Positions 1 to 64,000 of a stretch of DNA of 64,000 nucleotides are shown in pieces (the first letter of the stretch is position 1; every line of letters starts with the position of its first letter). The position numbers and the translations under genes are program-made. The stretch spans positions 62,001 through 126,000 of the forward strand of contig NZ_JARVSC010000009.1 of the NCBI RefSeq assembly GCF_030209375.1, read 5' to 3'. The stretch comes from Plantibacter sp. ME-Dv--P-122b (GTDB lineage Bacteria; Actinomycetota; Actinomycetes; Actinomycetales; Microbacteriaceae). The notes beneath the pieces are model-generated. The model searched no databases, was not told the DNA's origin, and saw nothing but the letters and a program-made list of their open reading frames with translations.

Positions 1-1583
1 CCGATCGCCGCCGATATCCGCTTGACCGATTGGCTGCGGACGTCACCGATCGCGAAGACTCCCGCTACCGATGTCTCGAGGGCGGGCCTGCTCGCGCCGG
101 ACGGTGTCGTGCCGCTCCCCGTGATCACATAGCCGCGCTCGTCTCGCGCGACGTCCGGGCCGAGCCACGATGTGGCCGGCGACGCCCCGATGAAGACGAA
201 GAGATTCGTCGTGGGGATCTCGGTTCGCGCACCCGAGGGCACGTGCTCGACGACGACCGACTCGAGTTCGGCTTGGCCGTTCGCCTCCACCACCACCGTC
301 TGCAGATGCACCGTGATGCGGGGATGCTCCTCCACCTGCACGATCAAGTAGCGCGACATGCTCGCCGCGAGATCCGCCCCGCGGACGATCAGGTCCACCT
401 GCGACGCGGTGCCGGCGAGGAAGACGGCGGCCTGCCCGGCCGAGTTGCCGCCCCCGACCACGACGACCGGCGCCGCGCCGCTCTGGCGTGCTTCGTTGAC
501 CGTGGCGGCGTAGTAGACGCTCGTGTACTCGAAGCGGTCGAGGCCCGCCACAGCGAGGCGGTTGTAGCTCACCCCGGATGCGACCACCACCGCCCGTGTG
601 GTGACGCTCGTTCCGTCTGAGAAACGCACCACGAGCGCGCCTTCATCGACGACGAGGCTCTCGGCGACGGAGGGCGCGACCAGGGTGGCGCCGAACTTCG
701 CGACCTGGAGGGTGGCACGCTCCGCGAGTTCCGCGCCGGAGATGCCGGAGGGGAATCCGAGGTAGTTCTCGATTCGTGCCGACAGCGCTGCCTGTCCTCC
801 GGTCGCGACGGCGTCGGTGAGCAGAACGGAGAGTCCGTCCGAGGCGGCGTAGACCGTCGCAGCGAGACCCGCGGGGCCCGCACCGACGACGAGCACGTCG
901 CTGCTCGCCGGAGGGAGGGCGCTCCGCACGCCGAGCGCCTGTGCGAACTCCATGACGGAGGGGTTCCGGAGCACCCGCGATCCGCCGACGATCACCACCG
1001 GCACGTCGGAGGCGCCGAGTCCCAGCCGCCGCAGGATCGCTTCGGCGCCCGGGTCGTGTTCCAGGTCGAGAAGGCGGTGCGGTACCCGGTTTCGTGCCGC
1101 GAAGTCGAGCAGCCGACGGGTGTCGGGCGAGAATGGCGATCCGATCACGCGGAGCCCTGCCCCGAACCCGATCGCCATCGACCGGCGGATCAGGTAGGCG
1201 CGTAGGATGACGTCGCCGAGCAGCGGCGCCCCGGTCACGATCCTCGTCAGCTCCTCGATCGGCACCGCGAGCGCGACGCCGTCGACCACCGCGGTGGTCG
1301 TGCTGAAGGTCGGCTGCCCTTCCAGCAACCCGATGTCGCCCACGAAACGGCCGGGGCCGTGGATGCCGACCTGCTCGCCTTCGGAGATCTCGAGCAGCCC
1401 CTCGAGCACCACGAAGAACGAGTCGGGCACGTCGCCCGCCCGCGTGAGCACCTGCCCTTCGGAGACGGGCACGAGCGATCCCACCCCCCTCAGCACCTCC
1501 AGCTGCAGAGGTGTGAGCCGGGCATACGCCCCGAGCGTGTCCGGCGTCTCCACGACGACGCGCCCCGATCCGAGGCCCGGCAT
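1..1583 (-). CDS. FAD-dependent oxidoreductase with N-terminal cyclic-nucleotide-binding domain (3' end beyond window)
   Basis: About 527 residues are visible; the reading frame is open to the left edge, so the C-terminus is missing. Residues ~20-130 read as a Crp-type cNMP-binding barrel (SFFVVLEGLLEI, GRFVGDIGLL). A short thioredoxin/glutaredoxin-like stretch follows (~170-225, DVPVVIVGG). Then comes a thioredoxin-reductase-like flavoprotein with the FAD motif GAGPAG near residue 232, the NAD(P) motif GGGNSA near 376 and the second FAD motif FAIGD near 513. Where thioredoxin reductases carry the redox CxxC, this protein reads YYAATV, so both cysteines are absent and it should not be called a true thioredoxin reductase. 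Its ATG overlaps the stop of the UBP zinc-finger gene (ATGA), making it the distal gene of the dnaK operon. Electron acceptor and ligand of the cNMP domain are unknown. Confidence 0.85.
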   Translation of the reverse strand, partial: MPGLGSGRVVVETPDTLGAYARLTPLQLEVLRGVGSLVPVSEGQVLTRAGDVPDSFFVVLEGLLEISEGEQVGIHGPGRFVGDIGLLEGQPTFSTTTAVVDGVALAVPIEELTRIVTGAPLLGDVILRAYLIRRSMAIGFGAGLRVIGSPFSPDTRRLLDFAARNRVPHRLLDLEHDPGAEAILRRLGLGASDVPVVIVGGSRVLRNPSVMEFAQALGVRSALPPASSDVLVVGAGPAGLAATVYAASDGLSVLLTDAVATGGQAALSARIENYLGFPSGISGAELAERATLQVAKFGATLVAPSVAESLVVDEGALVVRFSDGTSVTTRAVVVASGVSYNRLAVAGLDRFEYTSVYYAATVNEARQSGAAPVVVVGGGNSAGQAAVFLAGTASQVDLIVRGADLAASMSRYLIVQVEEHPRITVHLQTVVVEANGQAELESVVVEHVPSGARTEIPTTNLFVFIGASPATSWLGPDVARDERGYVITGSGTTPSGASRPALETSVAGVFAIGDVRSQSVKRISAAI

Positions 1584-1846
1584 CAGGCGAAGTCCTCGTC
1601 GATGTAGCACCAGCGCCAGGACTCCCCCGGCTCGAGGGAGCGGACGATGGGATGCCCGTCGTGCTGTGCGTGCGCTCGCGCGTGCCTCATCGGCGACGAG
1701 TCGCAGCATCCGACCTTGCCGCAGGTCAGACACAGCCGCAGATGCACCCACGGGGTGCCGAGGGCCACGCAGTCCTCGCAGGCGCCGGGAGTGCGGGGAG
1801 ACACCGGGCGAACGAAGACGAGATGAGGATCGGGGCGGACGGTCAT
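1583..1846 (-). CDS. UBP-type zinc-finger protein (87 aa)
   Basis: This is a stand-alone zf-UBP domain: CEDC near residues 23-26, CLTCGKVGCCDSS at 39-51, then HARAHAQHDGHPI at 55-67 and WCYIDED at the end. These match the Cys/His ligand pattern of the family over the whole protein. In eukaryotes the domain binds the ubiquitin C-terminus; bacterial single-domain versions have no settled role, so the name describes the fold only. The start is the ATG overlapping the thioredoxin stop (ATGA), and the stop overlaps the next start in the same way. Translation is therefore probably coupled from clpB through thioredoxin to the oxidoreductase, which suggests a redox or zinc-linked proteostasis role. 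Confidence 0.88.
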   Translation of the reverse strand: MTVRPDPHLVFVRPVSPRTPGACEDCVALGTPWVHLRLCLTCGKVGCCDSSPMRHARAHAQHDGHPIVRSLEPGESWRWCYIDEDFA

Positions 1847-2301
1847 GAGACTCCTCCTTCTTTCGCCATCGCCTCGTCGAACCAGCGGCGCAGCACGCCG
1901 ACCGGCGCCGCACCGGCCTGCCGGGCTACCTCGCCTCCGTGCAGCACGAGCAGTGTCGGCACGGCCTGGATGCCGAACCGCGACGAAAGACCGGGCGCGC
2001 GATCGACATCCACCTTCACGAGCTTCAGCTCGCCCGCTCGCTCGGTGGCCAGCTGCTCCAGGACGGGGCTGACCACGCGGCACGGACCGCACCAGCTCGC
2101 CCACATGTCGACGATCACCGGCGGATCGGCCTTCTCGGCGACCTCGGCAAAGGTGTCGTCGAGAGCGTCGACGATCCAGGGAAGGGGCTCGTGGCAGTTC
2201 CCGCAGCGCGGCCGCCCCGCGCCGGCCGTGAGCACGCGGTTCTTGTGCCGGCAGTTCGGGCACCGGATGATCGTGGTCGCCGTGGTCGCCGTGGTCGTCA
2301 T
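1843..2301 (-). CDS. trxC: thioredoxin 2 (zinc-finger thioredoxin)
   Basis: The 152-residue protein has an N-terminal zinc ribbon (C14/C17 and C33/C36, CPNC and CGNC). A thioredoxin domain follows with the active site WCGPC (C71, C74) and the cis-proline segment [11 protein letters not shown]. This is the Trx2/TrxC layout: a cytosolic disulfide reductase whose zinc ribbon can respond to oxidants. The first eleven codons encode a Thr/Ala run made from near-perfect 9-bp direct repeats. The start ATG overlaps the clpB stop by four bases and the stop overlaps the UBP gene, so it belongs to the chaperone operon. The likely job is reducing cysteines on clients handled by ClpB/DnaK. Confidence 0.92.
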
Positions 2302-4940
2302 GTCATCACCTCGGCCTCGGTGTCGGCCGCCGCGCGCTCCAGGTCGACCACGAGATCGCCGTCCCGCACGTCGATACGCACGGTGGAGCCCTCACCGACC
2401 GATCCGGAGAGGAGGGCCCGGCCCAGCCGCGTCTCGATGTCGTGCGAGATGTACCGCCGCAGCGGCCGCGCACCGTAGAGCGGGTCGTAGCCGCGCTCGG
2501 CGATCAGCCACCGGGCTTCGGGAGTGAGTTCGAGCGTGATCTGGCGTTCCGCGAGGCGCCGGCGGAGGTCATCCATCAGCAGCTCGACGATCGACTCGAT
2601 CTGTTCCAGGCCGAGCGGCGCGAAGACGACGATGTCGTCGACGCGGTTGAGGAACTCCGGGCGGAAGCGGCCGCGCAGTTCGGCGAGCACCTGGTCGCGC
2701 ACCGCGTCGGTGATGCCCCCGCCGCTGTCGCGAGCGCCGCTGAGGAGGTGGTCGGCGCCGATGTTGGAGGTCATGATCACGACGGTGTTCCGGAAGTCGA
2801 CCGTGCGGCCCTGGCTGTCGGTGATGCGGCCGTCGTCGAGCACCTGCAGCAGGGTGTTGAACACGTCGGGATGCGCCTTCTCGACCTCGTCGAAGAGCAC
2901 GACGCAGTACGGCCGCCTCCGCACCGCCTCCGTGAGCTGACCGCCCTCGTCGTATCCGACGTACCCGGGAGGAGCCCCGACCAGGCGGCTGACGGTGTGC
3001 CGCTCCTGGTACTCGCTCATGTCGAGACGGATCATCGCCGACTCGCTGTCGAACAGCGCGCCGGCCAGGGCCTTGGCGAGCTCGGTCTTGCCGACGCCCG
3101 TCGGCCCCAGGAAGATGAACGACCCGATCGGCCGCCGGGGGTCGCGGATGCCCGACCGGGCACGGATGATCGCATCGGCGACCAGCCTCACGGCCTCCGA
3201 CTGCCCGACGACGCGCTCCTCGAGCACCTCGTCGAGCTTCAGCACCTTGTCGCGCTCGCCCTCCTGCAGACGGGCGACCGGGATGCCGGTCCAGGCGGCG
3301 ACAATCTCGGCGATCTCCTCCTCGGTCACGACCTCGCGCAGCATCCGCTGCCGGCCCTGCTTCGATTGGAGCCGCGCCTCCTCGGCGGCGAGGTTGCGCT
3401 CGAGGTCGGCGAGCGTGCCGTAGCGCAGTTCCGCCGCACGGTCGAGGTCGTAGTTGCGTTCGGCCTGCTCCGCCTCACGCCGCACCCGCTCGAGTTCGCT
3501 GCGCAGCTCCTGCACCTTGCGGATGGCCTGGCGCTCGGCCTCCCACTGCGCTCGCTTCGCATCGGCATCCGCCCGCAGGTCGGCGAGCTCCCGGCGCAGC
3601 TCGTGCAGACGGAGGCGGCTCGGCTTGTCCTTCTCCTTCGCCAGCGCGGCCTCCTCGATCTCGAGGCGGGTCACCCGTCGCGTGAGCTCGTCGAGCTCGG
3701 CGGGCATCGAGTCGATCTCGGTGCGCAGCCGCGCACAGGCCTCGTCGACGAGGTCGATGGCCTTGTCGGGCAGGAACCGCTCGGTGATGTACCGATGGGA
3801 GAGGGTGGCGGCCGCGACGAGCGCGTTGTCCTGGATGCGCACGCCGTGGAAGACCTCGAGGCGCTCGCGCAGTCCGCGGAGGATCGAGATGGCGTCTTCG
3901 ACACCCGGCTCCTCCACCAGCACGGTCTGGAACCGGCGCTCGAGCGCGGCGTCCTTCTCGATGTGCCGGCGGTACTCGTCGAGCGTCGTCGCGCCGATGA
4001 GGTGCAGCTCGCCGCGCGCGAGCATGGGCTTCAGCATGTTGCCCGCATCCATGGCGCCCTCGGTCGCTCCGGCACCGACGAGCGTGTGCAGCTCGTCGAT
4101 GAAGAGCAGGATGCGCCCGTCCGACGACGTGACCTCGGCCAGAACCGCCTTCATCCGCTCCTCGAACTCGCCGCGGTACTTCGCACCGGCGACCAGAGCC
4201 GCGAGGTCGAGCTGGAAGACCGTCTTGTCGCGGAGCCCTTCGGGAACGTCGGTGCGCACGATCCGCTGGGCCAGACCCTCGACGATGGCGGTCTTGCCGA
4301 CGCCCGGCTCCCCGATCAGCACCGGGTTGTTCTTCGTCTTGCGCGACAGGATCTGGATGACGCGACGGATCTCGTTGTCGCGGCCGATGACCGGGTCGAG
4401 GCGCCCGGCCCGGGCGTCGGCCACGAGATCGCGGCCGTACTTCTCCAGGGCCTCGTAGGTCTGCTCGGGGCTAGCGGACGTGACGTGCTGGTTGCCGCGG
4501 ACGGCGGTGAGCGCGGTCAGGAAGCTCTCGCGCGTGACGCCGTCGCTCTGCAGGAGGCGCGCCGTCGCGCTTCCGGGGTCGTCGGCGAGCGCGAGCAGCA
4601 GATGCTCCACCGAGACGTAGGAGTCCTTGAGTCGATCCGCCTCCCTCTCGGCACGGTCGAGGGTCGCTGCCAGGGTCTTCGAGAGGAACACCTGGCCGGG
4701 CGTCGCCCCGGGCCCCGTGGCCCTCGGTTTGCGCTCGATCGCGCGCGTCACGTCGCCGAGCAGCACCGGCAGATCGACACCGGATGCTTCCAGCAGCCGC
4801 GGTATCAGGCCGCCCTCCTGCGTGATCAGCGCCAGCAGGAGGTGCTCGTTCTCGGTCTCCGTCTGCCCGTTCCGGCTCGCGATGCTCTGCGCCTGCTGAA
4901 GGGCTTCCTGGGATTTCTGGGTCAGCTTGTTCATCTCCAT
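2298..4940 (-). CDS. clpB: ATP-dependent disaggregase ClpB
   Basis: The 880-residue AAA+ hexameric disaggregase has two Clp_N repeats (~1-145), NBD1 with Walker A GEPGVGKT (210-217), an Arg/Glu-rich coiled-coil M domain (~410-530), NBD2 with Walker A GPTGVGKT near 611-618, and a C-terminal D2-small domain. Length is normal for ClpB (about 860-880). ATG 4940 is chosen because the family N-terminus ([12 protein letters not shown]) begins there and AAAGGGGA lies just upstream; the frame stays open further upstream but that part is not ClpB-like. Its start overlaps the cbpM stop by 10 nt. With DnaK, DnaJ and GrpE from the same operon it would form a complete disaggregation set. Confidence 0.97.
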
Positions 4941-5248
4941 GGTGGGGTCCCCTTTCCGGAACGGATCACCCGGCGCCGGCTCTCGAGCACATCGATGCGG
5001 GCGAGAAGGTCGATGACGAGGGCGACGGCGGTGTAGTTGAGCGACAGGTCGGCGTGCAGCCGCACGATCCGCCGCACCAGTCCGGGTGCGGACGGGTCGA
5101 ACCACAACCGGCCCGCGCCGTCCCAGTGCGCCGGGACGAGGCCGAGCTCGACGAACCGCGCGACGAGTTCGGGGTGGGTGCCGGAGGCGGCGGCGACCAT
5201 CCCGATGTCGAGGCGGGGTGGGAGCGCCGGAAGCAGCGGGGAGCTCAT
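4931..5248 (-). CDS. cbpM: chaperone modulator CbpM-like
   Basis: A 105-residue MerR-like small protein ([24 protein letters not shown], then [27 protein letters not shown]) matching the CbpM pattern. In E. coli CbpM binds the J-domain of CbpA and restrains it. Here it lies directly after a CbpA-type dnaJ: its ATG overlaps the dnaJ stop (ATGA) and its end overlaps the clpB start by 10 nt. Family members look like shortened HspR/MerR regulators, so a DNA-binding role is possible. The DnaJ-partner reading is preferred because of the adjacency. It would tune the co-chaperone supply. Confidence 0.82.
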
Positions 5249-6192
5249 GATGTGGCCCTCGGATCGTAGGCGGACTCGTGCCCGAGCTCCTCGAAGAGCT
5301 CGCGTTCACGGTCGGTGAGGTGCGGGGGGACCATGATCTTGACCTTCGCGAAGAGGTCGCCCGGCTTCCCGCCGGACTGCGGCATGCCCTGACCCTTCAG
5401 CCTCAGGCGGCGGCCGCTGGACGAGCCGGGCGGAACCCGCACGGTGAGTGGGCCGCTGGGGGCCTGGGTCGAGACGCTCGACCCGAGCGCGGCCTCCCAG
5501 GGCGAGATCGGCAGGTCCATCTCGATGTTCTTCCCGTCGAGCCGCAGGCGACGGTCGGGCCGCACGCGGAACGTGACGACGAGGTCGCCGGCCCCGCCGG
5601 CGTCTCGGCCTGCGCCCCCGCCGCCGGTCACCCGCATCCGTTGGCCGTCGAGGACGCCTGCCGGGATCTGGATGTCGAACGTCTGGCGGTCGCCGTCGGG
5701 GCCCGAGACGACGACCGTTCGGGCACCGCCACGGAAGGCCTCCTCGACGGTGAGCTCGAGGGTGGCTTCGTTGTCCATTCCCCGCGTCGAGCCGAAGACG
5801 TCGCCGAAGAGATCTCCCCAGTCGACGGAGGCGCTGCCCGGGCCGGCGCCGCCTTGAGCGCTCGACCAGGTGTATCCCGAAGGCCCGGGGCGCGCTCGGG
5901 TTCGGCCGCCACCGCCCGCCGCGCCGGCCCGCGTCTGCGAGGCGTGCTCGCGCTCGGCTCCCGCGGCGTACTGACGGAAGTCCGGGCCGAACCGGTCGTA
6001 CTGCGCGCGCGAATCGGGATCGGCCAGCACGTGGTATGCCTCGCTGATCTGCTTGAACCGGTCTTCCGCGCCCGCCTCCTTGTTGACGTCGGGGTGGTAC
6101 GTGCGGGCCAGTTTGCGGTAGGCGCGCTGGATCTCCTTGGCGTCGGCCGATCGCGAGACGCCGAGCAGTCGGTAGTAGTCGTCGGCCGCCAC
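5245..6192 (-). CDS. dnaJ: DnaJ-class co-chaperone, CbpA type (no zinc fingers)
   Basis: The 315-residue Hsp40 has a J-domain at 1-70 with HPD at 33-35, a Gly-rich linker (~105-145), and two substrate-binding C-terminal domains ([13 protein letters not shown], then [21 protein letters not shown]). There are no CxxCxGxG repeats, so it is type II/CbpA-like rather than canonical DnaJ. GTG 6192 is chosen because it gives the family start ([11 protein letters not shown]) and has GAGGAG a few bases upstream, inside the grpE stop region; only 4 nt separate the genes. It stimulates DnaK ATPase and delivers substrates. The adjacent cbpM supports CbpA-type regulation. Confidence 0.95.
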
Positions 6193-6196
6193 GATG

Positions 6197-6718
6197 TCAC
6201 TCCTCGGCTGAGGTGACGACGACTCCGGCGGCCCGCAGCAGCCGATCCGGGGTTCCGAACCCGAGCCGGGCGATGACCACGACCGTTCGCGGCGGCCGGT
6301 CGTCCCGGCCTGCCACCGACACGACCTCGTGGATGCGCGGGTCGAAGGGCACCCCGACCTCGTCGATGCGGGGGTAGCCGAGGCGCTCGAGCGCGGCGAT
6401 GGCCTGTTCCCGGATCGCCTGCATGCCTTCGGCCAGGCCGGCGCTCTGCCCTCGGGCGTAGGTGACCGCATCCTCGAGCCCGTCGACGACGGGGAGGAAG
6501 ACGGATGCGGCCTGGGCACGCTCGGAGTCGCGGACGAATTCGATCTCCCGTGCCGCCCGCTTCCTCAGGTTGTCGAGGTCGGCGACCGCACGGCGCCAGC
6601 GGTCCTCGAGGTCGGCGAGACGAAGGTCCGGCTCGTCGGGTGCTACGGGCTGGGCCGACGCGGCACCCGCGGCGGTGTCGGTGTCGGTGTCGGTGTCGGG
6701 GCCGTCCGTGTCGTCCAT
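6197..6718 (-). CDS. grpE: nucleotide exchange factor GrpE
   Basis: The 173-residue protein has an acidic Asp/Thr-rich start encoded by short repeats, then the GrpE coiled coil ([21 protein letters not shown]) and the beta-wing domain ([14 protein letters not shown]). It releases ADP from DnaK. It is 11 nt downstream of dnaK and 4 nt upstream of dnaJ. The end ([14 protein letters not shown]) is somewhat divergent from housekeeping GrpE proteins (usually LLRPA.V.V). This fits a second, accessory DnaK system rather than the main one, though the main copy lies outside this window. Confidence 0.95.
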
Positions 6719-6729
6719 GTCACGGTCCC

Positions 6730-8604
6730 TCAGCTTCGATCGAACTCGGCGTCGACGACGTCGTCGTCAGACTCGTCCTCGGGCTGAGCCTCGGAGGACG
6801 GCCCATTGGATGCCCGGGCGACGGACAGGGCGGCGTCCATTTGCTGCAGCTCGCTGGTCAGCTCTCGCGATTCGGATGCCGAGGCCTCCCGGCCGACGGC
6901 CTCGCGAGCCTGCCCGACCAACATCTCGGCCCGGGCGCGCTCGTGCTGGGGCACGGAATCGCCGTGCTCGGCGAGCGTGCGCTCGACCCGGTAGGCGGCG
7001 GCGTCGAGCTCGTTGCGGGCGTCGACGTCTCCGCGCAGCTGCTGGTCCTCGGCGCGATGCTGTTCGGCCTCCTGCACCATGCGCTCGATCTCGGCCTGGT
7101 CGAGGTTCGTCGTGCCGCTGATCGTGATGCCCTGCTCCGCACCGGTGTCCTTGTCGCGCGCCTTCACGTTCAGGATGCCGTTCGCGTCGATGTCGAAGGT
7201 GACCTCGACCTGGGGTTCGCCGCGCGGCGCCGGCCGGATGCCGGTCAGGGTGAACCGGCCGAGCACGCGGTTGTCGGCGGCACGCTCCCGCTCCCCCTGC
7301 AGCACGACGATCTCGACGGAGTCCTGGCTGTCCTGCGCGGTGGAGAACACCTCGCTCCGTCGCGCCGGGATGGTGGTGTTGCGCTCGATGATCGTGGTCA
7401 TCAGACCGCCGCGCGTCTCGACGCCGAGCGACAGCGGGGTCACGTCGAGCAGGAGCACGTCGCTGACCTCCCCCTTCAGCACGCCCGCCTGGATGGCCGC
7501 ACCGACGGCGACCACCTCGTCTGGATTGACCGTCATGTTGGGGTCTCTGCCCCCGGTGAGCCGGGTGACGAGGTTCTGCACCGCCGGGATCCTCGTCGAA
7601 CCGCCGACCAGGATGACCTCGTCGATGTCGTTCTCGGTGACCTTCGCGTCGTCCATGGCCTGCCGCACCGGGCCGAGGCACCGTTCGACGAGATCGGCGG
7701 TGATGTTGTCGAAGGTCGCGCGCTTCAGCGTCGTCGTCAGGTGTTTCGGGCCGGCGGCATCCGCCGTGATGAACGGCAGACTGACCTGGGTCTGGCTCAC
7801 GGTGCTGAGTTCGACCTTGGCCTTCTCGGCCGCCTCGAACAGGCGCTGGAGCGCTTGCGGGTCTTTGCGCAGGTCGATGCCCTCCACCTTCTGGAACTCG
7901 TCGGCGAGGTAGTCGACCACACGACGGTCGAAGTCGTCACCGCCGAGATGGGTGTCGCCCGCGGTCGAGCGCACCTCCACCACGCCGTCACCGACATCCA
8001 GGAGGCTCACGTCGAAGGTGCCGCCGCCGAGGTCGAACACGAGCACGGTCTCGTGCTCCTTCTTGTCCATGCCGTAGGCGAGGGCGGCCGCGGTCGGCTC
8101 GTTGATGATGCGCAGCACCTCGAGTCCGGCGATACGGCCGGCGTCCTTCGTCGCGGTGCGCTGGGCGTCGTTGAAGTAGGCGGGAACCGTGATGACCGCC
8201 TCGGTCACCTTCTCGCCGAGGAACTTGGCGGCGTCGTCGACGAGCTTGCGCAGCACGAGGGCGCTTATCTCCTCCGGCGAGTGGAGCTTGTCACGGATCA
8301 TGAACCGGGCCTCGCCGTTCGGCCCCGGCGCGATATCGAAGCCGACCGCCTTGGACTCCTCGCCGATCTCGTCGAACGTGCGCCCGATGAACCTCTTGGC
8401 CGACGAGATCGTGCCCTTCGGATTCAGGATCGCCTGCCGCCGTGCGAGCTGCCCGACGAGTCGCTCGCCGGTGTCGGTGAACGCGACGACGGACGGGGTC
8501 GTGCGGGCCCCCTCAGCGTTCGGGATGACTTTCGCCTCTCCGCCTTCCCAGACCGCGATCACCGAGTTGGTCGTGCCGAGGTCGATGCCGACTGCTTTGG
8601 CCAT
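6730..8604 (-). CDS. dnaK: Hsp70 chaperone DnaK
   Basis: The 624-residue Hsp70 has [10 protein letters not shown] at the start, [12 protein letters not shown] near 195, [11 protein letters not shown] near 340, a substrate-binding beta domain (~390-500) and a helical lid ending in the acidic [11 protein letters not shown] 8604 is preferred; a GTG lies immediately upstream (8605-8607) and both follow GAAAGGAGAA. It heads the minus-strand operon that ends with the FAD oxidoreductase. No HAIR (HspR) or CIRCE (HrcA) inverted repeat was found in the 190 bases upstream, so usual heat-shock repression is not evident. The divergent PucR-type regulator is the nearest candidate controller. Confidence 0.97.
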
Positions 8605-8794
8605 CACAGTTCTCCTTTCGTCGAGCGGTCGGGCTCTCCGCCCGGCGGCGGGGCCGGGAGCGGTTCCGCTGAGGCCGATTGTGCGCCGTCTGGGGCGGCG
8701 GCTCTTCGCCCTGGCAGAACGAAAGAAGCGGTCGATGTCGCCCTATCGGGCCGGTGCCGAAGCGGCTAGCGTTAGCCCTGCGGAGTCCACCATC

Positions 8795-10474
8795 ATGTGC
8801 GCACTGAGCGACCCAGACCTCGTCGTACAAGCTGACCTCGATGCCAAGGCACGGTCGGACTTGTACGGCCTCTTCAGAGCGGGTTCGAGGGCGTCTGAAC
8901 AGCCGACGATCCGCCGCACCTTCCGTCTCGCGACCGCCGCCGCGAGGGCGATCTCCGGATGCACGGTCCCCGCCGTCTACACCGCCGAGCGTGGTCGTCT
9001 GGTGCGCTATTCGGGCAGAGCCAACCGCCGACTCGACGAGCTGATGGAGGCACGTGCCGGCACCAGCGGCGAGCTGGAGAGCGGTCGGGCCTGGCAGTAC
9101 GCCCTGTTCTTCCGAGGCGCCGGCGAGACGATCGCGGGTGCGTTCGTGCTGCGGCTGACGGTCGAGCCCTCGAGTGAGACGCTGGTGCTGCTGAGCTCGC
9201 TGGCCGAGCCGACCAGCGCGGGGCTCGCCATGGCCGAGCTCATCGTCCGGCAACGCCGGCAGGTGCACGAGCTGCGTGAACTCGGTCTCGCCCAGGTGCA
9301 ACTGAATCGCACCTTGGCGGCGAACATCCTGCGATTCGACAGCCATCAGCGCATCCGCGACACCTTGATCGCCGCTGTCGGAGCGAGGGACGGCGACGGT
9401 GAGTCACGGCTCGTCGCCGCGTTGAGCGGGCTTACGCGACGATCCGTCGTGCTCCAGGATTCCCTTGGTCATCAGCGAGCGTTCGTCAGGGCGGACGACG
9501 CCCCCGTGCCATCCAACCTGCGAGCTCTCATCCTCCGTCACCCGGCCCGCCCTTCGCCGACCGGATGGCGCCCGATGGAGATCCGCTCGGGCGAGGAGAC
9601 CGTCGGCGTGATCGGGCTCTACGACCCGGATGACGACCGGACCGATGACGACCGATTCGCCGTCGAGCACGCCATGGCGATGATCGCCGTCGAGCTCGTG
9701 CACCACCGCAGCATCGCGCAGGTCGAGATCCGGCTGGGCCGCAACCTGGCCGACGATCTCGTCGTCGGCACCGATGTGGTCGATGCCCTCGCTCGCGCCG
9801 AGATGCTCCGTTTCGACCTCGGCGGCTCGCTGCGGGCGCTGCTCGTCTCATGGGAGCACACGTCGCCGAACGGCATCGACCTCGGCGCGGCGGTGGGCCA
9901 CGCGCTCTCGGCGATGCGCGTTCCCACGCTTATCTCGCGCCGGCCCGACGGCGTGCTCGCGATCGTCGCCGACCGCTCAGACCTCTCGACTCTTTACGGC
10001 AGGCTGTCGTCGACGATGTTCAGCGCCCGGGGCACGATCGGGGTCGGCTCAGCGGGCCCGGTCGAAGATCTCCCGCGCTCCTTCGCCGGGGCCGGTCGGG
10101 CTGTGAAGATCAGGATCGGGTCGCGACGGCCCTACGGCGTCTCCGACTACGACCGCCTCGGCATCCTGCGCATCCTCGACATGTCGGACGACGGTGCCGA
10201 ACTCGCCGGGTACCTCGATGAATGGCTCGGCCCGCTCCTGGCGCACGACCGGGAACACCACTCGGATCTCGTCCACACGCTCGCGCTGTACCTGGACTCC
10301 GGCGGCAACTACGACCGTGCGGCGGATGCGCTGACCATCCACCGCAGCACCCTTCGTTACCGGCTCGGGCGCATCCGCGAATTGAGCGGTCGCGACCTCA
10401 CCGACCCGGAGCACCGGCTCAACCTGCACATCGCCGTGCGCGCCCAGGCGGCCCTGCGGGGCGGCCGGCGCTGA
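8795..10474 (+). CDS. PucR/CdaR-family transcriptional regulator
   Basis: About 559 residues. The C-terminus carries the PucR-type HTH (LALYLDSGGNYDRAADALTIHRSTLRYRLGRI), the hallmark of this family. The middle (~290-430) resembles the degenerate GGDEF-like segment of CdaR regulators, and the N-terminal half may hold a sensor (GAF-like) domain. ATG 8795 follows CGGAG at 9 nt; ATG 8735 (579 aa) is an alternative. It is divergent from dnaK and 38 nt ahead of the NTPase gene, which may be co-transcribed. Members usually activate adjacent operons in response to small metabolites; control of the chaperone operon is an inference from position. Confidence 0.85.
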   Translation: MCALSDPDLVVQADLDAKARSDLYGLFRAGSRASEQPTIRRTFRLATAAARAISGCTVPAVYTAERGRLVRYSGRANRRLDELMEARAGTSGELESGRAWQYALFFRGAGETIAGAFVLRLTVEPSSETLVLLSSLAEPTSAGLAMAELIVRQRRQVHELRELGLAQVQLNRTLAANILRFDSHQRIRDTLIAAVGARDGDGESRLVAALSGLTRRSVVLQDSLGHQRAFVRADDAPVPSNLRALILRHPARPSPTGWRPMEIRSGEETVGVIGLYDPDDDRTDDDRFAVEHAMAMIAVELVHHRSIAQVEIRLGRNLADDLVVGTDVVDALARAEMLRFDLGGSLRALLVSWEHTSPNGIDLGAAVGHALSAMRVPTLISRRPDGVLAIVADRSDLSTLYGRLSSTMFSARGTIGVGSAGPVEDLPRSFAGAGRAVKIRIGSRRPYGVSDYDRLGILRILDMSDDGAELAGYLDEWLGPLLAHDREHHSDLVHTLALYLDSGGNYDRAADALTIHRSTLRYRLGRIRELSGRDLTDPEHRLNLHIAVRAQAALRGGRR

Positions 10475-10512
10475 TCAGCGCCGGCCCGATGACGCAATGA
10501 AGGAGGAACCCC

Positions 10513-12951
10513 GTGACATCCGACCCACGCGAGGCAGAGTTCGTCGGCGAAGGACGGCAAGCGATCGTGGCCGGCCTCCTCGACGTGTTCGATCGAGCAC
10601 AGGCAGACCGGCGGCCCGTCTGGGTCTCGCTGGAGGCGCCGACCGGCTGGGGCAAGACGCGCATCGTCCGGGAGTTCTACTCTGCGCTGGCGCAGTCGCG
10701 CCAGACCGAGCCGGCGTACTGGCCATCGGCGATCGGCACCGATCATGCCAAGGTCTCGGAACGACGCAAGACCATCAACCCACCCGACTTCGAGCACGTG
10801 CCGATGAGCCGACCGGATTACGTGTGGTGGGGAATCGCCTGCGGCAGGCGCAACGGCACGGCCACCGAGTCGCTGCTGCAAGACGTCGGCGTGCTGCGCA
10901 AGCACATCGACCATCTCGAGAACGCGTGGTGGTACCGGGCGGGCTTCGTGGAGAAGTTCGCCTACCCCGCCTTCCTCGCGCTGCGTGCGAAGGTGCTCGA
11001 GGAGGGCAAGACCGCGGTCGTCGACTTCGGCGTCACGAAAGCCGCTGAGATGGTCGGGGGCGCGCTCCCGGGTTTCTCGGCGATGAGCTGGCTGATCCGC
11101 AAGGGGATGGCGGGGACGAGAGCTGCCCGGGCCCGCAGCAAGAACCTCAGGAGCGCGGAGGGGATCGTGTACCGGCCCTCCGAGGTCGACGAGGTGGAGT
11201 CGTTCCTCACCAAGATCGCCCCGCTGGTTCCCGTCGTGCTCGTCGTGGAGGACGTGCACGATGCCGATGAGCTTCTCCTCGACCTGCTCGAGCGTTTGAT
11301 CCGGCGCGACGCCCCGGTGATGATCCTGACGACCGGATGGCCCGGGTTCGTCGACGCCGACCCCGGCCTCGTGCGCGTCATGCAGGGTGCGGGCGAGCGG
11401 TTGATCCGCATCGACGAGGAGTCGACGACTCTTCCGCCCCCGTTCTCACCCGATGCCTCGCTACATGCCCTGGACATTGAGGACCTCGAATCGATCGTGC
11501 ACGCGCATCACGCGCAGGTCGGTGCGGCCACCCGCGACGCGCTGGTGTCCACCTACCGCAATCCGTTCGCGCTGGAGCTGGTGCTGGAGACGTACGGCGA
11601 CCCCGACGACGACGTGCTCGAGATCGATCCGAGGGATCTCGAGCGGCTGTCGGGCAAGGTCGAGGACCTCTACAAGACGGCGTGGGAGCGGCTCAGCGAC
11701 CCCGACCGCGAAGCGTTGACGCTGGCGACCCTGGCCATCCCCGCCATCGTCTCGGCCGACGCGGCCGCCGATCGATCGTGGGATCGGGAGATGCTGGCGA
11801 CCGCGCTCGCGCAACTCGGCGACGACCGCGGCGATCCCACCTCGGGGAGGAGTGTGACCGACCGCGCCTGGGTACGCACGGTCGACGAGTTCTTCTGCCA
11901 GTTCCACGACGTGGCGCAGATGAAGCTCGCCGCCAACGACTTCGCGAAGGCGCCGCGACGGCTACGGGTGCGCCGTGCACTCATCGAGCAGGCCAAAGAC
12001 CTCATCGCCGATCGCGACACTCCTGCGCATCGAGCGGCGCAGGCCGGCCGGCTGTTGCTGGCCTACAGAGCCGACCTCGACGACAGCGAGTTCGTCGATG
12101 CGAGTCGCGCGCTGCTCGGAATTCTCGCCGATCTGCACGAGGAGAACCGGGCGATCGAGCGCTTGGGCGATGACGCCCTCTCTCGACTCGACCTGCGCGA
12201 CGAACGCGACCGCGAGCTGCAGTGGACCTTCGCTCAGACGCAGCGACAACTCGGCAACCCGAGGCGGGCGATCGAGCTGCTCGAAGAGCTTCTTAGCGCG
12301 GAGAAGGACGTCTACGGTCCGGACGCCTCGGAGGTTCTGGGGACTCGCCGGTCGATCGCGAGCGCCATGGCGCTCGACGGGCGACCGAAGGCCGCGGTGG
12401 AGATGCTCGAATCGGTGCTGGCTCAGCAACTGACCACACGCACTGAATCCGATGCCGACGTGCTCGACACCCGAGCAGAACTCGCCCTCGCCCTCTCGGA
12501 CTCCGACCGCCCGTTGGACGCCATCCGGGTCACGGAAGACATTCTCGCCATCCAGGCGAAGACTCTGGGCAGCGACAGCGCGGACCTCATCACCACCCGC
12601 GGCCGATTGGCCTCGGCGCTCGTGGACTCGGGTCGGGCGGCTGAAGCGCTTCCTCTCTGGGAGCAGGTCGCAACCGCACTCGCCGCGAGGTCAGGCCAAG
12701 ACAGTCCCGACGCACTCGCCGCGAGGTCGGGCGTGGCTCGCGCCACCGAGCACGCCCTCGGTGCGGAACAGGCGATCGGGCTGTACACCGCGCAGCTCGC
12801 CGACGAGCGCCGGCTGCTCGGCCCAGACGATCCCCGCGTGCTCATCACGCGCGAGAACCTCGCGCGATCCACCGACGACGCCGGCGACCATGCGACGACA
12901 GCGGCCCTGTACGAAGATCCCTCAGGCGACAGGCCACCAACGACCATTTGA
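10513..12951 (+). CDS. P-loop NTPase with TPR-like repeats (STAND-like), function unknown
   Basis: 812 residues. Walker A is APTGWGKT at 42-49 and Walker B with the following histidine is VVLVVEDVHDAD near 239-250, as in AAA_16/STAND NTPases. A central all-alpha region follows, then at least four TPR-like units from ~560 onward built on the pattern L-G-x-D-S/P-x-V/L-x-T-R. GTG 10513 is chosen for the very strong AAGGAGGAA 7 nt upstream. The last repeat is cut short and the protein ends in a Pro/Thr tail, followed by 670 bases without a clear gene, so C-terminal loss is possible. Architecture recalls signal-sensing ATPases, including some defence proteins, but no effector domain is visible. 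Confidence 0.8.
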   Translation: MTSDPREAEFVGEGRQAIVAGLLDVFDRAQADRRPVWVSLEAPTGWGKTRIVREFYSALAQSRQTEPAYWPSAIGTDHAKVSERRKTINPPDFEHVPMSRPDYVWWGIACGRRNGTATESLLQDVGVLRKHIDHLENAWWYRAGFVEKFAYPAFLALRAKVLEEGKTAVVDFGVTKAAEMVGGALPGFSAMSWLIRKGMAGTRAARARSKNLRSAEGIVYRPSEVDEVESFLTKIAPLVPVVLVVEDVHDADELLLDLLERLIRRDAPVMILTTGWPGFVDADPGLVRVMQGAGERLIRIDEESTTLPPPFSPDASLHALDIEDLESIVHAHHAQVGAATRDALVSTYRNPFALELVLETYGDPDDDVLEIDPRDLERLSGKVEDLYKTAWERLSDPDREALTLATLAIPAIVSADAAADRSWDREMLATALAQLGDDRGDPTSGRSVTDRAWVRTVDEFFCQFHDVAQMKLAANDFAKAPRRLRVRRALIEQAKDLIADRDTPAHRAAQAGRLLLAYRADLDDSEFVDASRALLGILADLHEENRAIERLGDDALSRLDLRDERDRELQWTFAQTQRQLGNPRRAIELLEELLSAEKDVYGPDASEVLGTRRSIASAMALDGRPKAAVEMLESVLAQQLTTRTESDADVLDTRAELALALSDSDRPLDAIRVTEDILAIQAKTLGSDSADLITTRGRLASALVDSGRAAEALPLWEQVATALAARSGQDSPDALAARSGVARATEHALGAEQAIGLYTAQLADERRLLGPDDPRVLITRENLARSTDDAGDHATTAALYEDPSGDRPPTTI

Positions 12952-13078
12952 ATGTCCGTGCGATGGCGGCCGGAGGATACTCCCGGAAAGCGAAACCTTT
13001 ACGAGACACCAGATTGGAGTAAGGCCATTCACCACCCTTTCCAGGAGGGCTCGTGCACGGTGCGGTGCGATATGGCGT

Positions 13079-13306
13079 TCAGGGACGGTCCGGTCGACGG
13101 TGCCACCGCGTGTGCGCAAGCTGGCGACTCTTCAGCCCAGACGCCTGACTGATCTCTTCCCAGGTAGGCACACCCACCGTGAGCGATCGCGCGTTCCTTA
13201 CGCTTTCATCCAAGTTCGCATTGGCTATGCGGACAGCGTCGGCGCACTCGGAGATTGATCGGACCGCTATGGCGTGGTGGGCGTGGGCGAGCCAGGCCAA
13301 CTGCAA
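13079..13306 (-). pseudogene. possible small HTH protein or its remnant (75 aa)
   Basis: The frame ends with LDESVRNARSLTVGVPTWEEISQASGLKSRQ-type sequence, split here into two pieces: NLDESVRNARSL and PTWEEISQASGLKSRQLAH. This matches the sigma-like helix-turn-helix of small actinobacterial proteins (usual form: arginine-rich helix, then SWxEIGxALGxSRQAAxxR). The only start covering the region is TTG 13306, which has no ribosome-binding site; the purine tract nearby is on the opposite strand. Either the start has been lost or this is a decayed gene. Not supported by any neighbour. Confidence 0.4.
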
Positions 13307-13329
13307 TTGAGGGAGGAAAGCAGCGCCAA

Positions 13330-13440
13330 GAGGATCTGAACTCCCCCGAGCTCGTCGTGTCAGCGGGCTGCGCCAACCACACAGGCCCGCTCATCGTCGA
13401 CGGTGGACTCACGACAGTGCCCGTCATCCAGAAGACCTGA
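13330..13440 (+). pseudogene. possible C-terminal fragment of a short-chain dehydrogenase
   Basis: The frame reads PELVVSAGC, then NHTGPLIVDGGLTTV before a stop at 13440. This resembles the extreme C-terminus of FabG-type SDRs (S-x-x-x-x-x-TG-x-x-x-x-VDGG). Nothing upstream in the same frame looks like the rest of an SDR, and no start codon with a ribosome-binding site precedes it. It may therefore be a leftover 3' end at a rearrangement point. The match is short and could be chance. Confidence 0.3.
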
Positions 13441-13624
13441 TAGGCGTGAACCAGGCGGTTTCGACGCGAAGCGGGGGCCGAGACGTTGACGTCACGGCAG
13501 CCAAATCGGACTAGCCGGCGGCCAATATTGCAGGCTCGGCGATTCCGAGGGAGATGGCAAATTTGCCAAACGCCTGCCAAGTACACGTGGAATATGCCAT
13601 CTTCACCTGGAACCTACAAGAGGG

Positions 13625-15004
13625 CTACATCCCCGGCGCCATGTCGGCGAAGCGGCTGAAGTGCCCGTGGAAGCCGACGGTGATCGTTCGCGTCGGGCCG
13701 TTCCGGTGCTTGGCGATGATGAGGTCGGCCTCGCCGGCTCGCGGGCTGTCCTTCTCGTAGGCGGACTCGCGGTGCAGGAGCACCACCATGTCGGCGTCCT
13801 GCTCGATCGAGCCCGACTCACGGAGGTCGGACAGTGCCGGCATCTTGTCGGCGCGCTGCTCCGCACCACGGTTCAGCTGCGACAGCGCGATGACGGGGAC
13901 CTGGAGCTCCTTCGCCATGAGCTTCAGCGCGCGGGAGAACTCCGAGACCTCCTGCTGACGGCTCTCGACACGCTTACCGGACGTCAACAGCTGCAGGTAG
14001 TCGATGACGACCATCTTCAGCCCCACACGCTGCTTGAGTCGCCGGCACTTCGCGCGGATCTCGACGAGCGTCATGTTCGGGCTGTCGTCGATGTAGAGCG
14101 GTGCGTCGTTGATGCGGCCACGCACCTGCGCGATCTTGGTCCAGTCCTGCGAGTCGACGGTGCCCTTCCGCATGAGCTGCAGCGGCACCGACGCCTCCGC
14201 ACTCATGAGACGCATCGCGATCTCGCTGCGCCCCATCTCGAGCGAGAAGAAGATCGACGGCTGGTTGTAGTGGACCGAGGCTGCGCGAGCGAAGTCGAGC
14301 GCGAGCGTGGACTTACCGATAGCGGGTCGGGCGGCGACGATGATGAGCTGGCCAGGGTGCAGACCGTTCGTCAGTTCGTCGAGCTCGCGGAAGCCCGTCG
14401 GCACGCCGGTCATGGAACCGTCGGTGTGCTTGGCGGCCTCGATCTCGTCGATCGCCGCGCTCACCGCGTCGGTCAGCGGGACGTAGTCCTCGACCTCCTG
14501 GTTGCCCGAGACGGCGTAGATCTCGGCCTGCGCGGAGTTGACCAGCTCGACGGCCTCACCCTCTGCGGCGTACCCCATCTGCACGATGCGGGTGCCAGCC
14601 TCGACGAGACGACGCAGCAGCGCGCGCTCCGCGACGATGCGGGCGTAATAGCCGGCGTTGGCCGCCGTCGGCACGAGGCTCGTGAGCGTGTGGAGGTAGT
14701 CCGCGCCACCCGCGCGAGACAGCTCGCCCGTCTTGACGAGCTCGTCGGTCACGGTGATGACGTCGGTGGGCTCACCGTGCGAGTACAGCGTCAGCAGGGC
14801 GTCGTAGATGACCTCGTGCTTGGGGATGTAGAAGTCCACACCACGGAGCGTCTCGACCACATCGGCGACCGCGTCCTTCGACAGCAGCATGCCACCGAGG
14901 GCACTCTGCTCCGCGAGGAGGTCGTGCGGAGGGACCCGCTCGTTGCCGCGCGGCTCGTCGTACGAACCGCCGCCTTCGGAGCGGTTGAGGTGAGCGATCG
15001 ACAA
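13625..15004 (-). CDS. dnaB: replicative DNA helicase DnaB
   Basis: 459 residues. The N-terminal domain (PPHDLLAEQSALGGMLLSKDAVADVVE) is followed by a RecA-type helicase core with Walker A ARPAIGKST and the conserved SLEM, LVEIRAKCRRL and DYLQLL segments, ending after the FSRFADM region. It unwinds DNA at the replication fork. TTG 15004 is preferred: it gives the family-typical SIAHL start and has GAAGGGA 7 nt upstream. A GTG at 15079 would add 25 residues but lacks a ribosome-binding site. No intein is present. It follows the ribosomal-protein operon in the order usual for Actinobacteria near the origin. Confidence 0.96.
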   Translation of the reverse strand: MSIAHLNRSEGGGSYDEPRGNERVPPHDLLAEQSALGGMLLSKDAVADVVETLRGVDFYIPKHEVIYDALLTLYSHGEPTDVITVTDELVKTGELSRAGGADYLHTLTSLVPTAANAGYYARIVAERALLRRLVEAGTRIVQMGYAAEGEAVELVNSAQAEIYAVSGNQEVEDYVPLTDAVSAAIDEIEAAKHTDGSMTGVPTGFRELDELTNGLHPGQLIIVAARPAIGKSTLALDFARAASVHYNQPSIFFSLEMGRSEIAMRLMSAEASVPLQLMRKGTVDSQDWTKIAQVRGRINDAPLYIDDSPNMTLVEIRAKCRRLKQRVGLKMVVIDYLQLLTSGKRVESRQQEVSEFSRALKLMAKELQVPVIALSQLNRGAEQRADKMPALSDLRESGSIEQDADMVVLLHRESAYEKDSPRAGEADLIIAKHRNGPTRTITVGFHGHFSRFADMAPGM

Positions 15005-15473
15005 GTGGACATCCCTTCTCGATGTTGACTCGGGTGGTGCGGGTGGTGACGACTCAGGTGTAGCAGGAGCATGCGACACGCACGGGCCCTGCAGGGCGCC
15101 CGAGGGCTACGGACGAGGGCTGCTCAGCCTGCTCGCCCGGCCGTTCCGAGACGCCGATGACTCACGATAGGGCCACTCGTCTCCACAACCAACTCTGCCT
15201 GTGGATAACTCTGTGGAGAGATCGGGGGAAACGCCGCGTGTCGTGTGCACAAGCTGTGGGAAACCCTGTGGAGAGAGAAGTTTTTCTGCCGCGCAATACG
15301 TCGCTGACCAGGAGATTCTGATTCCACAGGCTGTGTGTGGAAAGTTCTTTCGATCCTGTGTCGAACGTTGGGGAGAACGGGGGTCACCTGTGTACAACTT
15401 GCTTGACGCAGAGGGCGAAACGGGTGTAGCACACAGGTGTCGGGGCGACGCGTCACCCCTGTTCCGGGCACAG
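15005..15473. other. dnaB upstream region, 470 bases without a gene
   Basis: No coding region was found. The stretch holds the dnaB leader and promoter and a cluster of DnaA-box-like 9-mers (15200-15397, annotated separately), plus repeated CTGTGGAGAGA words at 15210-15220 and 15266-15276. It lies between dnaB and the terminator of the rplI operon, both on the minus strand. Confidence 0.7.
15200..15397 (-). promoter_or_regulatory. cluster of DnaA-box-like sites upstream of dnaB
   Basis: Three 9-mers fit TTNTNCACA, all on the minus strand: TTATCCACA (15208-15200, the perfect consensus), TTGTGCACA (15252-15244) and TTGTACACA (15397-15389). Near-matches TTTCCCACA (15263-15255) and a TTCCACACA-type site near 15333-15341 lie among them. 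The same orientation and density suggest DnaA binding, either for dnaB control or DnaA titration. The usual origin context (dnaA-dnaN) is not present, so this is not called oriC. Confidence 0.55.
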
Positions 15474-15516
15474 AAAAACGCGATGGCGGCAGACCTCTCG
15501 GTCCACCGCCATCGCG
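15474..15516 (-). terminator. rho-independent terminator after rplI
   Basis: An 11-bp perfect inverted repeat, CGCGATGGCGG (15479-15489) with CCGCCATCGCG (15506-15516), encloses a loop with its own short GACC/GGTC pairing. On the minus strand it is followed directly by five T residues (15478-15474). It lies about 58 nt past the rplI stop and would end the rpsF-ssb-rpsR-rplI transcript before the dnaB control region. Confidence 0.85.
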
Positions 15517-15573
15517 CTCAATACGACGTGCATGTGACGCCGGACCCGAAGGCCCGACACCGCACGGCGGGTA

Positions 15574-16026
15574 CTACTTGGCCGCGACCACCTGAAGGGT
15601 GATCGTGGCGACGATCTCGTCGCGGAGGCTGATGGTGGCCTCGTGCTCGCCGACGTACTTGATCGGGGTGTGGATCTCGATCTTGCGCTTGTCGACCTCG
15701 CCCAGCCCGGCTTCCGCCACGGCCTTCGCGATGTCGGCAGGCTTCACGGAACCGAACAGACGGCCTTCGCCACCCGTCTTGACCGTGAGCTTGACCTTGG
15801 TTGCCTGGAGGCGAGCCTTCAGGTCCTGGGCCTCTTCGATCGTGGCGTGCTCGCGCGCAGCGCGGGCCGACTTGATCTGCTCGACCTGCTTCTCGCCACC
15901 GCGGGTCCACGGGGTCGCGAAACCCTGGGGCACGAGGAAGTTGCGAGCGTAGCCGTTCTTGACGTCGACGACGTCACCAGCGGAGCCGAGGCCGGAGACC
16001 TCGTGCGTCAGAATCACTTTCGACAT
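15574..16026 (-). CDS. rplI: 50S ribosomal protein L9
   Basis: 150 residues, the normal length. The N-terminal domain carries the family signature ([18 protein letters not shown]), a long connecting helix follows (~40-80), and the C-terminal RNA-binding domain ends in TLQVVAAK. It binds 23S rRNA near the L1 stalk. It is the last gene of rpsF-ssb-rpsR-rplI, 12 nt after rpsR, with a terminator just downstream. Confidence 0.98.
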
Positions 16027-16038
16027 GTGCGGCGCCTC

Positions 16039-16302
16039 CTAGCGGCCAGAGCCGGCGTAGGGCAGGAGCGCCATCTCGCGTGCGTTCTTGACCGCACGTG
16101 CGATGAGTCGCTGCTCCTGGACGTTGACACCGGTGATACGACGAGCGCGGATCTTTCCCCGCTCGGAGATGAACTTGCGAAGCGTGGCGACATCCTTGTA
16201 ATCGATGACACCAACGCGGATCGCCTTCGCGGGAGCGACGTTCTTGCCGCCCTTAGCACCGCGGGCAGGCTTGCGGCGGTCGCCGCTCGACTTTCCAGCC
16301 AT
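16039..16302 (-). CDS. rpsR: 30S ribosomal protein S18
   Basis: 87 residues with a basic N-terminal extension ([17 protein letters not shown]) and the S18 core [19 protein letters not shown], ending [19 protein letters not shown]18 pairs with S6 on the 30S platform; the S6:S18 pair also binds leader RNAs of this operon type. It lacks the N-terminal zinc-ligand cysteines, so it is the C-minus form. It is 65 nt downstream of ssb. Confidence 0.98.
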
Positions 16303-16367
16303 GGTTGTTCCTTTGCGTGTGAATGGAGTGATCGGCTAGCCGGCAGCACCGGACCGATCGAATCTGT

Positions 16368-16889
16368 TTAGAAGGGGGTCTCGTCGCTGTAGCTGCCCGG
16401 AGTGTTCCAGGCATCTGCACCGCCGTTGCCGCCGGAAGCTGCGGGTGCGCTCTGAGCCCAGGGCTCGTTCTGCTGCACCTGCGGAGCTCCGCCGCCGCGC
16501 TGCTGACCACCGCCGCCGCCACCCGAGGGTGCGCGGCTGATGGTCGCGGTCGCGTACCGGAGCGAAGGGCCGATCTCGTCGACTTCGAGTTCCATCGAAG
16601 TCCGCTTCTCGCCTTCCTTCGTCTCGTAGGAACGCTGCTTGAGACGCCCGGTCGCGATGACGCGGCTTCCCTTGGTGAGCGATCCGGCCACGTGCTCGGC
16701 GAATTCACGCCAGACGCTCGCGCGCAGGAACAGCGCTTCGCCGTCCTTCCATTCGTTCGTCGCGCGATCGAAGTTGCGCGGCGTGGAAGCGATGGTGAAG
16801 TTGGCGACAGCCAGGCCGTTCTGCGTGAAACGCAGTTCCGGATCGCTGGTCAGGTTGCCCACCACGGTGATGACGGTCTCGCCGGCCAT
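16368..16889 (-). CDS. ssb: single-stranded DNA-binding protein
   Basis: 173 residues: an OB-fold at ~1-115 ([19 protein letters not shown], then [18 protein letters not shown]), a Gly/Gln-rich disordered linker (~120-150), and the acidic C-terminal tip ending SDETPF, the peptide that recruits replication and repair partners. It is 5 nt downstream of rpsF. This is the main replicative SSB form for Actinobacteria and sits beside dnaB as usual. Confidence 0.98.
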
Positions 16890-16894
16890 GAGCC

Positions 16895-17323
16895 CTAGGC
16901 TTCCTTGGTCTCAGCCGCAGCCGGAGCCGCGTCTGCCTTGGGAGCCGCGGCGACAGCAGCAGCGGGCTTGGCGGCAGCCTTGCGGGCGGCCTTCTCTTCG
17001 CTGCGCTTCGTCTCGGTGGCGACCTGAGCGATGGCCTCTTCGGCACGCAGCACCTTGGTGCGCATGACGGCCTCGGAGAGCTTCAGCTGGCGGTCGAGCT
17101 CCTGCGTGGCAGTGCTCGATGCAGTGAAGTCCACGACGGCGTAGATGCCTTCGGTCTTCTTGTTGATCTCGTAAGCGAGACGACGACGGCCCCAGATGTC
17201 GACCTTGTCGATGGTTCCACCATCGTTGCGGATGACGTTGAGGAACTTGTCGAGGCTCGGTGCAACCGTGCGCTCGTCAATCTCGGGGTCGAGGATGACC
17301 ATGAGTTCGTACTGATGCGTCAC
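16895..17323 (-). CDS. rpsF: 30S ribosomal protein S6
   Basis: 142 residues. The S6 fold is clear ([36 protein letters not shown]). An unusual Ala/Lys-rich tail of about 40 residues follows, ending AETKEA, as seen in several Microbacteriaceae. GTG 17323 is the family start and follows GAAGGAGG by 9 nt; the longer upstream frame is not S6. First gene of the operon, preceded by a structured leader that can bury this ribosome-binding site. Confidence 0.97.
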
Positions 17324-17380
17324 TAACCCACCTCCTTCGGACTCGAACGGCCACAGACTTTCTGTGGCAGGAGGGTGTAA
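17324..17380 (-). promoter_or_regulatory. rpsF leader RNA, probable S6:S18 autoregulatory element
   Basis: In the transcript, a perfect 7-bp hairpin (GCCACAG/CUGUGGC, 17368-17350) is followed immediately by CG, giving the CCG trinucleotide typical of S6:S18-binding leaders. Around it, ACACCCUCCU (17378-17369) can pair with AGGAGGUGGGU (17336-17326), which contains the rpsF ribosome-binding site. So the outer stem would hide the site until disturbed. Structure is read from sequence; protein binding is inferred from known rpsF leaders. Confidence 0.6.
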
Positions 17381-17506
17381 GCATCGTTGCGATCGGGCGA
17401 GAACAGAGCGGACGCACCCGGGCAACCTTCACAGCGTACCGGACGGGAGCTCGTACCGCCACCGCGGGCCTGTCGCCGAGCCGCCACGCGTGGGATGCTG
17501 GACCCG

Positions 17507-18814
17507 ATGAGCAGCCCAGCCAGCCGACAGCGCGCCGACCGACTGATCGGTCTCGACCTCGCGCGGTTCCTCGCGCTCATCGGCATGATGGCCACGCACG
17601 TCTGGGCCTTCGACATCGCGACCGGCGGACACACGCCGATCACGGAGGTCCTCTCCGGCAAGGCTGCCGCCCTGTTCGCCGTGCTGGCCGGGATCGGGAT
17701 CGTCCTCACGAGCCGCCGCGACCTCGCCGCCGGATCCCCCGCCGCAGCGCGCCTCAACCTCTTCGGACGCGGCTTCGCCCTGCTCGTCCTCGGCCTCACC
17801 CTCGGCGTCCTGCCCGGCGGCATCTACGTGATCATCGCCTACTACGGCGTGACCTTCTGGCTCGCGATCCCGGCCGTCACGTGGCGTCCGCGCACGTTGC
17901 TGATCGTCGCGGCCGTCTGGGCGGTGGTCTGGCCGATCTGCTCGCAGGCGCTCCGCGTGCCGCTCAGTGGCGTCGACTCCCCCGAGATCGGCAGTGCGTC
18001 CTGGTTCGACGTCTCCGGCGGCGGGTTCGCCCGCGGGCTGCTCCTCACCGGGGTGTACCCGGCGCTCACCTGGATCGTCTACGTCCTCGTCGGGATGGCG
18101 GTCGGCCGGCTGCTCATGGATGCGCGGGCGAATGGGGCCCTGCGACGGTTCGCACTCCGACTCGCGGCGATCGGAATCGTCGTCGCCATCGCCGCGGATC
18201 GCCTCGCCGCCCTGCTCCTCGGTCCCGTCGGCGGCGTCCGGGGCATCGCGCGCGCCTGGACCGGCGGCCTCGAGCCCGACCCGACGACGATCACCGCGGT
18301 CGAGGACGCCCTCGCCGAAGGGATGTACGGCACGAGCCCCACGGAGTCCTTCTGGTGGCTCGTCGCCCGCGCCCCGCACTCGGGCACCACGCTCGACCTC
18401 GTCTTCACGATCGGCATCGCGGCGGTCGTCATCGGCCTGTGCCTGGCGCTCGGCACCGTCCTGAACCGCGGTTGGTCGCTCGCACTCCTGCCGGCGACCG
18501 GGGCCGGGGCCGCTCCGCTCACCGTCTACTCCGCGCACGTCTTCATGGCCTCGGTAGGCGCCTTGATCGCCGCGATCGCCGGGACGTATGCCGACACGGC
18601 GTGGCTCATCTCGAGCCCGCAGCTCTGGCTCATCCATGTCGCCGGTGCGCTCCTCCTCGGCTGGATCATCGCCCTCACCAAGCGTCGCGGCCCGCTCGAG
18701 GCCCTGGTCCACGCGGCCGGCCGGGCACTCACGGTCGTCGCGAACCGCCCTGGTCGGACGCCCGCGACGACGACGCCGGCGCCCGTACCCCACGGAACAC
18801 CCGACATGCGATGA
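17507..18814 (+). CDS. polytopic membrane protein, DUF418/heparan-acetyltransferase-like acyltransferase
   Basis: About 435 residues. It begins with the family's opening pattern (RLIGLDLARFLALIGMMATH) and has roughly ten hydrophobic segments, with a conserved-looking TVYSAHVF in the seventh or eighth. Related proteins transfer acyl groups across the membrane or are uncharacterised; no substrate can be assigned. Start is uncertain: ATG 17507 is preferred, ATG 17495 is possible. Its stop overlaps the next ATG (ATGA), so the two membrane proteins are translationally coupled. Confidence 0.8.
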   Translation: MSSPASRQRADRLIGLDLARFLALIGMMATHVWAFDIATGGHTPITEVLSGKAAALFAVLAGIGIVLTSRRDLAAGSPAAARLNLFGRGFALLVLGLTLGVLPGGIYVIIAYYGVTFWLAIPAVTWRPRTLLIVAAVWAVVWPICSQALRVPLSGVDSPEIGSASWFDVSGGGFARGLLLTGVYPALTWIVYVLVGMAVGRLLMDARANGALRRFALRLAAIGIVVAIAADRLAALLLGPVGGVRGIARAWTGGLEPDPTTITAVEDALAEGMYGTSPTESFWWLVARAPHSGTTLDLVFTIGIAAVVIGLCLALGTVLNRGWSLALLPATGAGAAPLTVYSAHVFMASVGALIAAIAGTYADTAWLISSPQLWLIHVAGALLLGWIIALTKRRGPLEALVHAAGRALTVVANRPGRTPATTTPAPVPHGTPDMR

Positions 18815-19914
18815 CCGCTCCGACGACTCGGACCGCGACGCTGGATACGCGACCGCTCACCGAACGGATCGACCGACGGGCACTCCGCGAGTACCGCACG
18901 AGCCTCCCGGGCGAGGTGCGTCCACCACTCATGGCGGCGATCTGGCCCGCCGTCGTGCTGGCGGTGCTGCCGATCCTCTTCCTCTCCGCCTGGTGGTTCG
19001 TACTCGAAGACGGCTCGATGCCGGATGAGCCATGGGACTGGTCGGCGCTGATCCTCTTGCCCTACCTCGCACTGCCCGTCGGCATGCTCGTCCTGCTGGT
19101 CCGGACGGTCCGACGACGCAGCGGCGTCCGCCAGTACCGGCTGGACCGGTTCGCGCGGGCGAACGGCCTGAGCTACCGACCGTTCGCCATCCCGGTGGCG
19201 TTGCCCGGCCTGATCTTCACGATGGGCGGGACGAGCGTCGTCAGGGACCTGCTGTGGCGGGGTGGCAGGTCGCCGCTGTCCATCGGGAACCAGCGCACGA
19301 CCATCGGCTCGGGACGGAACCGCAAGGAGCACCGCTGGGGATACGTGGCGCTCCGGCTGCCCGTGGCGCTCCCCCACATCGTCTTGGACGCCGTCGGCAA
19401 CAACTCACTTCTGCACCCCCGGCTGCCGGTCACCTACGACAGGGACCAGCGGCTGTCGCTCGAGGGCGACTTCGACCGCCACTTCGCGCTGTACTGCCCG
19501 CGCGGATACGAGACGGACGCCCTCTACCTCTTCACACCCGACATCATGGCGAGGTTCATCGACACCGTCGCCGAGCTCGATGTCGAGATCGTCGACGACC
19601 ATCTCTTCCTCTACTCGCCCAAGGACCTCTCGACGCTCGATCCCGAGGTGTGGGCCTGGCTGATCTCGGTCGTCGACATCCTGTCCGAGCGCATCGCGCA
19701 ATGGGAGCGCTGGCAGGATCGCCGACTGGAACCGGTCGACGCGGCGTCGATGGCGCCTTCGTTCCCACTGATCCGTCCACCACGAGGAGTGGCACGGCAG
19801 GGACGGCGCCTGTCCCGTCGGACGGAATGGTGGTGGCTCATCGGTCTGGCCCTCGGCGTCTACGGCTGGTACCTCATCATCACCGACGCCGTCCGGGCGA
19901 TCACCGGCGGCTGA
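18811..19914 (+). CDS. hypothetical membrane protein (367 aa)
   Basis: Not recognised as a named family. Hydrophobic segments lie at ~43-63, ~76-97 and ~343-362. Between them is a ~240-residue mostly soluble part with aromatic and Arg-rich patches (RKEHRWGYVALRLP, FALYCPRGYETDALYLFTPD). It starts inside the stop of the preceding acyltransferase-like gene (ATGA overlap), so the two probably work together at the membrane. It ends just before a 65-bp palindromic repeat that separates it from the convergent polymerase gene. Confidence 0.75.
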   Translation: MTAPTTRTATLDTRPLTERIDRRALREYRTSLPGEVRPPLMAAIWPAVVLAVLPILFLSAWWFVLEDGSMPDEPWDWSALILLPYLALPVGMLVLLVRTVRRRSGVRQYRLDRFARANGLSYRPFAIPVALPGLIFTMGGTSVVRDLLWRGGRSPLSIGNQRTTIGSGRNRKEHRWGYVALRLPVALPHIVLDAVGNNSLLHPRLPVTYDRDQRLSLEGDFDRHFALYCPRGYETDALYLFTPDIMARFIDTVAELDVEIVDDHLFLYSPKDLSTLDPEVWAWLISVVDILSERIAQWERWQDRRLEPVDAASMAPSFPLIRPPRGVARQGRRLSRRTEWWWLIGLALGVYGWYLIITDAVRAITGG

Positions 19915-19928
19915 ACCTCCCATCCCAG

Positions 19929-19993
19929 CCCGCGAACTGTCACTACGGAACAGTGCGGGCCGCTCACACCCGCATCAACTGACAGTTCGCGGG
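19929..19993. repeat. 65-bp palindromic repeat, copy 1
   Basis: Inverted arms of 16 bp (19927-19942 and 19980-19995) are perfect complements: AGCCCGCGAACTGTCA and its reverse complement. It lies between convergent stops at 19914 and 19994 and its right arm overlaps the polymerase stop codon. It may end transcription from both sides. A second 65-bp copy with the same outer arms is at 45823-45887. Confidence 0.8.
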
Positions 19994-21715
19994 CTACTTG
20001 GCGTCGGCGTAGGAGGTGACGACGGCGGTGGTGACCGGGAACTCGACCGGCGCGGTGCCGAAGATCAGGCGACCGGCCTCGGCCGCCGCCTCGCGCACGA
20101 GGGCGACGACCCGCTCGATCTGGTGCTCGGGGCAGTGGACGACGATCTCGTCGTGGAGGAAGAAGACGAGGTGGGCCGACTCGGTGAGCGCGGCCGCCGG
20201 ACCGACCGACTCTGCGGCGAGCGCCTGCAGCCGCGTCCGGAGGCCGGCCATCCAGCACAGCGCCCATTCGGCGGCGGTGCCCTGCACCACGAAGTTGCGG
20301 GTGAAGCGACCCCAGCTGCGCGCCTCCATGCGGGCGCGCTGGGTCGCGGCGGCATTCGCCCCCTCCATCGATGCGGCCGACTGGATCTCCCGCCAGGTCT
20401 CGCCGGGTAGCGGTGAGGTGCGGCCGAGCCGGGTGCTGACCCGTTCCCCGCGCTCCCCGGCACGGGCGGCGGCCTCGACGAACTCGATCGCCCGCGGGAA
20501 CGCCCTCGTGAGCCGGGGCAGGAGGCGCCCGCTCTCCCCCGTCGTCGCGCCGTACATGGCACCGAGCATCGCGATCTTCGCGTGTGGTCTGGTGTCGACC
20601 GCGCCGACGTCGACCATGCCCTGGTAGAGGTCGACGCCGCGTCCGGCATCGGCCATCGCGCGGTCGCCGGACATCGCGGTGAGGATGCGTGGCTCGAGCT
20701 GCGCGGCGTCGGCGACGACGAAACGCCAGCCCTCGTCCGCGAGGACGGCACCGCGGACCTGGTGCGGAAGCTGGAGGGCACCGCCACCGTCGGACGCCCA
20801 GCGGCCCGTGACGACCCCGCCGGGCACGTACGTGGGGCGGAAGCGTCCGTCCTTCACCCAGGTCTCGACCCACATCCAGCCGTTTGCGGTGAGGAGTCGG
20901 GACAGCTTCTTGTACCGGAGCAGCGGTTCGATGACGGGGTGCTCGATCTCCTGCAGCTCCCACTGCCGGGTGGACGTCGCGTTGATGCCGGCACGCTGGA
21001 GCGCCTTGAGGAGCTCGCCAGGTGACTCGGGGCTGAGCTCCTGTACCCCGAGGGCGGCCTTGACCTCCTCGAGGACCGCGGCCAGCTTCGCCGGTCGGAC
21101 GCCGGGTGGCACCTTGGGACCGAGGGCGTCGGCGAGGATGCGGTCGTGGGCCTCGGCGTCCCACGGGAGACCGGCGAAGGTCATCTCCGCGGCGATGAGG
21201 GCTCCGGCGGACTCGGCGGCGAGGAGGAGTCCGAGCTGCGAGCGCCCCTGCGGTGTCGCGCCCTCGACGGCGTCTCGCTGGAGGGTGAACTCGGCGACGG
21301 GATCGCGGTCGCCGCCCGGGAGGTCGAGGTCGAAAAGCGTCCCGACCGCCTCAGCACGCTGGGCGACGCGTGGGTCGAGGACCTCGTCCCACGGGCCGGC
21401 CGGAGCCGTCGCGAGGGCGGAGTCGGCGGTGAAGGCGGCATTGCGGAGGAGGTTGTGTGAGAGCCGGAGGTCGACGCAGCGGGCGACCCGGACACCCGCG
21501 GCGAGGAGCGCCGGGTACCAGAGCGTGGTGTCGTCCCAGACCCAGCGCGGCGGATTCGGCTCGGCTTCGAGACGCCGGACGAAGGCCGCGAGGTCGGCGC
21601 GCGGGATGGTGGTCTCGGAGACCGGAGGTGGTTCGCCGGACGGAATGGGGCGGTCCTCGAGGTGCACGACGCGCACGCGGGCGCCGTCGAGCTGCTGGAG
21701 GACGATGTGCACCAC
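19994..21715 (-). CDS. bifunctional 3'-5' exonuclease/DNA polymerase, PolA-like
   Basis: 573 residues, much shorter than PolA. The C-terminal two thirds is a family A polymerase: motif A VVADAAQLEPRI near 331, the O-helix region RPHAKIAMLGAMYGAT, and motif C HDEIVVH near 523. Motif A has DAAQLEPR where PolA has DYSQIELR, but the metal-binding aspartate and glutamate are kept. The N-terminal part is a reduced exonuclease-like domain with no 5' nuclease. This type is an actinobacterial accessory polymerase, probably for repair. GTG 21715 is used; there is no strong ribosome-binding site, and a second GTG follows it. Confidence 0.85.
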   Translation of the reverse strand: MVHIVLQQLDGARVRVVHLEDRPIPSGEPPPVSETTIPRADLAAFVRRLEAEPNPPRWVWDDTTLWYPALLAAGVRVARCVDLRLSHNLLRNAAFTADSALATAPAGPWDEVLDPRVAQRAEAVGTLFDLDLPGGDRDPVAEFTLQRDAVEGATPQGRSQLGLLLAAESAGALIAAEMTFAGLPWDAEAHDRILADALGPKVPPGVRPAKLAAVLEEVKAALGVQELSPESPGELLKALQRAGINATSTRQWELQEIEHPVIEPLLRYKKLSRLLTANGWMWVETWVKDGRFRPTYVPGGVVTGRWASDGGGALQLPHQVRGAVLADEGWRFVVADAAQLEPRILTAMSGDRAMADAGRGVDLYQGMVDVGAVDTRPHAKIAMLGAMYGATTGESGRLLPRLTRAFPRAIEFVEAAARAGERGERVSTRLGRTSPLPGETWREIQSAASMEGANAAATQRARMEARSWGRFTRNFVVQGTAAEWALCWMAGLRTRLQALAAESVGPAAALTESAHLVFFLHDEIVVHCPEHQIERVVALVREAAAEAGRLIFGTAPVEFPVTTAVVTSYADAK

Positions 21716-21767
21716 CCCAGTCTGCCGTCACCCGCCGACCTCGCCCGACGCGCGCACTCGCTGGAGA

Positions 21768-21810
21768 CACGAGACCCGGACGGAATCACGCGTTCCGTCC
21801 GGGTCTCGTG
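21768..21810. terminator. 18-bp perfect inverted repeat (hairpin)
   Basis: CACGAGACCCGGACGGAA (21768-21785) and its exact complement (21793-21810) enclose a 7-nt loop. It lies 18 nt past the stop of the 76-aa membrane protein and ahead of the polymerase gene on the same strand. No T-tract follows, so termination would depend on the hairpin or on Rho. Confidence 0.6.
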
Positions 21811-21828
21811 CAGGTAGCTCTCGGGCGT

Positions 21829-22059
21829 TCAGCGTCTCCGGCCGCGGGCCAGGTTCACCCGCGTCATGACCAGGTACGCCGCGAGAAGCAGCTCGGCGAA
21901 ACAGAGCGCCATGCCGAAATACTCCGCGATACCGAACCCTGCCCGGATGCCGATGACGATCGTCATCACAGCACCGACGATCGATCCCGCGGTGAAGCCC
22001 TGGCGAATCTGGAGCGACTGTGGGCCGTGCGTGGTGATCAGCGATTCGGGGTTCGACAT
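21829..22059 (-). CDS. small membrane protein (76 aa)
   Basis: Two hydrophobic segments (~24-43, SIVGAVMTIVIGIRAGFGIA, and ~47-66) with a basic tail RVNLARGRRR, so both ends are probably cytoplasmic. ATG 22059 is the only good start. No family recognised. It is followed by a strong hairpin, suggesting a single-gene transcript. Confidence 0.65.
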   Translation of the reverse strand: MSNPESLITTHGPQSLQIRQGFTAGSIVGAVMTIVIGIRAGFGIAEYFGMALCFAELLLAAYLVMTRVNLARGRRR

Positions 22060-22118
22060 ACAGATATATTAGCTTGCCCTCGTGTTGGCCGCCTCGACAG
22101 CCTTGGCGCACGATGTCG

Positions 22119-22262
22119 GGGGCCCTGAGCCCCTCGAAGGGTGAGGCGCCACGGTGCTTGCACTTCGACAAGCTCAGTGACCGGGGAAGGCTCAGCGACC
22201 GGGGGAAGGTCAGCGACCGGGGGAAGGTCGGTGACCCGGGAAAGGTCGGTGACCGGGGTACG
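22119..22262. repeat. composite REP-like element with five degenerate ~18-bp tandem units
   Basis: An inverted head (CCCTGAGCCCCTCGAAGGG, 22121-22139) is followed by CACTTCGACAAGCTCAGTGA (22161-22180). Then come five units of the form TC(A/G)GNGACCNGGGNAAGG at roughly 18-19-bp spacing up to 22262. It belongs to the CTTCGACAAGCTCAG family also present at 22657, 49207 and 50505. It lies in a divergent promoter region, not after a gene. Confidence 0.75.
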
Positions 22263-22322
22263 GCCCTGGAGACCGGGACATCCCCCCTATGGGGGCGGGC
22301 GCAGCGGTGCCAGACTGCGAGC

Positions 22323-22637
22323 ATGCTGATCTCGACGATGAACGATGTCCCCGGCCGCCAGGTCACCGAGGTGCTGGGCGAGGTGACCGGACTCACGGTC
22401 CGTGCACGCAACGCCGGCGTGCAGCTCGGCGCCAACTTCAAGGCGCTCCTGGGCGGTGAGCTCTCCGGGCTCACCAAGCAGCTCGCTGAGAGCCGCGAGG
22501 AGGCGAAGCAGCGACTCATCGAGGCGGCCACCGCCCTCGGCGCCGACGCGGTGCTCGCGATGCGGTTCGACGCGGCCGAGGTCGGCCAGAACTACCAGGA
22601 GGTCGTCGCCTACGGCACCGCCGTCAAGCTCGGCTGA
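22323..22637 (+). CDS. YbjQ/UPF0145 family protein
   Basis: 104 residues matching the YbjQ family: ISTMNDVPGRQVTEVLGEVTGLTVRARN-type opening, central helix (LAESREEAKQRLIEAATALGADAVLAMRFD), and the terminal strand VVAYGTAVKL. Members form pentameric or decameric rings of unknown role. ATG 22323 is the family start; no clear ribosome-binding site precedes it, so it may be leaderless or poorly translated. Confidence 0.88.
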   Translation: MLISTMNDVPGRQVTEVLGEVTGLTVRARNAGVQLGANFKALLGGELSGLTKQLAESREEAKQRLIEAATALGADAVLAMRFDAAEVGQNYQEVVAYGTAVKLG

Positions 22638-22656
22638 GCACGGGCCTGAACCGACG

Positions 22657-22702
22657 CGGTCCCTGAGCTGTCGAAGGGCGCACTTCGACAGCTCAGGGAC
22701 CG
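22657..22702. terminator. 20-bp perfect inverted repeat between convergent genes (REP family)
   Basis: CGGTCCCTGAGCTGTCGAAG (22657-22676) and its exact complement (22683-22702) enclose a 6-nt loop. It lies between the ybjQ-like stop (22637) and the ABC ATPase stop (22713), a natural site for a bidirectional terminator. The sequence is a member of the CTTCGACAAGCTCAGGGACCGG dispersed repeat. Confidence 0.7.
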
Positions 22703-22712
22703 GGGGTGAGGG

Positions 22713-24434
22713 TCAGGCGCGGAGGCGCTTGAGCTCCTCGCGACGGACGGCCTGCTCGGCCGGGTCTGGCACGGGGAGCGACGCGAGGAGACGACGCGTG
22801 TAGACGTCGCTCGGCGCACCGAGCACCGCCGAACCGGGCCCCTCCTCGACGATGTCGCCGCGGTACAGCACCACGATGCGATCGGCGAGGATGTCGACGA
22901 CGGCGAGGTCGTGGCTGATGAACAGCGACGCGAACCCGAACTCGCGCTGCAGCTCGGCGAAGAGCTCCAGCACACGGGCCTGGACCGACACGTCGAGTGC
23001 CGAGGTCGGTTCGTCGGCGACCAGCAGGGCCGGTTCGAGCGCCAACGCCCGCGCGAGCGAAGCGCGCTGCCGCTGCCCACCGGAGAGCTCGTGCGGGAAG
23101 CGGTCGCCGAACGCCTTCGGCAGCTGCACCGCTTCGAGCAGCTCGTCCACCCGGCGTCGGGCCGCCCGTGCATCGCCGAAGCGGCCGTGGACGATGAGCG
23201 GTTCGGCCACGCACTCCGCGATCGTGAGCAGCGGGTTGAAGCTCGTCGCCGGGTCCTGGAACACGAACCCGATCTCACGACGCTTCGGAGCGAACTCGCG
23301 CTCCTTCACCCGGTTCATCTCCACACCGAGCACCGACAGCGAGCCGCCGGTCACCTTGGTGAGCCCGGCGATCGCGCGGCCGATCGTGGTCTTGCCCGAC
23401 CCCGACTCCCCAACCAGGCCGAGGACCTCGCCCGCATGGATCGTGAAGTCGACACCCTTGACCGCCCGGAACCCGGCACGGCCGAAACGACCCGGGTACT
23501 CGATCTCGAGGCCCTTCGCGACCACAACTGGCTCACCGAGCTGCAACTGCTTGCCGCGCTCGACCTCGGCTGGCGCGGAGCTCTTGCCGCGGCCGACGTG
23601 CGGCACCGACGACAGGAGCTTCTTCGTGTACTCGGCTTTCGGTGAGGAGAACAGCTCCTGGACGGGAGCCTCCTCGACGATGTCGCCCTGGTACATGACC
23701 ACGACGCGGTCGGCGAGGTCGGCGACGACGCCCATGTTGTGGGTGATGAGGACGATGGCCGTGCCGAACTCGTCGCGGCACCGACGCAGGAGGTCGAGGA
23801 TCTCCGCCTGCACCGTGACGTCGAGCGCGGTCGTCGGCTCGTCGGCCACGATGAGACCGGGGTCGAGCACGAGCGCCATCGCGATGACGATGCGCTGCTT
23901 CTGCCCGCCGGAGAACTGGTGCGGGAAGTAGTCGACCCGCTCCTCCGGCTCCGGGATGCCGACGCGACGCAGGATGTCGATGGCCTTGGCCCGGGCCTCG
24001 GCTTTCGTGTACGACCCGTGCGCGCGGAGACCTTCGGCGATCTGCCAGCCCACCTTGTAGACGGGGTTGAGGGCCGTCGACGGTTCCTGGAACACCATCG
24101 CCGCGTCGCTGCCGCGGATGGACCGCAGCTGCTCCGCCGACGCCGTGACGACGTCCTGCTCGGTCGAACCGTCGCGAGAGCGCAGGACGACGGCACCCGA
24201 GGCGGTCGCCGTCTCCGGGAGCAGACCAAGGATGGTCTTGGCCGTGACCGTCTTGCCCGAGCCGGACTCGCCGACGATCGCGACGATCTCGCGCGGTGCG
24301 ACCGACAGCGAGATGTCGTTGATCGCCTTCACGGCGCCGGCGTCGGTCGAGAACGAGACCCCGAGGTCGCGGATGCTGACGATGTCCTTGGTGCCGAGGT
24401 CGCGTGGACCGGTGGTCGGCGTCGACTGGCTCAT
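22713..24434 (-). CDS. oligopeptide ABC transporter, fused dual ATP-binding protein
   Basis: 573 residues holding two complete ABC ATPase domains (DppD-like then DppF-like). The first has Walker A GESGSGKT near 55-62, signature FSGGQKQR and Walker B VADEPT; the second has GESGSGKT near 345-352, LSGGQRQR and VADEPT. The linker between (~280-305) is Ser/Glu-rich. Fusion replaces the usual two genes, giving the stoichiometry in one chain. ATG 24434 overlaps the permease stop (ATGA). It powers the importer encoded upstream at 24431-28387. Confidence 0.93.
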   Translation of the reverse strand: MSQSTPTTGPRDLGTKDIVSIRDLGVSFSTDAGAVKAINDISLSVAPREIVAIVGESGSGKTVTAKTILGLLPETATASGAVVLRSRDGSTEQDVVTASAEQLRSIRGSDAAMVFQEPSTALNPVYKVGWQIAEGLRAHGSYTKAEARAKAIDILRRVGIPEPEERVDYFPHQFSGGQKQRIVIAMALVLDPGLIVADEPTTALDVTVQAEILDLLRRCRDEFGTAIVLITHNMGVVADLADRVVVMYQGDIVEEAPVQELFSSPKAEYTKKLLSSVPHVGRGKSSAPAEVERGKQLQLGEPVVVAKGLEIEYPGRFGRAGFRAVKGVDFTIHAGEVLGLVGESGSGKTTIGRAIAGLTKVTGGSLSVLGVEMNRVKEREFAPKRREIGFVFQDPATSFNPLLTIAECVAEPLIVHGRFGDARAARRRVDELLEAVQLPKAFGDRFPHELSGGQRQRASLARALALEPALLVADEPTSALDVSVQARVLELFAELQREFGFASLFISHDLAVVDILADRIVVLYRGDIVEEGPGSAVLGAPSDVYTRRLLASLPVPDPAEQAVRREELKRLRA

Positions 24435-25555
24435 GAGCGCTCGTCCTCTCTTCGGTTCTCCAGATCGCTGTCCGCCGCGGCGTCGCTCACGGCTCCCAGC
24501 GACTCGGCGTCCATCATCCCGGCGCCACCGGGGCTGTCGGGCGTGCCTCCGGTGGTCGTGATGCTCGACGTCGCAGCGACCGATCCACTCGACGCGCCGA
24601 CCCGACGACGGCTGCGCAGACGCGGGTCGGACAGGTCGTTGAGGCTCTCACCGACGAGCGTGATGCCGAGCACGACGAGCACGATCGCGAGGCCGGGGAA
24701 CAGCGCGGTCCACCAGATGCCGCTCGTGACGTCGGAGACGGACCGGTTGAGGTCGTAGCCCCACTCGGCGGCAGCGGTCGGCTCGATGCCGAAGCCGAGG
24801 AAGCCGAGCCCCGCGAGCGTGAGGATGGCCTCGGAGGCGTTGAGGGTGATGATGAGCGGCAGCGTCCGCGTCGCGTTCCGCAACACGTGCCGGAACATGA
24901 TGCGGGAGCTCGACGCACCGATGACCTTCGCCGACTCGACGAACGCCTCGCTCTTGATGCGCACGACCTCGGAGCGGATCACCCGGAAGTACTGCGGGAT
25001 GAAGACCACGGTGATCGAGATCGCTGCGGCGAGGATGCCGCCCCAGAGACTCGACTGGCCACGGCTGATGACGATCGACATGACGATCGCGAGCAGCAGT
25101 GACGGGAACGCGTAGACCGCGTCGCACACCACGACGAGCACGCGGTCGAGCCAGCCGCCGAAGTACCCGGCGACGAGGCCGAGCAGCACGCCCGCGAAGA
25201 TCGACAGGATGATCGCTGCCACGATGACGAACAGCGCGGTCTGGGCACCCCAGAGCACGCGGGACAGGACGTCGTACCCGCCGACGGTCGTCCCGAGGAG
25301 GTTCGTCGCGTTCGGCGCCTGCTGCGTACCGAACGAACCGTCGTCGCCGCGCAGCTGATTGAACCGGTAGGGCGCGACGAGCGGGGCGAGGATCGCGATG
25401 AGCACGAACACACCCGTGACGACGAGACCGATGACGAGCATCGCCCGCTGCAGCCCGACGGACTGGCGGAACTGCTTGACGACGGGCAGGCGGTCGCGCA
25501 GCGGACGCTTCGCGGGCGCGGTGTGCACGGCGGTGGTGGCTGTCGGAGCACTCAT
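24431..25555 (-). CDS. oligopeptide ABC transporter permease (DppC-like)
   Basis: 374 residues with about six membrane segments and the BPD_transp_1 loop (EAFVESAKVIGASSSRIMFRHVL, the EAA motif). It is longer than most DppC proteins because of an extra ~50-residue Ser/Glu-rich tail after residue 320 (SLNDLSDPRLRSRRRV, then an acidic end DLENRREDERS). Starts 2 nt after the DppB-like stop and overlaps the ATPase start by four bases. Confidence 0.93.
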   Translation of the reverse strand: MSAPTATTAVHTAPAKRPLRDRLPVVKQFRQSVGLQRAMLVIGLVVTGVFVLIAILAPLVAPYRFNQLRGDDGSFGTQQAPNATNLLGTTVGGYDVLSRVLWGAQTALFVIVAAIILSIFAGVLLGLVAGYFGGWLDRVLVVVCDAVYAFPSLLLAIVMSIVISRGQSSLWGGILAAAISITVVFIPQYFRVIRSEVVRIKSEAFVESAKVIGASSSRIMFRHVLRNATRTLPLIITLNASEAILTLAGLGFLGFGIEPTAAAEWGYDLNRSVSDVTSGIWWTALFPGLAIVLVVLGITLVGESLNDLSDPRLRSRRRVGASSGSVAATSSITTTGGTPDSPGGAGMMDAESLGAVSDAAADSDLENRREDERS

Positions 25556-25557
25556 GC

Positions 25558-26631
25558 TCAGTACCTCACCCTCGGGTCGATGATCGCCGCGATGATGTCG
25601 ACGATGAAGTTGGTCAGGGCGACGATGACGGCCAGCAGCGCGACGATCCCCTGGACGGCGACGAAGTCACGTGCCTTGAGGTACTCGCTCAGCATGAAGC
25701 CGAGGCCCTTCCATTCGAACGTCGTCTCGGTGAGGACCGCGCCCGCGAGGAGGAGCGCGATCTGCAGGCCGATGACCGTGATGATCGGGATGAGCGCCGG
25801 ACGGTAGGCGTGCTTCGTCACGAGCCGGAACTCGCTGACGCCGCGCGACCGGGCCGCGTCGACGTAGCCGGAACCGAGCGTGCCGATGACGTTGGTGCGG
25901 ACCAGCCGCAGGAAGACGCCGGCCGTCAGCAGGCCGAGGGCGATCGCCGGGAGCACCGCATGGGCGAGGACGTCACTGATCGCCGTCGGGTCGCCGAGGC
26001 GGATCGCGTCGATCAGGTAGATGCCGGACGGGTTGGAGATCGTCTGGAGCGTCAGCTCGGTGCCGGTGCTGGCTCGACCGGCGACCGGGAGGATTCCGAG
26101 CCACACGGAGAAGATGAGCTTGAGCAGCAGGCCGGCGAAGAACACGGGGGTCGCGTAGCTGAGGATCGCGAAGACGCGCAGGCCCGCGTCCTGCCAGCGG
26201 TCGCGGCGCGCGGCGGCGAGCATACCGAGCGGGATGCCGACGATGAACGCGACGATGAGGGCGTAGATCGCGAGCTCGAGCGTCGCGGAGCCGTACGTGA
26301 GGAGGACCTCGATGACCGGCCGGTTGTCGGAGATCGTCGTGCCGAAGTTGCCGACCGCGATCTGTCCGAGGAACTCGACGTACTGGACGAAGAGCGGCCG
26401 GTCGTAGCCGGCCGCGCTGATGCGTTCGGCGAGCTGATCGGCCGGGAGTCGGCCTCCGAGCGCCGCCGTGATCGGGTCACCGGTCAGGCGCATCAGGAAG
26501 AAGACCATGGTGACGAGGATGAACACCGTCGGGATGATCAACAGGAAGCGGATGACGAGGTACCGCCAGAGTCCGCCACCTCCGGAACGTCTGGCCGCCT
26601 TGGGGGGTGGGGTTGCGACAGCTGCCGTCAT
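25558..26631 (-). CDS. oligopeptide ABC transporter permease (DppB-like)
   Basis: 357 residues with six membrane segments; the first follows WRYLVIRFLLIIPTVFILV, and the EAA loop is YVDAARSRGVSEFRLVTKHAYR. The end IDPRVRY is typical for DppB. ATG 26631 is chosen for GAGGAGGA about 9 nt upstream; the longer frame upstream is not DppB-like. With the DppC-like protein it forms the channel. Confidence 0.93.
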   Translation of the reverse strand: MTAAVATPPPKAARRSGGGGLWRYLVIRFLLIIPTVFILVTMVFFLMRLTGDPITAALGGRLPADQLAERISAAGYDRPLFVQYVEFLGQIAVGNFGTTISDNRPVIEVLLTYGSATLELAIYALIVAFIVGIPLGMLAAARRDRWQDAGLRVFAILSYATPVFFAGLLLKLIFSVWLGILPVAGRASTGTELTLQTISNPSGIYLIDAIRLGDPTAISDVLAHAVLPAIALGLLTAGVFLRLVRTNVIGTLGSGYVDAARSRGVSEFRLVTKHAYRPALIPIITVIGLQIALLLAGAVLTETTFEWKGLGFMLSEYLKARDFVAVQGIVALLAVIVALTNFIVDIIAAIIDPRVRY

Positions 26632-26677
26632 TGCAGTGGATCCTCCTCGATCACCGACTCGGTAGAGCCCGGACAGA

Positions 26678-26711
26678 CGATCGGGGCGGCTCTGTGGAGC
26701 CACCCCGATCG
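26678..26711 (-). terminator. intercistronic hairpin between binding-protein and permease genes
   Basis: A 15-bp inverted repeat with one mismatch (26678-26692 and 26697-26711, CGATCGGGGCGGCTC) and a 4-nt loop, in the 124-bp gap between the binding-protein stop and the first permease start. There is no T-tract. It most likely protects the 3' end of the binding-protein message or causes partial termination, so that the binding protein exceeds the membrane parts. Confidence 0.55.
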
Positions 26712-26755
26712 CGACGTCCGACTCACTGTAGTCGGATATCAGTTGGTCAGGCTAC

Positions 26756-28387
26756 TCAGCCCTTGGTGATGGGTGCGTAGCGGAACTTGAACGACGCGTC
26801 GAGGACGGTGCCGGAGATGTCCTTGCCGACGACCGCGACCTGGGCGCCCTGGAGCAGCGGGATGGTCGACAGGTCGGCCGCCTCCGCGTCCTGGATCTGC
26901 TCGATGAGCTTGGTGCGTGCGTCCGCGTCCGTCGTGGAGCGCTGCTGGTTGATCAGGTCGTTGACGGCCGGGTTGTCGTAGTGGTTCGCGAGGAAGTTGT
27001 CCGTGGCGAAGAACGGCGTCAGGTAGTTGTCCGCGTCGGAGTAGTCCGGGAACCAACCCAGCTGGTAGGCAGGGTAGACGTCCGTGGTGCGGTCCTTCGA
27101 GTACTGCACCCACTCGGTCTGCTGCAGGTTGACGGTGAACAGGCCGTCGGCCTCCAGCTGGTCCTTGATGAGCGCGTACTCGTCGCCGGAGCCGGAACCG
27201 TAGTGGTCACCGTTGTACTGGAGGTTGAGCGCGACCGGAACGGTCACACCGGCTGCCTCGAGCGTCTCCTTGGCCTTCGCGGCATCCGGGCCGCCGTCGC
27301 CGTCGCCGTAGAGGCCCTTGAGGGACTCGGTGGCGCCGGTCAAGCCGGCGGGCACGTAGGAGTAGAGCGGGGTGTACGTGTCCTTGTAGACGTCCTTCGC
27401 GATCGCTGCGCGGTCGATCAGGTCGGCAGCGGCCTGGCGGACGGCGAGCGCCTTCGCCGGGTCGGCGTCAGCGGTGGTGGCACCGTAGGGCATCGTGTCG
27501 AAGTTGAAGACGAAGTAGCGGATCTCGCCACCGGGGCCGTCGACGACCTTGACGTTCTTGTCCTTCTTCAGGTCTTCGATGTCGGTCGCCGAGAGGCTGC
27601 GCGACGCGACGTCGATGTTGCCCTGCTTGACGTCGAGCTTCAGGTTGGATTCGTCGGTGTAGTACTTCACGTTGACGGTGTCGTTCTTCGCCTCGCCGAG
27701 GAGGCCCTGGTAGTCGGCGTACTTCTTGTACGAGATGAGCTCGTTGAACTTGTAGCTGTCGATCGTGTACTGGCCGGCGAAGGCCTTGCCCTTGACGATG
27801 TCGTTGTCGGGCGTGACCTCGGTGGCGGAGAAGACGTCCTCGTCGACGATCGGGCCGACGGGGCTCGAGAGCACCTGCGGGAAGGTCTGGTCGTTCTCGG
27901 TCTTCAGCGTGAAGACGACGGTGAGGTCGTCGGGCGCGTCGGTCTTCTCGAGGTTGCTGAGGAGCGACGACGGGCCGTTGTCATCGGCGATGGCCAGCTG
28001 GCGATCGAAGCTGAACTTCACGTCCGAGGAGGTGAGGTCGTTGCCGTTCGCCCACTTGAGGCCCTTCTTGAGCTTCACCGTGTACTCGGTCGGCGAGGTG
28101 AACTCGGCCGACTCGGCGATGTCGGGCTCGACGTCGGGGCTGTTGTACGGCGTGTTCAGGAGGAACGGGAAGACCTGGTTCATGACGGCGAAGGAGCCGT
28201 TGTCGTAGGATCCGGCCGGGTCGAGCGTCGTGACCTTGTCGGTCGTACCGATGACGATCGTGCCGCTGGCACCGCTGCTGGAACCGCCATCGTTGCCGGC
28301 GGCGCAGCCGGCGAGGGCGAGAGCGGTGATGGACAGACCCGCGAGCGCGACGGCGCTCTTCCGGAATCCACTACGTGGGGATGACAT
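26756..28387 (-). CDS. oligopeptide ABC transporter substrate-binding lipoprotein (SBP_bac_5)
   Basis: 543 residues from ATG 28387. A lipoprotein signal ends in LALAGC (lipid-modified Cys near 28), followed by a Gly/Ser linker and a family 5 extracellular binding domain (LDPAGSYDNGSFAVMNQVF, KKGLKWANGNDLTSSDVKFSFD). It captures peptides or similar solutes outside the membrane. ATG 28402 is an alternative start, but GAGG lies 9 nt before 28387 and nothing purine-rich lies before 28402. First gene of the importer operon. Confidence 0.92.
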   Translation of the reverse strand: MSSPRSGFRKSAVALAGLSITALALAGCAAGNDGGSSSGASGTIVIGTTDKVTTLDPAGSYDNGSFAVMNQVFPFLLNTPYNSPDVEPDIAESAEFTSPTEYTVKLKKGLKWANGNDLTSSDVKFSFDRQLAIADDNGPSSLLSNLEKTDAPDDLTVVFTLKTENDQTFPQVLSSPVGPIVDEDVFSATEVTPDNDIVKGKAFAGQYTIDSYKFNELISYKKYADYQGLLGEAKNDTVNVKYYTDESNLKLDVKQGNIDVASRSLSATDIEDLKKDKNVKVVDGPGGEIRYFVFNFDTMPYGATTADADPAKALAVRQAAADLIDRAAIAKDVYKDTYTPLYSYVPAGLTGATESLKGLYGDGDGGPDAAKAKETLEAAGVTVPVALNLQYNGDHYGSGSGDEYALIKDQLEADGLFTVNLQQTEWVQYSKDRTTDVYPAYQLGWFPDYSDADNYLTPFFATDNFLANHYDNPAVNDLINQQRSTTDADARTKLIEQIQDAEAADLSTIPLLQGAQVAVVGKDISGTVLDASFKFRYAPITKG

Positions 28388-28692
28388 TGATGTCGACCTC
28401 ATTTTCTGTGTGTGAGAGACGGCACGGCTGTGTGCAGGTTCTTCGCACGTGCTTGTAGAGGATTACAGCACGCTCCGAACAAATCCCTCAAACCCAGGGG
28501 CCTTCCGGTGCTGATTCGTTACGAGCACGAAACGTGCGCGTGCGGAAGCCCCGACGCAAGGACCGGGCGTTTCCGCCCGATCCGACGAGCGTCGGCTTCT
28601 GACGCGGATCATGGATCACCGGTTGTCGATAGTATACAGTCTACAGATGACAGGTCCGGATGAGGCGGACCTCACTGTTCTGAGGAGCTCGT
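28388..28692. promoter_or_regulatory. divergent control region between binding protein and aminotransferase
   Basis: About 305 bases with no gene. For the minus-strand importer, a candidate promoter is TTGAGG (28490-28485), 18-bp spacer, TGTAAT (28466-28461). For the plus-strand aminotransferase the main landmark is the 22-bp dyad at 28624-28645 described separately. A ribosome-binding GAGGAGC lies just before the aminotransferase start. Confidence 0.5.
28623..28645 (+). promoter_or_regulatory. putative GntR-type operator, site 1
   Basis: TTGTCGATAGTATACAGTCT begins a 22-bp dyad (28624-28645) centred on GTATAC with form TGTnGAnnGTATACnnTCnACA, 8 of 11 pairs complementary. Seventeen of the first 20 bases recur upstream of the second importer operon (43677-43658), in the same orientation relative to the downstream gene, and all three differences are transitions. 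The GntR regulator at 43714 is the likely binder; this is inference. Confidence 0.6.
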
Positions 28693-29982
28693 ATGTCTGT
28701 GCACCCGCCTGCGGCCACCACCGCCCAGCTCGGCGACGACACGCCAACCGCTCCCGGCCTGCGTCCGGCGCAGAGCGCGCGCGTGGCTCGAACGCATCTC
28801 ACCTATCGCGAGGCCGCTCCCGGGCTCTCCGTCCGCGAAGCCGACCTCTCCCTCCGCCTTGACGGCGGAGGCCACGGCCTGCTGGACACGACCCACTTCG
28901 ACACCGTGCGCTTCCCACCGCCGGCCTGGGCGGACGAGGCCATCCGCGAGGCGGTCGCCACCGGTGCGTGGGCGTACACGCCGTACCGCGGCGACCCGGG
29001 CGTCCTGGCCGAGCTCGCCACGGCGATCGGCGGCTTCCTCGGCAGCCACGTCGGTGCCGACAACCTCGCCCTGACGCCCGGCACGCAGGGGGCGCTGTTC
29101 ACGACGCTGTCGTCGATCATCGACGAGGGCGACCTCGTCCTCCTCGCCGACCCCGACTACCTGTTCTGCGAGCGGATCCTCGCCTTCCTCGGAGCGCGGG
29201 TCGAGCGCATCCCACTCGTCTTGGACGGCGAGCACCCGAGCCTCGACCTCGACGCGGTGGAGCAGTTCCTCCCCGAGCAGCCGAAGCTGCTCATGTTCTC
29301 CCACCCGAACAACCCCACCGGCGCCGTCTACCCCGCGACGATGATCTCCCGGGTCGCCGAACTCGCCGTCGCCGGCGGTTTCCGCGTCCTGGTCGACGAG
29401 CTGTACAGCCGACTCCTCTACACGGACACCCCGTTCCCGCACCTGCGCTCCGAGCCCGGCATGGCCGACCGCACCATCACCCTCCTCGGTCCGTCGAAGA
29501 CCGAGTCCATGAGCGGTTTCCGCATCGGCGTCGTCGTCGCGCCGGAGGACGTGATCGCGTCGGTCGAGCAGACCCTCGCCATGACCTCGCTCCGCGCGCC
29601 CGCCTACGCGCAGCGCATGCTCGCCCGGTGGCTCGTCGACGACGACGACTTCCTCCGTGAGCGCATCGCCGACCTCGAGGCGATCAAGCGGACCACGGTC
29701 GAGACCCTCTCCCGCGTACCGGGGTTGCGGATGAGCCCCCAGGACGGCACGGCCTACCTGTTCCTCGACGTCTCCGCGTTCGGGGTGTCCGACGTCGAGG
29801 TCGCCGGCGCCCTGCAGCGCGAGGCGCAGGTCGTCGTCTCACCCGGCTACCAGTTCGGTCCGTCCGGCACCGGGCACTTCCGGATCTGCTACGCCCGCGA
29901 CGAGACCCAGTGGGCCGCCGCGCTCGACCGCATGGTCGTGTGCCTGACCGGACTCGCGACCGCAGCCGGCATCCACGCGTGA
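28693..29982 (+). CDS. PLP-dependent class I/II aminotransferase
   Basis: 429 residues, fold type I. Visible landmarks are the Tyr of YTPYRGDPGV, HPNNPTG (substrate/PLP binding), DELYSRLLY (PLP-pyridine Asp), the Schiff-base lysine in GPSKTESMSGFRIG and the carboxylate Arg in HFRICYA. It transfers amino groups between an amino acid and a 2-oxo acid; substrate unknown. ATG 28693 follows GAGGAGC. The next gene encodes RidA, which removes reactive enamines made by PLP enzymes, and overlaps it by four bases. The shared operator ties it to the TldDE/DUF4438 unit. Confidence 0.92.
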   Translation: MSVHPPAATTAQLGDDTPTAPGLRPAQSARVARTHLTYREAAPGLSVREADLSLRLDGGGHGLLDTTHFDTVRFPPPAWADEAIREAVATGAWAYTPYRGDPGVLAELATAIGGFLGSHVGADNLALTPGTQGALFTTLSSIIDEGDLVLLADPDYLFCERILAFLGARVERIPLVLDGEHPSLDLDAVEQFLPEQPKLLMFSHPNNPTGAVYPATMISRVAELAVAGGFRVLVDELYSRLLYTDTPFPHLRSEPGMADRTITLLGPSKTESMSGFRIGVVVAPEDVIASVEQTLAMTSLRAPAYAQRMLARWLVDDDDFLRERIADLEAIKRTTVETLSRVPGLRMSPQDGTAYLFLDVSAFGVSDVEVAGALQREAQVVVSPGYQFGPSGTGHFRICYARDETQWAAALDRMVVCLTGLATAAGIHA

Positions 29983-30431
29983 CGGACGAGGCAGCCCGCG
30001 ACGCGGGACTCCGTCCGGCCGGCGCCTACTCGGTCGCGAGGCTCGTCGGCGAGCTGGTCCACACCGCCGGCATGACCCCACGGGTCGACGGCGCGCTCGT
30101 GGCGACCGGCCGGATCGGTCGCGAACTCGACGACGCCCAGGCGCTGGCCGCCACCCGGATCGCGACCGAGCGCGCCCTCGCCGCGGCGGCGAGCGCCGTT
30201 CCCGAGGGTGCCATCCTCACCGAGGTGATCTCCCTGACCGTCTACCTCGCGGTGGCCGACGGTTTCGTCCGGCTGAGTGAGATCGCCGACGCGGCGAGCG
30301 CCGTGGTCGTCGAACGGTTCCCCGACGCCTCACTGCCCGTCCGCGCCGCCCTCGGGGTCGCCGCGCTTCCCGGCGATGCACCCGTCGAGATCCAGCTCGT
30401 CGCGCGGTGCACCGGCGGGCCGATCACCTGA
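29979..30431 (+). CDS. ridA: RidA family enamine/imine deaminase
   Basis: 150 residues with the RidA core: ATGRIGREL, LTEVISLTVYLAV, and the catalytic segment SLPVRAALGVAALP followed by VEIQLVAR, which keep the key Arg and Glu of the active family. RidA hydrolyses enamines such as 2-aminoacrylate formed by PLP enzymes. GTG 29979 overlaps the aminotransferase stop (GTGA), so the two are translated together. That fits an aminotransferase or dehydratase reaction releasing unstable imines. Confidence 0.88.
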   Translation: MTDEAARDAGLRPAGAYSVARLVGELVHTAGMTPRVDGALVATGRIGRELDDAQALAATRIATERALAAAASAVPEGAILTEVISLTVYLAVADGFVRLSEIADAASAVVVERFPDASLPVRAALGVAALPGDAPVEIQLVARCTGGPIT

Positions 30432-30471
30432 GCAGCGCCCAGCGGTCGACGCGTGTGGTCTGATGGTGGTC

Positions 30472-30777
30472 ATGGCCGTCTCATTCAGCTTCACCGTCGG
30501 GGTCGACGAGCCCCATCACGTCACCGTGCGGGTCGCCGGGATCCGGAACCGGGTGACGATCGAGGTCGACGGGTGGCTGGCGGCCGACAGCGGGGGCAAT
30601 CTGGGGCGCATCATGCCGAACGTCTTCGACGTCGAGGTCGGGGTGCAGGAACGACACATGGTGTCGGTTCGGGTGATCATCCAGGAACCGATCGACGGTG
30701 GCGCACGCTACATCGACGTGTTCATCGACGGCCGCTTCGCCGCGCGGCACGACTGGCGGGCGATCCGCGAGTCGTGA
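30472..30777 (+). CDS. hypothetical beta-rich protein with internal repeat (101 aa)
   Basis: No family is firmly recognised. It looks like two similar beta-hairpin units: FTVGVDEPHHVTVRVAG with RVTIEVDGWLAA, and VEVGVQERHMVSVRVII with YIDVFIDGRFAA. The pattern (strand, His, strand, hydrophobic-x-V/I-DG) recalls the FAIM beta-sandwich fold, a weak suggestion. ATG 30472 or 30463 could start it. It follows ridA by 40 nt and may belong to that unit. Confidence 0.6.
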   Translation: MAVSFSFTVGVDEPHHVTVRVAGIRNRVTIEVDGWLAADSGGNLGRIMPNVFDVEVGVQERHMVSVRVIIQEPIDGGARYIDVFIDGRFAARHDWRAIRES

Positions 30778-30791
30778 TCGTGGCCGAGCGG

Positions 30792-31811
30792 TCAGTAGCC
30801 CCGGTCGGCGTCGAAGCGGTTGAGCAGCGGCTCCCCCGCGCGGTACCGGGCGAGGTTCTCGATGAAGAGCGCGGTGAGCGTCGCGTTCTCGCTCTCCACC
30901 GTGGACGCGGAGTGCGGTGAGATGAGCACGTTGTCGAGGTCCCAGAGGGGCGAGTCGGCGGGCAGGGGCTCCTCGCGGAACACGTCGAGGGCGGCACCGC
31001 CGAGTCGACCCGAGCGGAGGGCCTCGATGAGGGCGTCCTCGTCGATCACCTGACCGCGCGAGATGTTGACGACGGCTGCCCCCTCGGGGAGGAGTGCGAT
31101 CCGGTCCGCACTGATGAGGTTCTCGGTCTCGGGGGTGAGCGCCGTGCAGAGCACCAGCACGTCCGTGGTCGGCAGCACCTCGTCGAGCCGGTCGACATCG
31201 CTCAGCTCGACGCCCTCCGGCAGCTCGTAGCTCCCGCCCACGCGACCCACCGCGGTCACGCGGGCACCGATCGCGTCGAAGGTCCGGACCACGTTCGAGC
31301 CCATCCCGCCGACGCCGACGACCGTGACGCGCATGCCGGCGAGCTGCCTCGTGGTGTACCGCTCGAACCGGTGCTCGCGCTGCTGACGCTGCAGGTACGG
31401 CAGGCCCTTCACGACGAAGAGCGCGCCGGTCAGGGCGAACTCGGCGAGCGGCACGGCGTGCACGCCACCGGCCGTCGTCGCGACGATGCCGCTCCGGTCG
31501 AGACCCGTGCGACGCATGAACGCGCCGATGCCCGCACTCGTGGCCTGGATCCATTTCAGGTTCGGTGCCCGCTGCGGCAGGGCAGCCGGATCCTGCCAGT
31601 CGAAGTCGAACGCCACCTCGGCCCGCGCGAGCATGTCCTCCCACTGCTGCTGCTCAGCGGCGGAGAGCCGGGGCGTCGGACCGTGGTGGTCGGCCACGTA
31701 CTGCGGGACGCCGATGAGCGACGGGTCGTAGAGCACCTCGACGTCCGGGTGCGAGGCGCGGATCGCCTCGACGTGCTCGGGTTCGAGGTGGCTGGCGATG
31801 AGAATCTGCAT
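30792..31811 (-). CDS. D-isomer-specific 2-hydroxyacid dehydrogenase
   Basis: 339 residues. The NAD-binding domain has GVGGMGSNV near 160; catalytic residues appear as Arg in NISRGQVID, Glu in FREEPLP and His in ISPHSAS. It reduces a 2-oxo acid to a D-2-hydroxy acid or the reverse. ATG 31811 follows GGATGGACC. It is 72 nt downstream of the second DUF4438 gene on the same strand and is the last gene of the TldDE/DUF4438 unit. It could act on the 2-oxo acid made by the aminotransferase; that link is inferred. Confidence 0.9.
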   Translation of the reverse strand: MQILIASHLEPEHVEAIRASHPDVEVLYDPSLIGVPQYVADHHGPTPRLSAAEQQQWEDMLARAEVAFDFDWQDPAALPQRAPNLKWIQATSAGIGAFMRRTGLDRSGIVATTAGGVHAVPLAEFALTGALFVVKGLPYLQRQQREHRFERYTTRQLAGMRVTVVGVGGMGSNVVRTFDAIGARVTAVGRVGGSYELPEGVELSDVDRLDEVLPTTDVLVLCTALTPETENLISADRIALLPEGAAVVNISRGQVIDEDALIEALRSGRLGGAALDVFREEPLPADSPLWDLDNVLISPHSASTVESENATLTALFIENLARYRAGEPLLNRFDADRGY

Positions 31812-31883
31812 GATGGTCCATCCTGCCGCGGGCGCGGCGATGCGTCGGTCGTGGCGCGGTGCGTCGCGCGTTCCTTCGGTCGG

Positions 31884-32768
31884 TCAGTCGGTCGGCCAGG
31901 GCGCGACCGCCGCGAGCCGCTCCGCCGTGAGCGCAGGCCGGACACCGCCTGCCTCCTCGCTGACGGTCCGGGGCTGGAGGACCGACCGTGGACCGCAGGC
32001 GATCGGGACGAATCCGGGACCGTGACCGGGCATGGGCGAGCCGCCGTGGACGATGATCCCCACGGTGATCCAGTCCCGCCGGTACCCCATGTTGTGGCGG
32101 ACGTCGAGGTGCTCGACCGCGAACAGGTCCCCGAGCCGCATGTCGATCCCGGCGAGTTCGGGCGATTCCGGCACCACGGCGAGGTCGACGTCCCACTGGT
32201 GCGCGGGTCGGCCGATACCGTTGCCGGCCACCTTGCCCGGCAGCACCCCGACCACGTCGAAGCCCGCGACACCGTCCTCGACGCGCAGCGGAAGCGCGTC
32301 GAGGAGGGCGGGGTCGATGTTCAGCAGGACGATCTCCTCGGGCAGGTCCTCGCGGCGCAGGCCCTGACCCATGGCGTGCACCGCGATCCGGTCCCCGGGC
32401 AGCAGGGCGGCCATCGTCTCGTCGTCGAAGGAGACGATGACCCGGCCCGCCTCACCGCGCTTGCCGACGACGGACCCCGTCGCCCCGGTCGCCGCACCGG
32501 ACCGGACGGTCGCGCGGTTCCCGATGCAGGCGAAGGACGTCAGTCCGAAGCGCGACCCGGCGTCCGGGTGCACGAGCGTGACCCCGGGTGCGACGTGGTC
32601 GGTGTCTGAGGCGAAGACCGAGTCTCCCAGGTGCACGCCGAGGACGACCCCGCCGTCGCCGATCGGCACGTAGGGGTGTCCGTCGCGGTCGATCCGGTAG
32701 GACACCATGGGGGTGAGGCCGGCGTGCTCGACGAAGCCGAGCAGGTTGTTGGCGATGATCGAGCTCAT
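31884..32768 (-). CDS. DUF4438 domain protein, copy B
   Basis: 294 residues, family of unknown function. Shared landmarks with its neighbour: GDGGVVLGVHLGDSVFAS, ACIGNRATVRSGAATGATGSV, GQGLRREDLPEEIVLLNIDP, and RRDWITVGIIVHGGSPMPGHGPG. No catalytic motif is evident; the many small-residue turns suggest a beta-rich fold and a regular assembly. It starts inside the stop of copy A (ATGA). The pair lies downstream of the TldD/TldE pair, so a role in the same peptide pathway is likely. Confidence 0.85.
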   Translation of the reverse strand: MSSIIANNLLGFVEHAGLTPMVSYRIDRDGHPYVPIGDGGVVLGVHLGDSVFASDTDHVAPGVTLVHPDAGSRFGLTSFACIGNRATVRSGAATGATGSVVGKRGEAGRVIVSFDDETMAALLPGDRIAVHAMGQGLRREDLPEEIVLLNIDPALLDALPLRVEDGVAGFDVVGVLPGKVAGNGIGRPAHQWDVDLAVVPESPELAGIDMRLGDLFAVEHLDVRHNMGYRRDWITVGIIVHGGSPMPGHGPGFVPIACGPRSVLQPRTVSEEAGGVRPALTAERLAAVAPWPTD

Positions 32769-33679
32769 GCGGCCGTCTCCGTCGTGGTCGTAGTCGTGGT
32801 CGTGGTCGTCGCTCGGCCCATGCCGGCGAGCGCGGTGCCGAGGTTGGCGGCGCGGTCGTCGACGACCGTGAACGCCGACACCGGTCCCGACAGCAGGGTC
32901 GACGGGCCGGGACCGTGCCCGAAGAGGCGGCACTCGCCGGTGGAGATGACCCCGATCGTGATCCAGCCGGGCCGGTAGCCGCGTCCGTAGGAGTGGTCCT
33001 GGTCCTCGAGGACGACGATGTCGCCGATGCGGAGGGACTCGAGGCCGAGCGACAGGTCCTCGCTGAGGCCCGGGTAGGCGCCCATGAGGTCGGTGTTGGC
33101 GAACTCGGAGAGCATGCCGCCACCGGCGCCGGCCGCCTCGGCCGGGACGCGCATGGCCACGCCGACCTCGAGCGTGCCGTCGGCCGCCGTCGAGAACGGC
33201 AGGTGCGGCAGGAGCCGCGGGTCCAGGTTCTTCACCCGGACGTCCGGGTGGTCGAGGAGGCGCAGGCCCTGACCGCGGGCCTCGACGCTCACGGCGTCGC
33301 CGGTCGTCACCTGGCGGAGCGCCCCGTCGGCGAAGTCGGCGAGGACGTAGGCGTGCTGGCCGATGACGACACCCTCGGCTCCTGCCGCCGCCCCCGAGCG
33401 CACCGTCACGATGTTGCCCACGCAGCTGAGGAACTGCAGTGCGGCGTTCGCCTCGGCGCCCGCGTGCCGGATCGACAGGCCGGGTTCGAGGTGGTCGCTT
33501 GCATGCCCCGTTGCGGCCTCACCGACGTGCGCACCCATCGTCACCCCGCCCATGCCGGGCAGGATGAAGGGGTGGCCGTCGGGGTCGACCCGGTAGCCGT
33601 GACGGTCGGCCTGGGGCGGCCAGACCTCTCCGGTGAGGATCTGCGTGACCAGGCGGTCCTCGTTGGTCCTGAGGCTCAT
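32765..33679 (-). CDS. DUF4438 domain protein, copy A
   Basis: 304 residues, paralogous to copy B: GMGGVTMGAHVGEAATG, SCVGNIVTVRSGAAAGAEGVVIG, GQGLRLLDHPDVRVKNLDPRLL, RPGWITIGVISTGECRLFGHGPG. The C-terminus is a run of ten threonines ending in TETAA, encoded by GTGGTC-type repeats that could slip. ATG 33679 overlaps the TldE-like stop by four bases. Two adjacent, coupled paralogues suggest a heteromeric complex. Function unknown. Confidence 0.85.
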   Translation of the reverse strand: MSLRTNEDRLVTQILTGEVWPPQADRHGYRVDPDGHPFILPGMGGVTMGAHVGEAATGHASDHLEPGLSIRHAGAEANAALQFLSCVGNIVTVRSGAAAGAEGVVIGQHAYVLADFADGALRQVTTGDAVSVEARGQGLRLLDHPDVRVKNLDPRLLPHLPFSTAADGTLEVGVAMRVPAEAAGAGGGMLSEFANTDLMGAYPGLSEDLSLGLESLRIGDIVVLEDQDHSYGRGYRPGWITIGVISTGECRLFGHGPGPSTLLSGPVSAFTVVDDRAANLGTALAGMGRATTTTTTTTTTETAA

Positions 33680-35115
33680 GCCGTCGCTCCCTTCGGGGCC
33701 GGGGCTGTGCCGAGGGCGAAGCCGCGGATGCGGAGTGGTGGCGCGGTCGCGGCACCGTTGAACACGTTCATGAGCGGCTGGCTCAGCGAGACCGATCCGA
33801 CGCCGTCGACCCGCGCGAGACTGTCGAGCACGCTCACCGTGAAGCGCTGCGACTCGACCGGCCGCGTGATGCGACCGTTCTCGATGAGGAAGCACGCGTC
33901 GCGCGTGACCCCCGTGATCGTGGAGCGGACCGGATCGACGGTGCGCGTGTACCAGAAGCGCTGCAGGTACACCCCGCGTTCGACGCCCGCGATGAGGTCG
34001 AGCTCGGTCGTGTCGGCTGCACGGAGGATGACGTTCATCGGGATCGCATGGGGCGCCTCCTCCCGGGCGATGTGGAAGTTTCCGGTCGATGCCGTCCCGA
34101 GCGCGAAGGCGGTCTCCCGGTCGGTGACGACCTCCGCGACCCGGCCGTGGTCGAGGAACGGGACGTCGCGCTTCGTGGTGCCCTGGAAGTCGAACGGGAA
34201 CGGCAGTCCGAGGTCGGCCGTCGCGTCGTCGTGCACCGAGACGAGCGACGAGGCCGCCTGTTCACCGGCGCGGGTCGCGGGGGTGCCGAACCCGGACGCC
34301 AGCGCCCCGCCGGTGAAGCCGAAAGCGCCGAAGAAGTCGAGGAACTCTCCGGCGGCGAGCGCCCCGAGCACGACGTCGTACTCGCCGGGGGCGAGCGGGG
34401 CGCGACCCCGGGTGGCGGACGCCTCGGAGAGCGTCCGCTCGACGGACTCCGCCGCCAGCAGGCGGTCCGACGACCGGGAGAGGTCCTTCCAGTGCGAGGA
34501 TCCGTCGTCGATGCGGACGGTGAGGGAACCCTGCGCCTCGGTCGCCGCGGCGTACCGGGAGGTCCCGCGCTCGCGGTCGTGGAAGGCGACCTCCGTGACC
34601 GCGCGGCCGAACATGCCTGCGGCCACACCACCGGCGCGGTCGGCCTCCGTCATCGCGCGATCGGCGAGGGCGACGTGTTCACCGACGTCCCAGGCCGCCG
34701 TGTCCTCGCCCCAGAGCAGGGCGCCGGACGCGGTGCGTCCCGACACGACGGGTTCGTCGACCGGGCCGGGCTCGGCTCGTGGCGGTGCGGCTGGGAGCCC
34801 TCGCTCGGCCTGCTCCCGCGCGGCGGTGCTCGCGTTCGCGACCGCCCGGCCGATCCCGGCGATCGAACTGGCAGCGGCGAGCGACGCCCGCCCGTCCACC
34901 TCGGCGCGGACCATGATCTGCACCTCGTCGATGGCCTGACTCTGGTGCACCCGACGACCGGCGAAGCGGGTGAAGTCCCCTCGTCGACCGGTGAGGAACG
35001 CCTCGATCCGGTCCGCCGGGGCGTCGCGCAGGGCCGCCTCGAGCGCCTCGGCGGCTCGCTCGCCGCCGACGACGGGCCCGAAGGCGGTGGTGGTCGTGCT
35101 GTCGGTGTCGCTCAT
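33676..35115 (-). CDS. TldE/PmbA-like metalloprotease partner
   Basis: 479 residues of the TldD/PmbA family. It lacks the HExxxH zinc motif, as TldE/PmbA proteins do, but keeps the family's C-terminal pattern (FWYTRTVDPVRSTITGVTRDACFLIENGRI). In known pairs TldD and TldE form a heterodimer that degrades or trims unstructured peptides inside the cell. ATG 35115 overlaps the tldD stop by four bases. It would be the non-catalytic subunit. Confidence 0.88.
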   Translation of the reverse strand: MSDTDSTTTTAFGPVVGGERAAEALEAALRDAPADRIEAFLTGRRGDFTRFAGRRVHQSQAIDEVQIMVRAEVDGRASLAAASSIAGIGRAVANASTAAREQAERGLPAAPPRAEPGPVDEPVVSGRTASGALLWGEDTAAWDVGEHVALADRAMTEADRAGGVAAGMFGRAVTEVAFHDRERGTSRYAAATEAQGSLTVRIDDGSSHWKDLSRSSDRLLAAESVERTLSEASATRGRAPLAPGEYDVVLGALAAGEFLDFFGAFGFTGGALASGFGTPATRAGEQAASSLVSVHDDATADLGLPFPFDFQGTTKRDVPFLDHGRVAEVVTDRETAFALGTASTGNFHIAREEAPHAIPMNVILRAADTTELDLIAGVERGVYLQRFWYTRTVDPVRSTITGVTRDACFLIENGRITRPVESQRFTVSVLDSLARVDGVGSVSLSQPLMNVFNGAATAPPLRIRGFALGTAPAPKGATA

Positions 35116-36638
35116 CGGTCCACTCCGATCCGGAGGTTCCGCACGAGCGTCGGCGAGGCGCCGTGCCCGAGGAAGCCCCATTGCTTGGGTTCGCCCTTGC
35201 CGCAGGGCATGCCGAAGGCCTTGAACTCCTCGGGTCCCGCGACCGCCTCGACGGACTGCCAGAACTCGGGCGTCGTGCCGCCGTACGAGAAGCCACGCAG
35301 CAGGCGACCCCGCCGACCGTTCTTCACCTCGTACGCCACCTCGGTGCCGAACTGGAAGTTGTGTCGCCGCTCGTCGATCGACCAGCTGCGGTTGTCGTCG
35401 ATGTAGTAGCCGTCTCCGAGACGCTCCTGCAGTTCCTCGGTCGACCCGCTGCCGGGTTCGAGGAACACGTTCGTCGCGAAGCACACGGGCGTGTACCCCC
35501 AGCCGTCGGAGCGGGCGGCGCCGATCGACGGCACCCCGATCCGGGCGGCCGAGTCCCGCGTCGAGAGGAAGTTGCGGATGATCCCCTCCGAGATGAGCGG
35601 CTGGCGGGACGCCGGGACGCCCTCGTCGTCGAACGCGAAGGAGCCTCGGGTGCCGGGCACCGTCGGGTCGGAGGTGATGTTCACCGCCTCGGAGCCGTAT
35701 CGGAGCGAGCCGACCGCGTCGGGCCCGATGAACGAGGTGCCCGCGTAGTTCGCCTCGTCGCCGAGGATGCGGTCGAGCTCGAGGGCGTGACCCGTGGACT
35801 CGTGGATCTGGAGGGCCATCTGCGCCGGGCCGACGATGACGTCGGCCGTGCCCTGCGGCGCGAGCGGCGCCGTCAACAGCTCGACGGCCTCCCGCCCGAT
35901 CCGATCGGCCTCCTCGACCATCCGGAGGCCTTCGACGTACTCCCACCCCGCCTGCGCGGTGTTGCCGTGGAAGGAGTTCGGGAAGGAACGCCGTTGCATC
36001 GTGCCGTGGCCGACCGCGTTCACGAGCGCCATCGCCCCGCTCTCGATGAGGTGCTGGTGCTGCATCGAGCCCTCCGTGTTGGCGAAGTGCCGGTGCTGTC
36101 GCTTCGCGTTCAGGCCGGCCTGGGCCATCACCACCTCGACGGGCGCGCTCGCGGCGCTCAGGATGTCGCCGAGCAGCGCCTGCCGGGTCGACGCCGACAC
36201 CGCGAAGGGGTCGAGCACGACGTCGGTCGCGTACCGGCCGCTCACCGCCGGCATCGGCGGCAGTTCCGTGCGGTACGCGTCGGAGACCCGATCGGCGTTG
36301 CGCGCATTGGCGAGCGCGCGATGAGCCGCGAGCGTGAGGTCGTCGGCGTCGTCGATCGGAACGGAGGCGAACCCCCAGCTGCCGTTGAAGAGCACACGCA
36401 CGCCGACACCGAGGTTGTGCTCGATCCGCTCGTCGAGTCCGGACTCGAGCGTCGAGTACAGGCGCACCTCCTCGGCCTCGATGAGCCGGGCGTCGGCGTA
36501 GCTCACGCCCGGGACGTCGACCGCTGCGAGCACCCTGGTGAGCATCGTCGCCGCCGCCTGATCGTCGGCGAGTTCGCCCCAGGCGTGGGCCGCCGCGTCG
36601 ACCGCTGCGAGCGGCACGACCGTCTCGGCGTCCGTCAC
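35112..36638 (-). CDS. tldD: TldD family zinc metalloprotease
   Basis: 508 residues. The zinc motif HESTGH is at 279-284, and the later GMPCGKGEP region supplies a cysteine where TldD carries its third zinc ligand. It is therefore predicted to be catalytic and to pair with the next gene product in a TldD/TldE heterodimer, which cleaves extended peptides threaded into a narrow tunnel. GTG 36638 overlaps the MocA stop (GTGA). It is encoded downstream of a peptide importer, so imported peptides are the natural substrate. Confidence 0.92.
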   Translation of the reverse strand: MTDAETVVPLAAVDAAAHAWGELADDQAAATMLTRVLAAVDVPGVSYADARLIEAEEVRLYSTLESGLDERIEHNLGVGVRVLFNGSWGFASVPIDDADDLTLAAHRALANARNADRVSDAYRTELPPMPAVSGRYATDVVLDPFAVSASTRQALLGDILSAASAPVEVVMAQAGLNAKRQHRHFANTEGSMQHQHLIESGAMALVNAVGHGTMQRRSFPNSFHGNTAQAGWEYVEGLRMVEEADRIGREAVELLTAPLAPQGTADVIVGPAQMALQIHESTGHALELDRILGDEANYAGTSFIGPDAVGSLRYGSEAVNITSDPTVPGTRGSFAFDDEGVPASRQPLISEGIIRNFLSTRDSAARIGVPSIGAARSDGWGYTPVCFATNVFLEPGSGSTEELQERLGDGYYIDDNRSWSIDERRHNFQFGTEVAYEVKNGRRGRLLRGFSYGGTTPEFWQSVEAVAGPEEFKAFGMPCGKGEPKQWGFLGHGASPTLVRNLRIGVDR

Positions 36639-37795
36639 GCGCGGGCCGCCTCGGCGTCGTTCGCATCCGACGGGGCGAGCGCGAGCGGGAAGTCGCACCA
36701 GGCGCGCGTGCGGAACGACAGCTCGAACGCGTTGATCGTCTCCTGGACGAGCGCGCCCTGGTCGAAGTTGCCCTGGTTGAAGTCCTCGCCGGACAGGATC
36801 TCGGTGGCGAAGTCCTTGCAGAGGTTCGAGTAGAAGAGGAACGGCCAGGGCTCGGTGGACGCCCCACCCTCGGGGAAGAACTCCTGCGGGATCTCGAGCT
36901 CCTCGAACTCGACCTGGTCCTTCTTCGCGACCTTGATCGTCTGGCAGATGCCGGCCTCCTCGACCAGGCGGACGATGATCGCACCCTCCGAGCCGTAGAT
37001 GCGGGCCTCGATGCCGGGGAAGTTGCCGACGGTGACGTAGGACGACTGGATGGACGCCAGGCGACCCTGCTCGAACTCGGCGATCCACATGTCGCCGTCG
37101 TCGATGTTCATGCGCTGCATGGCACCGGTGTCGCGGACCATCCGCTCAGGGACGAAGTTGCGCATCGTGCCGACGACGCTCGTCATGGGCGCGTCGAGCC
37201 ACCAGTGCATGATGTCGATGATCGGAGCACCGTACCCCTCGATGGAGGAGACGGCGATCACCTCGGGGTCGGCGTCAGGGTCCACCTGGCGCAGCGGGGT
37301 CTTCGGGTCGATCCACTGGCTGTTCTGCTCGTAGCCGTTGAAGATGTAGGGCTCGCCGATGAAGCCCTGGTCGATGAGGTGCTTCGCGTACTGGATCGCG
37401 GGGGCGAAGCGGAAGGTGAAACCGAGCTTCGTCTTGACGCCACGCTCGGCGGCGAGCGCCGCGGCACGACGGGTCTCGGTGTAGTCGCTGTTGACGGGCT
37501 TCTCACACAGCACGTGCTTGCCCGCCGCGATGGCCGCCATGGAGATCTCGAAGTGCATGGCGTTGCCGGTCGCGACGTCGATGACGTCGATGTCGGGGTC
37601 GTCGATCAGTTCCCGGTAGTCGGTCACCGCACGCTCGATCCCGAACTCCGCGGCCGCCGAGGCGAGCGCCTCCTCGTCGATCTCGGCCAACGCGACGACC
37701 TCGACGCGCGGGTCGCGCTGCCAGCCGGGGATGTGGGAGCGGACGGCCCAGCGGCCGGCACCGACGACGGCGACTCGGAGCTTGCGATCGGACAT
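36635..37795 (-). CDS. Gfo/Idh/MocA family oxidoreductase
   Basis: 386 residues. An N-terminal Rossmann domain has VAVVGAGRWAVRSH, the catalytic lysine motif CEKPV lies near 97, and a C-terminal alpha/beta domain follows (YGAPIIDIMHWWLDAP). These enzymes are NAD(P)-dependent dehydrogenases for sugars, inositols or amino-acid-like compounds. Its place between the importer permeases and TldD suggests that the imported compound contains a non-standard or glycosylated part. Substrate unknown. Confidence 0.9.
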   Translation of the reverse strand: MSDRKLRVAVVGAGRWAVRSHIPGWQRDPRVEVVALAEIDEEALASAAAEFGIERAVTDYRELIDDPDIDVIDVATGNAMHFEISMAAIAAGKHVLCEKPVNSDYTETRRAAALAAERGVKTKLGFTFRFAPAIQYAKHLIDQGFIGEPYIFNGYEQNSQWIDPKTPLRQVDPDADPEVIAVSSIEGYGAPIIDIMHWWLDAPMTSVVGTMRNFVPERMVRDTGAMQRMNIDDGDMWIAEFEQGRLASIQSSYVTVGNFPGIEARIYGSEGAIIVRLVEEAGICQTIKVAKKDQVEFEELEIPQEFFPEGGASTEPWPFLFYSNLCKDFATEILSGEDFNQGNFDQGALVQETINAFELSFRTRAWCDFPLALAPSDANDAEAARA

Positions 37796-37867
37796 GGTGG
37801 TTCTCCTTCTGCGGGTGCCGGCATCGTGCGATGCGCGGACGGTGGTGGGATCGGTCGGAGGTTCAGG

Positions 37868-38803
37868 TCACGCGCGCTGGAGGCGGACGCGTGGGTCGAT
37901 GACGGAGTAGAGGAGGTCGACGATGAAGTTGACGACCACGATGAACAGGGCCGAGAACAGCACCGTGCCGACGATCATCGGGGTGTCGAGGTTGGAGATC
38001 GCGTCGAAGGCGAGCCGGCCGATGCCGTTCAGTCCGAACACGGTCTCGACGATCACGACGCCGCCGAGGAAGTAGCCGAAGTCGAGCCCGATCATCGTGA
38101 CGAGCGGGATGGCGACGTGCCGGAAGCAGTGGCGCCACAGGATGGTGCGCTCCGGCATGCCCTTCGCCCGGGCCATGCGGACGAACGGCGAGTCGAGCGT
38201 CTCGATCATGTTGGTGCGCGTCATGCGGGCGTACCAGGCGCCGCCGCCCGAGCCGAGCGTGAAGGTCGGCAGCACGAGGTACCAGATGATCGGATCGCCG
38301 AGCCCGTTGAGCGGGAACAGGCCCCAGCTGAACGCGAAGTAGTAGATGAGGAGCAGGCCGAGCCAGAACGACGGTGCCGAGAGGCCGATGAGGGAGACGA
38401 AGGTCACCGTGCGGTCGACCCAGCCACCGCGACGGTAGGCCGCGTAGATGCCGGCCGGGACCCCGAGGACGATCTGCCAGATGAGCCCGCCGATGGCCAC
38501 GAGGACCGTCGTGGGCAGCGCGGAGACGATCCGCTCGAACACGCTCGTCTCGCGCAGGACGTAGGAGGTGCCGAGGTCACCGCTTAGGAGCCGCCCGATG
38601 AAGCCGAGGTACTGCTCCCACAGCGGCGCGTCGAGGCCGAGCTGCGCACGGATGGACGCGATCGTCTCGGCGCTCGCGTTCGGACCAGCGAGCGTGGCCG
38701 CAGGGTCCGCAGGCACGGCGTAGACGAGGAGGAACGCGAGGCTGACCACCCCGAAGAGGACGAGGGCCATCTGCCCGAGTCGTCGTGCAAGCCACCAGAA
38801 CAC
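37868..38803 (-). CDS. oligopeptide ABC transporter permease (DppB-like), second importer
   Basis: 311 residues, six membrane segments. The start MFWWLARRLGQMALVLFGV and end VIDPRVRLQRA are typical, and the EAA loop is FVRMARAKGMPERTILWRHCFR. The start is GTG 38803, 3 nt after the DppC-like stop. It forms the channel of the second importer with the DppC-like protein. A 72-nt gap then leads to the MocA gene. Confidence 0.92.
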   Translation of the reverse strand: MFWWLARRLGQMALVLFGVVSLAFLLVYAVPADPAATLAGPNASAETIASIRAQLGLDAPLWEQYLGFIGRLLSGDLGTSYVLRETSVFERIVSALPTTVLVAIGGLIWQIVLGVPAGIYAAYRRGGWVDRTVTFVSLIGLSAPSFWLGLLLIYYFAFSWGLFPLNGLGDPIIWYLVLPTFTLGSGGGAWYARMTRTNMIETLDSPFVRMARAKGMPERTILWRHCFRHVAIPLVTMIGLDFGYFLGGVVIVETVFGLNGIGRLAFDAISNLDTPMIVGTVLFSALFIVVVNFIVDLLYSVIDPRVRLQRA

Positions 38804-38806
38804 GGT

Positions 38807-39739
38807 CTACCTCGCCATCGGTGCTGCTGAGTCGAGCATCTCGGACAACCAGTCGCCGACCAGGTTGAACGCCATTACCGTGACGATGAGGCAGATGCCG
38901 GGGATGAAGAGCATCCAGGGGGCGATCTGGAAGTAGGTGCTGCCGTCGGAGATCATCTGGCCCCAGGACGCCTGCGGGATCGGGACGCCGATGCCGAGGA
39001 AGGACAGGGCGCTCTCGATGAGGATCGAGGACGCGACACCGAGGGTCGCGTAGACGATGATCGCCGGCAGCAGGTGAGGGATGATGTGCTTCCACATGAT
39101 CCGCAGGTGCCCGACCCCGAGCGTCCGGGTCGCGATGACGAACTCCCGGTGCTTCAGTGAGATGACCATCCCGCGGATGATCCGCGCGAGCGTCGTCCAG
39201 TAGATGAGGGCGATGACGATGATGACGTTCGTCGTGCTCCGGGTCGTGACCGCGATGAGGGCGGTGCACAGCAGCAGGATCGGGAACGAGATCACGACGT
39301 CGGTGATCCGCATGAGCACGGCCTCGACGATGCCGCCGAAGTACCCGGCGATGACGCCGACCGTCACCCCCACGATGGTCGCGAGCCCGTTGGCGACGAT
39401 GCCGATCACGAGCGACACCTGCGTCCCGGAGATGAGGCGGGAGAGCACGTCGCGACCGAGCGCGTCGGTGCCGAGCAGGAAGCCCGGCGTGCCGGGCGGG
39501 AGCGGCTGGCCCTGTGGTCCGAGCCCGATGTCGTTGTAGGTCTGCAGGGGGTCGTGCGGGGTGATGAGTGGTGCCAGCACCGCGATCAGCGCGATGAGGA
39601 GGAGCACGACGAGCGAGACGAGGGCCGCGGGGTCGCGACGGAGACTGCGCAGCACCTCGCGGGCGCGCATGGGTCGGTCGTCGTCGGTCGCCGCCAGGTC
39701 GACACCCTGGCCGATGACGGGTGGGAGGGCTTCGCTCAT
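38807..39739 (-). CDS. oligopeptide ABC transporter permease (DppC-like), second importer
   Basis: 310 residues with about six membrane segments and the usual GTDALGRDVLSRLISG motif. The EAA loop is EFVIATRTLGVGHLRIMWKHI. ATG 39739 overlaps the ATPase stop by four bases. Here the gene order is ATPases before permeases, the reverse of the first importer. Confidence 0.92.
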   Translation of the reverse strand: MSEALPPVIGQGVDLAATDDDRPMRAREVLRSLRRDPAALVSLVVLLLIALIAVLAPLITPHDPLQTYNDIGLGPQGQPLPPGTPGFLLGTDALGRDVLSRLISGTQVSLVIGIVANGLATIVGVTVGVIAGYFGGIVEAVLMRITDVVISFPILLLCTALIAVTTRSTTNVIIVIALIYWTTLARIIRGMVISLKHREFVIATRTLGVGHLRIMWKHIIPHLLPAIIVYATLGVASSILIESALSFLGIGVPIPQASWGQMISDGSTYFQIAPWMLFIPGICLIVTVMAFNLVGDWLSEMLDSAAPMAR

Positions 39740-40803
39740 GCGTCGGCTCCGATCCGGGAGGGCTCCGGCACCAGCACCGGGTCCGCGAAGTGGCAGGCGG
39801 CGGCCTGACCGGAGGCCGTCGTCCGCAGGGGCGGCGCCACCGTGCCGCAGACCTCCTGGGCCATGGGGCACCGCGGGTGGAAGCTGCACCCGCTCGGCGG
39901 GTTCGCGGCGCTCGGCGGTTCACCCGTCAGGCGGACCCGTGGGAGGCGGGTCGAGCGGTCGCGGACGATCGGCTCCGGCACCGCCGAGAGCAGCGCCCTC
40001 GTGTACGGGTGCTGCGGGTTGTCGAAGATCTCGTCCCGCGTCCCGATCTCGACGAGGCGTCCGAGGTACATGATGCCGACGTGGTCGGCCATGAAGCGGA
40101 GTGTGGACAGGTCGTGCGAGATGAAGAGGTAGGCGAGGCCGAGGTCCTCCTGCAGGTCCTTGAGCAGGTTGAGCACCTGCGCCCGCACCGAGACGTCGAG
40201 GGCTGAGACGGCCTCGTCGCAGAGGATGAGGCGGGGGTCGACGCAGAGCGCGCGGGCGATCGACACGCGTTGGCGCTGGCCGCCAGACAGCTCGCGCGGT
40301 CGCCGTTCGATGAAGCTGCGCGACAGGCCGACCTGGTCGAGGATGCCCTCGACCGCCCGCCGGGGATCGGTCGGCTTGGTGGTGCGGAGCGAGATCGCCT
40401 CCAGGAGCGTCTCCCCCACCTTCATGCGCGGGTCGAGCGAATCGTACGGGTCCTGGAAGATCATCTGCATCGTGCGCCGGTACTCGGCGAGCCGACGACC
40501 GCGCAGCGCCCCGACGTCCTCACCGTTCAAGCGCATGCTGCCGCCGGACGCCTGGTTGATGCCCATGAGCGTCCTGGCGATGGTGCTCTTGCCGGAGCCC
40601 GACTCGCCGGCGATGCCGAGGGTCTCACCGGCCCGCAGCTCGAAACTGACGCCCTGGACGGCGGGCACCCGGGAGGCGCGTCGGCCGATGCCGCCTGAGC
40701 GCCGGAAGGTGACCTCGAGGTCCTGCACCTGCAACAGGGCCTCCCCGGCCCGCGACCGGCTGCTCGGACCGTTGACGAGGTCCGATCCGTCGAGCCGGCT
40801 CAT
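39736..40803 (-). CDS. oligopeptide ABC transporter ATP-binding protein (DppF-like), second importer
   Basis: 355 residues: Walker A GESGSGKST near 70, signature LSGGQRQR, Walker B ILCDEAVSALD and the H-loop ISHDLS. It ends with the oligo_HPY domain (GCSFHPRCPMAQEVC), whose cysteines often bind an iron-sulfur cluster. ATG 40803 overlaps the DppD-like stop by four bases. Pairs with the next ATPase gene upstream in the operon. Confidence 0.93.
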   Translation of the reverse strand: MSRLDGSDLVNGPSSRSRAGEALLQVQDLEVTFRRSGGIGRRASRVPAVQGVSFELRAGETLGIAGESGSGKSTIARTLMGINQASGGSMRLNGEDVGALRGRRLAEYRRTMQMIFQDPYDSLDPRMKVGETLLEAISLRTTKPTDPRRAVEGILDQVGLSRSFIERRPRELSGGQRQRVSIARALCVDPRLILCDEAVSALDVSVRAQVLNLLKDLQEDLGLAYLFISHDLSTLRFMADHVGIMYLGRLVEIGTRDEIFDNPQHPYTRALLSAVPEPIVRDRSTRLPRVRLTGEPPSAANPPSGCSFHPRCPMAQEVCGTVAPPLRTTASGQAAACHFADPVLVPEPSRIGADA

Positions 40804-41813
40804 GCGGCCGACTCCTGCTCGACGGCGAACGCCTCGGGGGCGACGACGCCGCACGCGACCCGTTGACCGGTCCCGCCGAGCGGCGCCTGGACGAGCGCCG
40901 GGTCGTTGGTCAGACACGTGTCGACGGCGGCCGGACAGCGCGGGGCGAACGCACAGCCGGTCGGCCGACGGCCGGCGGTGGGCGGCGCCCCGGAGATGGT
41001 GCGCAGCCGTGGCGGGATCGGCTCGGAGAGCTTGAGGATCGAGCCGAGGAGCGCGTGGGTGTACGGGTGCTGCGGGTCGCCGACGATCTGCTCGGCGGTG
41101 CCCTGCTCGACGATGCGGCCGGCGTACATCACGAGGATGCGGTCACAGAAACTGGAGATGACGCCGAGGTCGTGGCTGATCAGGATCACGCCCGTGTCCT
41201 GCTCCGAGACCATGTCGTCGAGCAGGTCGAGCACCTGGGCCTGCACGGTCACGTCGAGTGCCGTGGTCGGCTCGTCCGCGATCAGGAGCTTCGGCGAACA
41301 GGCGGTGGCGATGGCGATGCAGACGCGCTGCCGCATCCCGCCGGAGAAGGCGCCCGGGAAGTCGTTCATGCGAGCCTCGGCGTCAGGGATGCCGACCCGT
41401 CGCAGCAGGTCGACGGCGCGTGCCCGGGCGGCGACACGCCCCATGCCGAGGTGCGTCTCGAGCGACTCGGTGATCTGCCGACCGACCCGCATGAGCGGGT
41501 TGAGGCTCGACATCGGGTCCTGGAAGACCATGGCCACCTGCGAGCCGCGCCACTGCTGCAACGCGCGGTCGGAGTACGCGAGGACGTCCTCGCCCCCGAA
41601 CCGCACTGAGCCACCGGCGATGACCCCGGGGTCCGACACGAGCCGCATGACGGCCTGGGAGGTGAGGGACTTGCCGGAACCCGACTCCCCGACGATGCCG
41701 ACGCGCTCACCGGCCGAGACCTGGAACGAGACGCCGTCGACGGCGTGGAAGGGGTCCCCCGAGGAGGTCGGGAAGTCGACCACGAGGTTGGAGACGTCGA
41801 GCAGCGCACTCAT
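40800..41813 (-). CDS. oligopeptide ABC transporter ATP-binding protein (DppD-like), second importer
   Basis: 337 residues: Walker A GESGSGKSL near 42, signature FSGGMRQR, Walker B IADEPTTALD, oligo_HPY end (GCAFAPRCPAAVDTC). ATG 41813 follows GAAAGGACGCGAC. The 18 bases of start and leader (41811-41828) are identical to those before the DppD-like gene of the third importer (54167-54184). Confidence 0.93.
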   Translation of the reverse strand: MSALLDVSNLVVDFPTSSGDPFHAVDGVSFQVSAGERVGIVGESGSGKSLTSQAVMRLVSDPGVIAGGSVRFGGEDVLAYSDRALQQWRGSQVAMVFQDPMSSLNPLMRVGRQITESLETHLGMGRVAARARAVDLLRRVGIPDAEARMNDFPGAFSGGMRQRVCIAIATACSPKLLIADEPTTALDVTVQAQVLDLLDDMVSEQDTGVILISHDLGVISSFCDRILVMYAGRIVEQGTAEQIVGDPQHPYTHALLGSILKLSEPIPPRLRTISGAPPTAGRRPTGCAFAPRCPAAVDTCLTNDPALVQAPLGGTGQRVACGVVAPEAFAVEQESAA

Positions 41814-41836
41814 GTCGCGTCCTTTCGGTGGGGGCG

Positions 41837-41869
41837 CCGCGGGTGGTCCGTCGAGGGGACCACCCGCGG
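41837..41869 (-). terminator. intercistronic hairpin between binding-protein and ATPase genes
   Basis: A perfect 13-bp inverted repeat (CCGCGGGTGGTCC at 41837-41849, complement at 41857-41869) with a 7-nt loop, in the 131-bp gap after the second binding-protein gene. No T-tract. It probably stabilises the binding-protein message or lowers expression of the distal genes, like the hairpin at 26678-26711 in the first importer. Confidence 0.6.
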
Positions 41870-41944
41870 GTCGGGTGCCGGAGTTCCGTGGTGCGGTGAT
41901 GCGGGTGGCGCGTCGGTGCGCCGGGTGGGGTGGACCGGCTGCGG

Positions 41945-43570
41945 TTACCGCTTGGCGGTGCCGTCCGACTTCCAGTACTCGGCCATGTCCCAGCCCCAGA
42001 TCGGCTGCGGGAAGTACCCCTCGATGCCGGTGCTGTGGAGCTCGGTCTTGGTGCCGAAGTACAGCGGCACGATCGGGTTGTCCGCGAGCATGAGCTTCGA
42101 CGCCTCCTCGTACTTCGCGGTGGCCGCGTCCGGGTCGGTCTCGGCGAGCGCCTGGGCGACCAGCTCGTCCATCTCCGGGTTGCAGTAGTACGCGTAGTTG
42201 TGGCCCTGTGGGACCGCCGACGCGCACGACATGAGTGCCTGCAGGAAGTCCGAACCCTCCGGGTAGTCGGCCACCCAGAACGTCAGGGCGAGCGGTGCCT
42301 TGCCGGCTCCAGCCAACTCACTGAAGGTGTTCGGGGCGAGCGTCTGCAGGTTCACGTCGATCCCGATGGCCTTGAGGTCCTGCTGCATCTGCGGCGCAAG
42401 GGCCGAGAAGGGCGGGACGTTCCAGGCGTACATGTCGGTCGAGATGCCGTCGGCGAAGCCCGCCTCCGCGAGCAGCTCCTTGGCCTTCTCGACGTCCTGC
42501 TCGTGGGTCATCTCGTCGCCCGTGTAGCCGAGGACCTTCGGCGGGATGAACTCGGTGGCCGCCGAGCCCTGACCGTTGACGAGCTTGAGCAGCGCCTTCC
42601 GGTCGAAGGCGAGGGAGACGGCCTCACGGACCTTCGGGTTGTCGAAGGGAGCCGTGTTGACGTTCATCGTGAGGTAGTAGGTGCTCGGCTTCTCGATCTC
42701 GACGAGCTGGTCCTTGAGCTTCGGGTCCGAGGTGACCTGGATGAACTTCGCGGGCGGGATCGGGCTGCCCATCAGGTCGATGTCACCCTTCTGCAGCATG
42801 AGGACCTGGTTGTCGGGGTCGACGCCGAGGATCATGCGGATGTGGTCGGCGTACGGACGCGGGGAGTCCCAGTAGTCGGGGTTGCGATCGAGCGTGATCT
42901 CCTTGCCCGCGCTGAAGGTGTTCAGCGTGAACGGCCCGGAGCCGATGGGCTCGGTCGCGACGGTGCCGCCGCTGCCCTCGGGGATGATCGAGCCGGCGGG
43001 CATGGCGAGGATGTACTTGAACGAGGAGTTGGGCGTCGTCAGCGAGATCTTCAGGGTCTGATCGTCGACGACCTCGATGCCGCTCGGGAGTCCGGTCGGG
43101 TTCGCGGCGTACTCCTCGGCGCCGGCGATGCCGCGCCAGAACTCGGCGAGGCCCGCCTTCGTGGCGGGGTCGAGGACGCGTGCGTAGGAGTAGGCGACGT
43201 CCTTGGCTGTGAGCGGGTCGCCGTTGCTGAAGGTGAGTCCCTCCTTGAGCTTCATCGTGTAGGTGAGGCCGTCGTCGCTCACCTCCGGGAAGGACTCGGC
43301 CGCCTGGAGCTTCAGCTCACTGGTGTCGCGGTCGTAGTCGTACATGCGGTCGAACATCATCCGCATCATGTTCCAACACGTCGCGCCCGTGCAGACGGCC
43401 GGGTCGAAGGTCTCGGGGTCGGATGCGGCGGCGGTCGTGATCGTGCCGCCGTACTTGGGGTCGCCGCCTGCGGCGGAGGTGCTGCCGCCGCCCGCACCGC
43501 CGGCGCTACACGCCGTCAGGGCGACCGCGAGCGCTGCACCGAGCAGCGCGCCTCGCAGTGTCTTCTTCAC
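41945..43570 (-). CDS. oligopeptide ABC transporter substrate-binding lipoprotein, second importer
   Basis: 541 residues. The lipoprotein signal ends in ALTAC (Cys near 21), followed by a Gly/Ser linker and the SBP_bac_5 domain (PETFDPAVCTGATCWNMMRMMFD, KEGLTFSNGDPLTAKDVAYSY). Two cysteines near 57-62 lie in the mature protein. First gene of the unit that runs on through the importer, MocA, TldD/TldE, DUF4438 and dehydrogenase genes. The GntR gene diverges from it 143 bases away. Confidence 0.93.
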   Translation of the reverse strand: MKKTLRGALLGAALAVALTACSAGGAGGGSTSAAGGDPKYGGTITTAAASDPETFDPAVCTGATCWNMMRMMFDRMYDYDRDTSELKLQAAESFPEVSDDGLTYTMKLKEGLTFSNGDPLTAKDVAYSYARVLDPATKAGLAEFWRGIAGAEEYAANPTGLPSGIEVVDDQTLKISLTTPNSSFKYILAMPAGSIIPEGSGGTVATEPIGSGPFTLNTFSAGKEITLDRNPDYWDSPRPYADHIRMILGVDPDNQVLMLQKGDIDLMGSPIPPAKFIQVTSDPKLKDQLVEIEKPSTYYLTMNVNTAPFDNPKVREAVSLAFDRKALLKLVNGQGSAATEFIPPKVLGYTGDEMTHEQDVEKAKELLAEAGFADGISTDMYAWNVPPFSALAPQMQQDLKAIGIDVNLQTLAPNTFSELAGAGKAPLALTFWVADYPEGSDFLQALMSCASAVPQGHNYAYYCNPEMDELVAQALAETDPDAATAKYEEASKLMLADNPIVPLYFGTKTELHSTGIEGYFPQPIWGWDMAEYWKSDGTAKR

Positions 43571-43647
43571 TGAGTACTCCTGTCAGGGTTGTGCCGGACC
43601 TCCTGAGGAAGCGAGCCGCCGACGGAACGTTCATGTGCTGTTGGTGG

Positions 43648-43677
43648 ACGATATCACAGACTGCACACTGTCGACAA
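43648..43677 (-). promoter_or_regulatory. promoter with overlapping putative GntR operator, site 2
   Basis: On the minus strand, TTGTCG (43677-43672), an 18-bp spacer and TATCGT (43653-43648) form a plausible sigma-70-type promoter for the second importer operon. The segment TTGTCGACAGTGTGCAGTCT (43677-43658) matches site 1 at 17 of 20 bases. A bound repressor here would block the promoter. It also lies next to the gntR promoter, allowing autoregulation. Confidence 0.6.
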
Positions 43678-43707
43678 TCGACAAGAAGGAATGTGTTGAG
43701 CTAGGAT
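43678..43707 (+). promoter_or_regulatory. gntR promoter, probably giving a leaderless transcript
   Basis: TCGACA (43678-43683), an 18-bp spacer, and TAGGAT (43702-43707). The ATG at 43714 lies 6 nt after the -10 element, about where transcription would start, so the message is probably leaderless; there is no ribosome-binding site in that gap. The -35 element adjoins operator site 2. Confidence 0.5.
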
Positions 43708-43713
43708 TCGGGC

Positions 43714-44412
43714 ATGGAAACTCTCGAACGAACCGGGTTGACAGGGGCCGCGGTCAACGAGCTGCGGGAGGCGATCCTGGAGGGTCGCCTCGTCCAAGGG
43801 GAACGCCTGAGCGAGGTGAACCTCTCGACGACGCTCGGAGTCAGTCGCGCGCCGGTCCGGGAAGCACTGCTCCACCTCGAGCAGGAGGGCCTCGTCGTGT
43901 CACTGCCCTACAAGGGCGCGTCGGTGGTCACGCTGTCGCCTCAGGACTTCCTCGAGCTGTCCACGCTGCGGACCGCGCTCGAACGACTCGCCTGGTCGCG
44001 CGCGATCGAGCGTGCCGGTGACGACGAGGTGGCCGCCATGCGCGCCATCATCGAGGAGATGCGGGTCGCGGTCGAGACGGATCAGAAGGCCAAGCTCGTC
44101 CGACTCGACATCGACTTCCACGACCAGGTCTTCCTCCTCGCGGACCATTCGCGGCTCTACACCGCCTGGCAGGCGATCAAGTGGCAGGTCGCGCTCTTCC
44201 TCCTCACGCGACGCGTGAAAGTGGACGATTACCACAGCATCATCGTGCAGGAGCACACCGAGCTCCTCGACCTGCTCCACGAACGGCGGACGGCAGCCAT
44301 CGACGAGACGATCGAGCGGCACATCGGCTCCGGATACGGTCGCGTCAGCGAGCGGCTCGCCGGAGACGCTCGTGCCGCCCACGATTCCGGGCCGGCCGTC
44401 GCCACCTCGTGA
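43714..44412 (+). CDS. GntR family transcriptional regulator (FadR subfamily)
   Basis: 232 residues. N-terminal winged HTH (GAAVNELREAILEGRL, TTLGVSRAPVREALLHLEQEGLV) and C-terminal all-helical FCD domain with the metal-site residues DFHDQVFLLADH and a later EHTELLDLL / RHIGSGYG. FCD regulators usually bind a carboxylate and release DNA. It is divergent from the second importer operon and lies beside a site repeated before the aminotransferase gene, so it is the best candidate regulator of both. Confidence 0.92.
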   Translation: METLERTGLTGAAVNELREAILEGRLVQGERLSEVNLSTTLGVSRAPVREALLHLEQEGLVVSLPYKGASVVTLSPQDFLELSTLRTALERLAWSRAIERAGDDEVAAMRAIIEEMRVAVETDQKAKLVRLDIDFHDQVFLLADHSRLYTAWQAIKWQVALFLLTRRVKVDDYHSIIVQEHTELLDLLHERRTAAIDETIERHIGSGYGRVSERLAGDARAAHDSGPAVATS

Positions 44413-44416
44413 GCCC

Positions 44417-44460
44417 CGACTGACCGCCGAGTGCCCGGGTCGTCGTCGGCGACTCAGTCG
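44417..44460. terminator. imperfect hairpin between convergent genes
   Basis: CGACTGA (44417-44423) pairs with TCAGTCG (44454-44460), with further GCCGA/TCGGC pairing inside. It separates the gntR stop from the stop of the sugar-type binding-protein gene and overlaps the latter. Weak and without a T-tract. Confidence 0.35.
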
Positions 44461-45770
44461 TTGATGGCGGCGTTGGCCGCCTCCTGCGCCTTCTTGAGAC
44501 CGTCGGCCACCGGCGTCGTGCCGGCGAAGATCTCCTTGAAGATCGGGTCGTAGGCGGCGAGTCCCTTCGCGTACCCGGCACCCGTCGGCGGCGCGATGGT
44601 CTTCGCGTCGTCGGCGATCACGTCGAAGAAGGGCTGCACGTCGACGTCCTGACCCTTCCAGTAGTCGAAGTACTGCTTCTGAGCCGCGGTCACGGCGGGG
44701 ACCGCCGAGCCGGACGCACCGACGGGTGCGTTGCCCTCGGCGCTACCCAGCCAGGCGAGCACCTTCTTCACCTGGTCGGGGTGCTTCGTGGCCGCGTTGC
44801 CCGCTGCGGCGATCCCGTTCGTGACGCTGACCTTGCCCGCAGGGCCGGCCGGGAGCTCTGCGACACCCCAGCGGAAGTCGGCGCCGTCGTGCACGGCCTT
44901 CAGGCTGTAGAGCCCCGACTGGAACATGGCGACCTTGCCCTGGAGGAAGGCGTCGCGGGCGAAGTCGCCGTCGGCGTTCGTGGAGGCGGCCGGCGGGGCG
45001 ACCTTGGCGCCGTTGATCGCGTTGACGAGGTAGCTCACGGACTCGCTCGTCTTCGGGTCGTTGAACGCGAAGTCGTCGCCGTCCTGGTACTTGCCGCCGT
45101 TCGAGCCGATGAACGGCAGGAGCACGGCCTGCAGGTCGTACCCGAGGCCGGTGCCGTAGGTGGCGGGCGCCGCCGGGTTGAAGCCGGGCTGGTCGGCCGA
45201 GACCCCGGCCGCGTCCTTCGTCAGCTTCTTCGCCAAGGGCAGGAAGGTGTCCTTCGTCGCGTCGGGCGACCAGGTCGCGTCCTCGAGGTCGGCGGGTTTC
45301 ACGCCGGCCGCGTCGAGGAGGTCGGCGTTGTAGTAGACCGCGATGCCGGCGTCGGACAGCTGCGGGACGGCCCAGAGCTTGTCGTTCCTCGTGAACTGGC
45401 TGACCACGCTCGGCGCCCAGTCCTTCGAGGCGTCCTTGCCGAGCGTCTGCCCGACGTCGAGGACGCTCCCGCTGTCCGCGTATCCGGCGAGGTAGGAGTT
45501 GTTCAACCAGAAGACATCGGGAGCGGTGTCCGCCGCGACGTCGGTACGGAGCTTCGTCCAGTAGTCCGCCCATTCGACGACGTCGACGCGGACGCGGATG
45601 TCGGGGTTCTCGCGCTCGAAGGCGGCGAACGAGGTCTCGTAGGCGTCGGCGACGGCGGAATCCCAGACGCGCACGGTGACGGTCGTGCGCTCCGTGGATC
45701 CGGCGGAGCAACCGCTCAGCATCAGGGCGGAGGCGGCCGCGATCGCGAGGGCGGCGTGGCGCTTGAGCAT
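44454..45770 (-). CDS. sugar-type ABC substrate-binding lipoprotein (SBP_bac_1), orphan
   Basis: 438 residues. Lipoprotein signal ending LMLSGC (Cys near 21), then a family 1 binding domain (VTVRVWDSAVADAYETSFAAFERENP, DVFWLNNSYLAGY, SGLYSLKAVH). These proteins bind oligosaccharides or glycerol phosphates for import. No permease or ATPase of the matching MalF/MalG type lies nearby, so it must use a transporter encoded elsewhere or have a sensing role. ATG 45770 is the only good start; just upstream is a 65-bp repeat. Confidence 0.9.
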   Translation of the reverse strand: MLKRHAALAIAAASALMLSGCSAGSTERTTVTVRVWDSAVADAYETSFAAFERENPDIRVRVDVVEWADYWTKLRTDVAADTAPDVFWLNNSYLAGYADSGSVLDVGQTLGKDASKDWAPSVVSQFTRNDKLWAVPQLSDAGIAVYYNADLLDAAGVKPADLEDATWSPDATKDTFLPLAKKLTKDAAGVSADQPGFNPAAPATYGTGLGYDLQAVLLPFIGSNGGKYQDGDDFAFNDPKTSESVSYLVNAINGAKVAPPAASTNADGDFARDAFLQGKVAMFQSGLYSLKAVHDGADFRWGVAELPAGPAGKVSVTNGIAAAGNAATKHPDQVKKVLAWLGSAEGNAPVGASGSAVPAVTAAQKQYFDYWKGQDVDVQPFFDVIADDAKTIAPPTGAGYAKGLAAYDPIFKEIFAGTTPVADGLKKAQEAANAAIND

Positions 45771-45822
45771 GAGAATCCTTCGTTCCGTGAACCTCAGGGA
45801 GGCTAGCAGTTCAGTCTGAACG

Positions 45823-45887
45823 CCCGCGAGCTGTCAGAAACGGTCAGTGCGACGCCGTCTGATTGTGCGTTTGTGACAGTTCGCGGG
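45823..45887. repeat. 65-bp palindromic repeat, copy 2
   Basis: Outer arms CCCGCGAGCTGTCA and TGACAGTTCGCGGG (one mismatch) are the same as in copy 1 at 19929-19993, and the total length is identical. An inner AAACG/CGTTT pairing extends the stem. It lies 13 nt past the CCA-transferase stop and upstream of the binding-protein gene. Loop sequences differ from copy 1 except for a shared CAGTGCG. Confidence 0.8.
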
Positions 45888-45899
45888 CAGGTGGGGCGG

Positions 45900-47351
45900 T
45901 CACCGGGAGGACCACCAGTCGAGGAGGCGGCGGGTGGCCTCCTCCTCGCCGAGCGGGCCCTCGTCGAGGCGCAGCTCCAGCAACCAGCGGTACGCCTCGC
46001 CGACCTCGCGACCGGGTGCGATGCCGAGCACCTCCTGGATGCGGTTGCCGTCGAGGTCGGGCCGGACGGACTCGAGCTCCTCCTGCTCCTGGAGCTCGAC
46101 GATGCGCTGCTCGAGGTCGTCGTAGGCGAAGCCGAGGCGGTCGGCCTTGCGCCGGTTGCGGGTCGTCACGTCGGCGCGGACCAGCATGTGCAGCCGCTCG
46201 AGCAGCGGACCGGCGTCGCGGACGTAGCGTCGCACCGCGGAGTCGGCCCACACACCCTCGGAGTAGCCGAAGAACCGCATGTGCAGTTCGACGAGCCGCG
46301 CGACGCTCTTGATCGTGTCGCCGTCGTAGCGGAGTGCGGTGAGGCGCTTCTTCGCCAGCTTCGCTCCCACGAGGTCGTGGTGGTAGAAGGTGACGGCGGC
46401 GCCGGGGCCGGTCTTCTTCGTCGCCGGCTTGCCGATGTCGTGGAGCAGCGCCGCCCAACGCAGGACGAGGTCGGGCGCCTCGCCGGGGTGCCGCGAGTGC
46501 TCGTAGCCGATCGCCTGCTCGAGCACGGTGAGCGAGTGCTGGTAGACGTCCTTGTGGTGGTGGTGCTCGTCGGGCTCCAGCCGGAGGGCGGGCAGCTCGG
46601 GCAGCACGAGCTCGGCGATGCCGGTGTCGACGAGGAGTTCGAGGCCCGCACGCGGGTGGTCGGTCGCGAGCAGCTTGCCGAGCTCGGCCTGGATGCGCTC
46701 GGGGCTCACGATGGAGATGGTCTCGCGACGCTCCTCCATGGCCTCGATCACGTCGTCGGTGGGCCGGAAGCCGAGCTGCGAGGCGAACCGCGCGGCCCGG
46801 AGCATGCGCAGCGGGTCGTCGCCGAAGGAGACCTCGGGCGAGCTCGGCGTCCGCAGCAGGTGGGCGACGAGGTCCTCGACGCCGCCGGACGGGTCGACGA
46901 GGGTGATCTCGGGGATGCGGAGCGCCATCGAGTTGACGGTGAAGTCGCGCCGGCGCAGATCGTCTTCGAGGGTGTCGCCGAACGCGACGACCGGCTTGCG
47001 GGTCACGCCGTCGTAGGCGTCGGCCCGATAGGTGGTGATCTCGACCGTGTCGGCGTGCTCGACGCCGTCGTCGTCGGTGACGGTGACCTTCGCGCCGATC
47101 GTCCCGAAGTCGCGGCCGACGTCCCACCAGGCGCTCGCCATCGGCTTGAGGACCGCGAGGATCTGGTCGGGCGAGGCGTTCGACGTGAAGTCGAGGTCGC
47201 TCACGGTGCGACCGAGCATCGCATCGCGAACCGGTCCACCGACGAGGGCCAGTTCGTACCCGGCTTCGGCGAACGCCGACGCCACCCGAGCGACCACGGG
47301 CGACGAGGCCAGGTCCTGCAGGCGCACCAAGGATTCCGCCACGCTCACCAT
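45900..47351 (-). CDS. cca: CCA tRNA nucleotidyltransferase
   Basis: 483 residues. Class II nucleotidyltransferase head: LVGGPVRDAMLGR, catalytic SDLDFTSNA, RRRDFTVNSMAL, and GDDPLRMLRAARFASQL. A C-terminal HD domain follows with HSLTVLEQAI and LLHDIGKP. It adds or repairs the 3' CCA of tRNAs; the HD domain may supply phosphatase activity. ATG/GTG choices near 47351 fit the family start. This gene usually lies near the replication origin in Actinobacteria. Confidence 0.95.
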   Translation of the reverse strand: MVSVAESLVRLQDLASSPVVARVASAFAEAGYELALVGGPVRDAMLGRTVSDLDFTSNASPDQILAVLKPMASAWWDVGRDFGTIGAKVTVTDDDGVEHADTVEITTYRADAYDGVTRKPVVAFGDTLEDDLRRRDFTVNSMALRIPEITLVDPSGGVEDLVAHLLRTPSSPEVSFGDDPLRMLRAARFASQLGFRPTDDVIEAMEERRETISIVSPERIQAELGKLLATDHPRAGLELLVDTGIAELVLPELPALRLEPDEHHHHKDVYQHSLTVLEQAIGYEHSRHPGEAPDLVLRWAALLHDIGKPATKKTGPGAAVTFYHHDLVGAKLAKKRLTALRYDGDTIKSVARLVELHMRFFGYSEGVWADSAVRRYVRDAGPLLERLHMLVRADVTTRNRRKADRLGFAYDDLEQRIVELQEQEELESVRPDLDGNRIQEVLGIAPGREVGEAYRWLLELRLDEGPLGEEEATRRLLDWWSSR

Positions 47352-47424
47352 GGGGTCAATCGTACCCGGACGCCGCCTGCGACCCCGTCGCAGTCAAGCC
47401 GCGAGCGGTCCCGGGCGACGGCCG

Positions 47425-47430
47425 TACAAT
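47425..47430 (+). promoter_or_regulatory. possible -10 element for the Stealth gene
   Basis: TACAAT lies in the 190-bp divergent gap between the CCA-transferase and Stealth genes. No good -35 element was found at the right distance, so the call rests on the hexamer alone. Confidence 0.35.
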
Positions 47431-47539
47431 AACGAGGAACCCACTCCCCAGCAGACCAGAGGCGGACACGATCACGAACGAACTCGACGACCAGCGGCCA
47501 ACCGTCGGCACTCAGGCACCGACGGCCTTCACCAGTACC

Positions 47540-49180
47540 GTGAAGGACCCGATTCCGCCGGAACTCCCGTTCACCACCGCCCCTGAGCTCGTCCTCGTCA
47601 CCGGTGGCTCACGATCCCAGCGCTTCGACCGCCCCGACGTCGTGCAGCGCAAGGGCGTCTACACCCTCATCAACGGTCACCTGACCCCGCAGCAGTCGAT
47701 GGTCGAGGACCTCCTCGCCGTCGCCGACGTGCTCGACGCGGCCGAGATCGAGTACCTCCTCATCCGGGGCGAGCACGACCGCCCCGTGATCGTCGTCGAC
47801 CGCTCCCTGCGCAAGCGCCTGCAGACCGCACTCGCGGAGGCGTTCGCCGATGAGCCCTTCTACAGCGTGCCGCTCAAGGCACGCATGTCGTCGGTGAAGC
47901 CGGCCGGTGATCCGCACCTCCTCGCCGACGGCCTGCTCACCGGCGCCCGCAAGGCGGAGGTGTTCCGGCTGTACCGACCGCGCATCGAACCACTCGGCCG
48001 CCTCCGCTACGGCATGGAGACCGCGCTGCAGCTCGAACTCTGGCGCTTCGGCGACGAGGAGATCACCGCGCCCGTGGAGAACGTCCTCATGCGGACGTAC
48101 ATGCCGCGGACGGAGGCCGTCGAGACGACCGTCGAACGCTACGGCCGCAGCTGGCGGACGCTCGAGCACATGTTCGGCGCGCTCGCGAGCGACGTCACCT
48201 TCGACATCGACCTCGTCTTCTCGTGGGTGGACGGCTCCTCCGAGGAGTTCCAGCGCGCCCGCGCCAAGCGGATGCAGAGCTACGTCGTCGGCGACGGCGA
48301 CGACTCCGACGCCCGCTTCCGCCAGATCAACGAGCTCAAGTACGCCCTCCGCAGCGTGCACACCTTCGCCCCGTGGATCCGGCGCATCTTCATCGCGACC
48401 GACTCCCCCGCGCCCGAATGGCTGGCCGAGCACCCGAAGGTCACCATCGTGCGCAGCGAGGAGTTCTTCCGCGACCTCGACGCCCTGCCGACGCACAACT
48501 CCATGGCCGTCGAGAGCCAGCTCCACCGCATCGAGGGGCTGTCGGAGCACTTCCTCTACTCCAACGACGACATGTTCCTCGGCCGACCGATCAGCCCCGA
48601 GCTGTTCTTCTCGCCGGGCGGCATCAGCAAGTTCGTCGAGGCGACCACCCGCATCGGCCTCGGGGCGAACGACCCCTCCCGCAGCGGCTTCGAGAACGCG
48701 GCCCGCGTGAACCGTCGGCTCCTGCACGAGCGCTTCGGACGCGTCACCACCCGTCACCTCGAGCACTGCGCCGCGCCCCTCCGCCGGAGCATCATGGCGG
48801 AGATGGAGCAGGAGTTCGCCGAGGAGTTCCGCGCGACCGCCCACAGCGCCTTCCGTGCGGCCGACAACATCTCGGTGACGAACTCGTTCTACCACTACTA
48901 CGGCCTCATGACGGGTCGCGCGGTGCAGCAGACCCAGGCGAAGGTCCGCTACATCGAGACGACGCTGAAGCAGTCGCTCGGGCAGATGGAGCGACTCCTC
49001 AAGCGACGCGACCAGGACATGTTCTGCCTGAACGACGGCAGCCGCCCGGAGATCTCGGTGGAGCAGCGCACCACCGCGGTGATCGACTTCCTCGAGCGGT
49101 ACTTCCCGTTCCCGGCACCGTGGGAGCGCGAGGCTGCCGTGCCGACCGCGCTGGAGGTCGAGCCCGCCAAGCTCAGCTGA
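47540..49180 (+). CDS. Stealth family sugar-phosphotransferase
   Basis: 546 residues from GTG 47540. Conserved Stealth regions are clear: CR1 DIDLVFSWVDGSSEEF, CR2 FRQINELKYALRSVHTFAPW with RRIFIATD, CR3 HNSMAVESQLHRIEGLSEHFLYSNDDMF, and CR4 near the end (KDQDMF-like RRDQDMFCLNDG). The family transfers hexose-1-phosphate to make phosphodiester-linked surface glycans. The reading frame stays open upstream to 47471, where ATC follows AGAGGCGG, giving 23 extra residues; no ATG, GTG or TTG exists there, and GTG 47540 has no ribosome-binding site. Confidence 0.9.
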   Translation: MKDPIPPELPFTTAPELVLVTGGSRSQRFDRPDVVQRKGVYTLINGHLTPQQSMVEDLLAVADVLDAAEIEYLLIRGEHDRPVIVVDRSLRKRLQTALAEAFADEPFYSVPLKARMSSVKPAGDPHLLADGLLTGARKAEVFRLYRPRIEPLGRLRYGMETALQLELWRFGDEEITAPVENVLMRTYMPRTEAVETTVERYGRSWRTLEHMFGALASDVTFDIDLVFSWVDGSSEEFQRARAKRMQSYVVGDGDDSDARFRQINELKYALRSVHTFAPWIRRIFIATDSPAPEWLAEHPKVTIVRSEEFFRDLDALPTHNSMAVESQLHRIEGLSEHFLYSNDDMFLGRPISPELFFSPGGISKFVEATTRIGLGANDPSRSGFENAARVNRRLLHERFGRVTTRHLEHCAAPLRRSIMAEMEQEFAEEFRATAHSAFRAADNISVTNSFYHYYGLMTGRAVQQTQAKVRYIETTLKQSLGQMERLLKRRDQDMFCLNDGSRPEISVEQRTTAVIDFLERYFPFPAPWEREAAVPTALEVEPAKLS

Positions 49181-49206
49181 CCGCCCTTCGTTCCCCGAGG
49201 ACGTCA

Positions 49207-49295
49207 CCCGGTCACTGAGCTTGTCGAAGTGCGGCCCTTCGACAAGCTCAGGGACCGGGACGGTCGCCACCGTTCGACAAGCTCAGGGACCGGGA
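49207..49295. repeat. REP-like palindrome plus direct copy (CTTCGACAAGCTCAGGGACC family)
   Basis: Arms at 49207-49229 and 49237-49259 (23 bp, one mismatch) form a hairpin around CTTCGACAAGCTCAGGGACC; a further direct copy is at 49273-49295. The element lies between the convergent Stealth and SDR genes and could act as a two-way terminator. Confidence 0.75.
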
Positions 49296-49344
49296 TGGGC
49301 GCTCGGGGGCCGGACGGGCCCTCAGGGCCTGGAGGCCGGGGTAC

Positions 49345-50424
49345 TCAGGGGACGATGCGCTCCTCGCGGAGGCGGTCGAAGATCGCGGTGAATGCATCGA
49401 GCGTCCGGCGATAGCCGGTGAAGCCGGCGAGTCGGCTCTTGCTCATGTCGGTGACGACCTCGATGTCCCGGCCGAGGTCGCCGTCGGTGTGCCACCACGA
49501 CGCCACGCGCGAGAGGTCGGCCTCGACGAGACCGTGTTCGGCCACCAGCTCGGCCCAGGTGCCCTCGATTCCCGCCATCTGCTGTTCGAGCGGGCGCGGC
49601 GCGGTGTCGAAGCCCTCGGGCTCGACGCCGAGGTGAGCCGCCAGTCGGGGCCACATCCAGCGCCAGCGGAAGACGTCGCCGTTGACGATGTTGAACGCCT
49701 CGTCCGCACCGGCCGGTGAGGTCGCCGCCCAGAGCATCTGCTCGGCGAGGAGGCCGGCGTCGGTCATGTCGGTGAGGCCGTTCCACTGGGTCTCAGAACC
49801 GGGGAACACGAACGGTCGGTCGAGCCGTTTGCAGAGCGCCGCCTGCACCGCGAGCGTGGACGCCATGTTCATCGCGTTGCCGACCGCGTGCCCGATCACG
49901 GTGTGGGAACGGTGCACCGACCAGGTGAACCCCGCTCGCGCGGCCGCGGCGAAGAGCTCGTCCTCCTGCTCGTAGTAGAAGTTGGGCGTGTCCAGCCGGT
50001 CCTCGTCCTCGTGGAACGGGGTGTCGGGCATCTCGCCCGCCGCATAGGCCTCGAACGGGCCGAGGTAGTGCTTCAAGCCGGTGACCAGGGCGACGTGCTG
50101 AACGGGCTCGGCGGAGAGGGCGGCCAGGAGGTCGCGCACCATGCCGCCGTTGACGCGGATGTTCTCGGCCTCGGTGTCCTGGCGCGACCAAGCGGTGAAG
50201 AACACGTGGGTGACGCCGGTGCCGCCGAGCGCGCGCGCGAGGTCGTCCGCGTCCCGGAGGTCGGCCGCGACGTGTTCGACCTGCGGGTGGGCCGCCGGCG
50301 CGCGGCGAGCGAGGGCGAGGATCCGCCAGCCGCCGTCCTCGAGGAGCTGCGACACGATCGCGGAACCGGTGATGCCGCTGGCGCCGACGACGAGTGCGGT
50401 GCGGGGTGCTTCTGGGGAGGTCAT
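49345..50424 (-). CDS. PRISE-type short-chain dehydrogenase/reductase
   Basis: 359 residues, an extended SDR. N-terminal VVGASGITGSAI binds NAD(P)H. The catalytic pattern is that of progesterone 5-beta-reductase/iridoid-synthase-like enzymes: TGLKHYLGPF (Lys) and NFYYEQED (Tyr), and FTWSVHRSHTVIGHA is also family-typical. Such enzymes reduce activated C=C bonds of enones. It is flanked on both sides by REP-like repeats and appears to be a single-gene unit. Confidence 0.88.
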   Translation of the reverse strand: MTSPEAPRTALVVGASGITGSAIVSQLLEDGGWRILALARRAPAAHPQVEHVAADLRDADDLARALGGTGVTHVFFTAWSRQDTEAENIRVNGGMVRDLLAALSAEPVQHVALVTGLKHYLGPFEAYAAGEMPDTPFHEDEDRLDTPNFYYEQEDELFAAAARAGFTWSVHRSHTVIGHAVGNAMNMASTLAVQAALCKRLDRPFVFPGSETQWNGLTDMTDAGLLAEQMLWAATSPAGADEAFNIVNGDVFRWRWMWPRLAAHLGVEPEGFDTAPRPLEQQMAGIEGTWAELVAEHGLVEADLSRVASWWHTDGDLGRDIEVVTDMSKSRLAGFTGYRRTLDAFTAIFDRLREERIVP

Positions 50425-50504
50425 CCGTCCACGATAGGCGCGTCGGACCAGCGAGGCTCCCGGAACGGCGGACCCGCCGGGCTGCGGTACCCTGCCGGCT
50501 GCCG

Positions 50505-50570
50505 CCCTTCGACAAGCTCAGGAACCGGAAGGGGAGCTCAGGGACCGGAGGGGGAGTTCAGGGACCGGGG
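50505..50570. repeat. REP-like element with three ~20-bp tandem units
   Basis: The head CCCTTCGACAAGCTCAGGAA is followed by units of the form AG(C/T)TCAGGGACCGGAGGGGG at about 20-bp spacing (50513-50570). Same family as at 22119, 22657 and 49207. It lies between the SDR start and the phosphoesterase stop. Confidence 0.7.
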
Positions 50571-50591
50571 CTGCCTCAGGGACGACGGTCG

Positions 50592-51530
50592 CTAGACCAG
50601 GACGCCGATCGGCATCGTCAGCGGCGGCTCCGGCTGCACGGGCACCGTGTCGGACACGGGCAGCTCGATGCCGTCGCGAGCGAGGAGGCGCGCACTCTCC
50701 TCTGCGTCGATGTAGTGCAGCGGCGGGGTCTCCCCCAGCGGCACCACCGAGTGCAGGACCGTCTTGCCGTAGACGTGGACGAGGTTGAAGGCCCGCGCGC
50801 CGTCGCGACCACGGGTCCCGCCGACGGGCACGTTGAGGTCCTGCGTGTAGCAGGTGGCCGACGCTACGGAGACGGGGATGCCGGCGAAGGTCGCGGTCGA
50901 CGAGTAGTGCAGGTGCCCGGCGATGATGCTCCGGACGTCGGACCCCTCGAGCACTTCGGCGAGCTTCGCCTGATCGCGCAGCTCGACGCTCACGGCGAGG
51001 TCGAGCACACTCGGGACGGGCGGGTGGTGCATCGCGAGGATCGTGCCGTGGGGCGCCTTCGTCGAGAGTTCCTCGGCGAGCCAGTCGAGCTGCTCGTCCG
51101 ACACCTCACCGTGGTGGTGCCCGGGGACGCTCGAGTCGAGGGTGATGACGCGGAGGCCGTTGACGTCGTACACGCGGTCGACCGGGCGGGTGGTCGGCAC
51201 CTCACCGAACAGCCCGGCCCGGAACGCCTGGCGGTCGTCGTGGTTGCCCATCACCCAGATGACCTGCGATCCGAGGCGCTCGGCGACCGGCTCGACGATC
51301 GAGCGGATGCGGTCGTACGCGTCGGGTTCGCCCTTGTCGGCGAGGTCGCCCGTGAAGACGATCGCTTCGGGCCGACCGCCGGACGCCTCGAACTCGGCGA
51401 ACAGGTGACGCAGGTGCGTCTCACTGTCGACGCTGTCGTAGAGGCTCCCCCCACCGGCGAGGAGGTGCGTGTCGCTCACATGGAGCAGGAAGTGATCGGG
51501 CCTCGGGTACTCGGCCGTGCGAAGACTCAC
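50592..51530 (-). CDS. metallophosphoesterase, cyclic-nucleotide phosphodiesterase-like
   Basis: 312 residues with the calcineurin-like motif set: HVSDTHLL, FTGDLADKGE, GNHDDR, HHPPVP and AGHLHYS, all five in order, so a dinuclear metal site is predicted. Closest in layout to class III cAMP phosphodiesterases (CpdA). GTG 51530 is preferred (purine-rich GAGAG upstream); ATG 51569 and TTG 51611 are in frame but lack signals. A window neighbour, the oxidoreductase at 1, has a cNMP domain, but no link can be drawn. Confidence 0.85.
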   Translation of the reverse strand: MSLRTAEYPRPDHFLLHVSDTHLLAGGGSLYDSVDSETHLRHLFAEFEASGGRPEAIVFTGDLADKGEPDAYDRIRSIVEPVAERLGSQVIWVMGNHDDRQAFRAGLFGEVPTTRPVDRVYDVNGLRVITLDSSVPGHHHGEVSDEQLDWLAEELSTKAPHGTILAMHHPPVPSVLDLAVSVELRDQAKLAEVLEGSDVRSIIAGHLHYSSTATFAGIPVSVASATCYTQDLNVPVGGTRGRDGARAFNLVHVYGKTVLHSVVPLGETPPLHYIDAEESARLLARDGIELPVSDTVPVQPEPPLTMPIGVLV

Positions 51531-51709
51531 GTGACAACTCTCGTTCGAGCGATGCTCTCCGAACCGCATCGCAGCTGTTTGACCATCTGACCAGACTCGG
51601 TTGAACGGCAACGGAACGCCACGCTACGACGCGGGAAACTCGTGAGCAAGGTCAGAGGCCGACATCCAGGGGACTCACACCTGACGGTGGGCTGCGGGAG
51701 GATGTCCGC

Positions 51710-52477
51710 ATGCCCTACCTCGACGACGATGAGCAGCCGCTGCAGCGGATCGATCTGGCGCAGATCCCCCCGACCGGACGCCGCTTCCGGCTCGAGCGGC
51801 GGATCGGGTTCCAGGAGCACGCCCCGGACGGTCCCGTCGTGTGGGCACCGGCGTCCGACGACGGGCGCGACGGCGACCGCGCGGAGGGATGGACCGACCT
51901 CGCGTCCGTCCCGGGCGTCCTGTGGAGCTTCATCGGCAGCTACGGCCGGCAGTCCGCGCCGGCCGTCGTGCACGACCACCGGGCACTCCTCGCACTCGGG
52001 CTCCCGCCGGACCAGGCACTCGAGCAGCGTCTCGAGGACGACAGACAGTTCCGCGTCGGCCTCCGCCACCAGCGGGTGCCGCTCCTCCGGGCCTGGCTCA
52101 TGTGGGCCGTCGTGTCGGTCGAGCGGTACGTCAGGCACGCTCCAGGCGTCGCCGCCGTGCTGATCGGACAGTCGGTCCTCGGGGTCCTGGCCGTCTGGGT
52201 CGCGACGATCGGACTCGTCACGCCCGTGCTCGGCGCTCCGACACCCGGGTGGCTCGGTCTCGCGGTGGCACCCGCGGTCCTCGCCGTATGCTGGCGGGAG
52301 GAGCGGAGACTCCTCGTCTGGTTGCCGTACGCGGGTGCGCTCCTCGGGCCACTCCTCCTCGTCCAGCTCGCAGCGGTCGGGGCGTTCCGGCTCCTCGAAC
52401 TGCTCGTCCGGGAGACGATCGACCGCCCGTTCATCGACGACTCCCCCGGCCCCGTCGGCCCGCCGACCCTCCGCTGA
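51710..52477 (+). CDS. DUF1353 domain protein with C-terminal membrane segments
   Basis: 255 residues. The DUF1353 core is at ~58-95 (TDLASVPGVLWSFIGSYGRQ, then AVVHDH). Three hydrophobic segments follow (~145-165, ~175-193, ~205-230). DUF1353 is common in phages but here is part of a membrane-anchored protein. A short Pro-rich tail ends it. ATG 51710 follows GGGAGGATG. The function is unknown; the fused membrane part suggests action at the inner membrane. Confidence 0.82.
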   Translation: MPYLDDDEQPLQRIDLAQIPPTGRRFRLERRIGFQEHAPDGPVVWAPASDDGRDGDRAEGWTDLASVPGVLWSFIGSYGRQSAPAVVHDHRALLALGLPPDQALEQRLEDDRQFRVGLRHQRVPLLRAWLMWAVVSVERYVRHAPGVAAVLIGQSVLGVLAVWVATIGLVTPVLGAPTPGWLGLAVAPAVLAVCWREERRLLVWLPYAGALLGPLLLVQLAAVGAFRLLELLVRETIDRPFIDDSPGPVGPPTLR

Positions 52478-52483
52478 CCGGTT

Positions 52484-52554
52484 CCCTGTCTCAGGAACGC
52501 CTCGGCGTGTCGAGCGCGGGGGACCCGACACGCCGAGACGCTCCTGAGACAGGG
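52484..52554. terminator. 29-bp inverted repeat between convergent genes
   Basis: Arms at 52484-52512 and 52526-52554 match at 27 of 29 positions (CTGTCTCAGG at the outer ends, CTCGGCGTGTCG at the inner ends), with a 13-nt loop. It lies between the DUF1353 stop (52477) and the ATPase stop (52572). It is much longer than a usual terminator and may be another repeat family. Confidence 0.65.
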
Positions 52555-52571
52555 ACGGAGCAGAGGTCCGG

Positions 52572-53351
52572 CTAGGCGCCCGGGAGGGTGCCGAGTCCGT
52601 CGACGACCGGGATCGCCGCGAGGAGCCGCTGCGTGTAGGCGTCCTGCGGGTCGGACCAGACGCGGTCGACCGGACCGTATTCGACGATGCGACCGGCGCT
52701 CATGACCGCCACGTCGTCCGCGATGACCCGGACGACGGACAGGTCGTGACTGATGAAGAGGAGCGCCGCGCCCGTCTCGACCGCGAGCTTCCGCATGAGC
52801 TTCGCCACCCGTGCCTGCAGGGAGGCGTCGAGCGACGCGATCGGCTCGTCACCGATGAGCAGTTCGGGACCCGCCGCGATGGCTCGTGCGATCGCGATGC
52901 GCTGTCGCTGGCCACCCGAGAACTGGTGCGGGTAGCGGGTGCGGCTGGCGGCGTCGAGCTCGACGTGCTCCAGCAGCTGACCGACGTCCCACGCGTCGCG
53001 CACCGGGTTGACCCGGAGGCCGTCCTCGATCTGGCTCCCGATCGTGCGGCGCGGGTTGAGCGAGGCGTACGGGTTCTGGAAGACCATCTGGATCCGCAAC
53101 AGCTCCGGTGCGCGCTTCCGGAGACCCAGCTTGCCGATCGGCGTCCCGTTGAACGTGATCGCGCCACCCGAGGTCGGTTCCAGCCCGCAGACCGCTCGCG
53201 CGAGGGTCGACTTGCCGCAGCCCGACTCCCCCACCAGCCCGAGCACCTGTCGCGGTTCGAGGTCGAAGCTCACGCCGTCGACCGCGTTCAGCGTGCCACG
53301 ACCGGGCAGCTTGTACGTCACATGGACGTCGTCGAGGTGCAGCAGCGTCAT
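52572..53351 (-). CDS. oligopeptide ABC transporter ATP-binding protein (DppF-like), third importer
   Basis: 259 residues: Walker A GESGCGKST near 42, signature FSGGQRQR, Walker B IGDEPIASLD. It is shorter than the other DppF proteins because the oligo_HPY end is missing; it stops soon after DPQDAYTQRLLAAIP. ATG 53351 overlaps the DppD-like stop by four bases. Confidence 0.92.
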   Translation of the reverse strand: MTLLHLDDVHVTYKLPGRGTLNAVDGVSFDLEPRQVLGLVGESGCGKSTLARAVCGLEPTSGGAITFNGTPIGKLGLRKRAPELLRIQMVFQNPYASLNPRRTIGSQIEDGLRVNPVRDAWDVGQLLEHVELDAASRTRYPHQFSGGQRQRIAIARAIAAGPELLIGDEPIASLDASLQARVAKLMRKLAVETGAALLFISHDLSVVRVIADDVAVMSAGRIVEYGPVDRVWSDPQDAYTQRLLAAIPVVDGLGTLPGA

Positions 53352-54169
53352 GACGCCGCCTCCGTTCCCGTGTCGGGCAGCGCGTCGATGAGCGCCTTGG
53401 TGTACTCGTGCTGCGGATCGGTGATGACCTGGTACCGACTGCCGTGCTCGACGATCTCGCCGAGCCGCATGACCGCGATCGTGTCGGCGAGCGCCGACAT
53501 CACCCCGAGGTCGTGGGTGACGAGGATGATCGCGATCCCGAGCTCGTCGCACAGCTTCCGCAGCAGGCGGAGGATGCCGGCCTGAACGGTGACGTCGAGC
53601 GCTGTCGTCGGTTCGTCGGCGATGAGCACGGACGGCTCGCACATGAGCGCCGAGGCGATCGCGATGCGCTGCAGCTGCCCGCCCGAGAACTGGTGCGGGT
53701 ACTTGCGCAGCGCCGCCTCCGGGTTCGGGACGGCGACGAGGCCGAGCATCTCCAGCGCCCGCGCGTGGGCGGCCGCCTTCGAGGCTCCCGTGTGGTGCCG
53801 GTAGTGATCGACGAGCTGGGCCTCGACCGTGAGCATGGGGTGCAGGCTCGCGGTCGGGTCCTGGAAGATCATCGCGATCTCCGTGCCGCGGTACCGGTTC
53901 ATGGTGCGCTGCTTGAGCCCCACGAGTTCGGTGCCGTCGAAGCGGATGCTGCCGCCGAGGTCCGCCCCGGCCGGCAGGAGGCCGCAGATCGCGAGCCCGG
54001 TCATGGTCTTGCCGGACCCCGACTCACCGGCCAGCCCCGTGATGCGACCGGCGGGGACCTCGAGGTCGATGCCGCGGAGGATCTGCTTGGCGGCGGCGCC
54101 GCGACCGAAGCCGAGCGTGAGCCCCTCGATGACGATCCCGCCACCGCCACCGCCTGCTGACTGGGTCAT
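53348..54169 (-). CDS. oligopeptide ABC transporter ATP-binding protein (DppD-like), third importer
   Basis: 273 residues: poly-Gly start, Walker A GESGSGKTM near 45, signature FSGGQLQR, Walker B IADEPTTALD. Like its partner it lacks the oligo_HPY domain. ATG 54169 follows GAAAGGACGCGAC, identical to the leader of the second importer's DppD-like gene. It is 38 nt after the DppC-like stop. Confidence 0.92.
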   Translation of the reverse strand: MTQSAGGGGGGIVIEGLTLGFGRGAAAKQILRGIDLEVPAGRITGLAGESGSGKTMTGLAICGLLPAGADLGGSIRFDGTELVGLKQRTMNRYRGTEIAMIFQDPTASLHPMLTVEAQLVDHYRHHTGASKAAAHARALEMLGLVAVPNPEAALRKYPHQFSGGQLQRIAIASALMCEPSVLIADEPTTALDVTVQAGILRLLRKLCDELGIAIILVTHDLGVMSALADTIAVMRLGEIVEHGSRYQVITDPQHEYTKALIDALPDTGTEAAS

Positions 54170-54207
54170 GTCGCGTCCTTTCGGATCGGTCACTCCGTGC
54201 TCGCCGC

Positions 54208-55089
54208 TCACAGCGCGCGCCCCTGCACGGCTTCCTGCGACCGCGGGTCGAGGGCGTCGCGGAGGGCGTCGCCGAGGAAGTTGAAGGCGAGCACCACCGT
54301 GAGGATGGCGAGTCCCGGGAAGACCGCGATCCACCAGGAGGAGAAGTTCTGCACCCCGTCGGACACCATCGCACCCCAGTCCGGCGTCGGCGGGACGGCA
54401 CCGAGGCCGAGGAAGGAGAGACCCGACAGCAGCAGGATGGCCGTACCGACGTCGAGTGTGGCGAGGACGACGACCGGCGACACGACGTTCGGCAGGATGT
54501 CCTTGCCGAGCGAGGTGAACGGCCCGTTGCCGAGCAGACGACCGGCGATGACGTACTCGGCACCCCTGGCTCCGATGACGAGTGAACGCGTCACGCGGGC
54601 GTACGCCGGCCACGACACGATGAGCATCGCGATGACGGCGTTCGTGAGGCTCGGGCCGAGCGCCGCGGCGATGACCATCGCGAGGATGATCGTCGGGAAC
54701 GCGAACACGAGGTCGGCGATCCGCATGATGGTCTCGTCGAGCGCCTTGCCGAAGTAGCCGGCGATCGCCCCGAGGAGCGAACCGATCAGCATCGCGAAGA
54801 TCACGAGCATGAGGGCGAGCGGGATCGAGACCTGCGCGCCGCTGACGACCCGGGACAGGACGTCGCGGCCCACCTGGTCGGTGCCGAACCAGTGCGCGGC
54901 ACTCGGGGCCTGCAGCCGGTCGAAGTCCTGGGCGAGCGGGTCGAACGGCCGGATCCACGGCGCGAGCACCGCGACGAGCAGCCAGAAGAGCACGATGACA
55001 CCACCCGCGACGGCGAGCGGGGTGCGCAGCTGCTTCGAGATGTGGAGGCGGCCCTTGCGCTTGGTCTGGACGGCGAGGACGTCGGTCAT
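54208..55089 (-). CDS. oligopeptide ABC transporter permease (DppC-like), third importer
   Basis: 293 residues, about six membrane segments; GTDQVGRDVLSRVVSG and the EAA loop (AEYVIAGRLLGNGPFTSLGKD) are visible. The end (NFLGDALRDALDPRS) is family-typical. ATG 55089 overlaps the DppB-like stop. Confidence 0.92.
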   Translation of the reverse strand: MTDVLAVQTKRKGRLHISKQLRTPLAVAGGVIVLFWLLVAVLAPWIRPFDPLAQDFDRLQAPSAAHWFGTDQVGRDVLSRVVSGAQVSIPLALMLVIFAMLIGSLLGAIAGYFGKALDETIMRIADLVFAFPTIILAMVIAAALGPSLTNAVIAMLIVSWPAYARVTRSLVIGARGAEYVIAGRLLGNGPFTSLGKDILPNVVSPVVVLATLDVGTAILLLSGLSFLGLGAVPPTPDWGAMVSDGVQNFSSWWIAVFPGLAILTVVLAFNFLGDALRDALDPRSQEAVQGRAL

Positions 55090-56159
55090 GCCACCCTCAC
55101 TCTCGGGTCGATGAAGCCGTACAGCACGTCGACCAGGAAGTTCAGGCCGATGTACACGAAGCCGACGATGAGCCCGACGCCCATGATCGCGGGCAGGTCG
55201 AGTTTGGTCGCCGCGGAGTACGCGTACTCGCCGAGGCCGTGCCACGAGTACACCTTCTCGACGAGGACCGTCCCGGACAGCAACGACCCGAAGGCGACGC
55301 CGAGCACGGTGATGATCGGCACGAGTGCCCCGCGGAGGACGTACCGGGTCACGACGACGTGGCCGGGAAGGCCCTTCGCCCGCGCTGCACGGACGTAGTC
55401 GAGGTCGAGCACCTCGAGGATCGCCGACCGCGCGAACCGGGTGAGCAGGCCGATCGTGTAGAGCGCCAGGACCGAGGCGGGCAGGATCAGGTGGGCGATG
55501 GCGTCGCCGAAGGTCGACCACTGGCCGGCGAGCAACGCGTCGATCGTGTACATCCCGGTGACCTTCGGCGGCGGGATCGCCGCGGGCGAAAGCCGTCCGG
55601 AGCCCGGGAACCAGTGCAGCTGGGAGAAGAACACGAAGTAGACGACGAGTGCGAGCCAGAACGACGGCACCGAGATACCGATGAGGCTCACGACCCGGAT
55701 GACCTGGTCGGTGATCGTCTTCCGGCGCAGCGCGGCCCACATGCCGAGGCCGACGCCGATGATGATCGAGATGACGATGGCGGTGAGCGCCAGTTCGGCC
55801 GTGGCCGGGAAGGCGCGACCGAGTTCGTCCGCGACGGCGCCGCGGGTCTGCTGCGAGGTCCCGAGGTCGCCCTGGAACAGGTTCGCGACGTAGGTGACGT
55901 ACTGCACGGGCAGTGGCTTGTCGAGGCCGGCGCTCTCGCGGAACTGCGCGACGATCGTCGGATCAGCCGCGGCCTGCTCACCGAGCGCCGCCTGCACGGG
56001 GTCCGCGGGGACGAGGTTGGTCAGCGTGAAGGTGACGAGCGTCACCCCGAACATCAGGAGGACCGTGAGGCCGAGCCGGATGCCGAGGTAGCGCGCGAGC
56101 GGGTGGAGACCCGCTCGCGCGCTGGACGTCGTCGGTGCGACGCTACTTGATTCCGGCAA
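55086..56159 (-). CDS. oligopeptide ABC transporter permease (DppB-like), third importer
   Basis: 357 residues, six membrane segments; the EAA loop is YVRAARAKGLPGHVVVTRYVLR and the end FIDPRVRVA. The most upstream start is TTG 56159, which lies inside the 3' end of the binding-protein gene (17-nt overlap). There is no clear ribosome-binding site, so translation may depend on coupling from upstream. Confidence 0.88.
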   Translation of the reverse strand: MPESSSVAPTTSSARAGLHPLARYLGIRLGLTVLLMFGVTLVTFTLTNLVPADPVQAALGEQAAADPTIVAQFRESAGLDKPLPVQYVTYVANLFQGDLGTSQQTRGAVADELGRAFPATAELALTAIVISIIIGVGLGMWAALRRKTITDQVIRVVSLIGISVPSFWLALVVYFVFFSQLHWFPGSGRLSPAAIPPPKVTGMYTIDALLAGQWSTFGDAIAHLILPASVLALYTIGLLTRFARSAILEVLDLDYVRAARAKGLPGHVVVTRYVLRGALVPIITVLGVAFGSLLSGTVLVEKVYSWHGLGEYAYSAATKLDLPAIMGVGLIVGFVYIGLNFLVDVLYGFIDPRVRVA

Positions 56160-57726
56160 GATCGACGGTCCACGTCGGGTTCAGCGGAACCTCGGTGATC
56201 GTGGTCGCGGTGACCACGTTCTGCGCCGGCTGCAGGAGCGGGATGAACGGTCCGCTCGCGTTCTGCGCCTTCTGGAGGTCCTGGTACGCGGCGGCACGGG
56301 CGTCCGTGTCGGTCGCGGCGAGCGCCGCGTTCGCGAGGTCGGTCACGGTCGGGTCGGCGCCTGCCGGCCAGCCCGCACGGAGGCCGACGAGCTCACCCGG
56401 CGTGAACGCGAGGTAGTTCGACGGGTCCGGGAAGTCCGGGCCCCAGTACCAGAGACCCACGGTCTCCTTGCCGTCGCGGTAGGCGTCCAGCTCGGTGGCG
56501 ACCGGAGCCGGGGCCAGCGTGATGGTGATGCCGACCGACTTCAGCTGCGCCTGGACCGACTCGGCGATGCTCTGGAGCGAGAGCCCCTGCACCGTGATGT
56601 CGTTCGGGAAGTTCAGCGTGACGGCTTCGCCGGCGTAGCCAGACTCCTTGAGGGCCGCCTTCGCCGCATCGGCGTCGAACTGGTTGCCGTCGGCGGCGTC
56701 GAGCGCACCGTTGAAGATCGAGGGGATGAAGCCACCGGGACGGACGGAACCGTCGCCGGCGAGGTCGACGATCTTGTCGTAGTCGATACCGAGCTTGACG
56801 GCCTCGAGGAACTTCGGGTTGCTCGTGATGTCGCTGATCGCGGGGTCCTGGTTGAGCATGAGGAAGATCATGTAGCGCGAGGGGTTCGCGATGATCTTCA
56901 CCTTCGAGTCGTCGAGCTCGGAGACCTGGTCCGGGTTGAGGTCGAGGGCGACCTGGGAGTCACCGGCCTCGACGTTGAGCTTCTGGGTCGGGCCCTGCAC
57001 GTTGCGGAGGACGACGCGCTCGTACGCGGGCTTGGTCCCCGTGTACTCGGGGTTCGCCGTGAAGACGACCTGCGAGGCGGCGTCGAAGGACTCGAGCTGG
57101 TACGGGCCGGAGCCCGCGGAGGTGGTGTTGAGGAACGACTCGGCCGCGTCGTCGGCGGTCGCACTGCCACCGTTCTCCTCGACGACCTTCTTGTTCACGA
57201 CGCCGAGGGCCGGGTTCGGCAGGATGAACGGGAGGGCCGGGTTCGGCGTCGCCGAGGTGAGCGTGAGGGTCGTGTCCGAGGTCTTCTCGATCGTGACGCC
57301 GTCGAGCAGGAAGGACGGGTTGCCCTTCACGCCCTGGACGCGCTGCAGCGAGAACACCGCGTCGTCGACGGTCACGTCGGAGCCGTCGGAGAACTTCTTG
57401 CCGTCCTTCATCGTGAGGGTCATCACCGTGTTGTCGGCGTTCATCTCGTAGCTCGCGAGGCCGTCGACGGGGGTGGTGACGTCGTCGTCCTTGAACGTGA
57501 GGAGGGTCTCGTAGAGCGCCTTCGCGACGATCGAGCCGGTCGTCTCGTACTCGCGGTTCGGGTCGGCGGTCTTGAGGTCGAAGGACGCGTCGACGACGAG
57601 CGACTTGCCCGCGCTGTCATCGAAGCCGCCTGAGGGGGAGCAGGCGCTGAGCGCGAGGCCGGCGGCGAGGGCGAGGCCGAGGGCCGCCATGCCGCGCCGG
57701 CTCGTGCGGCTGAAGGATCGTGACAA
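56143..57726 (-). CDS. oligopeptide ABC transporter substrate-binding lipoprotein, third importer
   Basis: 527 residues. Lipoprotein signal ending LALSAC (Cys near 29), then SBP_bac_5 (FDLKTADPNREYETTGSIVAKALYE, KDGKKFSDGSDVTVDDAVFS). TTG 57726 is used: AAGGAG lies 7 nt upstream. Unlike the other two importers there is no gap or hairpin after this gene. It is divergent from an Lrp/AsnC regulator. Confidence 0.92.
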   Translation of the reverse strand: MSRSFSRTSRRGMAALGLALAAGLALSACSPSGGFDDSAGKSLVVDASFDLKTADPNREYETTGSIVAKALYETLLTFKDDDVTTPVDGLASYEMNADNTVMTLTMKDGKKFSDGSDVTVDDAVFSLQRVQGVKGNPSFLLDGVTIEKTSDTTLTLTSATPNPALPFILPNPALGVVNKKVVEENGGSATADDAAESFLNTTSAGSGPYQLESFDAASQVVFTANPEYTGTKPAYERVVLRNVQGPTQKLNVEAGDSQVALDLNPDQVSELDDSKVKIIANPSRYMIFLMLNQDPAISDITSNPKFLEAVKLGIDYDKIVDLAGDGSVRPGGFIPSIFNGALDAADGNQFDADAAKAALKESGYAGEAVTLNFPNDITVQGLSLQSIAESVQAQLKSVGITITLAPAPVATELDAYRDGKETVGLWYWGPDFPDPSNYLAFTPGELVGLRAGWPAGADPTVTDLANAALAATDTDARAAAYQDLQKAQNASGPFIPLLQPAQNVVTATTITEVPLNPTWTVDLAGIK

Positions 57727-57761
57727 GGTGGAGCTCCTTATCTGGTTGGAGGGATGAGCTG

Positions 57762-57791
57762 AAAGTAGTGCGATACGCGATCATTCGTCAA
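57762..57791 (-). promoter_or_regulatory. promoter of the third importer operon
   Basis: TTGACG (57791-57786), an 18-bp spacer and TACTTT (57767-57762), 36 bases before the TTG start. It lies in an unusually AT-rich divergent region (57765-57870) shared with the Lrp-type gene, where that regulator would be expected to bind. Confidence 0.55.
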
Positions 57792-57900
57792 TCCACAAGC
57801 CGTTACCAAAGAATAATTGTCTCGATTTCGCGGCGAATCTGCCATATTCTCTCAAACGACCGCCAGGACCACCGCTGAATCTGGACGTTTGGAGCAATCG

Positions 57901-58461
57901 ATGCAACTCGACGACACCCACATCCGCATGTTGGAGCTGCTCCGAGAGGACGGCCGGGCTTCGGTCGCCGCACTCGCCGAGGAACTCGGGATCTCCCGCT
58001 CGAACGCCTACTCACGCTACGAGGCGATGCTCCGCGCGGGCGTCCTGAAGGGGGTCCACGCGGAGATCGAGCCGGCCACGGTCGGGCTCGGCGTCGCGGC
58101 GATGGTCTTCATCACGCTGCGCCAGAGTCAGTGGGCGGACTTCCGCGCGCGGTTGTCCTCGGTCCCGGAGCTGGAGTACTTCGCCGTCACGACCGGCGAG
58201 CACGACGCGATGATGCTGATCCGGGCCCCCGACGTGGCGGCGATCCACGAACTGGTCGCCACCCGGCTCGCACAGTGGCCGTCCATCAAGGCGACGACGA
58301 CCGTCTTCCTCATGGACGAGGAGCGGTCGAACGTGTCGCTCCGCATGACGAGGTCCGAACGCACGAGCGTCGAGGACTCCGGCGAGCGCTTCGGCATGAC
58401 GCGGTTCGTCCGAACGAGCGACGAGCGCGCCCAGCGGGTGCCGGAGCGCCGCGGACGCTGA
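57901..58461 (+). CDS. Lrp/AsnC family transcriptional regulator
   Basis: 186 residues. N-terminal HTH (DDTHIRMLELLREDGRASVAAL, then EELGISRSNAYSRYEAMLRAGVL) and a RAM-type effector domain (VFITLRQSQWADF, VTTGEHDAMMLIRAPD). The final ~35 residues are a basic/acidic extension not typical of the family. ATG 57901 follows GGAG. Family members sense amino acids; being divergent from a peptide importer, it likely couples peptide uptake to amino-acid supply. Confidence 0.9.
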   Translation: MQLDDTHIRMLELLREDGRASVAALAEELGISRSNAYSRYEAMLRAGVLKGVHAEIEPATVGLGVAAMVFITLRQSQWADFRARLSSVPELEYFAVTTGEHDAMMLIRAPDVAAIHELVATRLAQWPSIKATTTVFLMDEERSNVSLRMTRSERTSVEDSGERFGMTRFVRTSDERAQRVPERRGR

Positions 58462-58494
58462 CCCGCCGGCGGTGGCGCACCGATCCTGACGGGC

Positions 58495-58878
58495 TCAGGC
58501 GGCGGCGATCTCCCGACAGACGCTGACGTGCGACTGACCGTCCGGGCCGATGAAGTCCTCGGTGAGGATGAACGAGCCGTCCTCGGCGCGGGAGATGATC
58601 GAGCTCGCTTCGCCGCGCGTCGTCAGGTCGCCGGCACGGTTGCGGTGCACGAACGAGATGTCGATGCGTTCGCCGGTGCGCACCCCGCAGAACCGTCCGA
58701 CAGAGACGGTGTCGCCGACGTATTCGCCCCACAGCACGCCGTGCGTCTCGTGGTAGACGAATCGCGTGGGCGCGTCGGCGTCGACGACGCTCGCGGACGA
58801 CGACACCATGTCGAACACCTTCGCATCGAGGTTGAAATCGAGCGCGGCGCTGGTGCCGGTGTCGGCGGTTCCTGTCAT
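58495..58878 (-). CDS. conserved small beta-rich protein (127 aa)
   Basis: The central part (RFVYHETHGVLWGEYVGDTVSVGRF, RIDISFVHRNRAGDLTTRGEASS) resembles a small protein family found in many bacteria and often labelled N-acetylglutamate synthase without real support. The regular strand pattern suggests a beta-barrel. ATG 58878 is chosen; the longer upstream frame is not coding-like. Convergent with the Lrp gene. Function unknown. Confidence 0.7.
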   Translation of the reverse strand: MTGTADTGTSAALDFNLDAKVFDMVSSSASVVDADAPTRFVYHETHGVLWGEYVGDTVSVGRFCGVRTGERIDISFVHRNRAGDLTTRGEASSIISRAEDGSFILTEDFIGPDGQSHVSVCREIAAA

Positions 58879-59059
58879 GCCGTCATTCTGCGGAGGCGTC
58901 CGAACAGGTGTCAACCTGCCGACGATCCGTCCATCCCGTCCGTCACCTGAGCCGGTCGGACAGGACGAAACGCCGGATCCGACGGTACGGACGGGATGTT
59001 CCGCTGGCTCCGACTGCCACAGCTTGACGGCGTCCGCCGCTGGTGGCTTACTGATCTCC

Positions 59060-60472
59060 ATGTGTCCAGACAGCCTCCAGTTCCGCGACCCCCGCACCCA
59101 GCCACTCCCCCGGGACGACGCGTTCCGCGAGTACCTCGCGACGGGCTGGGGCGCGGTGGACCGCTCCGTCGACCTCGCCGAGGGGGCCGGCGCAGCCGCC
59201 GGGCGTCACCGTGACGCCATCAGCGCCCAGTTCCCCGGCCGCTGGCTCGTGATCACCGCAGGACGCGCCGTGACGCGCGCGAACGACACCGAGTTCCCGT
59301 TCCGTCCGGACAGCGACTTCGTGTGGGTCACCTCCTGTCAGGCGGAGGGCGCGGTCCTCGTCATGCGGCCGACCACTGGTGGTCACGACGCGACGCTGTA
59401 CCTCGCCGAACCCGTCGGTCCCGGTGAGGAGGCGTTCTACGCCGACGCCATGCGCGGCGAGCTCTGGATCGGCCCGTCCGCCGGACTCCCCCAGTGGGCC
59501 GAGGCGCTCGGTATCGAGGTCCGCTCCCTCGAGGTGCTCGACGAGGCCCTCGCGCTCGTCCCCGCCGACGCCCTCCGCGCGGGTGCTCCGGAGCCTCGCG
59601 TCGACGGTCGACTCGCGGCGTCGCGGGAGCTCCTCGTCGCCCTGTCCGCCGCGAAGCTCGTCAAGGACGACTGGGAGATCGCGCAGCTCCGTGCCGCGGT
59701 GGACGCCACGGTCGGCGGGTTCCGCTCCGTCGCACGCGAACTGCCCGCCGCCATCGAGTTCGGCGGAGAACGCTGGTTGCAGTCGACCTTCGAGCGCCAC
59801 GCCCGCACCTTCGGCAACGGCGTCGGGTACTCGACCATCATCGGCAGCGGACCACACGCTCCCACGCTGCACTGGACGCGCTGCGACGGTCCGGTCCTCC
59901 CCGAGCACCTCATCCTCATGGACGCCGGTGTCGAAGCCCGCTCCCTGTACACCGCCGACGTGACGAGGACCTTCCCCGCGAGCGGGTCCTACACCGCGGC
60001 GCAGCGCGAGGTCCACGACCACGTCGAGCGGGCCCATCGCGCCGCGATGTCGCAGGTCGGCCCCGGCCGGTCGTTCATCGACATGCGGAACACGGCCTAC
60101 GAGCAGATCGCCACGAGCCTCCGCGACCTCGGCATCCTGCAGGTGTCGGTCGACGAGGCGATGTCGCCGAACGGCCAGCAGCACCGCCGCTACCTGCCGA
60201 GCGGCACCGGCCACCACCTCGGACTCGACGTGCACGACTGCGCCCGCATCGGCGACGAGCGGTACCTCGACGAGCCGTTGCAGCCGGGCGCCGTCCTGAC
60301 CGTCGAGCCCGGTCTCTACTTCCACGCGAACGACCTCACCGTCCCGCCGGAGCTGCGCGGTATCGGCGTCCGCATCGAGGACGACCTGCTCGTGACCGCC
60401 ACCGGCCACGAGGTCCTCTCCGCAGCACTCCCGATCAGCGCAGACGGTCTCGAGGCCTGGTTGCGGAGCTGA
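59060..60472 (+). CDS. aminopeptidase P (M24 family)
   Basis: 470 residues. N-terminal creatinase-like domain (~30-190, FRPDSDFVWVTSC) and C-terminal pita-bread domain. Metal ligands are visible in order: LMDAGVE (Asp), TADVTRTF (Asp), GHHLGLDVHD (His), VEPGLYF (Glu) and VRIEDDLLV (Glu). It removes an N-terminal residue before proline, completing the breakdown of imported peptides. ATG 59060 is the first start giving a family-like N-terminus. Confidence 0.92.
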   Translation: MCPDSLQFRDPRTQPLPRDDAFREYLATGWGAVDRSVDLAEGAGAAAGRHRDAISAQFPGRWLVITAGRAVTRANDTEFPFRPDSDFVWVTSCQAEGAVLVMRPTTGGHDATLYLAEPVGPGEEAFYADAMRGELWIGPSAGLPQWAEALGIEVRSLEVLDEALALVPADALRAGAPEPRVDGRLAASRELLVALSAAKLVKDDWEIAQLRAAVDATVGGFRSVARELPAAIEFGGERWLQSTFERHARTFGNGVGYSTIIGSGPHAPTLHWTRCDGPVLPEHLILMDAGVEARSLYTADVTRTFPASGSYTAAQREVHDHVERAHRAAMSQVGPGRSFIDMRNTAYEQIATSLRDLGILQVSVDEAMSPNGQQHRRYLPSGTGHHLGLDVHDCARIGDERYLDEPLQPGAVLTVEPGLYFHANDLTVPPELRGIGVRIEDDLLVTATGHEVLSAALPISADGLEAWLRS

Positions 60473-60582
60473 TCCTCGGTTCACAACTCAGGACGGTCGT
60501 CGCGTGTCGCGGCGCGCCCCTCCGGCGCGAGCGGCGACACGTCCGGTGCGTCCTGCGTTGCGAACGAGCCTAGGCTTGCACG

Positions 60583-62082
60583 GTGAGTCAGCCCGACGCC
60601 CCCATGCGCACCGCCGTCCGCCCGAGCCCCGGCGTCATCGCGACCCTGCGGAACCCCAGGGCCTTCAGTGTCGAGATCCTCGCCGGGATCGTGACGACGC
60701 TGGCGCTCATCCCCGAGGTCATCTCCTTCTCGATCATCGCGGGCGTCGACCCGAAAGTCAGCCTCATCGCGTCCGTCGTGCTCGCGATCTCGATGTCGAT
60801 CCTCGGCGGGCGTCCGGCGATGATCACTGCCGCCGCGGGAGCCGTCGCCCTCGTCGTCGCGCCGCTCGTCAAGGAACACGGCGTGGAGTACCTGCTCCCC
60901 GCCGTCATCCTCGCTGGCCTCATCCAGATCGTGTTCGGCGTGACCGGTCTCTCCCGGCTCATGCGGTTCATCCCCCGCTCGGTGATGATCGGCTTCGTCA
61001 ACGCGCTCGGCATCCTCATCTTCGTCGCCCAGGTCCCCCACCTCCTCGGCGTCCCGTGGCTCGTCTACCCGCTGTTCGTCGTCACGGTGCTGATCGTCCT
61101 GCTGCTCCCCAAGCTCACGACCGCAGTGCCGGCGCCGCTCGTCGCCATCGTCGTCGTCACCGCGATCACGATGATCGCGCACGCCGCCGTACCGACCGTC
61201 GGCGACCAGGGTGACGTCTCCGGTGGCCTCCCCGGGCTGACCGCGCTGCTCGTTCCGCTGAACCTCGAGACGCTCGGCATCATCTGGCCGACCGCGCTGA
61301 GCGTCGCGTTCGTGGGGCTCATGGAGACCCTCCTCACCGCGAAGCTCGTCGATGACATCACCGACACGACGTCGTCGAAGGGGCGCGAATCGTGGGCCCT
61401 CGGCGTCGCCAACATCCTGGCCGGGTGGTACGGCGGGATCGCCGGTTGCGCGATGATCGGTCAGACGGTCGTGAACGTCAAACTGGGGCGCGCTCGGACG
61501 CGGATCTCCACCTTCGTCGCCGGCGTCTTCCTCCTGCTGCTCGTGACCGCGCTCAGCCCGGTGATGGCGCAGATCCCGATGGTCGCGCTGGCGGCCGTGA
61601 TGATGATCGTCGCCATCAAGACCGTCGACTGGCACAGCGTGCGCCCGGCGACCCTGCGACGGATGCCGATCCCCGAGACGGTCGTGATGGTGGTGACCGT
61701 CGCGGTGGTCGTCATCACCCACAACCTCGCGATCGGCGTCGCTGCAGGAGCCGTCCTCGCGATGGTGCTCTTCGCGCGGCGCGTGGCTCACGTGATCCGC
61801 GTCCGCCGGGTCCTCGCGGACGACGCCGCCTCCGTCCGGTACAGCGTCATCGGCCCCCTGTTCTTCGGCAGCAGCAACGACCTGGTCGAACAGTTCGACT
61901 ACGCGGCCGATCCCGCGGACGTCGTCGTCGACTTCACCGCCTCGCAGATCTGGGACGCCTCGAGCGTCGCCGTCCTCGACGCCGTGCAGGAGAAGTACGC
62001 CGCACACGGCAAGCAGGTCGTGTTCACCGGACTCGACGAACGCAGCTCCGCCTTCCACGGGAAGCTCACCGGCCACCTCTGA
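60583..62082 (+). CDS. SulP family anion transporter with STAS domain
   Basis: 499 residues with about 11 membrane segments and a C-terminal STAS domain (~410-499, VVVDFTASQIWDASSVAVLDAVQEKY). The start pattern (EILAGIVTTLALIPEVISFSIIAGV) is SulP-like. Substrates of the family include sulfate, bicarbonate and dicarboxylates; it cannot be narrowed. GTG 60583 lies 6 nt after TAGGCT, so the transcript may be leaderless. Confidence 0.9.
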   Translation: MSQPDAPMRTAVRPSPGVIATLRNPRAFSVEILAGIVTTLALIPEVISFSIIAGVDPKVSLIASVVLAISMSILGGRPAMITAAAGAVALVVAPLVKEHGVEYLLPAVILAGLIQIVFGVTGLSRLMRFIPRSVMIGFVNALGILIFVAQVPHLLGVPWLVYPLFVVTVLIVLLLPKLTTAVPAPLVAIVVVTAITMIAHAAVPTVGDQGDVSGGLPGLTALLVPLNLETLGIIWPTALSVAFVGLMETLLTAKLVDDITDTTSSKGRESWALGVANILAGWYGGIAGCAMIGQTVVNVKLGRARTRISTFVAGVFLLLLVTALSPVMAQIPMVALAAVMMIVAIKTVDWHSVRPATLRRMPIPETVVMVVTVAVVVITHNLAIGVAAGAVLAMVLFARRVAHVIRVRRVLADDAASVRYSVIGPLFFGSSNDLVEQFDYAADPADVVVDFTASQIWDASSVAVLDAVQEKYAAHGKQVVFTGLDERSSAFHGKLTGHL

Positions 62083-62103
62083 GCCGGTCGACCCGGCACC
62101 ACC

Positions 62104-62448
62104 TCAGAGGTTCAGCACTCGACGGAGCCCCGCGTCCAGGTCCAGTGACAGGGTGACGGGCACCCTTCCGGCGGCCGGACCGAGGTCGTCCTCATCGAGG
62201 GTGAGCAGCTGCGTGGTGTTCACGACCGAGTCCTTCGGCAGTCCGGAAGCCGTCGCAGGGAGGAACACGTTGCCCGGGAGCTCGGCGAGCGCTGTGTTCG
62301 ACGTGACGACCGCGACGATCACGGTTCGGAGTGCGCTCCGCGTGTAGGCGTCATGTTGGACGACGACGACCGGGCGCCGCCCGGCGGGCGCACTCCCCCG
62401 TTCGCGAGGGCCGAGATCGACCCACCGGATGTCACCGCGGCGGATCAC
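62104..62448 (-). CDS. MazF/PemK-type endoribonuclease toxin
   Basis: 114 residues: RRGDIRWVDLG, RRPVVVVQHD, VVTSNTALAELPGNVFL and DSVVNTTQLLTLD match the family, which cuts single-stranded RNA to halt growth. GTG 62448 overlaps the antitoxin stop (GTGA); a TTG lies one codon upstream. Convergent with the SulP gene, 21 nt apart. Confidence 0.9.
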   Translation of the reverse strand: MIRRGDIRWVDLGPRERGSAPAGRRPVVVVQHDAYTRSALRTVIVAVVTSNTALAELPGNVFLPATASGLPKDSVVNTTQLLTLDEDDLGPAAGRVPVTLSLDLDAGLRRVLNL

Positions 62449-62702
62449 CAATCGTCACCCGCAGTGAGTGCGGCAAGGCGGTCGCGTCCGGCCGCGGCGA
62501 CGCCCCGCACTTCCTCCGCCGAAGCGACTCCCGCGTGCCGCAGCGCGGTGTCCACTGCGGCAGTGAGACCGGCGGCATCGGTCTCGTCGAGATACCGACT
62601 CGCCGCCGCTGCGAAGAATTCGGACCGGTTGACACCGAGCTCGGCGGCGCGAGCCTCGACGCGGGTGAACAGTTCATCGGGCAACGAGATGGCGGTCTTC
62701 AC
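62445..62702 (-). CDS. ribbon-helix-helix antitoxin (MazE-like)
   Basis: 85 residues. N-terminal RHH fold (KTAISLPDELFTRVEARAAELGVNRSEFF) for DNA binding and a C-terminal tail that would block the toxin. It precedes the toxin gene, as in type II pairs. The start is GTG 62702 with no ribosome-binding site; a -10-like TATACT ends 7 nt upstream, so the message is probably leaderless. Confidence 0.85.
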   Translation of the reverse strand: MKTAISLPDELFTRVEARAAELGVNRSEFFAAAASRYLDETDAAGLTAAVDTALRHAGVASAEEVRGVAAAGRDRLAALTAGDDW

Positions 62703-62708
62703 AGGTCA

Positions 62709-62727
62709 GAGTATAACCGGGTATAAC
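62709..62727 (-). promoter_or_regulatory. toxin-antitoxin promoter/operator
   Basis: Two exact copies of GTATAAC (62711-62717 and 62721-62727) are spaced 10 bp apart, one helical turn, as expected for paired RHH dimers. The -10-like TATACT (62715-62710, minus strand) lies inside the first copy, so a bound antitoxin would block its own promoter. Confidence 0.6.
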
Positions 62728-62904
62728 TTTGGTTGCGACCCTGGGCTGAAGATGTCGACGGCGTGACTGGGCATGCGACCACGGTACGCAGCCCAGGTCG
62801 GTCACGGCCTGGCCGGCGCAGCAGCGGTGGAGAGGAGCCCCCACAAGCCGGTCTGTGGAGGACTGAAGTCGCCGATTCGCAGGCCACCAGAGGATGATGG
62901 AGTC

Positions 62905-63990
62905 ATGGCAGAAACCGGAACGCCCAGAGTCGCGGTCTACATCGACTTCGACAACATCGTCATCTCGCGCTACAACCAGCTCTACGGGAAGGCGGCGTTC
63001 AGCCGGGATCGCGCGCGGTCCCACGTGCCCTCCGCCGCACCCGAAGGCGACGAGATCTCCGAGCGTCTGCAGGCCGCGCGGGTCGACGTGGGCGCCATCC
63101 TCGACTACACCTCGTCGTTCGGGAACATCGTCATCAGCCGTTCCTACGCCGACTGGTCCGAGCCGGTCAACTCCGCGTACCAGAAGGACCTCGTGGACCG
63201 CGCGGTCGACCTGACGCAGATGTTCCCCACGACGAAGGCGATGAAGAACGGTGCCGACATCCGCCTCGCCGTCGACGTCGTCGAGGACCTCTTCCGCCTC
63301 CCCGACCTCACGCACATCGTGATCGTCGCCGGCGACTCGGACTACATCTCCCTCGCGCAGCGCTGCCGACGCCTCGGACGCCACGTGATCGGGATCGGTG
63401 TCGCCGGTGCGACGAGTCGTGCGCTCATGGCGGCGTGTGACGAGTTCTCCGACTACGACGACATCCCTGGGATCGTCCGCCCGGTCGTCACGCGCACGCC
63501 CCGGACCCCTGCCGCCGTCGAGAACACGGCTGAGGTCTCGGCTGAGGAGACACCGAAGTCCACGCCCAAGTCCGGCGGGCGTCGTCGCGCCTCGTCCGGG
63601 TCCACGCCGACGGCCGAAGCTCCGGTCGCCCAGACACCTCCGCGGATCGGCGGCCTCTTCACCGAGCCGGTCTTCAGCCACCGTGACGCCGACGACCTGG
63701 ACGACACCGACGACGAGACCGCGGACCCCTCCGGCCCCGACGCACAGCGTGCGGCGACCGAGCTCCTCGTGCGGGCGCTCCGCCTCGTGCACGCGAAGAA
63801 CGACGACGAGGACTGGCTGCTGAACGCCGAGGTGAAGAACCAGATGATCCGTATGGATCCGGCGTTCAAGGAGAAGCCGCTCGGCTACCGCTCGTTCAGC
63901 GACTTCATCAACTCGCGCTCGGACCTCGTCGAGGTGAACCCGGACGCGAGCCCCGACGGACGTCGTCTGCGGCTGCGCGAACTGGGCTGA
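62905..63990 (+). CDS. NYN-domain protein with C-terminal OST-HTH/LOTUS-like domain
   Basis: 361 residues. NYN (PIN-like) nuclease fold at ~1-165: VAVYIDFDNIVIS (Asp), MKNGADIRLAVDVVED (Asp pair) and IVAGDSDYISL (Asp) supply acidic metal ligands. A disordered Thr/Ser/Pro linker follows (~190-285), then a small winged-helix-like end (LGYRSFSDFINSRSDLVEV) typical of OST-HTH/LOTUS domains. LabA-like RNA-directed activity is likely. ATG 62905 follows GGAG. Confidence 0.88.
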   Translation: MAETGTPRVAVYIDFDNIVISRYNQLYGKAAFSRDRARSHVPSAAPEGDEISERLQAARVDVGAILDYTSSFGNIVISRSYADWSEPVNSAYQKDLVDRAVDLTQMFPTTKAMKNGADIRLAVDVVEDLFRLPDLTHIVIVAGDSDYISLAQRCRRLGRHVIGIGVAGATSRALMAACDEFSDYDDIPGIVRPVVTRTPRTPAAVENTAEVSAEETPKSTPKSGGRRRASSGSTPTAEAPVAQTPPRIGGLFTEPVFSHRDADDLDDTDDETADPSGPDAQRAATELLVRALRLVHAKNDDEDWLLNAEVKNQMIRMDPAFKEKPLGYRSFSDFINSRSDLVEVNPDASPDGRRLRLRELG

Positions 63991-64000
63991 GCCCGGCCCC

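Follow-up and report, generated by a model that had tools for sequence, protein, structure and literature searches.

The 64,000-nucleotide stretch of Plantibacter DNA that we analysed (the window) encodes an Opp-type importer, a Gfo/Idh/MocA oxidoreductase (MocA), a TldD/TldE pair and 2 DUF4438 proteins, which we consider rather probably to be parts of a co-regulated, gained-or-lost catabolic gene set for a peptide-like conjugate, where the nature of the substrate and the chemistry of DUF4438 are what we infer. The invariant core of this set is MocA together with DUF4438, rather than TldDE together with DUF4438. More tentatively, and a little short of an even bet, DUF4438 may represent a novel class of enzymes, of orphan fold, that in actinobacteria has split into a two-subunit enzyme acting on the product of its partner MocA; the catabolic pathway, so far undescribed, would be one in which a dedicated TldDE trims a peptide-like conjugate taken up by the Opp-type system. 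An uncharacterised orphan-fold family thereby gains a genomic setting, partners that recur with it, a predicted site for a regulator and, inside one genus, natural strains with and without it, so that its function becomes directly testable. The gene set also places TldD/TldE in apparent nutrient breakdown, as opposed to general turnover or the maturation of antibiotics, and explains why only 9 of 398 Microbacteriaceae genomes have them.

Layout and boundaries of the gene cluster

All genes named in an earlier note on this DNA were located at their claimed places with Pfam matches over cut-off (Table 1): importer, MocA, TldD/TldE and the DUF4438 pair, with the regulator, dehydrogenase, aminotransferase and Rid protein alongside. 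The same note had drawn the system from 28387 to 44412; the gene set within this span stood, while the left edge had to be given up, as 28387 is the start of a second solute-binding protein (SBP) gene whose importer lies outside the system. The proposed four-base coupling was borne out, with MocA, TldD, TldE, A and B linked as consecutive genes by four 4-base overlaps, and the same five-gene junctions in relatives are mostly overlaps as well. Starts of both ATPases and of the OppC-like permease were picked by codon score.

Table 1. Features of the Plantibacter locus (window coordinates).
Feature	Position	Strand	Evidence or remark
FCD-type GntR regulator	43714..44412	+	divergent from importer operon; Pfam GntR and FCD over cut-off
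Predicted operator CACACTGTCGACAATCGA	43664..43681	.	between SBP and GntR genes; window rank 1
Family-5 SBP	41945..43570	-	SBP_bac_5, PF00496, 6.7e-95
Opp-type ATPase	40800..41813	-	PF00005 and PF08352 (ABC_tran, oligo_HPY) on longer frame
Opp-type ATPase	39736..40803	-	PF00005 and PF08352 (ABC_tran, oligo_HPY) on longer frame
OppC-like permease	38807..39739	-	PF00528 and PF12911 on longer frame
OppB-like permease	37868..38803	-	PF00528 (BPD_transp_1) and PF19300
Gfo/Idh/MocA oxidoreductase	36635..37795	-	PF01408 and PF22725
TldD, catalytic subunit	35112..36638	-	PF19289/PF01523; HESTGH, Cys in PCGKGEPKQ
TldE, non-catalytic partner	33676..35115	-	PF19289; without HExxxH
DUF4438 protein A	32765..33679	-	PF14505 and PF20999 (DUF4438, DUF4438_C)
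DUF4438 protein B	31884..32768	-	PF14505 and PF20999 (DUF4438, DUF4438_C)
D-2-hydroxyacid dehydrogenase	30792..31811	-	PF02826 (2-Hacid_dh_C)
Rid-family (RidA-like) protein	29979..30431	+	PF01042 (Ribonuc_L-PSP), 45.6 bits vs cut-off 27.3
Class I/II aminotransferase	28693..29982	+	PF00155 (Aminotran_1_2); nearest NCBIfam PRK06207, under its cut-off
Two overlapping weaker operator-like sites	28619..28643	.	upstream of aminotransferase; ranks 2 and 3
Second importer	22713-28402		outside system
Sugar-type SBP	44454-45770		adjoins cluster; retained in empty-site relatives

The boundaries were set by comparison with four genomes of the same genus that lack the cluster. The second importer occupies the same place in all four and was therefore ruled out as a part of the system. 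The operator-like sites upstream of the aminotransferase fall within a stretch seen only together with the cluster. That this catabolic, co-regulated gene set has been gained or lost as a unit is, on balance, our favored interpretation.

Recurrence across loci and genomes

We examined 17 intact actinobacterial loci (the window, G002, G005, G013, G032 and L020-L031), and all of them carry adjacent DUF4438 A and B genes, with MocA directly upstream of TldD or of DUF4438 A. An Opp-type importer is likewise found in 17/17, orthologous in 14 and of other types in L022, L026 and L029, which makes a single precise substrate less likely. TldDE lies between MocA and the DUF4438 pair in 15 loci, and the L022 and L028 loci lack it, which may place it outside the core; MocA and A overlap by 4 bases in L022, and no TldDE was seen in that draft genome. 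Relatives of the FCD-GntR regulator occur in 16 of the 17 loci, and an aminotransferase in 13 (3 of the 4 misses stop at a contig end), with nearest subfamilies that differ between loci. The core gene order is retained in hosts of several families. Gene content of two lower-GC stretches (L063 and L067) was checked by tblastn.

These counts bear on several earlier claims. Importer, regulator, TldDE and DUF4438 do recur together, with a predicted operator common to the importer and aminotransferase promoters, and in the actinobacterial loci reached, DUF4438 genes are not usually found away from transporters and TldD/TldE, as the Opp-type importer (17/17) and TldDE (15/17) show. The neighborhood of two DUF4438 genes with TldD and TldE is conserved except in L022 and L028. 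DUF4438 is not tied foremost to TldDE, however, since MocA ranks first (17/17) and TldDE second (15/17). Membership of the dehydrogenase is supported by its presence in 16/17 loci and qualified by its retention in the empty-site relatives without the cluster; the Rid protein does stand beside the cluster in the window, yet it occurs in only 6/17 loci, every one from Microbacteriaceae.

With family profiles, 9 of the 398 Microbacteriaceae genomes passed the cut-off for DUF4438, and these 9 were also the ones that passed it for TldDE; weak DUF4438 matches below cut-off occurred in G008, G673 and G486, and a weak TldD match in G757. Scanning genome contigs with patterns derived from actinobacterial proteins yielded at least 13 loci, those listed being actinobacterial; T. 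maritima, our control, has DUF4438. No match to DUF4438 A was found among plasmids and phages, and scans of viral contigs revealed no relative.

DUF4438 proteins A and B

Both Pfam domains of the family scored over their curated cut-offs in A (149.5 and 107.7 bits) and B (127.7 and 65.3 bits). The two proteins share 37% identity over 246 columns and form separate clades in a tree; our alignment comprised 32 rows, with A and B of G005 omitted as near copies. The structural model of A (pLDDT 89) matches Thermotoga maritima TM1086 with TM-scores of 0.84-0.91 at 39-40% sequence identity. This fold match holds for the A model only; the single-sequence model of B reached a pLDDT of 35.5, and B is related to TM1086 by sequence (9.4e-42). 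Beyond TM1086, the best of the Foldseek matches to the A model had an E-value of 0.25 (best 50 of 490 matches), and the idea that DUF4438 is distantly related to a known enzyme was dropped for want of a supporting fold among these. Twelve polar residues are common to nearly all A and B proteins and TM1086, as would be expected of an enzyme. It is from conservation alone that catalysis by DUF4438 is suggested, and a binding or scaffold role is possible.

TldD/TldE pair, importer and MocA

TldD carries HESTGH and a later CGK cysteine, both absent from TldE, in 15/15 pairs, and all 15 TldE copies are without HExxxH; these metal ligands of TldD (HExxxH and a later Cys) are as described in excerpts of PMC5810440. 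The TldD proteins of the cluster form one clade (100/100) apart from 13 actinobacterial TldD from elsewhere, to which they are at most 45% identical, and neither MocA nor DUF4438 was found within the about 12-14.5 kb examined around those 13. Relatives with TldDE and without DUF4438 were represented by five of the seven from one listing. A role as the general housekeeping pair was rejected for the TldDE of the cluster, given its separate clade and its occurrence over cut-off in only 9/398 family genomes. Opp-type genes also stand beside TldD in two of the 13 DUF4438-less loci (L080 and L081), so TldDE adjacent to an importer is also seen outside this system.

The importer is a full Opp/Dpp set of a family-5 SBP, two permeases and two oligo_HPY ATPases, with peptides as a putative substrate. 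Its SBP has as nearest solved chain 8upi (2.3e-102), which we take to be a Mesorhizobium protein binding L-amino-acid amides; family-5 SBPs also include agrocinopine-, nickel- and heme-binding proteins. MocA matches both its N- and C-terminal Pfam domains over cut-off, and its solved relatives include DgpA as well as inositol and anhydro-sugar enzymes. The best NCBIfam model is levoglucosan dehydrogenase, far under its cut-off, and we rejected assignments as levoglucosan or inositol dehydrogenase with scores (131.9 vs 650 and 120.8 vs 355 bits) below the equivalog cut-offs.

Predicted operator and regulon

An operator matrix (GATTGTCGACAATC-like) was built only from the sites of five loci (L058-L062) in operons of other families. 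In the window, its top-ranked site (43664..43681) lies in the importer promoter, and ranks 2 and 3 are the weak sites upstream of the aminotransferase (13.4 and 11.8 bits), with rank 4 elsewhere at 11.6 bits. As ranks 1 and 2 fall at the promoters of both operons with a matrix derived from other families, the importer and aminotransferase operons are probably one regulon. The matrix also places a promoter site first in the promoter-holding stretches of the other 11 testable loci, and 13 bases of the operator core are identical across 7/7 aligned Microbacteriaceae loci. The FCD-GntR regulator is, from position only, the predicted binder of this palindrome.

Among the 13 control loci with TldDE and without DUF4438, the matrix reached 19.3 bits in L092 and 15.8-16.9 bits in L080, L082 and L088, so that one site of such strength proves little. 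G497 and G500 each show three matches with one mismatch, and the cluster site is one of them. To look for a wider regulon, we inspected six more palindrome-like sites of G497, G500 and G005 among the matches listed; five of the six fall within open reading frames, and these stretches have no gene family in common.

Proposed pathway and alternative explanations

In the pathway that we propose, the Opp-type importer would take up a small peptide-like or amino-acyl conjugate from which TldDE would cleave the amide-linked part, before MocA, using NAD(P), would oxidise a hydroxyl (or amine) of the remaining part. The oxidised product would pass to DUF4438 A/B, probably a hetero-oligomer, for the following step. 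The aminotransferase and the D-2-hydroxyacid dehydrogenase, joined in other families by a DHDPS-family enzyme and an SDR, would then feed amino, 2-oxo and 2-hydroxy acid fragments into central metabolism. The FCD regulator would act on both operons via the palindrome and may respond to an acidic intermediate.

MocA-type oxidases pair with two-subunit lyases in C-glycoside breakdown, and DUF4438 and MocA could similarly be an oxidation-then-cleavage unit for a sugar- or cyclitol-like group, with TldDE only trimming an amino-acyl or N-acyl group where present. We regard this as possible, at somewhat under even chances: it would fit the constancy of MocA, A and B compared with TldDE, the MocA-A overlap in the TldDE-less L022 draft and the solved relatives and best (if far sub-threshold) NCBIfam model of MocA, but the importer is of the peptide type, the neighboring sugar-type SBP is kept in the empty-site relatives, no sugar kinase or glycosidase is among the annotated genes (most flanks elsewhere being unannotated), and the DUF4438 fold matches no known lyase among the best 50 of 490 Foldseek matches. 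Simple peptide scavenging, with TldDE as the main enzyme, DUF4438 as its delivery, assembly or regulatory partner and the remainder as ordinary amino-acid catabolism, appears unlikely to us; in most loci the TldE and A genes overlap or all but overlap, and the two families strictly co-occur in Microbacteriaceae, yet A and B remain in L022 and L028 without TldDE at the locus, and 13 TldDE loci elsewhere do without DUF4438.

FCD-GntR regulators usually control catabolism, and the presence of one speaks, together with an importer-type transporter that has an SBP of its own and the lack of any recognised modifying enzyme or exporter among the Pfam-scanned genes, against a cluster for biosynthesis or self-activation of a peptide natural product with TldDE as its maturation protease. 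This idea, which we hold to be very unlikely, draws on TldD/E maturing microcin B17 and acting in ammosamide formation, according to excerpts of PMC5810440 and PMC12424672. That the genes are chance neighbors with no functional unity is hardly conceivable: the dehydrogenase and the importer do vary or persist alone, but the core order is found in hosts of several families, the promoter palindrome recurs, and DUF4438 and TldDE share the same 9/398 genomes.

Comparison with known systems

We found no paper on DUF4438 or TM1086 in the open-access literature, no description, judged by titles and the starts of abstracts, of a catabolic cluster of TldD/TldE with an importer and an oxidoreductase, and nothing on such a cluster among the titles of work on amino-acid-amide SBPs and FmdA. 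The heterodimeric metalloprotease TldD/TldE of E. coli (PDB 5nj5 and others) has the same HExxxH and third-ligand Cys in TldD and none in TldE, whereas the pair described here is a dedicated clade in an importer-linked operon. Amm12/Amm13 of ammosamide (PMC12424672) and LmbIH/LmbQ of lincomycin (PMC4351081) are TldD-superfamily pairs likewise tied to one pathway; unlike our catabolic-looking set, their settings are biosynthetic, and the excerpts of these papers do not mention DUF4438, MocA or an importer. For the SBP, 8upi is the nearest relative of known structure; the Pfam-scanned genes of the cluster include no FmdA-type amidase. DgpA systems employ an oxidase and then a two-subunit enzyme, with partner subunits that belong to other families. 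The DgpA-type MocA oxidoreductases of C-glycoside breakdown (PDB 7xr9) are members of the same superfamily and remote in sequence. Closest to DUF4438 itself is TM1086 (PDB 3dcl and 3n99; released 2008), the only solved DUF4438 protein that we found, which shares the fold and the twelve polar residues, while the Plantibacter cluster has two diverged paralogues encoded by adjacent genes in an importer-linked set.

Gene content and recurrence of the cluster

The set of genes around the two adjacent DUF4438 proteins (A and B) is laid out in the table together with the other loci described here. The overlap coupling of TldD/TldE to MocA and DUF4438 described in the earlier note was confirmed, as MocA, TldD, TldE, A and B share four 4-base overlaps. 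The host genome encodes a single DUF4438 pair and a single TldDE pair, both within the window, and no tRNA was found in the window by ARAGORN. Elsewhere in the window, a Stealth-family protein (CR1-CR4), of a type linked to capsule or exopolysaccharide phosphotransferases, adjoins a PolyA polymerase-type gene.

Locations of genes and loci (window coordinates unless a locus handle is given)
Feature	Position	Strand or place
Family-5 solute-binding protein (SBP), two Opp-type ATPases, two permeases, MocA, TldD, TldE, A, B (in this order)	43570 to 31884	minus
D-2-hydroxyacid dehydrogenase		directly after B in gene order
FCD-GntR regulator	43714-44412	divergent from minus-strand set
Aminotransferase and Rid-family protein	28693-30431	plus
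Second family-5 importer	22713-28402	
PolyA polymerase-type gene	45900-47351	
Stealth-family protein	47540-49180	
Locus without TldDE	L022:1020-10004	
Decayed remnant	L032:9909-11200	
Gene 5' of remnant	L032:7149-9860	
Gene 5' of intact P. pyxinae operon	L060:3479-6193	
Two extra reading frames in relative G002	L013:2535-4130	between dehydrogenase and Rid gene
Other-clade TldDE loci	L080:8594-12000; L081:8576-11981	
Operator-like site in a relative without DUF4438	L092:8922-8939	few hundred bases 5' of TldD

A scan of named genomes returned at least 13 loci, with actinobacterial titles in all 13 listed, and among the matches listed those closest to the window's A are from Subtercola and Agreia (Microbacteriaceae). 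Leaving out the remnant L032, we compared 17 intact loci (the window, four relatives and 12 named loci) whose gene content was established by tblastn, gene calling and extra flanking stretches. The proposed conservation of a DUF4438-DUF4438-TldD-TldE neighbourhood held throughout for the DUF4438 pair (A adjacent to B in 17/17) and for TldDE in 15/17, failing for the latter at L022 and L028. The genome of L028 has a single TldDE pair away from its cluster, and none was found in the draft genome of L022 (Streptosporangiales). MocA lies immediately 5' of TldD or A in every intact locus and, because MocA, A and B are retained where TldDE is missing, DUF4438 is tied to MocA first. All 17 have an Opp-type importer, orthologous to the window's in 14 (judged from the permeases for L025, where the contig ends), with importers of other types in L022, L026 and L029, some kilobases off in the last. 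Relatives of the FCD-GntR regulator, whose Pfam check covered those of the window and L021, occur in 16/17 loci and the dehydrogenase also in 16/17, the exceptions (L031 and L025, respectively) being contig ends. The aminotransferase is found in 13/17, with L020, L025 and L031 stopping at contig ends and L022 lacking it, and the Rid protein in six, every one from Microbacteriaceae. Two DUF4438 matches are present in each of the 11 genomes searched (those of L020-L024 and L026-L031).

DUF4438 scored over the cut-off in 5/99 genomes, the window's own counted, and in the window's own genome alone in a phylum sample of 396. By raw counts that ignore kinship between genomes, it did so in 9/398 genomes of the window's family, Microbacteriaceae (own included; four genera), the same nine in which TldDE exceeded its cut-off; sub-threshold matches in this family sample were to DUF4438 in G008 and G673 and to TldD in G757.

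Several loci deviate from this scheme. At L022, MocA is present in three paralogous copies, accompanied by a second group of importer genes and a number of operator-like sites; this locus is possibly a simpler version of the pathway. L032, from Paractinoplanes aksuensis, is a decayed remnant in which an operator site, a GntR gene and a fragment of B survive, with one internal stop; no importer, MocA or TldDE was found in the stretches fetched there, and the gene 5' of it matches the one 5' of the intact P. pyxinae operon. The two extra reading frames in G002 (224 and 307 aa) clustered with no other protein from the compared loci. In a second arrangement the genes for the dehydrogenase, a DHDPS-family protein, an SDR and the aminotransferase follow one another; this set precedes the importer in L021, L023, L024 and L027 and is divergent from it in L026. 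Family scans on one example each (DHDPS and SDR from the stretch of L023, aminotransferase from that of L026) gave PRK06108, below cut-off, as nearest NCBIfam of the aminotransferase, and these enzymes hint at a step in which a hydroxy-oxo acid would be dehydrated or split by aldol cleavage.

Extent of the unit

In four genomes of the same genus that lack DUF4438, the second importer (22713 to about 28587) is retained, followed by the dehydrogenase (about 85% DNA identity, with flanks at about 89-97%) and the gene at 44454. The dehydrogenase can therefore stand without the unit. Absent from these genomes are about 28587-30789, with the aminotransferase, the Rid protein and operator-like sites, and about 31827-44454, from B to GntR. 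The second importer, which has a single 573-aa ATPase protein and occupies the same place in same-genus genomes with or without the cluster, was ruled out as part of the unit since all four genomes keep it.

TldD and TldE of the cluster

HESxGH and a later Cys in PCGKGEPKQ are found in 15/15 in-cluster TldD proteins, and HExxxH or CGK in 0/15 in-cluster TldE proteins. According to PMC5810440, E. coli TldD binds its metal by two His and Cys454, and TldE is without these ligands. For comparison we took 13 TldDE loci from elsewhere, of which eight come from genomes of carriers or of the remnant host and the other five from relatives that have no DUF4438. No relative of MocA or DUF4438 was seen in the stretches fetched around them, and their TldD proteins share 27-45% identity with the window's. 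In an unrooted tree, which carried the program's long-branch warning, a branch with 100/100 support sets all 15 in-cluster TldD proteins apart from the others. In two of these 13 loci, L080 and L081, from hosts whose titles we take to place them in Micromonosporaceae, other-clade TldDE adjoins divergent Opp-type importer genes but neither MocA nor DUF4438, and these may be a further case of TldDE working with an importer.

The DUF4438 pair

A and B share 37% identity. In the tree a branch with 100/100 support separates the 16 A from the 16 B proteins, and the duplication therefore seems to have happened before the cluster spread among these hosts. The model of A (pLDDT 89) matched TM1086, the DUF4438 protein of Thermotoga maritima, in the PDB, and the next match had an E of 0.25 (among the best 50 of 490). 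The TM1086 entries contain 5 and 30 chains, numbers that suggest an oligomer. Twelve polar residues of A (Y29, D62, H63, C86, N89, D128, Q137, N151, D197, D228, R236 and H255) are kept in at least 15/16 A and at least 15/16 B and are identical in TM1086. Elsewhere A and B differ sharply, e.g., T247 and C250 of A versus H241 and S244 of B, with H and C at these places in TM1086. This pattern would fit A and B as two subunits sharing out an ancestral site. We found no papers on DUF4438 or TM1086 in the open-access literature searched.

A predicted operator

The 13-base core ACTGTCGACAATC between the SBP and GntR genes is identical in 7/7 Microbacteriaceae loci. With a matrix of only five sites, ahead of second-arrangement dehydrogenase operons (L058-L062; from L021, L023, L027, L024 and L026), the SBP-GntR site ranked first over the 64-kb window (20.1), followed by a pair of sites that overlap each other upstream of the aminotransferase (13.4 and 11.8), with rank 4 elsewhere (11.6). 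At the other loci tested, the best site precedes the first gene of one operon of the set: it lies at the importer side in the four relatives (G002, G005, G013 and G032) and in L020, L028, L030 and L031, while in L029 it precedes MocA and in L022 the dehydrogenase; L025, whose contig starts within the importer genes, was outside this test. In the stretches holding the aminotransferase promoter, the best site is at that side in the same four relatives, and the second best is so in L030. The remnant kept one site (23.3), maxima at the four empty-site loci were 10.0-11.6, and those at the 13 other TldDE loci were 8.3-19.3, so that place and recurrence rather than score alone are decisive. The site in L092 reaches 19.3 bits. 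Across whole genomes, the matches listed for GATTGTCGACAATC with one mismatch comprise the cluster site alone in G032 and in G499, whereas in G497 and in G500 it is one of at least three. Six other operator-like sites that we read revealed no further regulon members.

A proposed pathway

The mechanism that we propose builds on what the analysis shows directly, namely which genes are present, their motifs, the protein clades and the palindrome. The Opp-type system would import the substrate, TldDE would cleave an amide, MocA would perform an oxidation and the DUF4438 pair would catalyze a step on the oxidised product, with transamination and 2-oxo/2-hydroxy acid interconversion as further putative steps and the FCD protein as the likely controller. 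The nearest solved relative of the importer SBP is 8upi, presumably an amino-acid-amide binder, and this likeness is a lead on the substrate class. As far as our searches go, the combination and the role of DUF4438 are undescribed in the literature searched and what is known are the families of the parts; we rate the cluster as a probable catabolic operon linked to an importer and centred on an orphan-fold family that is uncharacterised.
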